Source: Umbilicaria muhlenbergii (Eukaryota; Ascomycota; Lecanoromycetes; Umbilicariales; Umbilicariaceae). Taken from it: DNA of 64,000 nt. The stretch covers positions 2,661,992 to 2,725,991 of the forward strand of contig KK106982.1 in the NCBI GenBank assembly GCA_000611775.1. The letters are read 5' to 3'. Both the position numbers and the translations under genes were made by a program. The stretch's first letter is position 1; the number at the start of each line of letters is the position of its first letter. This document shows positions 1 to 64,000 of the stretch, one piece after another. Under the pieces are notes generated by a model, which was not told where the DNA came from, searched no databases, and was given only the letters and a program-made list of their open reading frames with translations.

Positions 1-1069
1 CGAAGATGTCGCGGAGTCGGTCGTAGACGTTGCCGAAACAGTCGACGTTGCAGAGCCAGTTGTGGACGTTGCCGAGTCTGTTGTAGACGTTTGCGAGTCG
101 GTCGTGGACGCTGAGGAGGATGTAGTCGATGCTGCAGCGGAAGAGGAAGTCGAGGATGCAGCCGCAGAGGTGGTCGTAGACGTTACCACTGGCGGAGGTT
201 GCATCTTAGGCCCGCACGGTTCCGAAGATTGCAAATCGGCAGCAACGTAGAGGTTCAGCGCCGCACGCCCACCGCAAATCTGGCTTGAGTTTCCAGAACA
301 TGGCATATTGCAAGTGGAGCTCGAGATCGGTACGGATCCATTGCCAATCACAACACCACAGTAGCACCTGTAGGGACGTTAGTCAGGAAACATACGATAC
401 GAGGAGGTGATATATGCATACTCTCCCGAATACTCTGTGCCAGCCAGAGGATAACCCTGGTTAAGACAAGCACTTAGACACAACTCTGTGGTGAGAGTGG
501 TCTTGTTCAATTGGTTTTGGCGGTATATCAGCGCACGACCATTGGAGGAGCCGTCAGAGTAACAGCCTTGGGGTTCATAGTCGGAAATCTCGGCCGCGCT
601 GGCAGGCGGGAAGGTAGGATCCATGTAGACCGAGAGAATGTCGTTGCCACCACAGGTTTGGGTCTTGTTGCCCGAGCAAGGGAAAGAGCAGCTGGTTTGG
701 GGCAAGGCGGCTCCACTGACGGAATCGCCACAGAAGCATTCGCCGTAGTACTCGAGACCAGCGTAGCGGTAACCATTGGCTTTGTAATGTTAGCGAAAGC
801 GTATCACCGAGGATTGGCTTTGACTGACCTTTGCACGAAGCGACACACAGCTCAACCGTCATGTTATGGGTGTCGAGCCCGGAACTGAAGGGCAAGGTCC
901 GGGGAACAGATGTATCGGTGTAGCATCCGACATAGACAAAAGGAGTGAAAGGGTAGCTACACGGTGGAGCAGGAGGTCCACCGGTACGTTTGAACAGGTC
1001 GGTGGCACCAACGGCAGAAGTGAATGCGGACAGCGCCATTGAGGCGGCCAAAAGAGAGTTGAGAACCAT
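1..1069 (-). CDS. WSC-domain secreted/cell-wall protein (3' end outside window)
   Basis: The ATG at 1069 opens a signal peptide (MVLNSLLAASMALSAFTSAVGA) that leads into two WSC carbohydrate-binding domains. WSC1 (VGCYTD...CGGNDILSVY) and WSC2 (QGCYSD...CGGRAALNLYV) both show the conserved Cys ladder. The model is complement(join(<1..367,422..779,829..1069)), with introns of 54 and 49 nt. Both junctions keep the frame: TGC-AAA-G|CC, and GGA-GA|G-TGC, which restores the CYCG motif of WSC2. After WSC2 comes a Ser/Thr/Ala-rich stretch of about 85 residues made of repeats such as TTDSATS, typical of an O-glycosylated stalk; it runs off the left edge. WSC proteins are wall stress sensors or secreted glycan-binding proteins. 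Whether a transmembrane segment or a catalytic domain follows cannot be seen. Confidence 0.85.
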
Positions 1070-3169
1070 GTTAATGGTAGTAAAGAATGAAACCGCAACC
1101 GTATGAGCCTACAGTGCAGGGTGCAGGAAGACAAGACAGTTGAACGAACGTATCGAATTGATGGCTTGCTTCTCAGGGAAGCCTGAACAGTTATATACAG
1201 GAAGACAAGAAGGCATGCATGGCCGAGCCCACACTCAACCATGCAATGCCAATCCGCAGATGCGCCAACAAGAGGAAGCGATGACAAAAAGCATAGCGTG
1301 CGGAGCGGGTGCGTGGGAAGGTAATCGTGAGACAACCAAGCCAAATCATTGTCCATGGGTCTCCAAGACTTTGGGCCAGCAGCGGTCTGAAGGCCCGGAA
1401 GCAAAGCAACGAGAGTGTCACTGCAGCCAAGTCTGGCGGTGGCATAGGAATCCCGCCACGATGGGGCATCGGAACCCAAGAGAAGGGCTTGGAGACAGAT
1501 CTGGACCCTGCCCAACGCCCGAAGGAGCGAATCAACAACGTCGTGGACGCCGAGCGTGGCAGAAGAATGACTTTATTGACAACTTACAGACAAAGGCAGT
1601 CCAAGAAGACTCGGGGGCGGATATGCGGTCTCCTCGGTCCCCATTCGAGTTAAGCATTTTGAGGTTGCTGTCTCTCGCTAACGCCGTGCTGGTGCTCCCC
1701 GTTGTAGATCCGTAAGGTACCGTATAGATCCAAAGTGGGCCGAGTCTAAGCCTTGCCGAGATAGCCACGGACCGATGGGGCCAAACACTCACGTCTAGGG
1801 TCTCCCTAAAATTGCAGCGACAACCTGAGTACGGGGTAACCATGCGAGAAACCAGCTCTCTTGGCTTCGCCTGCAAAGTGGGTTTTCTTCCGATCAACTC
1901 TGAAGACTTTACACCTCGTGATCGAGACCATACTTTTCTCGTGCGCTCCTCGTGGAAGACACGAGGAACGGAGCGGAGCAGAACTTTATCCTCTCAGCTC
2001 GGAGTACGTCCTCACTTCCTCATGCTGTCCCTGGTACTATTTTGTGGATCTCTCCGTGCGCGGGCCGTCCCAAGCAAGATCCTCTCGGTCGTGCCTGATG
2101 CAGAATCTGATGGATCCTGACACCCGCATGGAATTTGTCAGGTACAGATCTGAACTCATCTGTTATCCGCCCGGTGGATCCTCTCAAGTCTTCAACCCAC
2201 TGGCAGGGCCCGGCACTTTTGCCAAGTGCCCCTGAAGCGAGTCCCGATGCTGTGTCACTGGAAAAAGGAGAAATCCACGAGGATACAATACGGTGGGGGA
2301 CTCGTTGATCGAGGACGTTTCGTCGGAACAATTCATTCACGTGTTCCGGGACGGTGGACAATGGGAGACAAAGGAATCACGGCATTCTGGTTGCTCTAGC
2401 GTTGCATTCGGGGCCAATATTCCCTTCCACTACTTGGCGCATGGCAATATCTTCCGCCTTGCAGTAGTCTAGTCGGCCGTGGGCAGGGCCGAAAACTGCC
2501 ATCATTACCAAATACTCCTGAACACTGCATTCTTTTGTTGATATGCAATCGAGCAGGAACGAATTCCATCCGAGTTAGGAGACGTCCCGGCCCCCGGGAT
2601 TTGGTGAGCAGAATACTCTCCGTTCAATATTCTGCATCACGGGCTCAATCCCTTCCCTGTGTTTGCAGATGCTGTTAGTTGTCTGAGCTACATAACCAAT
2701 CAGATCAATCAGACCAGTTGTTGGCAATTCGTCTGCTAACATCATATATACGGGATAGAATACTATTTCACGTTGCCTTGACTGTCACTGGTCTCCCGGG
2801 ACACCTGTTCTAGATGAAGTATGTCGAGAGAGCCCATATCCTAAAGGTACATTTTGGAAGCTACGATTGCTGCGTTCTGAACTTCTGACATGGTGGAAGG
2901 ACTTGCGAGTGTCCTGGAAGACGGGTATGAATTGCTCCCGGCAGATTGCCACCTTCACGAAACAATGCAGGCACGCTAACTAGACGCCTCCGCAGCAGAT
3001 CGCATCCAAGAAATATCCGAGAGGTCCTTAGACCGCCACCCTTGAAAGGCAAGGACGTGATATCCGCTGAATCTCAATAATGCTATGAACGCTGCCGCTA
3101 TGAATCAAGCCGAACAATAATCGCCGCCAAATGCAATGCAGACTTGCTTTTCGATTCCGAACACAACGC
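1070..3169. other. Intergenic region, no supported gene
   Basis: This holds the upstream region of the WSC gene and the downstream side of the GPI-protein gene. Open frames exist on both strands (e.g. 1140-1715 +, 859-1515 -), but they overlap each other, show no domain, signal peptide or codon bias, and one overlaps the WSC gene. No repeat or RNA gene was recognised. Confidence 0.5.
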
Positions 3170-4114
3170 TTATAGTAGGATCGCGGCGGCAAGTAAGCCC
3201 GTAGCCCAGATCCCCGACACCTGTAACCCCGTTGCAGCACTCTTACTCACAGCCGACACACTCCCCGTCGCAGTCCCAGTCACCGACCCCGACGCCGAGT
3301 CCTTCGCAGCAGCACTGGTCGCAACCCCCGTCGACCCCGTACTCTTCCCACTCGCCGTCGTAGTGGCAGTCGTAACCCCCGTACCCTGCGAACTCGCCGT
3401 CGAAGTCGCAGTCGTAGCCCCCGTACCCGTCAACGTGAAATACAGCGAGACGTCCGTGCTGGTGCCTAGAACATCCACGCCGCCTGTACTCGTGCCGATG
3501 GCGATGCTAGTGGTGGGCGACCAAATCGACACGAAGTCGTCCCACGCTTGGGTCGCGGGGGCCGCTCCGCAGTAGGATGAGGACAGGGCGCTGATGGATT
3601 GCACCGGCTCCCAGCCGGAGTCGGGCCCGCTGAGAGGAGCGCCGTGCAGGCGTTCGCACTCCATGCAGCTGGTGCGAACGAGATGTTAGCAGGAGAAGAG
3701 GAAAATCAGAGCGGGCGGGGGCGGGGGCGGATAGATGACTTACCCAGAAAAATACTGCCAGAACGGACCCTGGCAGAAGCATTTCTGCTGCTCGGTCGCA
3801 CTCAACTCGACGGGGTTATCGGAGGTGTTGTTGGGGCCGTAGGCACAGGTTTCTGAGATCGCTCCGGCCTGGTAACACGGTGCATCTTCATATGGGTCGC
3901 CAGATGAGTTGGTTGGGTAGCAGACGGACTCGATGAAATGGTTTTCGGCGGTGCCGTCGATGGTCGAGGTTGCGGCGGCGGAAGCGGCAGTGGTGGTGGA
4001 AGGGAAGTCTGTGCTCGCGGCGGTGGTTTGACGGGCTTGAAGGTGGTAGGCCGAGGCCGAGGCGGAGAGGGAGAGAGCGAGCACGCTCAGGGAGAGAAGG
4101 TTGGGTGAATGCAT
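3170..4114 (-). CDS. GPI-anchored Cys-containing surface protein, family not recognised
   Basis: The model is complement(join(3170..3668,3744..4114)), 289 aa, with one 74-nt intron (donor GTAAGT, acceptor CACCAG) that joins TCT-GG|C-TGC in frame. Residues 1-22 are a signal peptide (MHSPNLLSLSVLALSLSASASA). A Ser/Thr/Ala-rich spacer follows. Then comes a Cys-rich core with about eight cysteines, including CFCQGPFWQYFSGCMECERL, which spans the splice junction. The second half is a Thr/Ser/Gly-rich stalk. The last 20 residues are a hydrophobic tail after small residues, as expected for a GPI signal. This is the general plan of many ascomycete wall glycoproteins. No enzymatic domain is visible, so the role is inferred only as a structural or adhesive surface protein. 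Confidence 0.78.
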
Positions 4115-6139
4115 GTTTGCGAGGAAGGTTTAGAGATGGCGAGGGGATGTTTAAAAGCTGCGGTGGTGATGAGTTCCAGAGGAAGGAGAGAGGCCATTTA
4201 TCTATCATTTTTCTACGAGTGGCGGAGGTGAGGATGAGAGGATGAAAAGTCATCAGCCCCGAAAAGAGGAACGGCGCCGCCGTACTGGCGTTTGGTCGCA
4301 TCCTGCAGGCTGCGGGTCGCGGTTGCGTGCACGCGTACCTACAGTAATGGAAGGGAAGGGAAGGTACCTGTTGGGCGCCCAGTTGGGTTTGACTCGAGTT
4401 GAATGTTATCTGTTGCACTAAGAAGTTTCCTCGCACTGGCCGCGATTGCCTTTTGCCTGGATAGCTCAGTCGTGCAAGAAGACGTTCAACTGGCCGTGTG
4501 TGATCCCATCAGCTCCTCCTTTGTTTTCTGTACCTCGCATGACTCAGCCCTGTCAGCCGTCAGCAGGCTGGGGGGTATTTAGCGCCAATCCTGCAGTTCG
4601 ATCTAAATATATCGCGGTGGGAAAACAACCTTAACCACCGGCAGTGAGGGGCGCACACGGCCGTACCTTAAGGAGGACGGATACCCAGATTTTGGAGTGC
4701 TCGTGAATTTAAGTATCCAGCACTGGATTTTCGTTCAAGCTTTACGAATGTGATCCCTAACTCAAGCTTTGATTGTGTCTAGACCCTGGACGTGAAGCGC
4801 AAGGGCGTCCCCTCGGTCCCCCCACACCTCCCTTCATCTTCATGATCGTCTCTCGTCAGCTCTGCCAGACGTACGCTATTATTCTAGTCAAGCATGGCCT
4901 GAGGTATCCGCATGGCTAGAACGAGGCGTCGCCAAGCCCGCCCCCAATGCTTCATACCCTGCTCATGACTGACTCAAGCGGCGGTGCTGGTCCTGGACCG
5001 AGGTGGTGCTAATGACCACCGAATCTCCAGCTAGCTATTTCGGCAGAAAGCCATCCTTGAGAACCATAAAGGTGTTTTGACTACAACGGGCAGCTAGACT
5101 GAGCTGAGTGGAGGAGACTGAAGTCCCTCAACCCTCTATGAGATGTCTATTCTACCGCACCCCCTCTCGCTGTTTCCCTCTTCCTGGTTCCCTCCTGCTG
5201 ATCTCCTCTCCCTGACTTCCTCTCCCTGCCCCCTCTCACTATCTCACCCCTCCCTCACCACCTCAATCTCCCACCCTCGCAAACCCTCAACCACCTCCAT
5301 TCTCCACCCCCTTCACACCCCCTCCCTACCAACCCCATTTCAGCCAGCCTAAACCATGACATCCACCGCCTCCCCTCAATCCACCTCTCAATCACCCTCC
5401 CAGTTCCTTTCATCCCCCTCGCCCCGCCACCTCTCTGTTAAAACCCCCCCCTTCCCTGAACCCTCCTTCCACCCCCTCATCACCTAACACCCCATCCCCA
5501 TTCCATCACCTACCCCCGCTACCCCGACCTCATCATCTCCGAACCCACCCCTCAACCCAACCCTCAACCTCATCCCCACCATCATACCGCCCAGTCAACA
5601 TGTACAGATCATGCTGAACCTGACCCCTCCGGGCGCCCTCCGGGTGCGATTGTAGGCGGTGGGATGGCGTAGAGGAGTTGTTGGGGAGGAGGAGGAGAGG
5701 AGGAGAGGAGGAGGGGAACGCTGAGGGGCATGGCCCAGAGGAGATGCAGTAATCTGAGGGTATTCGGGTGGTATTGGGATGCTAGAGGAGGAGGAAGGGG
5801 GGACCGGTGAGATGGGCGAGGTGGGTGTACAGGGAGTTGCGGAGGGTGTTTCGGGTGGAGTTTCAGGAGTCATATCAGTGGGGTATTCAGCGGTGGAGAG
5901 TGAGAGGGACGGGCAAGGGTTTGTCGCCGGCTGGGTCTGAGGGAGTTGGGAGCGGGGCGGAGTGAACATTTTGTGTGCACTGCGGATGACGACATGAATG
6001 AGCAGTCGAGTGTTGGCGACACCCCAGTCCGGGGTTGACAAAGCCCTGCTTTCCTTTCTGTAGCAAAGCTACAGCTGTGCTTGCTAGAGATAGTCAGTAC
6101 GGCAGTTAGTCCGTACAGCAACGCCACACAGCCCAGGGC
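4115..6139. other. Intergenic region with strand-asymmetric low-complexity tract
   Basis: This lies between the GPI-protein start and the DNA ligase stop. 4115-5140 shows nothing recognisable. 5143-5590 is strongly pyrimidine-rich on the + strand (runs of CCCTCC/CCACC), and 5640-5960 is purine-rich on the same strand (GGAGGA runs), so the strand bias flips near 5600. A short + frame (about 5500-5660) reading YPRYPDLIISEPT with C at third positions could be an exon of a Pro-rich protein, but no complete model could be built. Confidence 0.4.
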
Positions 6140-9100
6140 CTAGTACTCGAAATCATCATCGACGGCCGGCCCCTTACTCTTCGCCACGCTCTCCTGCTTC
6201 TGGTACATCTCCACCACCATCCGACTCCCCGTCGCCTGATCTGGCTTCTTGTCATCTCTCTGCTTGATGAATCTCGGAAAGCGCAAACTGATTCCCTTGC
6301 CGCTGGCATCATTCAGGGCTTGAGAACCCGCTTTGTATCGCGGGCTGAGCGTCAGATCCGCCGTCTTGACTTCCCAGACGAACTTGGGCTCGAACCAGAC
6401 GTCGGGCTGGTCCTTGGGGACGGTGGAGTGCGAGTAGAATGGTTTGGGCTTGTCGATGGCGTGTTCGGAGAGTTGGGTGTGGAATTCTTCCAGTATCGCT
6501 TCGGAGAAGCCGGTGCCGATGTTGCACACTGTTTCGTATACTTGGGTGGAGGAGTTGTAGCATCCGAGAAGAAAGGCGCCGTACACCGACGTTCGTTTGC
6601 CTTTGCCGAAGTAGGCACCGAGGACGACGAGATCCAAAGAGTCTCCGATTCCGGAGAGGTAGTCTTTCTTCACCTTGAGCCAATTCCTACTCCTCTTACT
6701 GGGTTCATACCCGCTTTCTTCCGTGTCGAGCATCTTCACCATTAAGCCTTCGCACGATGCTTTCACGCTTTCATCCAGGAGCGTCTGTATCTCTTCGAGC
6801 TCGCTAGTGTCTCCATACTGAGCAAAGGCGAATTCGCCTTCAACCTCCTCAAAAGCGCTTCTCATTAGCTCTCGACGTTCTCGAAGAGTCTGCTGGACGA
6901 CTGACTACGCCTTGTTAGCAGGCCTCGACTAGGAGAAGGCTACTGCTTACCTCGCCATTGTAGAAAAGCATGTCAAAGGCAAAAACGCACACTTTGACTT
7001 TGACATCCTCAACCTTGACATCCTTTCGTTTGCGTGTCATGAGTTGCTGGAATGGCAAGACCTTCTTCTCAACTAGGTCCCAAGCCACCGTCTCACAATC
7101 TAACACGAAGCTCTTGGTATCATTCTTGATCCAAGTGTCCAGTTTGGCTAAGATATCGGGATACTTCTTTGACAAGTCTTCTGAGTTCCTGGAGAAGATG
7201 GCCGAGAAGTCCTTCTGGGTCTTCGCAGATGAAGAAGGCGTAATACTAGCGTATTGCTGCGGCGAGTCGTGGGCTACATAGTGTATCTGTGCACGCTCCC
7301 CGTCGTACTTGTATTCGCACGTAAAATTCTTACCTTCGAATCGATCCAGGACCTCCGTAATGGACTTGGTAGGTTTAGCCAACATTGGTTTCAGCGGTAC
7401 ACCAGGTTGGAGCTTGCAGTTCTCCCGCAGATTGAAGATGCCATGTTCAAGCATTGCAGGGATGATCACTTCGTAGCTGGGAAGCTCGCTGCCTCTACTG
7501 TTAGCGAGGATATTTCCGCGAGACTTCGAGGCTTACCTGTAGACGGTCTTCAGGATGGACTCGCCCTTCGCAAGCTGCTCACTGCTTGGCAGTTTGCTAC
7601 CGTTCTTCTCTGTTTCGTGGATGACTATCGAATGAGCTAGAGCAACCAGGACTGTCTTCTCTGCCAACCCCAGCCGTAATTTGCCCTCTAAGAACCTTAC
7701 AAGGAACTTCGCTTCACTAGCTCCGCCCTTGTCCTTTGTGATGTCGACGCCTTTGCTTCCTTTGCCAGCCACAGCAGCATCTGCCGAGGACAAAAGTTTC
7801 TTGATGCCAGCGATCTTCCGACCCTGAGCGCCGTCACCTTGGACAGTAGCAATGCCCATGAGACCCTGAAGTACACCCCTGACCGTCAAAGCCTTGGGCT
7901 TGAACATTGTTGGTTGGTTTGATCGACTCTTTGCCGCAACTAAGCCTAGATCGCCAATCTCGTTTTGGTCCGCCTTGATGATAGCAAGACTCCTCCCGGT
8001 ACTCTCGCCGATAGCCTTCATAATCAACGATTCCCCAATACCAAGCTCGATACCGGCATAGTCTGCAGCCAGCTTGTTGATCATGAGCTGGACGGTTGGA
8101 AGTAGATCCTCCGGTGTTAGTCGAAGGACTTGCCGTAGGAATAGTGAGCAGTGAGCCGAGATGACGAGGCGCTTTGTTGTTAATTCGATGAGTGAGAAGG
8201 TGGTACATAGAGCGGCGTAAGGGACAGGTTCACCCGGTTTCCAATCTGGATATGGATCTTTCCCGCTGGTTTTTAGAGTAGACTGAACTTTTTCGCGAGC
8301 CTTTGCTGCAAGCTCAGGCTTGTCTTCGTCCTCGGTCTCAGCTTCTTCGTCTTCTTCCTCCGAAGCTGTATCATCTTTCTCGATTCGAGGAGCTTCATCA
8401 GCTATGCTCGAAGCTGCTACCTTTTTGTCATCAAGCTTTTCTTCCGGTTCTGGAGACTGAACTTGTTCTTCAACCTTCGGCTTGTTCTTCGATTCCTTCG
8501 TTGCGGTAGTTGCAGTGCTCTTCTTTGGCGCACCTTTGTCGCTTCCCTTCGTCTTGGCCGGTGCCTTCTCCGCCTTGGCGTGAGGTTTGCTTTGATTTGT
8601 ATGCTTTTTGGCCTCCGTGGGTTCCGCTTTTGGCATCGTTTTTGTTTGTTTCACCGGCTTCTGCAAGGCCTCCTCCTTGCCATTATGTCTCGACCGTTTT
8701 CTAACAGGTTCCTCCTCCTCGTCATCCTCCTCCTCCTCTTTTACTTCGCCCTTAGTACGTTTAGCCAGAGATTTAGTGATTAGCTTTCCTACCGATGAGG
8801 CCGTGGGATGAGTCACCTCGCCTAGGTGGAGCCACTCCGCGTCAGCTTGATACGTTGGTCGAGAAGCCATGAGCGACGAACAGTCGCCATTTCCATACCG
8901 TTACTGTCTACCAACTCGGTTTGTTCAGCGAGATCATGGGACCCCTTGAGCTCTCCCCCTAGTTTTACCCCCGAGCGTTTCCCGTGCGCTACCCCATCCC
9001 CGGACTTATAATCTTCTTCAACTTCACCATCGGCCTTCATCTCGACATCGTCATCCTCCGCCTTTATCCCTGTTGCAGTGATGCCCTCGGTTTCGTCGGT

Positions 9101-9312
9101 CGGTTTCCCTGCCTGCTGGCGATTGAAAGCTAGCGTAGACTGCTGAGGCTTAGGACCGGCTCCATTGGGTCGTCCGAAGAACTTGCTGTAGATGGCAGAT
9201 ATGTTAGCACGCTAGAGTAACAACAGTACCGAGTGGGCAACTCAGAGGAGCCGCACCCAAGGGTCTGCTGAGGGCATTTGACATACCCAAGAGTAGCCTG
9301 TTTCGGTGGCAT
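6140..9312 (-). CDS. CDC9: ATP-dependent DNA ligase I (Cdc9 orthologue)
   Basis: This is the replicative and repair ligase that seals Okazaki fragments in the nucleus. The model is complement(join(6140..6904,6951..7488,7537..8821,8899..9185,9287..9312)), 966 aa; every junction keeps frame. The 26-nt first exon encodes MPPKQATLG. Splicing onto KFFG creates a PCNA-binding PIP box (QATLGKFF, residues 5-12), which settles the start. Residues of about 15-290 are a charged, acidic/lysine-rich tail with a basic patch (VRKRSRH). A DNA-binding domain begins near residue 293. The adenylation active site is CEYKYDGER, with the catalytic Lys at about residue 593. The OB-fold region carries GIGDSLDLVVLGAYFGKGKR, and the protein ends DDDFEY as fungal ligases do. 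Introns are 101, 77, 48, 46 nt. Yeast Cdc9 is shorter (755 aa); the extra length is in the tail. Confidence 0.95.
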
Positions 9313-9429
9313 AGCTGTTACCAAGGGCCTTGATGCATCCGAGACCGTATGAAGCGATTGTCTTTGACCGAACGTCGCCCGTGCGGAATTTAAGGTGAGA
9401 GGTATTATACGAGGGAGGCAGCGGGGTGG

Positions 9430-9976
9430 ATGTGCGGAACAGGAAGCAGAGGCGGCGAGGAGCGATTCGAGGACTTTGGAGACATAGAACACAGCCAGAG
9501 CGGCGGGTGTCAGAGGTTTTGCCTCTACTATGTGAAAATAAATTGTGGATGGCTCAAGTGTCCGTACCGCTGCCTGGTGGACGAAGTTGCGGCTCCGAGT
9601 CCGGTTAAACTGAGATACAGGTACGCGACCGTGACAACTTGACGCGTTCCCTGCGTATATTGTGTACCAATTACCACGTGAAGAGCCTCATGATCTCATA
9701 CCGCTGCCCGATTCGCGGCTATTGCATGGGGTCGTCGGAGGCCCAAATGCCGACCATGCTGAACGGGTGGTTGATGTGGAGGACGAGGAGGATGAGGGGG
9801 ATGAGGAGGATGAGGAGGACGAGGAGGATGTGGAGGACGAGGATTCGACAGATGATGAGATGTTCGATGAGGATGATAGGTCATCGGTCAACAACCAATC
9901 GACGTATAGCAGTTTGCTATCATGCATAAGTCTGGATACTTTGGATCAAACTCCAGTGGAACTTGGAACTGGTTAG
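9430..9976 (+). CDS. Possible small acidic protein gene, structure unresolved
   Basis: Two open stretches lie divergent to the DNA ligase gene. 9430-about 9619 reads a Cys-containing peptide (CLYYVKINCGWLKCPYRC). 9662-9976 reads a very acidic segment, DVEDEEDEGDEEDEEDEED followed by STDDEMFDEDDR. A GTACGC donor follows the first stretch, but no acceptor was found that joins both in frame. The ATG at 9430 is only about 117 bp from the ligase ATG. This could be one gene, two fragments, or the acidic tract alone could be coding. Function is unknown. Confidence 0.25.
9623..9647. promoter_or_regulatory. Candidate MBF (MCB) sites upstream of DNA ligase
   Basis: ACGCGT at 9642-9647 is a perfect MCB core, and ACGCGA lies at 9623-9628, about 310-335 bp upstream of the ligase ATG. 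In budding yeast CDC9 and other S-phase genes are driven by MBF through ACGCGT. Carrying that over to this fungus is inference. Confidence 0.3.
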
Positions 9977-10064
9977 CGAATGATGATCGACAAACTAGTG
10001 CATTCTCCTCACCTGGCGTCAACATTCATCTATCAACAGATGACACTAAGCTTACAAAGAAAAA

Positions 10065-10804
10065 ATGGATAACTTTTCGCCATTGGACTTCCTTTCTCAA
10101 GCAGAGGACCTAGCTTCTCAGCGTAGGTAGCCTCCTTATACCCCAATACCGAGATATTAATGCAATATTTCAGACATTGTAGTTACGCAATAGGTACGAC
10201 CCGCGCGCGGTGCTTTGCACACGGATACTCGAACTCGAGCTGTTCAAAAAAGTAGAAGCGGAGGAGTTTAATTGTGTACCCTCCCCAACACGAGGGTGCG
10301 GAGAGTTTCCCATGATGAAAATGGTTTCCATACGGTACCCTGGGGTTTACAAGGTGGTTCTTTCTGGACAACTCCTCAAGGCAAAAGGTGGTGACGCTGC
10401 CGCCCGGTGCGAAGTCCGCCAAGGAGGTGTTGTGGCACGATCAGGGATTTGAGGATGGCTTTGCCAACATGGCCAAGTCGTTTGAAAGGGGAGAATCGGT
10501 GCCTTTCTCCTGGATCCGTTTCCTGCATCAAGTCTGGGAGAGACCTGAAAATGCAAGAAGCTTTGCAAGTCGCCATGCCGATTACTTCCCTGACAGGCCT
10601 CCTGCAGCCCCAATGAACCAGAACACCCTGATTCTTTGGTTGTACTGTGTAAACCTGTTTCCCGAATGGAAAGGGAATCTACCTGTACGGCTCGGTGATG
10701 TCTTCTACGACTTCGCTTTTGGCGAACCGGACCCACGAGCGCCGGACTTTCTGACGCTTTGGGACCGTGATGGACCGGAATTGATTAATGAGGACGGGTC
10801 TTGA
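10065..10804 (+). CDS. Unrecognised protein, about 178 aa
   Basis: The proposed model is join(10065..10126,10194..10251,10388..10804). The first junction (AG|GTAGCC ... CAATAG|G) gives the smooth reading DLASQRRYDPRAVLCTRILE. The second intron (136 nt, GTAGAA ... AAAAG) is less certain; it links ELFKK to VVTLPPGAKSAKEVLWHD. The last exon is a solid 139-codon frame rich in aromatic residues (SWIRFLHQVWERP, LILWLYCVNLFPEW), so it is likely real coding sequence. It has no signal peptide, membrane segment or known motif. It may also extend upstream to the acidic frame at 9662-9976. Confidence 0.5.
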
Positions 10805-11145
10805 ACTCTTAGCCAGGTCTAGGAGGCCCTAACTGGTATGTAAATAGGTGAGGACTTTAGCTCTGTCTCCCCAATTCAATTTCTCGTTGTGATCTGTATG
10901 GTTGTACTGTGTGAGAGACCGTGACCTTCTGGGATAGTTCTTTTTTATCTTACAAGAACCATATCAAATTATTTGCTTGTACCTACTCAGCGTTTCTTGA
11001 TATACGAAAATTTGTGACTACCCAACCATATATTTCTCTACATGCTAGTTCAGCACATTTGGTCTTCGCGGCTTCTATCTATTGTTCTAAGTAAGGAGGT
11101 GAGAAATATCTAGATCGCTACATCGAACCACAACTATCTCCACCC
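10805..11145. other. Intergenic, nothing recognised
   Basis: This short AT-leaning spacer lies between the end of the unrecognised gene and the tail of the gluconolactonase-like relic. No motif beyond scattered A/T runs was seen. Confidence 0.5.
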
Positions 11146-11541
11146 CTATACATATTCATTCAAGTTGATTGCGACCAACTGCGCGCCAACAGTTTCATAG
11201 CCATTGATAGGAGTTCCCAATCCCCCCCCTGTCGTTACATAGAGCACAGCTTTATCGAGCTTTGTTCTTTCGAAGGCTACGGATGTTGGCTCTGCTATCT
11301 CTGTATAGTTGCGATCCCCTGCCAACACCACTTGTCTACCATTCGGCTATACTTAGGTGAGGGCATTCTCGCCTGGAGTAGCCAAGAAAGCGTTTCCATA
11401 CCTGTCAAGCGTAAAATCATCATAGGTTGCGTTGTGAGCTCTGGCCACAACCACAGCATTCCCAATGGCAGTTCCATCTTTCTGAATCTTGATTTCCCCA
11501 AACAGTCCTTGTGCCGTGTTGGTAAAGTATAGTGTATCTCA
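11146..11541 (-). pseudogene. 3' relic of an SMP-30/gluconolactonase-like beta-propeller gene
   Basis: One minus-strand frame reads DTLYFTNTAQGLFGEIKI, then YGNAFLATPGENAL, then VVLAGDRNYTEIAEPTSVAF and KAVLYVTTGGGLGTPINGYE to a natural stop. This is the C-terminal third of the fungal TolB/SMP-30-like six-bladed propeller family. The frame carries two adjacent in-frame stops (TAA, TAG) between the two halves, each explicable as a Gln codon changed by C to T. Homology stops abruptly at about 11541; the N-terminal two thirds are missing and unrelated sequence follows. It is a host gene remnant, probably cut by an insertion or rearrangement. Confidence 0.75.
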
Positions 11542-12702
11542 GTGTTCCGAAACCCCTCCCCCACCTCCCCCAAAGGGTTTGAGGTGGGGGGCCCCGGAGC
11601 CCCTTCAGCATTAATACAAATACAGTAGGGTTTTCAAAGGAGGGAGGGAGGTGATGAACTTTTTAGCAATAAACAAACAGTTATAAAATGTACATTTGAC
11701 TTTATTAAGTCATGATTCAAACTTCTCACTGATCTTGATAATGTCTTCCTTAAGCTGATACATCAATCTGTTATTAATAATTTTATATTATAAAATATTC
11801 TTGACATGAGAGGAATTATGATTTCAGGAGTCAAGGCTAGGATTACACAGGAGTAGATCACGTAGAGGTATAGTATGTACTGTAATAGCACCGTAAGGAC
11901 AGGCTTATCATTACAAAACATCATGTAAATACAAAGGAGTATAGAGCTTCTCAGATCCATACATGACCAAGTCCTCAGCGAGCCTTGACGTCTATCAACA
12001 CCTAGAAGTTCAAGGAGTTACCTTCAAATAGTTCAAAGCCTTTCAGCTGCTCGATTGCAAATACAGTTATCCATTGCCCTAGTGTGTGGGTCTTGACAGC
12101 GCAGTGAAGCTTGCAACCCGGTCTATGGATTTTCTGGAGTTGTTCTGTAAGAAATCAACTTGAGGCGGATATCATGGCTTGATATGGCTGTCGAGGCGGT
12201 TGTGGAGGAGCGGCTGGGCATTGAAGTTGAAGCTGAACAGAGACGTCGTTTGACGTTCGATGGCGGCTGTCAAATGTCAACTATGCTCTTCGGGCCTAGC
12301 GGGGGCATTCCGCGAAGCTTTTTGACACGGCATTAGCTGACAGGCACTGCCGGCTTCAAACCAAATTCAAGAAAAGACTCAACACCTTACAAATATCGCA
12401 ACTAATCCCAGAAGCTTAATTTAAACAAGCCAAGTGAATGACATTTTGATTCGAACTCGCGGAGTCTTGCTACAAGCATATTGTTCTCCGTCGGCGGGCC
12501 CCCCGAACAGGTAATCGACGGGTGGGATCCCGCTCAGCCGGTTGTGTGACAAGTTGCGCTCTTTCGTCAAGATGAAGTCATACCCTCCGGTGGTCAACTT
12601 TCTCACCAGAGCAACAACCAGCACTGTCTATGACTTCCTGGGCTGTTCAAACGCCCTCGCCTTGATTACTTGACTCATCATTATTGCACACTAACATTCA
12701 GC
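11542..12702. other. Unassigned sequence replacing the propeller gene's 5' part
   Basis: It starts with a C/G-rich end holding a perfect 10-bp hairpin (CCCCCACCTC 11558-11567 / GAGGTGGGGG 11581-11590, 13-nt loop). An AT-rich stretch follows (11640-12000), with no coding signal that could be supported. The hairpin at the breakpoint suggests the terminus of a mobile element, but no matching second end was found. 12421-12624 (-) is open but unrecognised. Confidence 0.4.
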
Positions 12703-13850
12703 ATGTCCCTCAGTCGAACACTTGCACGGCCGAGCTCCCTGCTCCGCTGCTGTCGCACAACAAGCCTAGGCTCACGATGTCTCTCTACATCTTACCCATT
12801 GCGGGCCTCGAAGAATCCACAAATCCTCCTGCAAGACGCCGATAATGGTTACGGCTCCATCAGGTCGAATCCACGGACGCCCAAACCCAGAACACACGGG
12901 GTGACGGAAATACGTGGGCCATATTACAGTGTGATGGGTAAACGATATCTTTCCGATGTCCTCGAGACAATGGGATAACATGTTGATGGGCTGAAATTCC
13001 CCGGGGGCTCGTTTACGCTGTTTCCGAAGAAAGAGTTGAAAGAGCTGATTGACCTGGCCCATGAGCACAATGTCTATGTCTCCACAGGGGGCTTTAATGA
13101 ACATCTTTTGACTCATTCCGACGTCGATACCGTCGTGGATCGCTATCTCGAGAGGTGCAAAGAAATCGGGTTAAGACAAGGGGGAGCCAATGCCTTTGCC
13201 ATCAACGCTGAGTTTGGCAACGCCATACAGATTCGATGTGATCGAGCTTTCATCTGGTTTCCTCTCGCTCCCAGCCGATGACTGGCTTCGCTTGGTTGAT
13301 AAGGTTCATTCTTATGGCTTGAAAGCGGAGCCTGAGCTTGGCATTCAATTTGGCGCAGGCGGAAGTATGCGGTTCTTTTCCTCTCATATCTCTCTAAAAT
13401 ATCTATACTGAGTGGGCTTCAACTAGACACCGAAGCCGCCGACCTTGAGGCAGCTGGCACAAGCGATCCAGGCCGCGTCATCAACCTCGGGAAACGCTTC
13501 ATCGACGCCGGCGTCAAGCGCATGATGATCGAGAGTGAAGGCATAACAGAAAACGTCAAAAGCTGGCGTACGGACGTGATACATGCGTCACTCAAAGATT
13601 TACCAATGGAAAAGGTCATGTTTAAAGCAGCAGACCCTAAAGTGTTCAATTGGTAATTGGTCGCACAACTTGAAGTTTACGTCTAGGCTGATGGCGATGG
13701 CAACGCAGGTACATCCGAGAGTTTGGAGTTGATGTCAACCTGTTCGTGGATCATTCGCAAACGGTGCAACTATCGTGCCTTCCTTCCGGCATCTAGGGCA
13801 TGGCGAATACGTTTGGGAAGATCACCACTTTCAGACCTGACCATAACTAA
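12703..13850 (+). pseudogene. ComA-type phosphosulfolactate synthase gene with two in-frame stops
   Basis: The exons join(12703..13169,13231..13364,13427..13652,13709..13850) give 322 codons in perfect frame. Introns are 61, 62, 56 nt and restore KEIGFDVIELSSGF, FGAGGNTEAADLEA and FNWYIREFGVDVNLFVDHSQ. The family (ComA/HSA32) makes (2R)-phospho-3-sulfolactate from PEP and sulfite; recognisable blocks are VDGLKFPGGSF, VYVSTGGFNEHLL, and VNLFVDHSQ. The N-terminus is Arg/Ser-rich and could be a mitochondrial presequence. The frame holds TAA at codon 92 (12976-12978, just before HVDGLKF) and TAG at 13794-13796, where the family usually has Trp (GIWG). Both are explained by single transitions. The gene is therefore probably dead, unless the stops are sequencing errors. 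Confidence 0.82.
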
Positions 13851-14429
13851 GTCAAGATTACAGAGCCAGAGTGGTATGATACTGGCTTTATAAGACTGCA
13901 GATAAGTAACACCGAGGCAGCAGCGGTGACTCAGCGAGCTACACCATAATCAGAGTGCGTGATAGAGGTGGTGAATAACATCAAGTAGGCTACCACGCAG
14001 CTATACATATTATCTTATAGATTGGTACTGATGACGCAATTATGAGGCAGGCAGAGGGACTCGCTGTCGCCTATCTGAATCGACATGTGGTTAACTCGCT
14101 TTGAAACGTTTAGAAGCGCATTGTCATAAACGCACACTATCTAATAACTAAAGCGTATGGTAATTTGCGTATGCGCGTATATATACTTGTACGCCGTGTA
14201 CATAACAGACACTGTTGAACTGACTACTCGTTTCCATGGTTAACCTTCCGAAGCGCATTCCTCATTCCGAATTCCCACTGTCCCTCCCAGAGAGCGTATT
14301 GGGCCATCTCCCTATGATCTCCGCGAGCCGATTTAAACGCGACCAACATGCTCACCTTCAATCCCTAATTCATTACAGCTCTAAGTCTCGCCCTCCCATT
14401 CACGTCGTCATCTCTACTCCTACGAAACC
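13851..14429. other. Intergenic, nothing recognised
   Basis: This is a GC-moderate spacer with no supported coding or repeat content. It includes the upstream region of the gene at 14430. Confidence 0.5.
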
Positions 14430-15118
14430 ATGTCTGTACCAACGATGGCAGCACCAAAGCCGGAACGTATGTGCTATCTCTATAACTTCAGTCTCTGTTT
14501 TAACGCAGTACTAAATGCGCTATTCCTCTTCCCGAAGCTTTATTGCTCCCCCCAAACCCCTCACGCACTGACAGACAGGACCACTTGACCGCTAACACAC
14601 CAAATCACAGTCTCTACGACCGACGCTCCCTCTTCACCTCTCCCCAACCACTACCCGCCCTGTCCCCCCGCACCCCCACCCTCATCCCCGCCCCCCCAAA
14701 CCCCCCAATTCCCTGCTACTGGTGCTGACTCCATACCCTTACCTACATAATCATTAAATCCTTTACATAAGAACCTTCCCGCGAAATAACCCCCGCCCTC
14801 GCCAACCCAGAGGACCAAGACTACCGCCTCAGCAAAGCCCTCGACAACATCGCCATCGCCCTCGTGCTGTTCCCCACCGGCGGCGGCGTTGTCCCTGTCG
14901 CCGTGCTGGGTAAGATTTTTCCGGGGCTGAATGTTGCGCATGCCAATAATCATCAGATCACTTATGGGGTGCTTTTTTCGGCGATTAGTGCGCTCAAGAG
15001 CTTTTTTAGGACGTATGGGTCGGTTAAGTTTGCGGTTTTTGATGGGCAGAATCAGGTCGGGTTGGGGAGTCGGCAATTTGTGCCGTTGACGGCGGAGGAG
15101 GGGAAGAGATTGCAATAA
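14430..15118 (+). CDS. Small Pro-rich protein with conserved-looking C-terminal half, unrecognised
   Basis: The model is join(14430..14466,14611..14721,14772..15118), 164 aa, with all phases consistent. Intron 1 (144 nt) has donor GTATGT, branch GCTAAC and acceptor CACAG. Intron 2 is 50 nt (GTGCTG ... ATAAG). Residues 13-50 are Pro/Ser-rich. From about residue 55 a compact domain reads DYRLSKALDNIAIALVLFPT, GGGVVPVAVLGKIFPGLNVA and HANNHQITYGVLFSAISALK. It ends FDGQNQVGLGSRQFVPLTAE. It has no signal peptide. The middle is hydrophobic enough for one membrane-associated helix. The family is not recognised and no function is proposed. Confidence 0.6.
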
Positions 15119-15346
15119 ATGATTGGATTTTTTGTATATTCAGTGGGACTGGCCAGACAGGTGATGCTACCAGGACTGAAGGCAGCGCTGAGACAAAACG
15201 CCCAGTTCGGAGGAAGTGGCCAGTCCTCACCATAGAGAAGCTGAAATCATTCGCACCGCTGGTTTAGTGTGCCGATTCAAAGCCTCCTCATACTCTCACA
15301 TGCATACAGAGACTCACCCACTTTGCCCCACAACTCTCTACAAATT

Positions 15347-16607
15347 CTAGGGAAACTCCTCCCAAAGCGCCACTCCGCTAAACACCTCCCCACCTTCCAC
15401 ACCCCCCTCCAACGTCCCCGTCCACCTCAAATACGACCCCTCCACATCCACCGTCCGCACCGTCGCCGTGACATTCACTTGCAACACCCCCTCTTGCCCC
15501 ATATCTACCTCGATATAGAACCCCGACGGATCACCAGCGCTATGGCTCGGCGGATACGTATCATTCGCGCCGGTAGGTCGTACTGAGATACCAGAGCATG
15601 TCGCGGTGATTATACGCCCGTCACAAGCTACATAGCTGCTCACGTGTTCGGCGCCGGCGATGTCCAAGGCGTCGAACCATACGATCGAGTAGGGGCCTAG
15701 CCGGCCATGGCCCCAGTACCAACTGCTGACGGAGGAGTAGAAGGGTTGATCGCCCCAGTTCTGTGGAGCGTTAGTAACTCTAGGACGGTGATGTGCAAAG
15801 GATGGGGGGGTAGACGAACCTTGTCATGATATCCCGGTCCAGTGAATGCGAGTGGACTCCCACCGAGTGTAAATTCCGCCGTGGCCTCAGCGTCGGGAAC
15901 GGCATTCGACCAACCTACATGCGGAAGTATCTGCATGTTTTGTCCGGGCCCAACAGGTCCGCAGGGGTAGTGAGCTGGTGCTATCTATTCCATAATTCAA
16001 TTAGCACTTGTCAATACCGGAATCAATCTGCCCAACGGCAGTCAAAACATACACTCCTCAGCTCCAACGTCCCCACCACCCCCGCCTCCGGCGCATCAAT
16101 CTCAACTCCCCACCGCTCCATATCCCCACTCCCCCACCACCTCGCACCCGCTCCGACAAACTCCCCCTCGCTCCCCTCCCCCACCGTCACCACCACGGCT
16201 TCCGTCCCTACCAACGTCGCCTCGAACGCCGTCCCGTTCGCAAAATTCGCGTTGAAGGCAATAGAAACGATGTCGGCGGAGGTAACAAATGGGAAGGACA
16301 CGGATGGGAGCGTGAAGAATATAATCACGATGTTGGAGAGTCCGTCGCTGGAGACGGCGTCGAAATACCACCAGTCGAAGACGGAACCGTTGATTGGGGT
16401 CACTTTGGGACTGTCGAGGTTGGAGTTGTTGGAGGTGAATTGAACGTGGCTAGGACCGGAGGCGGGGGTGGCGGGGATGGTGGTGATGAAGTTTTGGGGG
16501 GTGTGGGCGCGGGGAGGATGTCTAGGGGGGGGGTGGGCGAGGGTGAGGTGGAGGGGTAGGAGGAGGAGGAGGAGGGCGAGGAAGCGGTTTGGATGGAAGA
16601 ATGCCAT
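15347..16607 (-). CDS. Secreted CrtC/AttH-fold (Diels-Alderase-like) protein
   Basis: The model is complement(join(15347..15760,15820..15984,16053..16607)), 377 aa, with 68- and 59-nt introns in phase 0. It opens with a signal peptide (MAFFHPNRFLALLLLLLPLH). Family marks are FDWWYFDAVSSDG in the N-terminal half, APAHYPCGPVGPGQN after splice 1, GWSNAVPDA, and GYHDKNWGDQPF, which is rebuilt exactly across splice 2. These are typical of the hydroxyneurosporene-synthase-like lipocalin-type family. That family includes fungal pericyclases (CghA/Fsa2/MycB type) but also many stand-alone secreted members. No PKS lies nearby, so a Diels-Alderase role is only a possibility. Confidence 0.8.
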
Positions 16608-17637
16608 TGTTGTTTGGTCTGTGGTTCAAGTCCGGGATGGCACTGAAGTGGTTTCAGTGGGCCTGATCGCTTTTATGTAGATTGCTGCGGGGAATCTTTG
16701 GTCGGAGAAGCGCTCAAATGGCGCTCTTTTTTTTGGTCATCACCGCGTCTCATTGAGTAGCCTTAGACGCAGACGGTGGAACTAACCGTCCCTTGAGTGG
16801 AGGGTCGGGATTGATGCGAAGTCGGGGTGACGGTTGGAGTAAGCACTAACGCGCGGAAGATTTGTAAAAGGAAGGCTATTGTTGAAGTAAAGACATCATA
16901 TGAAGACAGAAAGAATTAGTAAGTTGCGCAAAGATCGTGAAGGGCTTGAAAGTAGATGCGAGGTACCACATCATAATCATTTGCAATGATGGAAGTGCAC
17001 TAGAGGTAATGAGCCCGGTCCACGTTGAGTTTTGGGGCCATACATACGCCCGCACCTCCATGTCACAAACGGCCCATGGAACACAAAGCGAGAGTAGTGA
17101 CGTAAATTATTCTCGTAGAACGAGTTCGATTACCGCATTAAATGAGCACTTGGGTGCAATACATCCCGTTCGCCTTCATCTTTTGTCAGATTCCCACAGC
17201 GGGTTTGGGATTATCCGAGCCATAAGAAGTTAAAGCATCTGAGGATGAGGAAGCGTTCCTGCTCAACCGACGAATAGGAAAGTCGTATCAATCAAAGGTA
17301 AGAAATACAATCGCATCATAACAAGCATGCCTTCATCTAGGACGACCTCTTGCCGGACTCAGCCGGGTGCATGTTATATTCATGGGGCGGTGCGGATTCA
17401 CGAGCTCGTTCTCCGAAGGACCAACAACGGGGCGGAAAGCAGCCCTTGCGAGTGGTGCTTATTCCGGGATGGTGAGATGAGAGATCATTTGAAGGCTCCG
17501 CTGGACTATCGGCGTTGGCGTTGGGGGTCCTTCCGACGGCGATGGTTTCGCACGTAAGCGCTTTCGTCCAGGACCTGTGCGTTGTGCTTGTTCTTGCGAA
17601 ATGCCGTCCATGCTTATCCAGCTTACTAGGTAACGTA
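16608..17637. other. Intergenic region
   Basis: This holds the upstream region of the CrtC-like gene and ordinary spacer up to the pogo-type element. Short frames on both strands show no domain. Nothing else is recognised. Confidence 0.5.
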
Positions 17638-18072
17638 GTCCACGGGGCAACGCCGCACTATAGGCAACGCCGCACCCCCCCCCCCCCCCCCAACTATTGA
17701 GATTACCTGTTTCTCCACCATAACTGCATGCATTCAATGGAGAAAGAAGTGCGTATTCTGAAGGCCATTGAGGCCTATAATAACGCTCTTACAAATCCAG
17801 AAAGCAGCTAGAGACACAGGCTAGGAAGTCAAAACGGCTGCAGGATAAAGAGGAGAAGCAGACTGCGAAGACTGCAGTTGTCACAGCAAAAGCAGCCACG
17901 GAGGTGCTGAAATGCATAGAATCCTACAGCTCTGTTATAGACTATAATGTAGAGCTTTAAAGTTCCTTATTTAGATCGAAATTTACAGCTCAATTGGTGA
18001 AATTCTGATTTTTTCCCCCCGGGGGGGGGGGGGGGTGCGGCGTTGCCTATAGTGCGGCGTTGCCCCGTGGGA
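17638..18072 (+). mobile_element. Non-autonomous pogo/Fot1-type (Tc1/mariner superfamily) deletion derivative
   Basis: This is a 435-bp element between TA dinucleotides (17636-17637 and 18073-18074). Its inverted ends are over 50 bp: CCACGGGGCAACGCCGCAC, a TATAGG spacer, a second CAACGCCGCAC, then a poly-C run; the mirror image with a poly-G run is at the right. The inside keeps two scraps of transposase on the + strand. 17728-17808 reads an N-terminal helix-turn-helix-like MEKEVRILKAIEAYNNALTN. 17805-17960 reads a C-terminal basic coiled-coil piece (KSKRLQDKEEKQTAKTA) to a stop. The catalytic middle is deleted, as in classic MITE formation. Ends are nearly identical, so insertion is fairly recent. 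Confidence 0.8.
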
Positions 18073-18535
18073 TACGTTATCGGACGGAAGTTGCTGCAGG
18101 GTCCAGAGTCCTTGCTTGATCCTTGCCAAGCTTGCTAATTCACCCATGTCGCCATCTTATCGCCGTGCGTATTGTGTGGTCGTACAACAGCATGGTTGAG
18201 TTGGCACCTTGAGTCCGACTCTCCGACCCTGCGTCAACAGCCTCGGTGGTTTAGCAATCAAGACCACGCATCTTTTGTATATCAAATCATGCCGGCGCAC
18301 CATTGTACACGAGGGGTTATCGTGGGGTTATGCCTCACTCCCTCCACCGACAACATGTGGTGCTTCAATCCTGAGAACGTCTGCTTTACCTCCGAACCAT
18401 TCACATATAACAAGAGATTGCCCCCAACAACTGCCTCAATATAAGACATCCACATCTCCTTTCCCCTCGCGCTCACACCAACCTGTCCAGCATCAAGACC
18501 CACCTCTATATTATCGATTCAAAGTCCAAAGCCGT

Positions 18536-19367
18536 ATGCCAAATACTCCAATCATGTCTCCGAGGCTCTCTGGAAAGATAGCCCTTATCACTGGTGCCTC
18601 CCGCGGTATCGGTCGCGCCACGGCACTGGCACTTGCGCGCGAAGGGGCGTCGGTCGTCGTCAACTATGCCGGCAACGCTGCCGCTGCCAAGGAGGTCGTC
18701 ACGGAGATCGAAGGCCTCGGCCAGCGCGCCATTGCAGTCCAGGCTGACGTCGGTAACCCTTCCGACATTAAAAAGTTAGTTGACCAGGCCGTCGCTATTT
18801 TCGAGCGTATCGATATCCTGATTTGCTGCGCCGGTCTCTTGATGATGAAGGATCTTGCGAATACAACCTCAGAGGACTTTGACAAGAGCTTTGGTGTCAA
18901 CGTCAAGGGCCCATACTTTTTGGCTCAGGTAGGGACTTCTTCACTGGCAGCTGAGCTTCCTCGCTCTTCGTTGGCTAATGGGTTGTGATTAGGGAGTGCA
19001 GAAGTGTATGCCGGACGGCGGTCGGATCATCCTCTTCTCAACCTCTCTCACCGCTGCTTCCGGCATCTTACCTAACTACCTCTTGTACGCTTCGACCAAA
19101 GGGGCCATCGAGCAGATGACCCGTGTCATGGCCAAAGACCTCGGCAGGCGCACCATCACCGTCAATACCATCTCGCCAGGCCCCACCGGGACCGAGATGT
19201 TTTATGAAGGGAAGTCGGAGCAGTTGGTCAAGATGATCGAGGCCTGGGCACCGGCGGATCGCCTCGGCAAGCCGGATGAGATTGCCAACGGTGTTTTGTT
19301 TCTGGCGTCCCCAGAGGCGGCGTGGGTCAACGGGCAGAATTTGAGGGTCAACGGTGGTATGACATAG
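18536..19367 (+). CDS. Short-chain dehydrogenase/reductase (FabG-like)
   Basis: The model is join(18536..18928,18993..19367), 255 aa, with one 64-nt phase-0 intron (CAG|GTAGGG ... GATTAG). It is a classical SDR with a Rossmann fold. The NAD(P)-binding motif TGASRGIG is at residues 19-26. The usual NNAG reads CCAG in ILICCAGLL. Catalytic Ser149 and Tyr163-x3-Lys167 lie in YLLYASTK. It ends in the typical GQNLRVNGGM tail. The best family match is 3-oxoacyl-ACP reductase or other small-molecule ketoreductases; the substrate is unknown. A second ATG at 18554 (MSPRLSG) could also start the protein. It is near a CrtC-like gene and a BBE-type oxidase, so a joint pathway is possible but unproven. Confidence 0.9.
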
Positions 19368-20364
19368 AGTGCAGTGGTTTGGTCGTGGAAATCATGCCCG
19401 ATGAAAAGGACGTCCACCAGGTTCAGGATCGCTAGCTAAAAGCTTAGGTAGAAGCATCAACAAGTCAACAAGTCCACAAGTCCACAGTCAAGCGGGTCTC
19501 AGCGAGTATGCATTTCAACCTCTGTTCTTGTACAGGACTTTGATATCTTCGATTCGACGGGGCAGCTGCTGCATAATGTCAGGCAAAGATAACTGGTCGC
19601 ACAAGGCTAGCTTGTATTCGGTTTGGCGCCATTTCGGCAACGACACCGCCTTAGTCCTAACCGCTAACCGGGCTTCTCTTTCCCCCCACTTTCAATCCCC
19701 GAATCGTACCTGCAGCCATTCATCAACCTGGCACAGCAGGTACACAATGCTGTTCGTTCATTCGTCACACACATCGAATCGCCAAGCACGTTGTATCCCC
19801 GGGTAGGAGCCGGAGGATGCCTATACGAGGCCGAGAAGTTGTCGGCCATCCTGCAAGGTCCGAGACACATTACCTGCATGCCAATGAGCTCTGCGCCCAC
19901 TTTCAAGTCTAGATCGCGTTCTGTGTGGACATCTGCAAGGCCCCAATGCAAGTTGACGTTCGCATAAAAACTCAAACGTTGCTTTCTGCTTTAAACCAAC
20001 ATCATGCTGCGTGGAGCCGGATCTTGATTTGTCTCTTGGCTTTCTGCCTTCCCAAGGCAGCAGGAAGGATGAGAACGCCTTGCCGGGTTCGCAGACTTAC
20101 CAGGCTGTTGGGGTTGAACCCCGATCAGGTAGCGAGACAAGATGACATCATGGCAATGGTGATTATACAGATCCTGTCGGGCATCTTCAACCCTGAGTCG
20201 GGCATCCTTTAAGGCGAAGCAAGTATCTTGTTTACCGGAAAGAGCCCCGCAGATATGTCTGTGTTAAAACTGCTTTGGCCATTACCTTTCACCTTCTCCT
20301 CCGTGTTGCTCGCACAGAGACCATCTCTTTTGGCCCCCGTCCGCGTTTCTTCTGCTGTATCATT
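19368..20364. other. Intergenic region
   Basis: It contains a short run of near-repeats (TCAACAAG, TCCACAAG at about 19460-19490) and otherwise unrecognised sequence. No complete gene could be built on either strand. Confidence 0.45.
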
Positions 20365-22089
20365 ATGCATCTCTTTACTTTCTCCGCCGCCGTAAGCTTC
20401 CTTGTTCAGGCAGTCAGTCCTGCACTGGCGTCTCCTCAAGGCTTCACCAGATTGGATACCTTTCGAAAGCGTGATGTCGCCACAACTCTGGGATCCAAAC
20501 TGTCTGCGAACGCAACCATTATCCTACCCAATGACCCGGATTGGTCAAATGTGACCGCACGCTGGACCCAGTACTTGGCTCCTTCGTTCAGTGTGGTGGT
20601 GGAGCCTGCTACGGAGGCGGATATAGTAGCTGCCGTATGTCTTAATCGTTTGGAGTCCGGTTAGAAGCAATCACTCTAATTCAATAGCAGGTAAATTATG
20701 CTGTTGCCGCCAATATGAGCTTCCTCGCCGTGTCGGGAATGCATGGATTTAACCCTGCTTTGGCCTTTGTTAGAAACGCACTCATGATTAATCTCGCGGC
20801 TTCATTTGATTACACTGTCGTTGACAATGCTAGCGGGACTGCGCTTGTTGGCGGAGGAACTAACATCGGGCAACTCACCAACGCCACCTTTGCAGTAGGC
20901 AGAGAAGTCAGTACGTAACTACAGTCCATGAATATACTTATAACTGCGCTTATTCTCTCCCTAGCCGTTGGTACTTGCTGGTGTGTTGGAGTTCTGGGTG
21001 CAGGCCTTGGGGGTGGACATGGTCGGCTCCAGGGGAAAGCGGGGCTTATCGTCGATAACATGATACAGCTACGCGTCGTTCTGGCCAACGGGACGGTTCT
21101 AAACGTCTCTGAGACAGAGAACCCGGATCTCTTCTGGGGTATGAGGGGTGCGGGGCAAAACTTTGGAGTCGTGGTGGAGGCCAACATTACTACTTACCCC
21201 CTGCTTCCGGGTGGTACAGCCTATGATGTGGAGATGGATTATACTCTTGATCAACTCGAAGACGTCTTGTATTTGGCGAATCAGCAGATTGCGATTCAAC
21301 CACCAGAGCTGTCCTTCTACATTTTCTTCGGTTCAGACCCCGTGACCCTCAATGTAAGTTGTGTCGCTTTACTTGCTTGGATCGTCATTAATGGGGCTCA
21401 GCTCGTTTTCCACATCAATTTCGTCTATGCTGGATCTCAAGCCGACGGGAGGATATGGTCTGCGCCATGGAAAGAGCTCGGCCCAACCAAATTCGTCGAA
21501 ACCAACTTCGCGTGGGACTCACTCGTCTACAGGAGTGCCAATGGCTTGATCGCCGCTCAGTGCGGCAAAAATGGGTATAGAAGCACGTATAGTCTCAACA
21601 TGGCGTACTTCAACGTGACCACCATGCGCGGGCTTGTTACGTCCTACACAGACTTTATCCACGCCAATCCCGCAGCAAACCAGAGCATCATAAACCTCGA
21701 GGTTTATTCTGGGCAAGCCGTGCGCGCGGTTCCAAGCAATAGCACTGCCTACGCAAATCGCGAGTACACAAATATCATGGTGTAAGTCCTCAGCTTCTAT
21801 GTGTCAACAATTCTGATCTTGTATCTATAGCGCAATTTCGCCCTGGTACACCGACCCCGCCATGACCAACGTGGTCAATGACTGGTGCGAAGGCACTCGT
21901 GATTCGCTTCAGACCACCACCGGCTACGATTTACTGCACGTATACCAAAATTATGCTCATAATGAACCTCTTCAAGCGTACTATGGCTACGAGTCATGGC
22001 GGCTCGAGAAGTTGATGGCGTTGAAGATGAAGTATGATCCGAATGGATTCTTTAGTGGATATGCGCCCATTCCGCTAGCCACTGGATGA
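20365..22089 (+). CDS. Secreted BBE-type FAD-linked oxidoreductase
   Basis: The model is join(20365..20634,20691..20910,20965..21353,21402..21781,21831..22089), 505 aa. It starts with a signal peptide (MHLFTFSAAVSFLVQAVSPA) and has N-glycosylation sites. The FAD-binding PCMH/FAD_binding_4 domain carries VSGMHGFNPAL, where the His is the expected 8-alpha FAD attachment site (the usual GGHG reads GMHG). TVGTCWCVGVLGAGLGGGHG supplies the second attachment Cys, so bicovalent flavin is expected. The berberine-bridge C-terminus ends YDPNGFF. The 48-nt third intron (21354-21401) is also open in frame, so retention would add 16 residues. Such oxidases act on alcohols, sugars or alkaloid and polyketide intermediates; the substrate is unknown. 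Confidence 0.92.
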
Positions 22090-22412
22090 TCCAACAAAGG
22101 GGTCGAAGGTGGCGTGAGAAAGTTTGGGTGGAAATCAATCCCTATTCATCTCAACTGAGTCATTGGAGAGAGCATCTGGATGCGGACGCTCTTTTAATAT
22201 TAGTACAGTGCATAACAATCCGGAGTTACCTACCATAGACAGAACAGTGTCATAATAAGAGTGCGCATACACATTCATTCCTGCTCATCAATCTTGTTGA
22301 ATTTATTCAACGGATTGACTTAAGTTCGATTGCTACGAAAAGTGGTGCGAATATATAGAGGGGGATGCCAAGCCACTAAGCAGGCGACAGTGAAAACTCA
22401 ACAAATCTCAGT
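22090..22412. other. Spacer between BBE oxidase gene and Tc1/mariner element
   Basis: This is the 3' flank of the oxidase gene. No feature was recognised apart from A/T-rich sequence that may hold the polyadenylation region. Confidence 0.4.
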
Positions 22413-23904
22413 CTGAGGGCCGATCGCGAAACATGTGGCACTCACAAATAATTTAGGCGAATAGAGCCCATTTTACCCCGCTGCAGGCTTCAACTGTGAC
22501 TGTAGTTCTCCACCTTTGTGACCTCCAGACACCCACAATGGCTCCTAAACCTCCAGAAACGCCTCGTAAGCCTCACTATGATCCATTAGCCATTCAATCC
22601 TCCAGTCCTATAGCCCCATATCGTCATAAAACAACCCCCAAACGCACTGCCGTACGCACACTCGCTCGCCACACAGATAAATTCAAAAACGACATATTTC
22701 GAGACACAAAGATCCCTAAACGGACTGGCTGGCGTATATTGAAGGCAGAATCAGATCATAGAACAGACCATGCTGGTGGAAGACCACATGCCATTTCAGA
22801 GGACAAGTTATGGGAGATTGTCGGCTGGTTCACAGGCGATTATATGGCCCGTACAACTATATGGTAAGACTTGACTGTAGAGTGGGAATTGAAGTGTTAT
22901 TGGAAGACCACAAAAAAGGCATTTCAAGCCATTGAATATAAGAAATGCAGAGCCTGTCAGAGAGCGTGAATCTCTCCTAAAAATGTCTCTCTCCGCCTTG
23001 AATTCACAATTGCCCACCAAGACTGGATAGAACAATGGAAGATTGTTATATTCAGTGATGAGGTTCACTTCTCCTTCGGCCAAATCAACACTGCCTGGAT
23101 TATACGGAATGAGGAGGAGAGACATTGCAATGACTGCATGCAATTTGTTCGCAAAAAGGAGGTTAATTGCTTCCATATTTCAGCCATGGTTGGATGGGAT
23201 TATAAGGGGCCTTTGATCTTCTATAATACGCCTGAAATAACAGCCAAAGGAAAGGTTAAACGCAAGAAGCGGACAAGCAAGAAGGAGGAAGAGAAGGCAG
23301 CGACAAAAGAAGCAGTCACACAGGCAGAAAATCAGGGTGAATTACCAGATAATATGACTGTGGAGGAGGCCAAACGCAAGGAGGGTGGAAACATGACTAT
23401 GAACACATACATTGAGCAGATTCTCAAGCCACATTTTGTGCCTGCACTCAAGAAATTGGCTGCTGAGCGTGGAAGAATTCTTCTGGAGGAAGACAATGAT
23501 GAGGCACATGGCACACGGTCTGACAGAAACAAGGTGCAGGCATACAAGAAGAAGGAAGGAATTGAGACTTATTCAAATCCTCCTGCTTTTTCAGACCTCT
23601 CTATTATAGAGACTGTCTGGCGGGTTCTGAAGCAGGCAGTCAAGAAGTATAATTGTGGTTTAATTGCTCAACTACGCTGAGCAATTGAGGATGAGTGGAG
23701 TCAAATCCTACAGGCTAAAATCAATGAATACGTCATGCAAATGCCGGATCGAATTATGGAGGTTATAAAGCGGAAGGGTCTATCTACTCAGTACTAGTTT
23801 TACTATATAATAGTGATGGTTGTGGCTGTTCTACAATTAATTGTGATTTTGCGGTTCTATTTGACTAATTTGTGAGTGCCACATGTTTCGCGATCAGCCC
23901 TCAG
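22413..23904 (+). mobile_element. Decayed Tc1/mariner-type DNA transposon
   Basis: This is an approximately 1.5-kb element with inverted ends of about 35 bp: CTGAGGGCCGATCGCGAAAC at the left, mirrored at the right with one mismatch, continuing ATGTGGCACTCACAAAT. One frame from ATG 22538 to TAG 23795-23797 (419 codons) encodes a DDE transposase. Landmarks are an N-terminal HTH region, VIFSDEVHFSFGQ (first Asp), EEDNDEAHGTRSDRN (second Asp) and FSDLSIIETVWRVLKQ (third acidic residue). A lysine-rich insert sits between the first and second Asp. Three in-frame stops (22865-22867, 22967-22969, 23678-23680) kill it; each fits a single C:G to T:A change. A clear TA target duplication was not found. 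Confidence 0.8.
22538..23797 (+). pseudogene. Tc1/mariner transposase pseudogene
   Basis: The reading frame described under the element at 22413-23904 is uninterrupted in phase but has three stop codons, so it is inactive. Catalytic acidic residues are still recognisable. No intron is needed to explain it. Confidence 0.75.
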
Positions 23905-24518
23905 TCTTTATTTATGCATGCGCGTTTCAGCCACGCCCATATTGATCAATGTCGATCCCAGTTCTTTCCCTGAAGACCTCCACCTTGCAGCCGCTGCTAT
24001 AGCGTCTACGTACGCTTTTAAGCCCGCGATTGACTGCTGAGTATCCCGAACCCGCCCTTTCAAGTCTAAGACTACGGAGTAGCCGCTGGCCCCTGGCCCG
24101 ATACATGACCATCAAGTACCTCCGTACCACAACATACCGTCTTCTTGGAATATTGAAATTTAGAGCCTCATTTCCTCATAAGCTAGAAGCTTGATTTTTG
24201 CCACCTTTTTTCACATGGTTTGTTAATTGCTGATGGAAGCGGAAATGACTCTAACCTCCCTCTATGTTATACCACGACTTTTGAACTTATTCTTTTCTTG
24301 TAAGATGTTACTTACTGCCTACGATGGGATGCTAGGGCTTTACCACCATTGAAATGCGAGGAAAACAGAACATCCACAAAAACCCATCAGTGTACTGTGT
24401 TTCTTGACTGCAAACTCCCCCTTCCACGTCATTGTTGATCTCTCTAGGTGCCTGGCTCGCTGCGCAGTCCCGAGATTGCAAGAGCGGTTCCATCATATAA
24501 GACCTGTCACATGCAAAG
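23905..24518. other. Intergenic, nothing recognised
   Basis: This is a spacer between the Tc1/mariner element and the 3' end of the hydrophobin-like gene. No coding or repeat signal was seen. Confidence 0.45.
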
Positions 24519-24915
24519 TTAGCAGGTGACCGCGGTCTGTGGAAGAGAAATGTTGGTGATGATGAGTATGTACTAATTTTGCGCAGCATTTACTGGCGGT
24601 ACCAGCGACGCAGCCACCAGTGGCGGCAGGGCCTTACTCAAAGGTCAATCTTGCCGGTTATTTGCGTTCGCATGGTGGACACGTACAATTCACTCCGGTA
24701 CCGGTGGGTGCATTTAAGGGGCCTGTGCCGGCTAGGAAAATTGGACAGCATACCAGTTCAGCGGGTAGGATGCAGGTGAAGCTGGGGCTTGCGGCTGCAG
24801 AGGTCAAGGCCAAGGTTGAGGTTGAGGTTGAGGTTGACGATGAGGTTGGTTTTGGGGTTGTGAGGGCGGCGCGGATGCTAGGGGCTGTGAGGAGGAGGGA
24901 GTGAGTGTACTTCAT
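24519..24915 (-). CDS. Hydrophobin-like small secreted protein
   Basis: The model is complement(join(24519..24536,24574..24632,24687..24915)), 101 aa. Splicing joins GVN-C-PAATGG and CCAKL-TAVTC, giving exactly eight cysteines in hydrophobin order: C48-x7-C56C57-x19-C77-x6-C84-x7-C92C93-x7-C101-stop. Spacing is closest to class I, though C4-C5 is short. The N-terminus is a weak signal peptide (MKYTHSLLLTAPSIRAAL) followed by a Ser/Thr run. The first intron is 54 nt. The second is only 37 nt (GTACAT ... CCACAG), unusually short, so the last exon is the least certain part. Hydrophobins coat aerial structures and assemble at air-water interfaces. Confidence 0.6.
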
Positions 24916-25016
24916 AGTCAGGGAGCTGAATGCTGGATTGTAGCTTACCTGTTGAGTGTTGTTCCAAGTTGGAGGATGATGGAGAACTCTAGCGCTAAAG
25001 AGATGAGGAGAGGTGA

Positions 25017-25024
25017 ATTTATAG
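25017..25024 (-). promoter_or_regulatory. TATA-like box of the hydrophobin-like gene
   Basis: CTATAAAT on the minus strand lies about 105 nt upstream of the ATG at 24915. That leaves a plausible 5' UTR of roughly 70-75 nt. Strong TATA boxes are common in highly induced small secreted protein genes. Confidence 0.4.
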
Positions 25025-25602
25025 CCTACTCAAGGGTCAATTCATTGAAGTTTCAAGCTCTTTGATTACTATAGTTTATCACATGCTGTGCAATGGTGAT
25101 CGTCAGCTGATCGCTATATGAAGTGGTGAAGAGGTGTCGTGTCATTGTGGCAATATTCAATGCAGATTTTGGTATCAACGTTTTCATTAATCGCTTGCCA
25201 CCATTCGCTGAACAGCCTTTTGCGTCAACGAGACTCATAATGTTGGTGAGGTTTCAAACTTTACGTGTTCAGTGCATATCTTGCTGCTGCGTTAGCTTTG
25301 ATCCAGAGGTTTTTCTTTTCCTTCCTAGCCGACTTTTCAGGCCTGCGAAGTAAATGCAAGATGCGAACATTGAATGTTGTTCAAAGGCTTGACTGTAAGA
25401 GGCGGGGTGTACGACAGGGCGTCGTAGTGATGTTTGAACGGGGTGTCGTAGGCAATATAGTCATGATGGGGCCAATGCAATGGTTATACGTCTTCTATTC
25501 AGTGGCAAAACTGATCGCTGAGGAAGCAGGTTTCTGCACCTCCTTGTGAAGAGTTTTCACTTGATGCCAAGGCGCTAGGCGCTGAGTCATCATATCTAAG
25601 CT
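25025..25602. other. GC-normal spacer before the AT-rich block
   Basis: No gene is recognised here. CpG dinucleotides are still frequent (e.g. 25400-25450), in contrast to sequence right of about 25630. Confidence 0.45.
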
Positions 25603-25654
25603 ATAGTGTCGTACCATAGTGTCGTATTATAGTGTCATATCATAGTGTCATACT
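25603..25654. repeat. Four 13-bp tandem repeats at the edge of the mutated block
   Basis: ATAGTGTCGTACC, ATAGTGTCGTATT, ATAGTGTCATATC and ATAGTGTCATACT start at 25603, 25616, 25629 and 25642. The first two keep a CpG. The last two have CpA at the same place. Confidence 0.9.
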
Positions 25655-28357
25655 GTCATACTATATATATGGTGATCCTGACACAGCATTCCCCTTCTCA
25701 TGATGTCATCCCTGATGCCAATTGACTCTGAATCTGTCATCATAGACATCATCATGATGGCCTGATAAGTGATTGATCATGTAAGGTGAGGGTGTGAAAC
25801 TGTGCTAAGATAAGGCTGATCACATGCCTTGCTTAATTGTGATGATATCATGCCTGGCAGTAAGTTCCTCCTAACATAAACATTGAAATTAAAATGTTTA
25901 TCATAAGTTCAAAATGCTCTTCTCTTGTGTTTCTTCTTCATCATCTCTCTTACAACATGTCATCATACTTCTCACAGCTTTTTCACAGCTCATTGAGTGA
26001 CCTGATGACTTCATGATGTCATCCTCATTGCAGAGGTGTTCATCTCATGAAGAGAGCATCATGAAGCTTGCAGCTCACAGTTTAACATTCTTGCAGTGTC
26101 ATACTTCCTGTCATACATTATATGAATGCTAACATGATATATAGGCAATCAATAATTGAACTCTTGAACTCATGATCATGAACAACAGTGAAGATCTGTC
26201 TTCATCAGGGAAGCCTGTTGATCTCTGAGCTCAATGTGATGAGGAGGGCTCTGAGTCAGAGTCAATGAATAAAATTGTGATGATCAACACCTTCAGAAAG
26301 AGATGAGGAAACAGAGTGATAAAACTGACTGTTCAACACTTAAAGAGGGTCAGATGTTTATTTTTAAGTGACATCTTCAGCAGCAGTTTCTGCTCTGTGT
26401 GATGTCATAATGATACCTCACTGTCAGCATGCATGCAGCAGAGTCATCATCATGAGTGTGTGATTTAAGAGAACCTCAGTCACACACTGTCAGATACTGC
26501 TCACTGTGACTCTTGCAGAAAAGCTGAAGTTGATCAGTACTTCATATCACAGGTTAATTCAGCCTGTGCTTATTACACATCATTTCACAACCCTCATGAT
26601 TAATGCATGATGAAGTCTTTAATTATCACTGCCTCAGCCTCTGAGAGCTCTGATGTTGTTGTTTCATGTGTGTATACTTATGATGACAGAAGGAGTGATG
26701 ACACACTGTAAATTTACTTTTTTTAATCCTCTTTCATTTTGTTTCATTTAGTATGAATATGATGTACTTGTCATACTTATGATATTTTGTCATATTGTTG
26801 TATATACAACATTTTGTTATATTGCTGTACTGTTGCACTGTTGTACTATTGATATGTTAATTGTTGTATAATGCTTGACAGCTGATTAATTCCTCATGCT
26901 GTTACTTTTTACTGATCATTATTGACATTCTTCACACCTTTTATAATCACTTCTCAACATGAGTTTCTTGACTCTCTTGAGGTCAAAATGTGTTAATTCA
27001 GTAATTTCAAGAAGTTCATTTAAACTCTTGCTGTCTTGCTGAAGAGCACTGCTCATGCTCTCTGCATTCTTAATGCTCATTAATCTCATCATCATCAAGA
27101 GTACATTGAACTCTGTGAATGTCAGCATGTTGAGGAGATGAGGTCAAAGACTTCATCAAATAATAATAAAAAAGAGTTTAAGACAGCAGAAGACAAGTAG
27201 ATAAATAAAAATAATTTAATGCAACATTGATAAAGAGTTGAGTGCAAGATGTTGATCTCAGATTCATTTTAATCTTTAAATCTGAAATGAAATGCTTCTG
27301 TGCTTAAGTGTTCTCTGCAATGTGACATGTCTGTGATAATGTAATTCATGTAATAATTCTATAAGAGATCTTGTTATAACATCATAACATCATAACTCTT
27401 GTTATACTTATCATAAAGCACAAGCTCTGTTATAAAAGATCAAGTTAACAAAGCTGATAAAGTTTTCAGTTCTTAAGACTCATGACTTTTGTGACAGCTT
27501 CTCAATCAACCTCAAAGGATCACATTTTAAAACTCATGACTTTTGTGACAGCTTCTCAATTAACCTTGAAGGATCATGTTTTAAGACTCATGACTTTTGT
27601 GACAGCTTCTCAATCAATCTTGAAGAATCACATTTTAAAGCTCATCTGAATTTCTGTTTATCAGAATTATCAGCATGAAATTTTCACATTTTTGTCTTTA
27701 CATTGCAGATGAAGTGTGTTGACTTTCATGTGTCATCTCACACCTGATTTGTCAGCTTTCATTTGATGAGGTATTGAAGCCTGTCATCATGAATGCAATT
27801 ATTCACAATTGCCTCAACTTCTCACTCATCATCTTAATTGAGTAGTAGGTCTTTTCCTGCCAATGCAAGAGACACATGACATGTGTCTTAAAATAACTTC
27901 AATAGAGTGACATTGAATATGTTATAAATGTTTCAATCCTCTGAGAGGTCAAGTTCATATGATGATTGACTTATCACACATCATATCATGAATGAGTTGA
28001 GTTTTTTTCAATGCAGTTTCTTCATCTGCTTGTTCACTGACACATTTTTTTCATTAATCAGTATTAAATCACCTTCTTTGAATGTTATCTTCATTCAGTG
28101 CTGATTATAATAATTTACATATGTCTCATTGACCTGTTATAACTGCTTTTAAGTTGTTGCAATTTAATCTTGAAGCTGCTGTGCATCTGCATAAGATCTT
28201 ATTTGTTTATGTGAGTGCTGTATAAACAACTTACTTAAGCTTATCTGAGGGTCTCATTTTAAGTTAAGCTGAAAGAGGCTCTTTCTTGTAGCAGCATGTA
28301 TGAAGTTGTTGTATGAGAACTTCATGCAGAGTAAAAGCTTCACTCAGTCCTCTTGCT
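25655..28357. other. AT-rich, CpG-depleted decayed sequence, source unidentified
   Basis: This is dense in TGA, TCA, TCATGA and CATGATG words and almost free of CpG. No protein family could be recognised in any frame. It is probably decayed transposon sequence outside the outer Gypsy element. Confidence 0.5.
27478..27639. repeat. Three 54-bp tandem repeats
   Basis: Copies start at 27478, 27532 and 27586 (ACTCATGACTTTTGTGACAG ...). They differ only by C/T and G/A changes. Confidence 0.85.
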
Positions 28358-28654
28358 TGTAACAGGTGATGTCATAATGACTGAAGTGATATTATTATTC
28401 AATGAACTATAAGTATGATTCAATGAATTAAACAAGATTTAATGAATTATCATGATTATGTAACAACCTTTAGAGTTAAAATCAAGTGAGGAAATTAATA
28501 GTCATAAATTTAAGAGATTACATTTAATACATGAGTTGAGCATGAGCTCCTAACTATGAATCTACCTGTGATTATATAAATTATAGGAGACTCATGTGCT
28601 CAGTGTACTCATCATGCTCATCATGATGAGCAGGGTGAGCAACATGATGTAACA
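28358..28654 (-). repeat. 3' LTR of outer Gypsy element
   Basis: It is about 297 bp, starts TGTAACAGGTGATGTCATAA and ends near ATGTAACA. It aligns over most of its length with 49254-49560. Confidence 0.7.
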
Positions 28655-29020
28655 CTTCATGCTCATCATGCTTGACAGGTGAGCAAGGTGAGCAGTATCA
28701 TGTGTACACTCACACTGTGTACTTTGTTAATATTATAGTGCAGAAGCCTTAACACTAACTTTTCTCTTAAAATTTTCATCCTTAAAAACTTAAACATCTT
28801 CATGTCTTCTTCTTGAGTGCAAAAGAAACTCAACTCTTCTCAATGATGTCATAATCTTCTTCACAGGCTCAACCTTACTCCTTTCATTATGTGATCATGT
28901 AGATGATGTGTTGATGATGTGAAAAATTACTGTGTGAGTGATGATTCTGAAAAGTGTGTTATTTATATTCAGACTGAGAAGTCCTGTGATCTTTCTTTTA
29001 ATAGTGCTGACTGAGAAAAA

Positions 29021-29269
29021 ATGAAAGCTGAATTAACTTCTCTGAAGGAAAAGACTTCTGCTGCTGAGGAAATAATTGCTGAGGTGTCAGCTAAGTTAAT
29101 TCATTTGTGTAAACAGAAAAGACTGTTGCAACATTATCAAAAAGACTTTATCTCTCATGAGTTCATGAACATTGAAGAGCTGAAGGTGAAGAAGAGCAAG
29201 CAAGTGAAAACTTCAACTTCAACCTTTACTTCTGAACTTTTCAACTTCTCAGTGTTGAATGACCTCTGA
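29021..29269 (+). other. Antisense coiled-coil ORF next to the 3' LTR of the outer Gypsy element
   Basis: It is open for 82 codons on the strand opposite to pol, between integrase and the 3' LTR. It is rich in Glu/Lys/Ala heptads (a likely coiled coil) and ends in a Ser/Thr-rich tail. It is unusual for this block in being open over its whole length. The element is a fossil; no function is claimed. Confidence 0.5.
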
Positions 29270-32200
29270 GGTCTGAATTCTGTTGTTGAAATTGATGTAA
29301 TTTCATCACATAATGAGTAAGATTTTCTTCTGATTCTCATGTGTTTCCTGCTATGTCATAACCTTTTCACTTGATTAAGTAATAAAGCTCATCATCAACT
29401 TCTTGTTGATTTAGAATTTCCTTTATCTTGAACTCAGCATCTTAACTCTCTGAGTTGATCTCTGATGAATTTATTTACAATGATGTTTTCAGATCTGCTG
29501 ATTTGAGTAGAGATATATGAAATACTGAGTGTATTCACATGAATAATGAAAGTTTAAGTTCATAATTGACACTTTCTTTCTTCTTTGTAATCTGAAAAGG
29601 TTTTAACTTCTTGTGATTCAATTTATTGCTTGATCATGTTGTCTTAATGTTGTGCTGTAAAAGATATATTTTATCTTCTTCTTCAAGAGTAGGTTCTTTA
29701 TCTCTTTTCTTATTATGATATATATATTGCTGATCTTTCTGAGGTAAATTTTATGTTTCATTATAATTTCTTATGAAGGTCTTTTAATCAGTTCACTCAT
29801 ACTTTTACTTTCTGTGCTATGACTTTCAGCCCCCTCACTTCATTCATAGATGAGTTGAATTCATAATTAATGTAAAATGATGATACCTTCATGAATTCTG
29901 TTGTCACTGTGTTATAAGTTAACTGAGCTATCAGTAAGAGTTCTACTCAATTGATTTGTTGATAATTAACATAGCAGTGCAAGTACTGTTTCAATGTTTA
30001 ATTTAATCATTCAGTCTGCCTGTTCATCTGAGGATGATATGCTGTGAACAGCTTATGATGAATCTCTAGTTGATTCACTAATGATTTTCAAAACTTAAAA
30101 GTGAAGAGTTTATCTCTGTCTGAGATTATTTCTTTCAGCAGCTCATGATTGATTATTATGATTCTTAAAAACATGTATATTAATTCTTCTGCTGATGATG
30201 ATTTCTTATAAGGTATGAAGTATCTGTACTTCATAAGTTAATCTGTTATTATGAGGATAACATCATACAACACTTTCATCAGTGATTTCTTTGACTGTGA
30301 TAACTTTACTACAAAGTTCAATGTGATGCTTGATCATGATTGTGATGATGTTGATGATGACTTCAACAATTCATATGATTTATGTCACTCAGCTTTATTT
30401 TTTCAGCATGTGTCACATTTCTGAACAATCTCTTTGACTTTTTTCCTCATGCATGAGAAATAATATGTTTTAATGAGTCATTTCACTGTTTTGTTAAATT
30501 CCTGATGATCATTCATTTTGTTGAAATGACTTTCTTCTATCAGTGCTTCTCTCAAGCTGACTGAGACATAAATTAAGTTTTAAAAAAGTAAGAGACCTTC
30601 TTGCTCTTCAAAGCTTTTGTGATCATTAATATTCTGAAGAACCTGTTGTGCTAACTTGTCATTCTTCAACACTTTTCAGACTTGTTTCTCAAAAACATTG
30701 TCTTCAACTTTTATCATAAAGTTAACTTCTTAATTGTAAATTATCTTACCTTGCTCATCCTCCTGAAGGATAACTTAATTCATGATTGATTTCTCTTGCA
30801 GATAATCAGCTCATCTGCTGAAAGTATTCATTTTGATGTTCTCTGATCTCTTTTGATAATGAATTTTAAAGTTGTACTGTGATAATTCTTCTGACCAATG
30901 AACCTGTCTCTGATTTAAGATTTTCATTGTCATAAAGTATAACAGATTCTTATGATCTGAATATATCTGAACCTCATGCTTTAATCCTTTGAGATATACA
31001 TGTCATTGCTTGAATGCATTAACAATAATTAACAGCTTCTTGTCATATATCTCATAACTCTGTTCAGCACTTAAAAGCTTTCATGAGTAGTAAGTTACTG
31101 ATCTCAAACATTTTTTATCATTTAATTAATTAATGCATGCTTCTATAGCTCTGTCTGATGCATTCATCTCAAGCATAATAAGTTTCTCAGGGTTGAAACT
31201 CATGAGAATTAATTATGATGTGAAGTGCTTCTTTAGCTCTTCAAAGGATTTCTGTGCTTTAATAAATTAAATAAACTTTCAGTCTTTCTTCATCAACTCT
31301 GTTAGAGGTGCTGTGATTTTAAAATATTTCTCAATAAACTTCTTATAGAAGTTTGCAAAGCTTAGGAAGAATTGTACTTCCTTGATGCTTATCAAAACTG
31401 ATCATTCAATCATGAAATTAATTTTTTTCAAGTTCATCTGTAGATCTTCTGATGTGATGATAAATTTGAGGAATTGAACTTCCTTGGCATGAAAAAGACT
31501 TTTCTCAGACTTAATTCACAAGTTGATGTTCTTTAGCACTTGTAAGATCTTCTGAACATGTTCAACATGTTGCTCTCTCATTTTTGAGTACATCAGTATG
31601 TCATTGAGGTAGATGATCATGAACTGATTTAAATACTGTCACAAAATGTTGTTAATGAAAGCCTGAAAAGTTGCAGGGGTGTTGATTAATCTGAACAGCA
31701 TTATCAAGTACTTGTATAACTCTGAGCGTGTTTGAAACACTGTTTTTCATTCATCATCTTTTTTTATTCATATCTGGTTGAATGCTCCTGAGATGTTAAA
31801 CTTCATGAATCATTATATTCTCTGAAATCTGTTCTGCAGTTCTGACATGAGTGGCAGTGAGTAACTGTTTTTTATCATTATGTTGTTTAATACTTTATAA
31901 TCAACACACAACCTCAATGATCTGTCAGATTTTAAGACAAACAATATTAAATATCCTGCTGAAGACTGAGATTCTTGAATGAATCCTTTTCATAAGTTCT
32001 CCTTTAAATATTCTCACAATGTGTTTAACTTTTGAGGTGATAATGAGTATATGAGTTGCTTCATTAATTTGCATTCTTTCATGATCTTGATTTCATAATT
32101 TTATTCTTAATGTTTTAATAAGATGTCCTGTTCCTTTATTGCTGTAAACAACTCTTCAAAGTCTTTGTATTCTTTAGGGATAGATAACTTGATAATAAAG

Positions 32201-33055
32201 TCTCAGTCATCATTAACTTGCTTAGTTCACAGTATCTTTGCATCAGAATTTTTTTACTCCTCATGCATCTCTTCTGCTGTCATAGTGAAGACTTTCACTC
32301 CTTCAGGTGAGTGTAGAACTGAATATAACTTCATAAAAATACTGTCTTTAATGAAGTATATCTCATTCTCAGCTTAATTAATCATCAGATTGACCTGCTG
32401 AAGTTAAAGTATACTTAAAATTATGTCACTTCCTGACTGCTTCATAATGTTGAAACTGATTTTCTCTCAGTGTTGATTTATTCATATAAGTGTCAGAATG
32501 ATTTCTTCATTCACATGATCATTGTTGTGTTTTATAAGAGTTTCATTAAACCCTTGAAGTGAATAAGGATTTCACTTTTTCTGAATTTCTATCTCATTTA
32601 TTTTTGTAAACTGTGAATTCAAGAAATTCCTTGTACAGTCACTGTTGATTAACAGTTTGACTGAGTGACCTTTTACTTTAATTTAAACACAGAAGTTGTT
32701 CATGTCTTCTGTGATAATGATTGCTTTAGCAACTGCTTCTTTTGAAGATTTTAATTTAAGCATCTTCAGAAGCCTCTGACTTGAAGGGCTCTTTAGTTTT
32801 TTGAACTAAATGAGAGGAATCTCAAATTCTCTCTTACATATTTGAAGTCCTTTGAGTTAACTTTCTTGTTCAGGTATCATATCAGGTTTAACTTTAAATA
32901 TTCACTTCAAAGTTCTCAAACTTTCATACATAATTTTCTTGAGATGTGTGCTTCATCAAGAGTAACATACTCTTCTTTCATGATGAACTTTGAACCTTTT
33001 GATGATGTTTCTCTGAGTATATCTTGATAATTTGCATTCTTGACTTCATCTTTCT

Positions 33056-33290
33056 TAAGGTGACCGCCAGGACGGGAGTCCCGGTTCAGGATGAAGAGAT
33101 GAGATGAGATGAGATAAAATACAGGATCAAGCAGTAATCTTGTTCCTCAGAACTGAGATGAGAGTTCTGTTTCATCTCATCTCTTGATCCTGACAGGATC
33201 CTGGTCACGTGACTTTTTATATATGACTGTCAGTGGTTTTGAGACACGGGGAAAGGTTAATTCAGACACAGGGAAATTAATACATTGTAA
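33056..33290. mobile_element. Decayed copy of the GC-rich hAT-like element
   Basis: It starts TAAGGTGACCGCCAGGACGG and matches the element at 50991 for over 200 bp. The first approximately 35 bp keep their GC content. Beyond that GGGACGGGAC has become GAGATGAGAT. The 3' end and target duplication could not be fixed; 33290 is approximate. Confidence 0.65.
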
Positions 33291-34760
33291 CAATTCATTA
33301 TAATGATCTAGACTATCAATTTATTTTAATGACTTTAATCTTGACTGTTTTCTTTGCAGCTGCCTCTTGTTACTCAAGACATATCTTAGTCTTGCCCTTG
33401 AGCTGATTGATGTTTTCATGAGTATGAAACTTAAGTTTAATGATTTATCATGCTGACCTGATAGAATTGGTAGTTCATTTAAGTTTTCAGTTACATCAGT
33501 AACATTCTGTAGCTTTGCAGGTGACCTCATATGATTAACATTAAATGATAATGCTTAAAGCTCATCATTATTCAGCTCATTCACATCATAATTCTCATTC
33601 ATTAACTCCTCAGTATCACTGCTTCTTATTAGACAGACAACAATATATTACATTAAGTAACATACTTGAATACTTCAATGACTCATTGTTTTTCTTTTTT
33701 ATGTGTTGACATATATCCTCCTTCATCTTTATGTCTGACATTTGATGCATCACCTTCATCATGTGATAAAGAAATGTGAGTAAGACTCTCAGCATCATTC
33801 ATATTCACTCACTGTGTTTCACATTCTTGATCATTAGAGGTGAGTTCATCTGCAGAAGAAGATCAATCATCTTGAGTATATTATTATATACCTTCCTCAT
33901 GTGCCACCATATCATGAATGTGAGTAGTGTCACATTTTTTGATTATCATGATGTCAGATATAGTGTCTGAGTTGAAGTGACTCTGATGATAAGTAACAAC
34001 ATCTCATGTCATGAAAAAAAGGCGCTTCACATCTACATCAACTACTGATATAGCAAGAATGTCCTTTGTCATTTGTAATAAGACAGGCTTACTGATCTTC
34101 AACTGTTTTCATAGAAGAAGAATGTTGTCATGCTTTAATTTTATTTCATTAAAGTATCATGAGGCTTTATTTCCTTGATAATTTTTCATCTCTCTTGATC
34201 TCTGAAGCGTGGAACTTCTTGAAGTTAAGAGAACACTCTTCAGAGATTTCTTCATCATGTTAAAAGATGTGAGCTGTCATGACTGATACTGAACAGTCTT
34301 CTGTTCTTGATAATTTGCTTCATAATAATCAAGGAACTCTTGTTGATACTGTGCATAATCCTCAAAGTCTCATTCAGCGCCCTGCAGTAGTGATTAGAAT
34401 ATAAAGTTTAAAATCATTACAATAAATCATTAGAAATGTTGACTGCTTACCTTGAACAAATCAAGCTTTAAAGAAGAATCAAGGCAAGCACTTACTGTAA
34501 ACAACACTCCTCACTCATCATATGTTCACTCATAGTATGCTGAAAGTTTATTCTTTGCTGCTGCAATAACCTCCTGCAGACTAAAAGATCATTTGAGTTT
34601 AAACTTTCAAACTTCTTGACGCTGTCACTTTAAATGATTGAAAAGTTCATTATAAGTGATTTAAGTGCAAAAAATGCTTAATTGATCTGTCACTCTCAGC
34701 GCATCTGTAAAGTTTTAAAATGATTATAATAAACTGATGAGATACCTGACCTGCTCTCAT

Positions 34761-35215
34761 TGTAAGTGTACTACCGTGAGGTAATATCTTAACTAAGAAA
34801 TTATGAAGCTATGTGACAATAGTGACTTAAACTTATAATTGATGGTTCACAATAGTATGATATTGCTAGTAGGTAGAGAATTATTGTTAAGAAAAAAAGT
34901 GAGACATGCTCTGACCTCATAATTTATCTCTTCTGAAGTTAGCCTGTCTGAGGAAGATCTCATGAAGCAATCACCTCAGTGAAGCTGTCTTCATGAGGTG
35001 TTCATTGCTGAATCACACCTTCATGAGGTGTCACCAATGATGTTAACTTTTTTAATCACTTTCATGAAGTGTCAGGAGTGATGTCTATTAGCTGAGCTTC
35101 CTCATGAGATTAATTCACTAGTGAAAGTTACCTTCACAAGGCTGCACTGTTGTTAAGCATAATCTTTCTTATTTTGAACTAGCACCTGATGAGTTCTGTA
35201 CATTGAATGCTCACA
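34761..35215 (-). repeat. 3' LTR of inner Gypsy element
   Basis: It is 455 bp, TGTAAGTGTACTACCG ... GCTCACA. Two further copies of the same LTR lie at 41510-41964 and 43079-43533. Confidence 0.85.
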
Positions 35216-35503
35216 TTGCCCCCCCCCTTCAAAGGCTCATGCCCTCATGAGTATGATGACATTCACAGTTGCAAGCCTTCACTGAGAAGTGCTTCACAAT
35301 GCACTGATAACAGTTAAAAAAACAACCCTGTAGGTCAGAAAAAAAATTTTAAAATCATAAAAAAAATATGTTGTGAAGCTCATTAAAACTCAGTGAGAAA
35401 AAGAGTCTCCCTTCACAAGATGTTTGTGAAGTTATGACTGATTTATACACTGACTCAGTGTTCATGATGATTATTACTCATTTGTGAGCCTGTTCAGCTG
35501 TTC

Positions 35504-36381
35504 ATGAGGTCATTCAGATTCACTTTGTCAAGCATCATGAATGACTTCATGCAGGTCATAAGGTCAGAGTTTTCACTGTCAACAACCTTCACAACTTCAA
35601 CCCTCTCACCCTCATCAGGTAGGTTCATGATAATGATTCTTGTGATGCACTCTTGCAGTGTTTGCCCCTGTGATGCTTGCCTTCATGGTGCTTTTTCACT
35701 AACAGTGATACAGCTCATCATGTTTCACATCAGTCATACAGTCAATGTTCTCAGGCAAATCATTTATGATTCTTGTTTGTTTCCTCTGTTTGTGCAGGCT
35801 GATGATGAGGCCTCATGCAATCATACCTTCCATGAGGTCACCCTTCACAGGGAGTCTCAGCTTCATGATTATGTTGTTTCACAACAGCTCATTCAGCTCA
35901 CTGATTATGAGCAAGATCATGAGGTGATCTGTAAGTGATCTTCATGACTGCTCTTCATGAGAACACTTCGTGACTGATCTTCATGATAATAATCATGAAG
36001 ACTGAGGACATCCCTTCTCAGGCTTGTGAGTCATGTGTTGCTGTCACTGCAGGTCACAGCCTCAATCATTTTAAGGATTGTTTTCTCTCCCCTCATGTCA
36101 TCAAGTGCGCAGAGTGCCTTCAGCACATCAGCAAAGTCTGCATCTTCCTGTGTATGACTTTATGATATGTTTTCATGAGATGCTTTTGTTAACTGTTTGC
36201 AGCTTCATCTTCATCACCTTCAGCTTCATCATCTCTCTCATGAGAACTGAGTTCACCTTCACTCTTGCCTCTGCCCCTGGCCAACCCTGACCCTGAGGGT
36301 TGCAAGGAGGCGCGCAAGGCGTGTAAGCAGAAGAAATGTCAAGTGAGCAAGGCTCACAAAGCTGCTGCAGCTGCTGCCTAG
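35504..36381 (+). other. Antisense Cys-rich ORF region next to the 3' LTR of the inner Gypsy element
   Basis: On the strand opposite to pol, between integrase and the polypurine tract, lie open stretches (35504-35938, 36078-36290) and a basic, Ala-rich end at 36381. CxxC pairs (CPCDAC, KCAEC) and a Cys/Lys-rich tail hint at a former zinc-binding protein. It occupies the same slot as 29021-29269 in the outer element. It is fossil and broken; no function is claimed. Confidence 0.4.
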
Positions 36382-39300
36382 GCTTGATGCCTCTGTGAAG
36401 GTGAAGACTCATGAGCTTCACTGAAGGAAAATATCACTGTGACAAACTGATGATGATTGAGATGTTTAAACTCTTTCAGAGGTAAATATCAGCTCCTGTG
36501 AGGATTACTCTTCACAGGACTTTAGCTCTGAGTCAGACCTCTTCACAGTGCTAAGGATTAATAAGTCTCAACAGGCTGAAGTCAGCATGACTCATTCCTT
36601 CATGAACCTTCAAGCTCTGTGAAGTGATTTCACTTTCAATCCTTCAGTAGCTTAGTGCTCTGATGAGCAGAAGAGACCTTAACCCTTTGCTCAGTTCCCT
36701 CATGAATATGTAATGACATTGATTATGACTCATGAAGTCTCAAGAAAGTCCTCATGAAACTTCTTAATTAATTTCTTGAAGTTGCAGGTGTTATCTGCAG
36801 ATTCTTAAGTAATCTCTGAGAATTCCTTTCACACAATGCAGTATTATAAAACAGGTTTATCTTCAGAGCTGATCACAATTCATGAGGTTGTTATAATCTT
36901 AACTTCTCACTCCCTTTCAGCTGAGTCCTTCATGAGGTGAAGTGATTCAAGCTCTGATGTATCCTCATCTGCCTGCAGTTTATGATCATGAAGCAGGCTA
37001 ACATGAAACACATCATGAATGTGAAGTTCCTCTGATAATTTCAGTTGATAAGCAACATTCTCAATCTTCTTTACAATCTGAAAGAGTTCATAATGCTGTC
37101 AATTCAGCTTTCATGAGAATCACTTCAAGGTTATGTTCTTGACCTTTAATCAGATTAACTGTTCAACTTTATAAGTCACATCAAGGTGAGATTGATTGTA
37201 GTGTTTAGCTTGATACTCTTGAGACTTCACAAGAGCTCTGTGAACTTTTATCTGAATCTTGCAAAGATGCTTCACAAGCTGCTCAGCTTCAGTGATAATT
37301 CTCTTAACTGCAGAGTACTTCATGAGTTCCTTCACAGTGAGCATATCTGATCTAAGTATGAAGTCATAGATGACCTCAAATGATGCTTTTTCAGTAGAAG
37401 AGTGTAAGCTCATGTTGTATGTGAACTCAATTAATGTTAAAAGTGAGGCTCAATTGTCCTGTTGATAGTTGACATAACTTCACAGGTACTGTTTCAGCAT
37501 GTTATTTTACTGTTCAGTCTGCTCATCAGTTTGCAGATGAAAGGCAGTGCTCAATCAGTGATCAATCTTCAACATGAACATCAAGTTGACTCAGAGTCAT
37601 GAGGTAAAAACAGATCTGTGATCTGAAATTAAAGCTTGAGTGACTTCATGCAGTTTAACAATCTCTCTCATAAAGGCCTTCATGAGTTGATCAGCAGTTC
37701 AGTCCTTCCTGGCTGAAATATAATGTGTCATCTTTGAGAATTTACACATCATCATCAGTATGACATCATACACACCCTCATAAGCATGACTCTCTGAAAG
37801 GTCAGTTATGAAGTTTAAAGTGAATACATCTCAAGGTAACTTCAGGATAAGTATGAGCTGTAATAATTCAAGTTATCTTTCATGAATGACTCTGACTCCC
37901 TGGCAGACAAGACAAGAATTGCAGTATTTCTGAATTTGCTTCTGCATGTTCAGCCAGTAGTACTTTGCACATATTAGAGCAAAGGTTTTCTCTGTCATGA
38001 GGTGACTCATAAGTGACTCATCATGATGCTTCTTAATAATCCCAAGTCATAATGACTCTGCATGAGGTATATAAAGCACTGAGTTAAAGTATAAAAGGTC
38101 ATCTCTTCATGATCAGAGTGAGTGAGAACCTGACATTCTTAAATTGACTTCATGAGCAGTGATCTGTTTCAGCATATGCTTCATGAGGGGATCAATCTGC
38201 AAGAATTCAGGTAACATTTCAATGAGAGAGGTGTCAATCTCTTCATAAGATCCTTCATTTAAAACAGCCTCAGAGGCCTGTTTCTGTTGATTTCACTGCC
38301 AGGGACTCATTGTGCCTGCAATTAATACCTCATGAAGATGTACCTCCTGAGTCAATAAGTCATCTCTAAGCTCAACTGAAATTAAAGTTACTGTCAGGAA
38401 CAGCACTTGTTGCAACATTAAAGCATCTTCAGTCTGATCCTCTTGTTCTGCTTCATGTTGATGATCAGGTCTCCGTGAAGGGCTGTCAACAGAATTCAGA
38501 TTTCCCTTTCAGTAGATGATAACAAAATCATAAGCTGATAAAGTCAACACTCATTGAACCTGTCTTCATGAGAGCTTATGAGTAGTCATAAAGCTTTGCA
38601 AGCTCAAATGATCTGATAGCACCTCAACTGAATGAGTGAATCCTTTTAAATAATGCTGTCAATGATGAAAACTATAAACTATCATGAGCAGATCTACATC
38701 ATGAGTTTCATACTTTCATTTCATGAGTATCATCTTTCATGAGAAATAGGCTGTAACTCTTCACTCATCAAAGTGTTTTTGTGAGAGAATGCCTGAGATC
38801 ACATACCCTGAGGCATTCATTTCAAGCTGTATTAATAATGTGATGTTGAAATGCTGCAGGAACAGAGCAGTAGTGAAAGCCTGCACAAGAATTTTAAAGG
38901 CAGTCTGTGCCTTCAAAGACAGGAAGCCTGCCCTTCATGAGATCAACTTCTTGTTTGATTTTGCATTAAACTCTTTAATGATCTCTGTGAGAGGTGCAGT
39001 GATACATGAGAAGCCCTGTATGAACCTCTGATAAAAGTTCATGAAGCTCAGAAATGTTTACACTTCATGCACACTTTCTGACTCTGAACAGTTGACAATG
39101 ATGAATATGTGATTCATCTTCATTTCAACCCAAATATCTGTGATAACATATCTCAAGAAGGGAACAAACTTCACATTAAAAAAACATTTAAAAAGCTTTG
39201 TGAACAACTCTGTCATGAGCAGAGCTTTCAAGACAATTTGAACATGCTGTTCATGCTGACTCTCTTCTGTTGAGTAAATCAGTATATCATTCAGGAATAC

Positions 39301-41509
39301 AATCATGAAGATGTTTAAATGTTCATGAAGGACTTCATGAATATAAGACTGAAAACTCATGAGAGCATTGATAAACTCAAAAGACATAATCAAGTATTCA
39401 TACAGCCTGTACCTAGTATGAAAGGCTGTCTTCCACTCATCACCCTCATGTATGCAGATGTGATAGTAAGCATTTTTAACATCAATCTTCATAAAGATCT
39501 GAGCGTCACAGACATGATTCATGATCTCATCAATCAATGATAGAGGGTACTGATTCTTTTAAGTAATAGCATTTAACTCTTGATAGTTCATGCAGAGCTG
39601 CAAGCCTTCATCATTCTTAAATGCAAAGAGCACTGACACTTTCATGAAAGATCATGATGGTTGAATAAACTCATTCATGAGGTTGATGTTTAAATACTCC
39701 TGTAGTACAGTCAACTCCTTCATGAAAAGATTGTACATAGAGTCAAAAGATGATGTTGTCTCCTTCAGCAGGTCAATTGAGTGGTCTTCTTTGTGATGAG
39801 AAGGCAGAGTTTTCACCTGAGTTTCTGAAAAGACCTTCATGAGGCTCTTGTAGGCTTCAGGAATCAGGTTCATGAAGTTTTTCAATTCATCAAGATTTAT
39901 CACCTGCAATCTCTGCATCATGTAGTTCACCTTAAAGTCTCTGAGTTTTCTCACAAGGCCTTTTATGATGATCTCTTTCAGTAATGAAGTCATTAAAAAG
40001 TTCTCTGCATCTGACCTTCACTGTACTGTAAGATTAATGAAGTCAACCTTCAGATTATTCTGTTGTAATCATGATAATTCTAAGATTACTGACATCTTTA
40101 AGTCAGCAGAGGTAAAAGGTTCATAAGTTTGTTTTCAGACTTTGAAAGAGTCCTGAACCTTTATCACTTCATGATAAACAGAATAAGTCTGCAAGGTATC
40201 TCCTTCAGCATGATGAAGCAGTAACATCTTAAAGACTGAAGATAAACCCTCTGCAATATCCTTGTGAAGGAGATTGAGGTCATTAACACTGTCAAGAACA
40301 GCTGAAAGTGATCTTTCTGCAAGATGTACTGTGAGTCATAATCATGTCTCTGTCATAAAGAATGCACCCTTCTCTGATTTTAACTTCATGATGATCTTCA
40401 TGATAGCCTCAGAGGCTGCTGTGACATGATTATTGTTGTTAACTGAACTGGTTGACAGAGTCCTGCTCACAGTGTTGTTTGACTTCTTCTTAAGACAGTT
40501 CAGTTCTTTATGTCTGCACTTGTCACAGTAGTTGCAGTCTCCGTCAAAGAATGCTCCTCATGAGGGTTTCAGATTGTGTGATGTAGTGATGATGAATATT
40601 GTAGGTTTGTGATTCTTCTGCTTCACAGTGTTCACAGAAGTGCTTCTGCTGAAGTCACTATTCATGATTATTGCCTGTGAGTGAGTTTCAGTCTTGATGC
40701 TGGGATGAAGTTTCTTCATGAGTGTAATCAAATCTTCATGAGAGTTTGAAAACACAGAGTGTCCGTGAATCTTTTGCTTCATGATGTGATTCAGGCCCTT
40801 GAAGAAGATCATTAACTGAATTTAATGATAATTCTTCACTTCATTTCTTATTTAAATCAGAAGTTCATCTGACCTGTGAAGATACTCATCATCAGATTCA
40901 CTGCTTAACTTGTGGCAATTCATTTAATTCATTCATGCATTATACATCTGATTATCATGATCTCTTAAAAGAGACTTTAAAAAGTCCTTCTGATTTTCTC
41001 AGGTATCTTTCAAGCTCTTTTCTTCATGATGTGTGACTCATCACTCTGTAATTTTATAGTTCAGATATTGATCTGACTCTTCAAGGCAGAGCTCCACGGG
41101 AAGGTGCTCAATTTGATGTATATACTGCTGAAAGTGAGGGTAGTCCTTCATACGGTAGAGGTTTTCATCTTTGACTCACTTTTCATAGCAGGCGTGTTTC
41201 AGAGTTGAAGATAAATCTGATGTAAATCATATATGAGATTTAAGCTCAAACTGCCTAGTATGTTCCTTCTCACTCATGAGTTGAATCTTCACAAGTTGAA
41301 TTTTGGTATTCATCATGATGAACTCCTCAGAGAATGTAGGAGTGACGTGTTGTGACTGAGAGTTAAAAATGATAAAATCATCATTAACTGTTGCTTGTGA
41401 AGTTTCTGAAGTGATTTGTGAAACTGCTGTGAAGGCTGATTGAGGAGCTCATGAGCTTTTAATCATTCTTGTCAGACAGCATCCTTACAATGAATTGAAG
41501 CAATAAAAC

Positions 41510-41964
41510 TGTAAGTGTACTACTGTGAGGTAATATTTTAACTAAGGAATTATGAAGCTATGTGACAATAGTGACTTAAGCTTATAGTTGATGGTTTGCA
41601 ATAGTATGATATTGCTAATAGGTAGAGAATTATTGTTAAGAAAGAAAGTGAGACATGCTTTGATCTCATAATTTATCTCTTCTGAAGTTAACCTGCCTGA
41701 GGAAGATCTCATGAAGCAGTCACCTCAGTGAAACTGTCTTCACAAGGTGTTCATTGCTGAATCACACCTCTGTGAGATGTCATCAATGATGTTAACTCCT
41801 TTAACCACTTTCATGAAGTGCTGAGAGTGATGTCTATTGACTGAGCTCCCTCATGAGGTTGATTAATTAATGAAAGTTAACTTCACAAGGCTGTGCTGTT
41901 GTTAAGCATAATCTTTCTTATTCTGAACTAGCACCTGATGAGTTCTGTACACTGAATGCTCACA
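41510..41964 (-). repeat. 5' LTR of inner Gypsy element
   Basis: It is 455 bp, followed on the right by the target duplication CTCAT. Confidence 0.85.
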
Positions 41965-42384
41965 CTCATTCAATGTCATTGAGTATCAGAACTCATTATA
42001 TAAACTTCTTTTTTTTTATTCATTCTCTGCTGAACTCACGCATCTCATATGCTCATTCAAGCATGAAGAAAGAACTGTTTCATCTTGTTACAACATCTTC
42101 AATTAAGCTCTTCTGCAAATGAGGGGATGTATTAATCTGAGTGACTTTATATCTCTCAAGTCATTGTGATGATGAGTTGACTGCAATGACTAATGCACGG
42201 ACCTGAACGCAAAGTTAATTGATCATTATAATATATCATTAGAAAGATTAAAACCTTTTGAAATGTAAAATTAAAGTCTTTATCCTTCTCATGCACCTCT
42301 TTTAATTGACTCAGTGTTTTGACATTTCACTTCTTTGTAGGATTGTCATTGTTTGCTGACACTTTAAGTGAGTGTAGTAGTGCG

Positions 42385-43533
42385 TTGACTTTGATGATAA
42401 TCCTTCACTTCATTTCTTATTTAAGTCAGAAGTTCATCTGACCTGTGAAGGTACTCATCATCAGATTCACTGCTTAACTTGTGACAATTCATTTAATTCA
42501 TTCATGTGTTATACACCTGATTATCATGATTTTTTAAAAGAGACTTTAAAAAGTTCTTCTGACTTTCTCAGATATCTTTCAAGCTCTTTTCTTCATGATG
42601 TGTGACTCATCACTCTGCAATTTTGTAGTTCAGATATCAATCTGACTCTTCAAGGCAGAGCTTCACGGGAAGGTGCTCAATTTAATGTACATACTGTTAA
42701 AAGTGAGGGTAGTCCTTCATACAGTAGAGGTCTTCATCTTTGACTCACTTTTCATAGCAGGCGCATTTCAGAGTTGAAGATAAATCTGATGTAAATCATC
42801 TGTGAGTTTTAAGCTCAGCCTGCCTAGTACGTTCCTTCTCACTCATGAGTTGAATCTTCACAAGTTGAATTTTGGTATTCATCATGATGAACTCCTCAGA
42901 GAATGTAGAAGTGATGTGTCATGACTGAGAATCAAGAATGATAAAATCATCATTAACTGTTGCTTGTGAAGTTTCTGAAGTGATTTGTGAAACTGTTGTG
43001 AAGGCTGATTGAGGAGTTTATGAGTTTTCAATCATTCTTGCCAGACAGCATCCTTACAATGAATTGAAGCAATAAAACTGTAAGCGTACTACTGTGAGGT
43101 AATATCTTAACTAAGGAATTATGAAGCTATGTGACAATAATGACTTAAGCTTATAGTTGGTGGTTCACAATAGTATGATATTGCTAGTAGGTAGAGAATT
43201 ATTGTTAAGAAAGAAAGTGAGACATGTTTTGACCTCATAATATATCTCTTCTGAAGTTAACCTGCCTGAGGAAAATCTCATGAAGCAGTCACCTCAGTGA
43301 AGCTGCCTTCATGAGGTGTTCATTGCTGAATCACACCTTCATGAGGTGTCACCAATGATGTTAACTTCTTTAATCACTTTCATGAAGTGCTGAGAGTGAT
43401 GTTTATTGGCTGAGCTCCCTCATGAGGTTGATTCACTAGTGAAAGTTATCTTCACAAGGCTGTGCTGTTGTTAAATATAATTTTTCTTATTCTGAACTAG
43501 CACCTGATGAGTTTTGTATATTACATGCTCACA
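42385..43533 (-). mobile_element. Truncated second copy of the inner Gypsy family (LTR plus gag end)
   Basis: This fossil fragment has a 455-bp LTR (43079-43533) and about 0.7 kb of adjoining gag region, paralleling 40.8-41.96 kb. It is cut off near 42385. Confidence 0.75.
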
Positions 43534-43944
43534 ATGTATCCTCACCTGCCTGCAGTTTATGGTTGTGAAGCAGGTTAACATGAAACACATCATGAATATA
43601 AAGTTTCTTCAGTAGTTTCAGCTGATAAGCAACATTCTTAATCTTCTTTATAATCTGAAAGGGTTCATAACACTGTTAATTCAGCTTTCATGAGAATCAC
43701 TTCAGGGTTATGTTCTTAACCTTTAATCAAATTAATTGTTCAACTTTATAAGTCACATCAAGGTGAAACTGATTGTAATGCCTGACTTGATACTCTTGAG
43801 ACTTCACAAGAGCTCTGCAGACTTTTATTTAAATCTTATGAAGGCACTTCACAAGCTGCTCAGCTTCAGTGGTAGTTCTCTTAACTGCAAAGTACTTCAT
43901 GAGTTTCTCTGTGATGAGCATATCTGATCTAGGTATGAAGTCAT
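43534..43944 (-). mobile_element. Fragment of the inner Gypsy family (integrase end)
   Basis: This is a fossil fragment of about 0.4 kb that parallels 36957-37350 of the inner element. It directly abuts the LTR at 43533, so the truncated copy seems to have landed in it. Confidence 0.7.
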
Positions 43945-45032
43945 TGTTAAAAGCATGATAAGATTAAGCAACTTACATTAACTTCTGATTAAGCTTAGCG
44001 CGTTCAGCTAATTCTGCAACACTCACATATGTAGTTTTGCTCATCACTTAATGACTCTTTAAAATTGAAAGACATGTGTCATGCAGTTGACAGTATTCAT
44101 GTCTTCATTTCAATGAATCTTTCATTTTCATAGCAGTGATGTCAGCTTCATGCACAGTGTTTCATTGTTCAAGGCATTGTCAGCTGTGATAGCAAGGAGC
44201 TTATTCAGAAGCTCATAATTATCAAGCACATTCATTATCATCTTTGTCATATTCTTCCCTGTATGCTTGCTGTGAAGAGAAGAGAACTCAAGAAGAACCT
44301 CATGATAATCTCAGTTATCATTTATGAAGTAATCAGTGATGCTAAGGAATGCAAGGTTATTTGAACTTGTTCAATAATCAAGTGTTAAAGAAACTTTCAT
44401 CCTTGATCTTAATTTTATTAACACAGTTTATTTAAGTTCCTTTGCTCACTTCTTGACAAGGTGAGAGAACTTGGTTTAATGAGAAGCCTCAACATCAAGT
44501 TGAAGAAAATCAAGCAAGTGTAAAAATGAGGGATGTTCAACTGAGCAGAAAGACATGTTGAAGTCAAGAATTATTTAAATAAGTTGATTCTCAAAGGCTT
44601 CTTGTGTAAATCTGCTAAACGCAGGCTTAGTGAGTACAGAGTTGATGAACTGAAGTCATATCATTAGAATAGATCATTATAACAGAGGTTTAAAGAAGTC
44701 AGTACCTTTTGCAATAACTGAGGAAGAATCATCTGCCCTGTTTGATTCACCTCACAATTTTTGATGTTGATATGCTTTGTCATATCATTGCTCCCTGCAT
44801 TATTAAGATTAAGATGTTTCAGAACTTTCTCATAAAGTTTACAGATAACAGCAGGCTTCTCAGTTTTAATTTCAGCAGCCTCATGATATGATGCTCACAG
44901 CAGAGCCTTTCACTTTATATTATCTTAAAGAATAAGCCTGTGTCTTATCACCTTCTTGAGTGTATCCTGACCTCATTTCATTCTCTCTCACCACTCTTTG
45001 AATTCATCATGAAACTCAGAGGTTCAGAGAAT
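43945..45032 (-). mobile_element. hAT transposase remnant
   Basis: Read on the minus strand, the right part (44.7-45.0 kb) holds a BED-type zinc finger: VICKL.EKVLKHLNLNNAGS followed by NDMTKHINIKNCE. Near 44.2 kb lies the hAT core FSSLHSKHTGKN and LLAITADNALNNETL. Several positions where Trp is expected read TGA. It is a plain class II transposon relic, truncated at both sides by the Gypsy fragment and the tandem-array element. Confidence 0.7.
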
Positions 45033-45034
45033 TA

Positions 45035-48000
45035 ACCTTAATTCTCACCCTGTACTCAGGTGGGTACAGTAAGGCTGACAGAGTATATTGTATCACAGTC
45101 TCAGTACTTCTCAGCCATTTCAGCCTTACTGTACTCAACTCCCTGTAATTGCTTGTACCCAACCTTAACTTTTGACAGAGATGTTGAATAAAGAAGCTTG
45201 AAAGAAGAAAGTTATAAAGCAGTTTAAGTTCTTAAATATGCAGTTCTGCCTGTCTTTTTATCTTAAGAACTCAGAAAGTTATTAATTATGTAAATAAGTC
45301 TCAAGTTTTGATGTTCTGTCTTGATTTTCAGGGTCTTCTCACTATTCAGAGTCAGAACTTCGCACTTAAAGTCTTACAACACATAGAACTTTAACACCTC
45401 AGCAGTTATGACAAAATGTTATATGAGAGAATTGTAGAGATCAATAAACTGAGTAGTTCTTACACTGAAAGAATTGTCATAACTATAGAAGTCATTACTA
45501 ACCTTAATTCTCACCCTGTACCCAGGTGGGTACAGTAAGGCTGACAGAGTATATTATATCACAGTCTCAGTACTTCTCAGCCATTTCAGCCTTACTGTAC
45601 CCAACCCCCTGTAATTGCTTGTACCCAACCTTAACTGTTGACAGAGATGTTGAATAAAGAAGCTTGAAAGAAGAAAGTCATAAAGCAGTCTGAGTTCTTA
45701 AATATGCAGTTCTGCCTGTCTTTCTATCTTAAGAACTCAGAAAGTTATTAATTATGTAAATAAATCTCAAGTTTTGATGTTCTGTCTTGATTTTCAGGGT
45801 CTTCTCACTATTCAGAGTCAGAACTTCACACTTAAAGTCTTACAACACATAGAACTTTAACACCTCAGCAGTTATGACAAAATGTTATATGAGAGAATTG
45901 TAGAGATCAATAAACTGAGTAGTTCTTACACTGAAAGAATTGTCATAACTATAGAAGTCATTACTAACCTTAATTCTCACCCTGTACCCAGGTGGGTACA
46001 GTAAGGCTGACAGAGTATATTATATCACAGTCTCAGTACTTCTCAGCCATTTCAGCCTTACTGTACCCAACCCCCTGTAATTGCTTGTACCCAACCTTAA
46101 CTGTTGACAGAGATGTTGAATAAAGAAGCTTGAAAGAAGAAAGTTATAAAACAGTCTGAGTTCTTAAATATGCAGTTCTGCCTGTCTTTTTATCTTAAGA
46201 ACTCAGAAAGTTATTAATTATGTAAATAAATCTCAAGTTTTGATGTTCTGTCTTGATTTTCAGGGTCTTCTCACTATTCAGAGTCAGAACTTCACACTTA
46301 AAGTCTTACAACACATAGAACTTTAACACCTCAGCAGTTATGACAAAATGTTATATGAGAGAATTGTAGAGATCAATAAACTGAGTAGTTCTTACACTGA
46401 AAGAATTGTCATAACTATAGAAGTCATTACTAACCTTAATTCTCACCCTGTACCCAGGTGGGTACAGTAAGGCTGACAGAGTATATTAAATCACAGTCTC
46501 AGTACTTCTCAGCCATTTCAGCCTTACTGTACCCAACCCCCTGTAATTGCTTGTACCCAACCTTAACTGTTGACAGAGATGTTGAATAAAGAAGCTTGAA
46601 AGAAGAAAGTTATAAAGCAGTCTGAGTTCTTAAATATGCAGTTCTGCCTGTCTTTTTATCTTAAGAACTCAGAAAGTTATTAATTATGTAAATAAATCTC
46701 AAGTTTTGATGTTCTGTCTTGATTTTCAGGGTCTTCTCACTATTCAGAGTCAGAACTTCACACTTAAAGTCTTACAACACATAGAACTTTAACACCTCAG
46801 CAGTTATGACAAAATGTTATATGAGAGAATTGTAGAGATCAATAAACTGAGTAGTTCTTACACTGAAAGAATTGTCATAACTATAGAAGTCATTACTAAC
46901 CTTAATTCTCACCCTGTACCCAGGTGGGTACAGTAAGGCTGACAGAGTATATTATATCACAGTCTCAGTACTTCTCAGCCATTTCAGCCTTACTGTACCC
47001 AACCCCCTGTAATTGCTTGTACCCAACCTTAACTGTTGACAGAGATGTTGAATAAAGAAGCTTGAAAGAAGAAAGTTATAAAGCAGTCTGAGTTCTTAAA
47101 TATGCAGTTCTGCCTGTCTTTTTATCTTAAGAACTCAGAAAGTTATTAATTATGTAAATAAATCTCAAGTTTTGATGTTCTGTCTTGATTTTCAGGGTCT
47201 TCTCACTATTCAGAGTCAGAACTTCACACTTAAAGTCTTACAACACATAGAACTTTAACACCTCAGCAGTTATGACAAAATGTTATATGAGAGAATTGTA
47301 GAGATCAATAAACTGAGTAGTTCTTACACTGAAAGAATTGTCATAACTATAGAAGTCATTACTAACCTTAATTCTCACCCTGTACCCAGGTGGGTACAGT
47401 AAGGCTGACAGAGTATATTATATCACAGTCTCAGTACTTCTCAGCCATTTCAGCCTTACTGTACCCAACCCCCTGTAATTGCTTGTACCCAACCTTAACT
47501 GTTGACAGAGATGTTGAATAAAGAAGCTTGAAAGAAGAAAGTTATAAAGCAGTCTGAGTTCTTAAATATGCAGTTCTGCCTGTCTTTTTATCTTAAGAAC
47601 TCAGAAAGTTATTAATTATGTAAATAAATCTCAAGTTTTGATGTTCTGTCTTGATTTTCAGGGTCTTCTCACTATTCAGAGTCAGAACTTCACACTTAAA
47701 GTCTTACAACACATAGAACTTTAACACCTCAGCAGTTATGACAAAATGTTATATGAGAGAATTGTAGAGATCAATAAACTGAGTAGTTCTTACACTGAAA
47801 GAATTGTCATAACTATAGAAGTCATTACTAACCTTAATTCTCACCCTGTACCCAGGTGGGTACAGTAAGGCTGACAGAGTATATTATATCACAGTCTCAG
47901 TACTTCTCAGCCATTTCAGCCTTACTGTACCCAACCCCCTGTAATTGCTTGTACCCAACCTTAACTGTTGACAGAGATGTTGAATAAAGAAGCTTGAAAG

Positions 48001-48620
48001 AAGAAAGTTATAAAGCAGTCTGAGTTCTTAAATATGCAGTTCTGCCTGTCTTTTTATCTTAAGAACTCAGAAAGTTATTAATTATGTAAATAAATCTCAA
48101 GTTTTGATGTTCTGTCTTGATTTTCAGGGTCTTCTCACTATTCAGAGTCAGAACTTCACACTTAAAGTCTTACAACACATAGAACTTTAACACCTCAGCA
48201 GTTATGACAAAATGTTATATGAGAGAATTGTAGAGATCAATAAACTGAGTAGTTCTTACACTGAAAGAATTGTCATAACTATAGAAGTCATTACTAACCT
48301 TAATTCTCACCCTGTACCCAGGTGGGTACAGTAAGGCTGACAGAGTATATTATATCACAGTCTCAGTACTTCTCAGCCATTTCAGCCTTACTGTACCCAA
48401 CACAGGCAGAACTGCATATTTAAGAACTCAGACTGCTTTATAACTTTCTTCTTTCAAGCTTCTTTATTCAACATCTCTGTCAAAAGTTAAGGTTGGGTAC
48501 AAGCAATTACAGGGGGTTGAGTACAGTAAGGCTGAAATGGCTGAGAAGTACTGAAACTGTGATACAATATACTCTGTCAGCCTTACTGTACCCACCTGGG
48601 TACAGGGTGAGAATTAAGGT
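45035..48620. mobile_element. TA-flanked element with 219-bp inverted ends and a 7-copy 466-bp tandem array
   Basis: The left end (45035-45253) and right end (48402-48620) are inverted copies of 219 bp, ACCTTAATTCTCACCC ... GCAGTTCTGCCTGT. Both are flanked by TA (45033-34, 48621-22), suggesting a Tc1/mariner-type target. Copies of a 466-bp unit start at 45033, 45499, 45965, 46431, 46897, 47363 and 47829. An eighth, partial copy (48295-48401) runs into the inverted end. Internal units are nearly identical. Each unit has an internal hairpin (GGGTACAGTAAGGCTGA / TCAGCCTTACTGTACCC). No coding frame is seen. Confidence 0.85.
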
Positions 48621-49253
48621 TAGTAAGAAATATAATGAGAATAAGCAGAGCGTGGCAGAGTGTTCAGCTTTAAAGATTTCATCTTTCATCACATTCTTCA
48701 GTCTCTTATAATATTGTGCTGTCAAAGCAATATCATCTCAATTCATATGTGAGGTGAGTCTTTGAAAGTTTATCATGTACATAACAGCTGCTTCTTTCTG
48801 TTGAATGTTATAAATTTCTCACTTTGCTGTTCTTTCTTCATTCACTGTCTTGAACATTATTCTTATCTGTTTCTTGAACTTCTTTAACTCATGAAAGATC
48901 TCATTAGTTGAATCATCTCAATCTTCACTCTTATTGTCAAGGTAATCTCAGAGGATAGGTTCAAATCAGTTTAAAGCATTCAACCTCAGAAATGAGAAGG
49001 TGAACAACACTTTCTTTGATTTCAAAATAAATAAAGACTTGTTGAACTGCAGGTACATATCAAGCTGAGTGAAAAATAAATTTAACATTCTTCTCTCATC
49101 AAGAAACTTATCTGACAATAAAATCTTAACTCAGACTACTTTATCAGAAGAGTGTTCAGTGACTGATTCTTCTCTGTCAGAAGACTTGAACATCTTAAGA
49201 TTAATAAATCAATTCATTACATGACTGATACTCTGTAAATGTGATGCTCAAAG

Positions 49254-49560
49254 TGTAACAGGTGATGTCATAATGACTGAAGTAATATTATCATTCAACA
49301 AACTATAAGTATGATTCAATGAACTAGACAAGGTTCAATGAATTATATGATTAACAATGATCTTAAGGTTAAGATCAAGTGAGGGAATTAGTAATCATAA
49401 ACTTAAGAGATTGCATTTAATACATGAATTGAGCATGAACTTTTAACTATGAATCTACCTGTGATTATATAAACTATAAGAGACTCATGTGATTGAGGTG
49501 ATCATAATGATTAAACTCTTGATCACTCTGAACAGCTTGATCACCCTGATTAATGTTACA
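49254..49560 (-). repeat. 5' LTR of outer Gypsy element
   Basis: It is about 307 bp, TGTAACAGGTGATGTCATAA ... GATTAATGTTACA, with matching TGTAACA/TGTTACA termini. Confidence 0.75.
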
Positions 49561-50156
49561 GCTAGTTATTTCACTTCATAAGCAGACTTAAAACTGTTGC
49601 AAGAGGTGAGTTATTTGAACTTAAAAAAGTACAAAGAGGAAAGACAGTACAAAGGCTGCAGTTGCAACATAAGTATTAAAATACTCAGACATGTTAATCC
49701 TGATCTAGTTTAGCATCTCAATTTAACACTTAAGCATAATCAGAGCTCATGTTGTAACAATTGAGGTGATCAAGGTGTTCAAGCTCTCACTCACCTCAAT
49801 CACTTCAATCAGTATCAGCTGTTTACTGTAAGCATGTACTTTTAAGTACTGTTCTGACTAAGTCATAACACAACTGTGCAGATGATTATGTGCAATCAAC
49901 ATTTTTTTACTTACTTATTTACTTATTTACCTGCTTGCTTGCTTGCCTGCCTGCTGGCGTGCACCCGGCGGTGAGGATTGTGATGATGGTGATGATGTTG
50001 ATGATTTGATGATGATGATGAGTGTTTTTTTTTTTGATTTTCATCAAGTTCTCAGTGCACAAGTCACTTTAACTTTAATCTGTGCACTCATATAATAAAA
50101 TGATTAAGCTTGATTTCTACATAATCATGCCTCACTTTAATAATTATTTCACTTAT
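49561..50156. other. AT-rich spacer with a tetranucleotide tract and a small GC islet
   Basis: The spacer lies between the outer Gypsy and the pogo-type element. At 49908-49955 TTAC/TTAT units grade into CTGC/TTGC units, then a roughly 25-bp GC islet (GGCGTGCACCCGGCGGTGAG) keeps several CpGs in otherwise CpG-free sequence. No gene is present. Confidence 0.6.
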
Positions 50157-50249
50157 TAGTGCTGATCACCTCAACATCATGATCATTTTAACATCACATA
50201 TTTGACTTCTTTCTAATTGAAAATTATATTATACAGTCACATAATTATT

Positions 50250-52596
50250 TACTACTTTAATCATGCTTCTTGAGCCTTAACTACTTTCTTAAGTTTTTTT
50301 CAAATGATTTTAAAAGTCTTTGCAAGCTTTTTATTAAGCACTGCTTGCTTTTATTTTTTCTTATTTTTTATCTTAATTAAGGCTCTCTTCTGCTTCTTCA
50401 CCTCATTATTCATTCATGTGACTGTTTTACACTTGATCTCTTTCACAGTGATTACTCTCTTCTTTTGAGTTACATTTTCCTTTAAAACCTTCCTCTTAAC
50501 CTTAGCAACTGCCTCTTGACATGTAATTAAAAGGTCTCACTCTGTAATCTGTAGTGTATGAGCAGAAGTAATAGATCCTTTGATAAATCATTTCACATGA
50601 ACTTGAAAGTCTTTATCAATGACTTGAAGCTTCTTCATTATTGTTTAAAGTTTCTTTTCATGAACAATAAGCTCCTGTATGATGTGAGGAGTTCACACTG
50701 AAGGTGAAACAAAAGAAGAAAGAGAGTTAACTGATTTATTTAAGGCCTGAATTGCCTCAATTTTGATGAGAACCACATTTGAATTATATGATATAAGATC
50801 AGTGTTCTTTCATGCTAAAAGGATCAAGGATTTGATGAAAGTTGAAGCTCATATTACTTGAAATGAAGTCAGAAAATTCAACTTGCTGAACTTCATATTG
50901 CTTACTCTAACTGCTGCATCAATGACCTCTGTATGATGGTGTTTGAATAACTGAAAAATGCTCACATTTAATGACTGAGTTAAATGTGTATAGGGTGACC
51001 GCCGGGACGGGAGTCCCGGTCCGGGATGAAGGGACGGGACGGGACGGGACGGGATATGGGACCAAGCAGTAGTCTCATCCCTCAGGACTGAGATGAAAGT
51101 CCTGTCCCGTCCCGTCCTGTGGTCCCGGCGGGATCCCGGTCACGTGACTCCTTATATGACTGTCAGTGGTTTTGGGACACGGAAAAGGGAAAAACGGCTT
51201 CCAAAACGGCCTCAACGACGGCCTTGAAAAACGGCTTCCAAAACGGCTTCAACGACGGCCTCAAAGAACGGCTTCCAAAACGGCTTCAACAACGGCCTCA
51301 AAGAACGGCCTCAAAAAACGGCTTTCAAAATGTGACTGAGAGTCAGTGAACTGATTGTTACATGATGTTGAGATTCAAATTAATAATTCTAACGATTCAA
51401 TGTAACGATCTATGATGAAATGTAAACTGATGACTCCTTAGATGACATCTAACTTAATGTGATACTGTATCAAGCCTCTTTAGGTTAAGCTTAGGTTATT
51501 GTCATCATGACATATCAATAGTGCTGGGACAACGGGACTATTCCCGTCCCGTCCAGTCAACGGGACTGGGACTGGACTGAAAATTCACCACTCGGACGGG
51601 ACGGGACTGGGACGGGACAGGGACTAAAAATCTGATCCTGTCCCGTCCCAACGGCCACCGTAAATGTGTAGAATGAGGTGAAAGCTGAAATAAAAGAATT
51701 CTCTTTCATTTAGCAAATTGCCAGAACTCATATGTCATATGAGAGTCAAAGCTGTCTAGAATAAGCATTCAATGATCTTCAATTTGAGTCCTCTTGATGT
51801 GTTTATCAAAGTGCTTCAGCCACTGAACAGCCAGATTGTCATTGGAATAATCAGTTGAAGAAGTGACCAATAGAATATCCTCATTCAGATTATTAACCCC
51901 TCATTTCTCAAGGATATTGACGTCTTGAATAATAAGCATGAGGGGTATATCACCTCCTACTTCATTGATGATTTCACATGATGTAAAGTAGTCATGATTG
52001 TCTGAATCTGTCAAGAGAAGAGGCTTGTTTGTCTCAGCTGTTATGATCTAATGTGTCTTTCTCACCTCAACTTTAAACCCTGTTTTCTTCATATTTCATG
52101 TGTCTTGATCTGTCACTCTCAGACTCTCCTTTGCATTTCTATAGGCAGTGAAGTAGGCTGAAATCACCTCTGTATTGTGACTGGCTTTTCATACAGCTGA
52201 TAAGGGCTTTTGCTTTCATTTTATGTATTGAGGGTTGTGATCAAGGAATCATGCAGCCCAATGCTGACTCACTGTAGGAGGTGTAGAACCGTTGATAACA
52301 GCCTCAGCAAGTAGAAAATTTGCAGCGCCTCTAAGCAATTCAGTAGTGAGAGACATATTGACACTGTCTAAGTGTTCAATATAATCACGTATGGCCTGTT
52401 CTTGCTCATCGGTCAGGGCTTTGCAGGTGGGTTTTCAAGTGGATTTTGAAGCCTGCCCTTTTAGGCGTCTTTGAAGGCGACGAGGTTCTACCCCATGGGC
52501 TTTGGCAGCAGCAGCAGCGGAGGCAAAATCACCATTGTGATAGGCTTGAATGGCCTCTTCTACGTGTGATTCAGTAGTATCATAAGCCTCAGACAT
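50250..52596 (-). pseudogene. pogo/Fot1 transposase pseudogene
   Basis: The coding region of the element at 50159-52687 is interrupted by the nested hAT-like element and by many stops, mostly TGA at expected Trp sites. It contained a CENP-B-type HTH, a DDE_1 superfamily catalytic domain and a basic C-terminus. Its first 250 bp (52350-52596) are GC-normal; the rest is AT-rich. The 3' limit is approximate. Confidence 0.75.
50991..51662. mobile_element. Non-autonomous hAT-like element, GC-rich and young
   Basis: This is a 672-bp element with a perfect 8-bp target duplication AATGTGTA (50983-50990 and 51663-51670), diagnostic of hAT-type insertion. Inverted ends match as TA(G/C)GGTG(A/G)CCG, two mismatches, then GGGACGGGA. 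Both termini are built of GGGAC/GTCCC repeats. Inside is a 37-bp minisatellite (copies of AACGGCTTCC from 51193, 51230, 51267). There is no transposase. CpGs are intact although the flanks are almost CpG-free. A decayed relative lies at 33056. Confidence 0.88.
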
Positions 52597-52823
52597 TGTG
52601 GTGGAAAGCAGTCACGTCTTGAATAATATGGTTGAATTATCTAGAAAAACGACGTTGAGGCGGCCGCGACGTTGAGGTGGCCAGCACTAATAAGCGAAAC
52701 GATTATTGGGGCGGGGCATGATTACTTGCATTAAAGTTAACTGGACTGACTTTTCAAAGATGTAGGTATAGAAAGTTGATGTTTAAAAAACTTTAAAAGC
52801 TGATCATGATCTTGCAAATCAGG

Positions 52824-53986
52824 TTATGCTGCAGGCTTCTGACCGACTGTGATGACCCGCTGCAAGTTGAACGCCGTGTTTTGACGATTCTTGCCCACTT
52901 CCTCAATCAAGCCCCGCGCCACATCCCCTTGCCCGCCGCCTAAGTGATCCAAGATATTGACACTGATCTCTTGACTTGCCATCATCCAAGTATCTAGCAG
53001 CAATGTCATGATCTCTTGAGAAAACATATGACGATCTACCACAATATTCTCGAGCCCGTTCTCTTTGAATGTCTCGTGGAGGCGGGTAATCCAGCTGGGA
53101 GAAAGCGCGTGATTAGCATAAACGTAAATAAAATTGCGTGGGAAAAATTAGGGATAAGGAGGATAGGGAAGCACTCACCCGCTACTGATGAAGCTTGGGC
53201 CTGGCTTTGTTTTGCCCAGAGTAGAGGTATACTCTCGAAGCTCATTCAGCTCTTCGTTGGCTTGGGAGCTCGCGGAGGGAACCCGGATGATTTCCCATGT
53301 ATTCACGTCCCATTCTCCCCATGAGATATGGCCTCCTGGCTCTGCAAGCTTTTGTCAATCAAGTAGTTCCCTATCACGTTCTTCTTGTCCCACGCAAGAG
53401 CGAAATGATCTCTTGATCGCAAACTCACTCAGCATTTTAATCAAGTTGCGCAGCATTGGCACCGGGTTTCCATCTCTTAAGATGGTGATGAACAGCTGCA
53501 CATGAATGATATCATACTTCTCGAGCAGCTCAGAGCGCGGTTCAGAGAGGACATCATGCGTGATCCATGAGATGTTTGAGGGAAGCCATTCCTTCGGCGG
53601 GCATTGTCCGAAATTGATGTCCAAGCCGTCAAGTTGAGCGGAAGGGGGCAGAGTACGAGCAAGCTCAACAAGCCAGATGCTGCAGTAGTGAAACTGGTTG
53701 TCAGTCCCTACGAGATTGTTTCCAAATTTGGAGGAGTGCAAGGAGGTTTGAAACATGTTACCAGGTTCCCACACCAATTTCCGCGACTTTCAGATCCTCC
53801 TTTCCAGTGGGAATACTTGGGTGCAGGAGGTAATTGAGGCCATCTTTCCATAGATAGTGCTGCAGAGTTGACCTGGGATGATTCGTGAGCTTGAGCAGAG
53901 CAGAGGATATGATGTTGGATGAACGCTCACCTTGTATTAGCGGCAAATCCACGAGAGAGCATGTAGTCATTTGAATTACTACTCAT
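52824..53986 (-). CDS. UMTA/LaeA-like SAM-dependent methyltransferase (copy 1)
   Basis: The model is complement(join(52824..53094,53179..53341,53429..53679,53762..53872,53931..53986)), 283 aa; all four introns (58, 82, 87, 84 nt) keep frame. The order is MLSRGFAANTRSTLQHYLWK, then SAM motif I as VAEIGVGTC (residues 48-56; the usual third Gly is Cys). Next are LDGLDINFGQCPP (motif II), YDIIHVQLF and LIKMLKPGGHISWGEWDV, the last rebuilt across intron 3. It ends DVARGLIEEVGKNRQ ... VITVGQKPAA. The family is common in fungal secondary-metabolite loci and includes LaeA-type regulators. Its exon plan is the same as in the gene at 58160. The stop lies only 137 bp from the pogo-type element. Confidence 0.9.
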
Positions 53987-54777
53987 CTTGTCCTTGGGAC
54001 ACTGAGAAGACGCGTTACGCAAAGGAGGAGGAGAAGAAGAGAAAGAGCCCTCAGAGAGCTAATAAGTGCTCTGTCATGAGGTAAATCCTATTGGTTGAAG
54101 AAACAATCATTCGGCTGACGTTTACGGCATGCGCAAAGCGAAGAAGGATAATGTACCCGAACTTGTATTACAATACCATTACACAATGAAACGCTCCCAG
54201 ACCGGGGTTAGAGAGGATAAATGTGCATTGGGTTGTACAAGTACATTTGCTTGAGGCGATCATGCGTGCCGAGCTGACGTGCAGGAGGCACCGGAGAAAG
54301 TCATGGTGGTCGTGCCTCAGAGATCGGGTAAGCAGACCTGTTATCATAACGGTAACACCTTCCTGATGAGAAAGGATATAAAGGAGTCCTACATGTACAC
54401 ACGGCTCAGCTATGCAAGCGAAGTATGACAACATCTCAGCTACATAGTACCTTATGCAGGCATGACACCATCTCAACTCTGGAAAGCAAAAGACTGCTTA
54501 CACCAGGGGTTGTCAGCTCCCAAAATCCGAGCACTTTAGTCTACGGCAGCCAATACCAGTTTAGCAAATCTGTGTTCGTACTTTGTCTGAGGCTACACGA
54601 GTTTGGAATGTTGGTGATACAACGAAATAGTCCATGGCACTGCTCAGCTGTGCAAGCATGACACCCTCTCGGAAAGGAACACTTGCAAACTCTGACGAGT
54701 GAAAGTTCTGAGCTACTAACTAGGGCTTACTATGGATTGGCGGCGTCTAAGGCAGCCAAAGGAACCCTAGACTGAAC
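53987..54777. other. Intergenic region
   Basis: This is the upstream region of methyltransferase copy 1 and the downstream side of the hydrolase. A motif recurs here: GCATGACACCATCTC near 54461 and GCATGACACCCTCTC near 54655. No gene is present. Confidence 0.4.
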
Positions 54778-55640
54778 CTAGAGCACATCCCCTGCCGCTC
54801 TTCTTAACACATCCGCTAGCCACTGCGGACGGCTGATCATAAGGCAATGTCCGCCACCACACCTCTCGATCACATCAAACGCACTGGGTTCCAATTCCTT
54901 TGCCGTGTTGATGATAAACTCAACAACCTGGGGGGTGAATGTAGTCTTATCGTGCTCTCCAATGACGTACGTGGATGGGATATAGCGCCAGGCAGCGTGT
55001 GTGGTCGTGCTAGAGTAGACTCCGAGGCTCTGATGTGTGAGCTTGGAGGCCCACTCATCTCCTTCTGCTGAGGACAGGTCGTTGTAGAATATTTTCTTCG
55101 CGTCTTCAGGATTGACATTAACGACACCCTTCTAGATAGATTGAATGAACATCTCAGTAAATCGGTGACTGATGAAGATATGATCGACGAGGAGAGATAA
55201 GGGTGACTGGAGGGGTAATCACAAACCTCAAGGTCCACCTTCATCCACTCTGGCATCTGGGCTCCACCGGCGGTCGGTTGAAAGCCCTCGGGCATCGCGA
55301 AGGCCATGATGAACACTAGCCTCACAACGCCACCTTTGAGGCCCTTTCCCTCACGCTCCTTCTTGCCAAGGTCCTTTGGTGCCTCAGCTCCAGGCATACC
55401 GGTATATGAGTGTACGACCAGAACGACTTCTTTCTCCTCTGAAACAACGAGCTTAGTGAGGCAATCGCGGATAGCATTCACATCTTCAGTGAAGTCCGGG
55501 TTGGCCGGCATAGCGCCAGCGGAGGGGAGTCGTAGAGCAACCGTGGGGTAGCCATGTGCTGAGAGAGAGTCGATGACGCCAGAGTAGATGTCGGGTTTGT
55601 GCCAGGCTCCAGGGACGAGGACAATGGTCGGTTTGCTCAT
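54778..55640 (-). CDS. Alpha/beta hydrolase (AB_hydrolase_6 type)
   Basis: The model is complement(join(54778..55131,55227..55640)), 255 aa, with one 95-nt phase-0 intron (GAG|GTTTGT ... ATCTAG|AAG). A compact alpha/beta-hydrolase fold: TIVLVPGAWH at the start (oxyanion region), nucleophile Ser78 in VVHSYTG, Asp198 in VIGEHDKTTF, and His232 in CGGGHCLMISRP. The second exon is easy to miss because the first frame reads on past the donor. There is no signal peptide, so it is likely cytosolic. Relatives act as esterases, lactonases or cyclases on small molecules; the substrate is unknown. It sits between the two methyltransferases. Confidence 0.9.
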
Positions 55641-56178
55641 GCTGTAGAGCTTTGAGTTGCCGGGAGGGAAATTAGCTGAAGTCTCAGTATTAGAGTTAAG
55701 TTCTCAGCTGGAGGAAATATCAATGACGGATGAGTTAGGATGAGAGCTGAGACTTATAGGTGGGAAATTGTTGGCAAGGCTGACCTTTGTTTGCCAAACG
55801 GAGCTAAGGATGCATGGTAGCCTGGTGACTAATGATGTCTGGTGTGAAGCCCCTGAGTGCTAGGATTCACGTTACACTCTGTACAGCATAACTGACACAA
55901 CTTTGGCACGTGATAAGTGAGAGACCTCACTGCTTTTAGCTTATCATTCACGGATGATTATGCATTGTTCATCAGTCCAGACTAGAGCAGAGGCTTGGTT
56001 CATTGCAGATTGAGGTTTTTCCTCAAGTAACCTCTCTGTGTCCAACGAGAACCCTACGCAAGTATACTTTTTCATACAACAAGGATCTTACAAGGAAAAA
56101 AGTGAGCTATCTAGGACCCAGGCACTACTGTTGAGTAGACTCCCACATGTTGCTTCACCTTGATGCCGGAGTGAGGCT
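55641..56178. other. Intergenic, nothing recognised
   Basis: This is the upstream region of the hydrolase gene and downstream of the rhodopsin-domain gene. No repeat or RNA gene was seen. Confidence 0.45.
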
Positions 56179-56213
56179 CTAGCTCATCAAGGAGTGAGGC
56201 TCTAGCTCATCAA
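56168..56213. repeat. 23-bp tandem duplication across a stop codon
   Basis: GGAGTGAGGCTCTAGCTCATCAA occurs twice in perfect tandem (56168-56190, 56191-56213), written here as a 23-bp unit whose key part is GAGGCTCTAGCTCATCAA. It covers the last codons and the stop of the rhodopsin-domain gene. Confidence 0.9.
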
Positions 56214-57474
56214 TCACCAAATCGGAGTCCTTATCAGAAGCCGCTTGGCGACCTGGGCCGCTGACATGCCTTTCTGTGGCAGTCACATTCGTGAGAGGAT
56301 ACAAGTCGCCAGGAAGTTGACGGAATATACCGGACTTGTAGTCACCAGAAGGCTCATGTGATCTTTTTGACCAGAGTCTCCCACGCGACGAGCCACCACC
56401 CGATTTCCAATTCTTGGACCAAGCGGAAATCGTGCTGCCGGAGATTTTGGATATGGTTGGCTGTAAGATTGGCAGACAGGCGTTTATGACACCAAGCGTT
56501 GGCTCGAGCGAGGTACAGATGTTGTCAAGAACGAGACTGTACGATATATCCTGATAATCCAAACGTTGGATGGCAATGACCCGAACGATTGATATGATGC
56601 AGATACTGTGAGTAACGGTTGTCATTAATACATACAGGTCTAGTAAGTGGTGGCATTAACACTCACAGAGCACCGAGACTAAAGATCGCTGTCAACGCGA
56701 GCTTTTTCGACGTTTTCATCTGAAGACCCCATAACTTTGGCAAGGGGAGAGCGACGATGGTCACGTCGATGATCAGGTTGACGATACCTGTTGACAAATA
56801 GTATGCTGGCACATCTCCACAGTGACCCGATGTTGTGATCTTGTCCCAATTGTATGCAAAAGGACGGCAAATCAATAGTGCAGTCACAATGGTAGACAGC
56901 CAGTAAGCTACTGTCACCCCCCCTATGGCATATGCGGTATAGGTCATCCTTTGGTCGCGGAAGATCTTAGTATAGAAATGTAGGACTGAGACTTTCACGA
57001 ATGTATTGGCAGTCGGCCACAACAGCGTATCGGCCACGGTAAGCTAGAGATGTCAGATTGAACTTCTATGCTAGCACAATCTTTTTACAGATATACTTTG
57101 CCTAGAACAGTAAGCTCCTCAAGACTCAGCGTATCCATATGCTGTGCGAGGCCTCCTTTGATGCTGCCTAGGCCACCTATTATTCCACGCTCATCAAGTT
57201 TGCTAAGGGAGCATACCTATGACCGAGCTGACGTTGTATCCCAACGTGAAAATCTTACGACAAGCTTAGTAACATGGCATATATGAGGACTTGGAAGGCT
57301 AAAGAATACTAGTGCTATGAGTATTGCATAGTCATTGAAGCACAAAGGACTTCTCTTGAGCCTCCTTGCCCATACTCTCAGGACAACAAAAACCGGAGGT
57401 AAGATTAAAAAAATGATACTACCACCTAGAACAGCCCTTGCTCGACCTTGATTGGGATCAGAGAGAGGTGCCAT
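56179..57474 (-). CDS. Rhodopsin-domain (PTH11-like) integral membrane protein
   Basis: The model is complement(join(56179..56605,56667..57043,57097..57216,57310..57474)), 362 aa; introns are 61, 53, 93 nt and all junctions are in frame. It has multiple membrane helices: IIFLILPPVFVVLRVWARR with the family mark CFNDYAI, then YAIGGVTVAYWLSTIVTALL, then CRPFAYNWDK. Next come GHCGDVPAYYLSTGIVNLII, DVTIVALPLPKLWGLQM and SLGALICIISIVRVIAI, rebuilt at the last splice. The C-terminal 90 residues are a hydrophilic tail. This is the fungal rhodopsin-domain family often called PTH11-like, proposed sensors or receptors; few members have known ligands. Confidence 0.85.
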
Positions 57475-58159
57475 ATTGGAGTGAATAGTTGAGAGGTAAC
57501 AAAAGATGTATGAATGAAATCTGGAGGAGCTGAATGAGACTAGAACGAGGTAAAGCTTCCATTGAGCAAAATACATTCGAGATAAAGATGCATAGTAGAG
57601 GACTGAAAGTGACTCTATCGATTAATATCCGACCTGCGTTGGCTGTTTTCGGAGAGATTATCACCGAAGCTGATTGTTGCACAGGATCATTGCAACATCT
57701 TCATCAGGCCAATGACATAGAAGGTCGTAAAAGGATCACATCTCATGAATCAGACACACTTTTTTGATCTGCTCCGCCGTTTAATTGCATAGATCCTTAT
57801 GCAATGCCACCTTGAGGCGAAGAGTGCAGACGACGTACTTCGATCACGGAGGAGCATGCTGTTACTGTGTGGTTGCACAACATACGTGTCGGACATCTTC
57901 CCAAAGCGATCTAACAGGAACATCCCGCTCTCCTGGGCGGATGCGCCATCTAGGGTCTGATGATGTAGAATACCAGTTCTGTATTTCCGGTAATTAAAAA
58001 TTCCTGTCCAGTGTATTTGCAACCGAAGTAATACCTTCATCGTGTAGAACAAAGGTATAACTTCATTTGGAAACGCTCCATGATTCTTTGTTTTCATCAC
58101 GCCCATTTACACAATCTCTTCTTCAGGTTCGAGAATTGATTATATCAACCTCAAAAGCA
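57475..58159. other. Shared divergent promoter region
   Basis: This 685-bp region lies between the start of the rhodopsin-domain gene (-) and methyltransferase copy 2 (+), so it could be bidirectional. No motif can be named with confidence. Confidence 0.4.
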
Positions 58160-59238
58160 ATGACGGAGAGCACTCCTGTAAGAGACAATTACATCCTGTC
58201 ACGAGGCTTTGGTGCCAACACGAGGTTTGCGCTTTATTGTTCTACTGTGGCCTGGCGTTGATAGCGAATTCTCAGGCAGAATCTCCAGCATTATCTTTGG
58301 AAAGATGGCATTGACTACCTCCTGCATCCAAGCATCCCGACCAATATAGAAGATCTAAGAGTTGCTGAAATCGGTGTGGGCACTGGGTACGCTGTCTTCA
58401 TACCATCTCAAGCGGACGGATACTGATGCCCTGCGCAGCATCTGGCTTGTCGAATTTTCCCGCACCCTTAGACCTTCTGCACGGTTGGATGGATTTGATG
58501 TCAGTCACGCGCAATGCCCCCCCGTGGCATTGATGCCGTCAAACATATCCCTACGTATCCACGACTGTCTTTCAGAGCCCCCCAGCGACCTACTTGAGCA
58601 GTACGACATCATCCATATTCAATGCTTCAACTCAGTTGTTCCAGACAACGATCCTACCCCAGTTGTCCGGAACATGCTGAAAATGCTCAGTCAGTGTTGC
58701 CCCTTGTTCGGACGTGGTGCATTCCTAGCTGACAATGCGATGCAAACCAGAGCCAGGAGGATACATTTCATGGGGAGAGTTTGATTTCCTTTCCTGGAAA
58801 ACCACCACAACCGTCTCCGCTAGCGCCTATAACGATGAGCTCAACACTCTTCTAGAATATAACGCCACCTTCGGCCACACGCGGCCGAAGCCCAATTTCA
58901 TGGCTCACAAGTAAGTCTCTATTCCCTCCAGGTCCTTGGCGACGCATAGATACTCACAGACACATAGCTGGACCGCGCAGTTGCCACAAACCTTTTCGGA
59001 TTTCGGCATGAGGAACATCATCGTGGACCGGCATCCGTTTTCCAAGGAGATCGCCACATACCTGTTAGATACATTCATGGTGGCAGGTCAGGAGATCAGC
59101 ATGAATGTACTGGACTCTATTGGGGGCGGGCGAGGAGATATTGCGAGGAAGCTGATTGAGGAGGTTGGCAGGAATAGGAGGGGTATTGAACTCGGCTTGG
59201 ACCGGTTGACAATCATAGGGCAAAAGCCGACGGCGTAG
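58160..59238 (+). CDS. UMTA/LaeA-like SAM-dependent methyltransferase (copy 2)
   Basis: The model is join(58160..58224,58276..58386,58439..58689,58751..58910,58968..59238), 285 aa. Exons are 65, 111, 251, 160 and 271 nt, against 56, 111, 251, 163 and 271 nt in the copy at 52824, with identical phases. So the two are paralogues by duplication. SAM motif I is canonical here: VAEIGVGTG (residues 51-59). Other blocks: LDGFDVSHAQCPP, YDIIHIQCF, MLKMLKPGGYISWGEF across intron 3, NIIVDRHPFSKEIATYLLDT, and the tail LTIIGQKPTA. It is likely a small-molecule O-/C-methyltransferase or a LaeA-like regulator; the sequence does not separate these. Confidence 0.9.
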
Positions 59239-59489
59239 CTATAAAATTGGGGCATGTAATGCAACATCTGCTCTAATGAGTGTCCTAAGCACTAGTTTCC
59301 CCAAAGCTTGATCAGACTGAAATAGTTACAGTATGAACAATAGACACCACAAAGGTGTTAGGGCTAATTTTTTGAAGATTAGGCCCGCGGTCATGCCGGA
59401 CTGTCTTTCAATTGCGTGGAGGACTTGTCACTTTGCATTATTTCAAGGTGGTATGTTGAAGGTCTATGATTGTCTCGTCGCGGAGGCTG
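59239..59489. other. Convergent 3' spacer
   Basis: This 250-bp spacer lies between the stops of methyltransferase copy 2 (+) and the P450 (-). No feature was recognised. Confidence 0.4.
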
Positions 59490-61516
59490 TTAACTTTGTT
59501 CACGTTTCAGGGGAGTGAACACAAGCTCCAGTTTCCCTGGTGCAGCCGTGAACTGATCTTTCATATCCTTCCACACCCGGACACCGTCTTCCCCCGGCGC
59601 GAACTTGATGTCGTACTTACTCACCAACAGCGCAGTCACGAACCGTATCTCCGCCAGCGCCAAGTTCTTCCCTACGCAGGCGAAACGGCCGATACTGAAG
59701 GGGGTAAACACCTTTTTATCCGCCACCATTTCAGGTTTAGAATACCATCGCTCAGGGATAAATTCTTCGGCACGTTCGTAGGACTTCTCAACTGTAGGGG
59801 AGGTTAGACCTTTTTTCCTTCTATTTGGGGTGAATCAAGGGGAAATAGAGAGACGGCACAACGTACGACGACCCATGGTGTAGCGCGGAGATACGATAGT
59901 GGTGTTTCCGGGGATGAAACGGCCCGCGATCTCGACGCCTTCCGGAGGGCTCTCACGATAGCCACCGGTTGGGACCGAGGGGTGTAAGCGAAGTGTTTCA
60001 TTTATCGCGCCATTCAAGTGATCAAGAGTCTTCAAGGCTTTGGCGTCGTAGATAGAGGGTAAGGTATGCAATTCGGTCCGAATTTGTTCAGCATGCTGAG
60101 GTGCTAGAGCTAACCGGTAGAATAAATAAATCATAGTTGACGCAACTGTATCACTGTTGGGCATCAGTCAATCTGACGAGCTTCATGACTTTGTCCGCTG
60201 TACTTGCCTACCAGCAACGATCAAGGCTACTGAATCGCCATTCAGCCAAAATCGATCCTTCTCTAAGCTGTCCTTTTTTTTAGAGCCGTCAATCAACCAT
60301 GAAGAGATCTGCGCATCAATATCAACTTGAAAGTCAGGCCCACGCATTGGTATAGATAACATACGTCAGGTTTGTCCACTTCTGTCTGCGGGAAGAGAGT
60401 GTGTCAGCTTATGTTGAATCTTGACGCAGGAAGAAATGATGATGCCAGTTGCTTACATGAATTCGCTCACTCATACGTTCTGCACACCAGGCAATCATCT
60501 TATTCCAATCTCGCACCACTGGAATTATTGGAAAACTAAAGGCTAGTTGAACTAGCCAAGGTACAGAACTCAAAGGGCCAAGAAGATTGAGTGCTCTTCG
60601 CAGCATTAGGACAGCATAGTGCCATTCTTTGCTCTCCAACATTTTGAAAGACTTTGCAAATGCAAAGTCTCCCATGACATCAAAGCTAAGGAAGTAGAAC
60701 CAAGTTGAGACGTCGACTGGTTTCCCTGAGCTACTTGCGATATGCTTTTCAAGTAGCATCCCATATATCTGGATACGCTTTTCGTAACCATCCAGAGCTA
60801 TCAAATGATGCGTTAGAGGATGAACTTATTCGATCGATGGAGGGAGCCCACCTCTCAAAGTAAAAGCACGGTCCCAAGTCCGGCGGCGTTGATCATGCTC
60901 CTTCTTACTTCGAGTCGTGTTAAGAGCAATCAGTGGCAGAAGAATATCGTACCAAACTGCTTTGTTGCAGTGATTGATAGGGCCGTCAACTGCCCATTTG
61001 ACTTCCGGTGTAAAGATCGTTATCTCATCTGGACCTTCCACATTCCCTATGCGTTAGCAAACAGACATTTTCAGACGATAGCTCCGTCCTCTTACCAGTT
61101 CGCACAAAATCTCCATATTTTTTGTGCAAGCCGTCCAGTAAAATATGATTTTGAGAGTCCAATGCATTTGCTGTGTGCCAAAGTTTGGTGACGCTAGCCA
61201 TGAATGGACCAGGGAACTTCCGTAGCCGATGAAAAACTTTCCGGTAAATGACAATGCTTGTCAGGAGGGAGAGAGTGTACGCAGCAGAAACCCAGAGAGT
61301 TTCTGTAGTACCCCGGAATGCGTCTTGATTCTTGACTGCGATTTCCCCGTACAGCAATATCGAGAATAAAACCACATGGAGCCTGAAAAGTAGTGGAGCT
61401 TTCATATGATGTTCGCCGTAGTTGTAGAAACAAAGATGTGAGGCAACGCCACTTGCTGCTGCCACCAAGGCTTCCTCCAAGAGTGTCCAATTGGTTGGAC
61501 AAGTTAAGAAGAGCAT
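59490..61516 (-). CDS. Cytochrome P450 monooxygenase
   Basis: The model is complement(join(59490..59791,59867..60153,60208..60308,60365..60385,60457..60797,60852..61034,61096..61516)), 551 aa; all phases agree. The N-terminus has several hydrophobic helices with NYGEHHMKAP, a mark of P450s often annotated as tryprostatin B 6-hydroxylase-like. The proline hinge is RKFPGPF. The I-helix AGSDTVAST (354-362) is rebuilt only by a GC-AG intron (AG|GCAAGT at 60207). ExxR is ETLR (408-411), the PERW motif follows, and the heme loop FSIGRFACVGKNLAL has Cys490. Exon 4 is just 21 nt (60365-60385). It is probably an ER-bound hydroxylase or oxidase in the neighbouring metabolite locus. Confidence 0.92.
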
Positions 61517-63322
61517 GATGAATGAATTACATGCGTTACACTCAGATTGTTCATAAAAGAGAAGATGCTTGAGCTTGAAAGCTTCATATAATGAATCAAT
61601 TCACAGCAGACAAAAGAGGAGGGAAGGTCTCTGCGGTATGACTTTTACTGTAGTGTACATCTCTAAACCTACTCCTCCTGCACGACAATTTAGCAAGTTG
61701 CCAATCAGCCTTTGACGCCCAATTAGGTATAGTAGGAGATCCAAATCTTTCAGCGCCATCCCGATAACCAAAAAAAGGCAACCATGCCTAGTATGAAGCA
61801 TTCAAAAATAGGCTGTATTGAAACCTTCACAAGACCAGAAGGATTGGAGAGCGAGTCACACCTCTAGCAGCCAGTTATTTTTGAGTTTGGGTGGCTGATG
61901 ATTAGCACCGCACGGCCCTCAGCCCACCAACTCATAATCATGCAAGACATTGCCCTAAACAAGTTCATCCGTAGAACGCGCGGCGGGCCTTCAGGATTCG
62001 ACTCTTGACCTATGGCTACATTAGCTGTGAAACACCCTCCTTGTAGCCTTGCATGGGTCCACTCCAGAATGGTAGATCATTTATCATTGCTTATTGACTA
62101 TGCCCATCCGTGCGCCCGGCGTTACACAAATCCTCTCTGTGGCCCCGATGTGTACACGCAATGGGGGCGTTTTGGGCTGAAAGCATGATACATGCATGCT
62201 TACCAGTGCAACGGCCTATCTTCCATAGGGCTGCGGTGGCGTGCAGCTGTAAGAGGAATGGATTGGAGGAACCACACTTTTGCTCTCAATCCCCTGCTCA
62301 AGGATGATTTCCGTATCTCGTTGCCATGCTAGTCATTTGCGTGCATTCAGCCTAGGCTTTCGACAATGCTCTCTTACGTTGTATGAAACAGACTGCGGAA
62401 ATTCTCTACGCCGCAAACATCTGCCTGCAGCATTGAAGTTCTCTCAGCCGTAATCGATCTTATTTGCCGTTACATTACCATTGTGACAAATTGAAAGAAG
62501 ATCCTGCAAACTATGTCACACAGGCTAAAGCTATCATGTATTGCAGCGGTGTCAATGACCGTGGTAACACAAATTGACAGGATTTAATGCACTCACCTGC
62601 TATGAACCTAAGCCATGCCACTCCCTTGCTTCGGAGACCAGGCCATGTTACAGCTGGGGCAAAATGCAAGATAATCTAAGACAGAGTAAGCAGTATTCCT
62701 AATAGCCTCAGTCTAGGCTAGGGTAGCCCGGGGAGAGCTCGGTCTCGCCCGCTCAAAGAAGCATGCAGACAATGATGTGCAACCTCAGATCTCATCATGT
62801 GTGCCTCATATGACTCTTGTGATTCATGATCAGGTGCACCTGAGTCTTCTTGTGCCTCCGGCGTAATTTCCGCTTTTGATCCTCAGCTTTGGGAGTGCAT
62901 GAGCTCCTGGCACATTTCATCCGAGATGGATTTATATCAGGTGCACCTAAGTCTCCATGTGCCTCCGGCGTAATTTCCACTTTTGATCCTCAGCTTTAGG
63001 AGTGCATAAGCTCCTAACGCATTTCATACGAGATGAATCCCACAATTTGTGCCTCTACTTCTCAAAGAGAGTCATTGTCGTATTCCTTATGCAGGGCTAG
63101 GATTGATGTATCCACCATGTGATAATTACACACAAATGATAAATAATGGACCCTGCGGACATTTGTAGTAAAGTGAAATTAAGGAGATATGTAAATTTGA
63201 TGAGTAGCATCTCCGGTCCTTTCTATGCCTTTATGCAACGCTTTACGTCGCCTACCCAATCAACATTCCCGTCAATCGATTGAGTACTTGACATCTCGAA
63301 GAAGCTTATCAGAAAACTAACT
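61517..63322. other. Intergenic region upstream of P450 and UbiA genes
   Basis: This 1.8-kb region separates the divergent P450 (-) and UbiA (+) genes and must hold both promoters. Apart from the 107-bp duplication at 62831 no element was recognised. The frames at 61596-61801 (-) have no family signal. Confidence 0.5.
62831..63044. repeat. Two 107-bp tandem copies
   Basis: Copies start at 62831 and 62938 (CAGGTGCACCT(G/A)AGTCT ... GCCTCCGGCGTAATTTCC ... GATCCTCAGCTTT). They differ at about 15 sites. They lie 280-490 bp upstream of the UbiA-family gene. Confidence 0.85.
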
Positions 63323-64000
63323 ATGAGTACCCAATGTGTGAAAGGGGTAACCCTCAACGAATCCCACCAGGTGAGAGACCTGTATATACACTCTGTAGTC
63401 TTTACAAAGGTTTTAAGACGCGCGGTGCTGAGGAGTACTAACGCTTTTGGAGGCGACAAACCATCCTCAGAAACGGAAACCACTGTCCTATCACCTATAC
63501 ACAATATGGCTCTTTACCCGCAGCGATCTAAAGACGATCGTCATTCCAAGTACGGTTTTTGGCGTGGTCTCTTCTTTGTCGGGATCAGTCCTCACGACTA
63601 ATCCGTCGCCTTTGGTACTCAACATCGGAAAACGTCTCCCAATAACCGCATTCTGGGCGTGGATTAATCTATTACCTTTCGCGATAGACAACCAGCGGCA
63701 GCCGGACGGCATTAAGGAGGACATCGAAAACAAAGCCTGGAGACCGCTACCATCAAAGAGGCTAACACCAAAAGAGGCGACTTTGTCAATGCTGGCGCTA
63801 TACCTCGTAGCGTTTTTGTCGAGTCTGTATGTCGGAGGAATATGGCAGTGCATCACCCTGATGGGCCTTGGATATTGGTATAATGATCGGAAAGGAGCCG
63901 ACAGCAGCTGCATAACCCGGAACTTCATCAATGCCTGTGGCTACATTTGCTTTACGTCTGGATCCCTGGAAGTCACGTCTGATCCTTCATGCACATTCCT
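63323..64000 (+). CDS. UbiA-family membrane prenyltransferase/terpene cyclase-like protein (3' end outside window)
   Basis: The model is join(63323..63370,63453..>64000). A 16-codon first exon ends CACCAG|GTGAGA; an 82-nt intron with branch ACTAAC and acceptor TTGGAG follows. Splicing gives NESHQATNHPQKRKPLSYHL and then YTIWLFTRSDLKTIVIPSTV. Membrane helices alternate with the UbiA mark FAIDNQRQPDGIKEDIENKA, followed by WRPLPSKRLTP. This is the fungal subgroup that includes Fma-TC, the membrane-bound terpene cyclase of fumagillin biosynthesis, besides true prenyltransferases. The second Asp-rich motif lies outside the window, so the reaction cannot be decided. Confidence 0.85.

Follow-up and report, generated by a model that had tools for sequence, protein, structure and literature searches.

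The window, a 64,000-nucleotide stretch of contig KK106982.1 of Umbilicaria muhlenbergii (GCA_000611775.1), contains at positions 25625-52350 an AT-rich block of dispersed repeats, with a retrotransposon whose reverse transcriptase is broken and a satellite array (Table 1). By dinucleotide count the block has a GC content of 0.354 and observed/expected ratios of 0.10 for CpG, 0.64 for CC, 0.58 for GG, 1.41 for CA, 1.44 for TG and 0.64 for TA. The left flank has a GC content of 0.515 and ratios of 0.86 (CpG), 1.05 (CC) and 0.75 (TA), and CpG stands at 0.75 in the right flank; the loss of CpG is far greater in the block than in either. The first-pass annotation had described this composition correctly, CpG nearly gone, CC and GG depleted, CA and TG raised, and the 120 bases it had singled out (30301-30420) hold no CG, CC or GG, 12 CA, 16 TG and 6 TA. 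It had also expected standard RIP indices to overlook the block, and for the most part they do: TpA/ApT reaches 0.89 in two of twelve block windows, the substrate index is at most 1.03 in one, and a single window passes both. The two windows with RIP-index signal overlap the 466-bp satellite array. The palindrome TCATGA, taken in that annotation for a relic of CpG, is truly in excess, with 130 occurrences in the block where dinucleotide frequencies predict 28.7, and the 37-kb flanks hold 15; at 40 of its 55 places in a 30-copy alignment the columns resemble former CpG.

Table 1. Features of the block and a control repeat in the window (positions as in the window; o/e, observed/expected)
Feature	Position	Strand	Remarks
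Control, ~110-bp high-copy repeat	22284-22404	+	all five CpGs kept in 7/7 copies read, of ~50
Hypermutated AT-rich core	25625-49950	.	encloses satellite array; six non-satellite pieces with CpG o/e 0.00-0.10, CCA/CTA depleted
Dispersed repeat (query part 1-2358)	26000-28357	.	other near-full copies 85-88% identity, several chromosomes
Family 2, second dispersed repeat	28357-31000	.	other copies 85-91% identity; 6 copies aligned
Family 1 retrotransposon copy, broken reverse transcriptase	36500-41964	-	strand from reverse transcriptase fragment
Reverse transcriptase fragment, RVT_1	39058-39558	-	PF00078, E 3.9e-17
Second partial copy	42386-43533	.	92.9% identical to 40817-41964; 74 transitions, 8 transversions
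Satellite array, 7.2 units of 466 bp, 99% alike	45033-48401	+	next to no CpG; one strand keeps CC
Right margin, partly affected	49950-52350	.	CpG o/e 0.53; last 2.4 kb
CGG-bearing tandem array in right margin	51190-51330		

The strongly affected core is put at about 25.6-49.95 kb because the satellite array and the last 2.4 kb are limits. Each of its six non-satellite pieces has one CGA or none, and CpG o/e is 0.00 across 25625-28357. In the satellite window 46001-48000 CC stands at 1.10 but GG at 0.48; arrays related to this satellite sit near contig ends. With the satellite set aside, order-1 O/E in the block is 0.03 for CGA, 0.16 for CCA, 0.37 for CTA and 0.72 for CAA, against 0.95, 1.00, 0.89 and 1.12 in the flanks. 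The block-to-flank ratio for CGG, CGC and CGT is 0.02-0.06, so that CpG without an A at the second 3' position (+2) is nearly lost as well.

What kind of mutation leaves such DNA behind? The matches listed include another 36 long copies of family 1, 86-92% identical, and 30 copies were aligned over 38000-42000 (3965 columns); the copy in the block may reach upstream of 36500. Ancestral states were set by column class, and since copies of one family share history the context cells are not independent. Variation is confined to C/T or A/G in 1374 columns and is of another kind in 141, pairwise differences comprise 161283 transitions and 4601 transversions, and changes private to one copy are C>T/G>A in 281 cases, T>C/A>G in 101 and transversions in 22. 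That the repeats were poor in CpG and CC from the start, with no mutator at work, has next to no chance of being right: the same columns carry CG, TG and CA across copies, the variation is nearly all C/T or A/G, and no point in support of such a start was found. Directional C-to-T hypermutation of repeats outside the CpA context, as proposed in the first pass, is the part of the earlier reading that stands.

Which cytosines are hit? By the first 3' base (+1) alone, family 1 follows the order CpG >= CpC > CpT > CpA, with CpA least mutated at 0.099. The +2 A is a determinant as strong as the +1 base. With A at +2 the fraction of T is 0.85 (0.80-0.89) for CGA, 0.88 (0.84-0.90) for CCA, 0.50 (0.42-0.58) for CTA and 0.24 (0.19-0.30) for CAA; with C or T there it is 0.30 for CGC, 0.36 for CGT, 0.22 for CCC, 0.28 for CCT, 0.09 for CTC, 0.14 for CTT, 0.05 for CAC and 0.04 for CAT. 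The effect is present in the five least mutated copies too, and is repeated in the adjoining 1.5 kb of 26 of the 30 copies (L031, L039, L042 and L049, where the match is short or absent, were dropped). Family 2, with six copies, gives CTA 0.47 against 0.09-0.14, CAA 0.24 against 0.02-0.07, CCA 0.71 (7 sites) against 0.33, and CGA 0.68 against CGC 0.20 and CGT 0.50. C-to-T change is thus almost certainly governed by the two 3' bases, as 5'-C-N-A-3' with N = G or C > T > A. Bases on the 5' side have weak effects, with log odds not exceeding 0.48 (at -1), compared with about 2.5 for the +1 and +2 bases, and within CpG the values are TCG 0.18, GCG 0.66 and ACG 0.63. APOBEC/AID-like cytidine deaminases read 5' bases, which makes the action of such an enzyme on the repeats very unlikely, even if it would fit mutations that lack strand clustering.

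The rule was applied to DNA outside the alignment by simulating mutation of gene-like flank DNA with all 16 measured family 1 rates and comparing the product with an unaligned stretch of the block, 25625-34700, ended there because the retrotransposon may extend into 34700-36400. The Kullback-Leibler (KL) divergence is 0.013 for the 16 measured rates, 0.044 for the +1 base only, 0.137 for uniform C-to-T, 0.202 for CpG only, 0.281 for CpG plus CpC and 0.405 for CpA, and half-against-half noise amounts to 0.015-0.017. The measured rates hence reproduce this unaligned part of the block within sampling noise, and the CpG-plus-CpC, CpG-only and CpA rules fail. In an earlier simulation three of the 16 rates (C-N-G) had been chosen manually and lower than measured, since the G there often becomes A, and the rival rules likewise ran on hand-chosen rates; the best rule ranked the same in both. 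The first pass had named the dinucleotides CpG and CpC as the targets. They are the two most mutated contexts by the +1 base alone, but CCT and CCC mutate at a third to a quarter of the rate of CCA, CTA lies above CCT and far above CTC, and the divergence of a rule with equal rates at CpG and CpC is 0.281-0.328, on 25625-34700 worse than that of uniform mutation; this rule has been given up as highly improbable.

Classical RIP at CpA would account for the near-exclusive transitions, the affected repeats and the RID-like gene described below, but is barely credible here. The first pass had stated that a majority of transitions at CpA, or CpG/CpC loss no greater than in the flanks, would speak against its reading; CpA turned out to be the least mutated context, and the flanks have lost far less CpG than the block. 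The CpA rule diverges by 0.384-0.405. Stop codons give the same answer. In 149 of 150 scored reverse transcriptase matches they number 682 TGA, 15 TAG and 106 TAA (85% TGA), not the TAA and TAG of classical RIP. On the coding strand CGA and TGG would both become TGA, hence the excess of this stop in the dead reverse transcriptases.

Could CpG simply decay? Slow spontaneous deamination at CpG kept methylated by a DNMT5-like maintenance enzyme, with no active mutator, agrees with the DNMT5-like gene in the genome, with mutations that do not form strand runs and with CpG as the most depleted dinucleotide. However, symmetric CpG methylation predicts roughly equal strands, and strand choice at former CpG tracks the +2 base (GCGA 0.92, TCGC 0.09); CCA and CTA are heavily mutated as well, and CpG loss alone halts at a GC content of 0.451, against 0.328-0.340 in the test pieces. 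We consider it improbable. Two independent processes, general CpG methylation and deamination plus a separate C-N-A mutator, would explain the near loss of CGG, CGC and CGT; the genome has several methyltransferases, and a fourfold rise of the CpG rates, in the simulation with three hand-set rates, improved the fit from 0.0113 to 0.0082. Such a pair has some plausibility but is on balance unlikely: one enzyme with a graded preference is enough, because CGA resembles CCA and the +2 A acts within CpG too.

Targeting of repeats by the mutator is very likely. In 3' flanks of 29 copies elsewhere, 74 of 87 pieces have GC below 0.42, with O/E of 0.15 for CGA, 0.25 for CCA, 0.38 for CTA and 0.73 for CAA; in the other 13 the same trinucleotides stand at 0.80-0.99. 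Gene loci read in the genome sample are spared and AT-rich DNA beside repeats is affected. Among 30 copy flanks CpG is back to normal within 1.2 kb in five (L023, L027, L035, L041, L044) and rises then falls again in two; the other 23 are CpG-poor across nearly all 1.5 kb, bar single bins, and weigh against repeat targeting to the extent that this DNA is not itself repeat. Sparing of a short repeat was seen in one family, the ~110-bp control, and so at a single repeat length. The near-identical tandem satellite copies keep one-strand CC and some CCA, so the process does not run its full course in all long repeats. A duplicate of the DNMT5-like gene (L019/L020, 79% identity over 947 bp), used to see whether duplicated genes are hit, has little C-to-T excess, 68 against 53 in reverse, with changes at 23 of 129 CNA sites and 45 of 340 others.

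How does this compare with known systems? As in Neurospora and Pezizomycotina RIP, C-to-T change affects longer repeats and DNA near their edges, gene loci are spared, and RID-like and DIM-2-like genes are present. The N. crassa preference is CpA>CpT>CpG>CpC, and in Trichoderma reesei CpA~CpG and CpT>CpC (PMC5496416); MATE repeats of Aspergillus nidulans have CpG and CpA changes (PMC2621366). Unlike in Neurospora, CpA ranks last here by +1 base and the highest rates need A at +2. Neurospora RIP clusters are one-stranded in 91.9% of cases (PMC7296669), whereas strand clustering was absent here: private neighbours at 50-400 bases share a strand in 0.43-0.46 of cases where 0.50-0.52 would be expected, a difference of no more than about 1.2 sd, and no distance-dependent strand correlation was seen at CpG. 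Many rounds of mutation could blur one-strand clusters. In Microbotryum (Pucciniomycotina) RIP-like hypermutation changes the C of TpCpG in retrotransposons, TCG to TTG (PMC5381629). A CpG-containing trinucleotide in retrotransposons is the target here too, but the change falls mostly on the opposite strand, at the C of CpGpA (CGA to TGA, so TCG to TCA), the C of TCG itself being at 0.18, and CCA and CTA are targets as well. A CpG-type signature is known from Tuber melanosporum, Microbotryum, rusts and Rhizoctonia AG8, where the main nonsense codon of AG8 is TGA (PMC4352252; PMC4014442). Strong mutation of CpG is shared with these systems; CCA, CTA and the +2 A effect are not, and the term CpC has no occurrence in the accessible part of PMC4352252. 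Zymoseptoria tritici has a Dim2-dependent mitotic mutator that causes C-to-T change at CpA outside premeiotic RIP, and its 5mCG favours CGA and CGC with dim2, and slightly CGA and CGG without it (PMC8016269); a DIM-2-type enzyme is common to both fungi, but the Z. tritici mutator hits CpA. Plant CMT2, which methylates heterochromatin, has CAA and CTA among its preferred contexts in A. thaliana, and in one species CCA belongs to the contexts with the least methylation (PMC5221884); the +2 A preference is alike, in plants and for methylation rather than mutation. We did not find the CNA rule in the accessible literature on mutation and methylation context, and the C-N-A target differs from the RIP-like contexts described there; Clutterbuck 2011 and Horns 2012 could hold a prior report.

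Which enzyme could be responsible? The first pass had suggested looking for methyltransferase genes, and four matches in the genome include RID-like, DIM-2-like and DNMT5-like types. The RID-like gene (L018) has PF00145 in both exons, its frame runs on across one GT-AG intron as judged by eye, and no BAH domain was found in it; by its motifs it is a putative RID. Involvement of a methyltransferase in the hypermutation is probable, and naming any one enzyme as the mutator is tentative. In the mechanism we propose, a RID-like or DIM-2-like cytosine-5 methyltransferase would make the initial choice by the two 3' bases, 5'-C-N-A-3', and deamination of C or 5mC would then fix T. CpG with another +2 base would be consumed too, at a slower pace. 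Because favoured sites are exhausted first, old copies would become CpG-free, CCA-poor and rich in TGA and TCA. On this reading the block consists of dead dispersed repeats that were damaged by a C-to-T mutator aimed at repeats.

Overall, we favour with reasonable confidence a RIP-like, methyltransferase-directed and repeat-directed C-to-T hypermutation with C-N-A context. The chances seem about even that a genome-defence methyltransferase has moved from CpA to a C-N-A readout and kills repeats by TGA nonsense, its mutations accumulating perhaps site by site, possibly in mitosis, and not in one-strand premeiotic sweeps. The rule predicts TGA-rich nonsense, TCATGA palindromes and, at CpG, a choice of strand that depends on the +2 base. 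To the common RIP indices, which assume change from CpA to TpA, a CNA mutator would look like a lack of RIP, and genomes may be misclassified for that reason. U. muhlenbergii would also offer a natural variant with which to ask where in RID or DIM-2 the sequence context is recognised.

Which cytosines have been lost from the AT-rich block at 25625-52350 (GC 0.354)? Dinucleotide counts put CpG at 0.10 of expectation, CC at 0.64, GG at 0.58 and TA at 0.64, with CA at 1.41 and TG at 1.44, as the first-pass annotation had described; both flanks are near normal. Its 120-base example, 30301-30420, holds no CG, CC or GG on recount, and TCATGA, said to be abundant, is found 130 times in the block against 28.7 expected from dinucleotides. 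Standard RIP indices do overlook the block: windows passing both thresholds number 1 of 12 and those passing one or both 2 of 12, and these two overlap a satellite array. The hypermutation signature is real, strong and quantitatively simple.

The block is also rich in repeats, as had been claimed: a retrotransposon (family 1), two further dispersed repeats and the satellite array (see table), from a genome comparison of the block outside 31000-36400, 43600-45032 and 48402-49950. At the right margin, 51190-51330 is a tandem array whose 12/37-bp unit carries CGG, in surroundings with reduced CGA and CCA and an overall CpG of 0.53. Beside the block, in DNA mildly low in GC and CpG, an uninterrupted frame of 236 aa (22970-23680) matches the DDE_3 transposase domain, of Tc1/mariner-like type; it has one other match (L002, 75% identity).

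Features of the window and methyltransferase loci of the genome
Feature	Coordinates	Description
Window	C2:2661992-2725991	genome 34.79 Mb, seven contigs
Short high-copy repeat, roughly 110 bp	22284-22404	about fifty copies, 83-97% identity
Two dispersed repeats	26000-31000	from comparison with the genome
Family 1 retrotransposon	38000-42000	reverse transcriptase broken; 86-92% identity to 36 further long copies among the matches listed
Satellite array	45033-48401	466-bp unit, 99% alike; relatives near contig ends and at internal sites
DIM-2-like gene		PF00145; BAH match just below Pfam cut-off
RID-like gene		PF00145; one apparent GT-AG intron
DNMT5-like gene		PF00145
Broken DNMT5-like copy (L020)	G000:C1:6527376-6527678	79% identity to the DNMT5-like gene over 947 bp

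The context rule comes from 30 family-1 loci, cut out from 41 listed matches, whose alignment has 1374 columns varying by C/T or A/G alone and 141 varying otherwise. Inferred CpG sites read CA or TG in 94% of cells, CG in 3.4% and TA in 2.7%. By the base 3' of the cytosine (+1), the share of inferred C cells now T is 0.41 for CpC, 0.175 for CpT and 0.099 for CpA. With A at +2 it reaches 0.85 in CGA, 0.88 in CCA, 0.50 in CTA and 0.24 in CAA, each far above the same +1 base with C or T at +2. The +2 base is as strong a determinant as the +1 base; in a logistic model both have maximal effects of about 2.5 log odds, with 5' bases at most 0.48. The proposed non-CpA context therefore stands, CpA being the least affected by +1 base, and CpG/CpC as the whole rule does not, because A at +2 weighs equally. 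Fractions with G at +2 are intermediate, in part because that G itself often becomes A; in copies where it is intact they are 0.00 for CCG (104 cells), 0.015 for CAG (4891) and 0.40 for CGG (180). The five copies with the fewest mutations show the +2 A effect again, as do an adjoining 1.5 kb of 26 of the 30 and six copies of a second dispersed family, where CCA has 7 sites only and CGT reaches 0.50 against 0.68 for CGA.

Does this rule, C to T at C-N-A, account for DNA from which it was not derived? Gene-like flank DNA was mutated with family-1 rates until its GC equalled that of 25625-34700, outside the aligned stretch. The 16 measured rates gave a trinucleotide distance of 0.013 to the real sequence (half-against-half noise 0.015-0.017), rates lacking +2 gave 0.044 and uniform C-to-T 0.137. 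A CpG-only rule gave 0.202, with GC halting at 0.451, the CpG+CpC rule of the first-pass annotation 0.281 and the classical CpA rule 0.405. For 25625-36400 the measured rates gave 0.015, falling to 0.011 with C-N-G rates lowered by hand and to 0.008 with faster CpG. A whole-block run, partly circular, again ranked the C-N-A rule first.

The signature extends beyond the window. The 3' flanks of 29 outside family-1 copies yielded 87 pieces; in the 74 with GC under 0.42, CGA stands at 0.15, CCA at 0.25, CTA at 0.38 and CAA at 0.73, and in the 13 GC-normal ones C-N-A contexts are 0.80-0.99. Among 150 reverse-transcriptase matches scored of 877 candidates, 149 contain stops: 682 TGA, 15 TAG and 106 TAA, counts in which related copies share stops. 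CGA and TGG both yield TGA under the C-N-A rule, hence the excess; after classical RIP one would expect a preference for TAA and TAG instead. TGA excess by itself does not tell a C-N-A from a CpG-only process. The sole match lacking an internal stop (G000:C3:3998714-3999376) has an open frame of 544 aa.

Is the process directed at repeats? By trinucleotide contexts, the gene loci examined are spared; C-N-A contexts are 0.86-1.18 at methyltransferase loci and short-repeat surroundings. Of 30 copy flanks, five regain a normal CpG level within 1.2 kb (L023, L027, L035, L041, L044), two show a rise and a renewed drop (L043, L049) and 23 stay low over 1.5 kb, save single bins, in DNA that may itself be repeat. 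The roughly 110-bp repeat may be a short non-autonomous element, and some of its copies lie in pairs a few hundred bases from each other; in the 7 copies read of about fifty, all five CpGs are intact. In all seven contigs, relatives of the satellite lie no more than about 25 kb from an end, and others lie inside chromosomes. The array is nearly CpG-free but retains CC on one strand and some CCA; its spread may thus postdate the CpG loss, or the array may escape the later stage. This retention counts against a simple repeat-directed picture, as does the DNMT5-like duplicate, with its little C-to-T excess.

What would the mutator be? The proposed search for methyltransferase genes returned four PF00145 matches in the genome; the RID-, DIM-2- and DNMT5-like labels are putative and follow domains and motifs typical of these classes. 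Introns, gene content and the methyltransferases together suggest a filamentous fungus. At former CpG sites the mutated strand follows the +2 A (GCGA 0.92 against TCGC 0.09); this strand choice favours an enzyme that selects its target over spontaneous loss after symmetric CpG methylation. No strand clustering was found among private mutations of family-1 copies, whereas 91.9% of N. crassa RIP mutation clusters are reported as one-strand (PMC7296669). The pattern may be blurred by many rounds, or hits may arrive singly; single hits might also be the mode of the mitotic mutator of Z. tritici, which depends on dim2 and in which 5mCG favours CGA and CGC (PMC8016269).

A partial search of the literature on mutation and methylation context found no description of the C-N-A rule. 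The +1 orders reported for N. crassa and T. reesei (PMC5496416) differ from the order here, and the TpCpG target given for Microbotryum corresponds to the CGA mutated here when read on the other strand (PMC5381629). CpA is reported as less preferred in a nematode-trapping fungus (PMC3828140), so shifts off CpA have precedent; a survey of ten genomes names CpA, CpT and CpG signatures, and the term CpC is absent from its available text (PMC4352252). In Umbilicaria muhlenbergii, an enzyme would pick its target cytosine, strand included, partly by the A at +2; plant CMT2 is an example of a methyltransferase pathway able to favour +2 A (PMC5221884).
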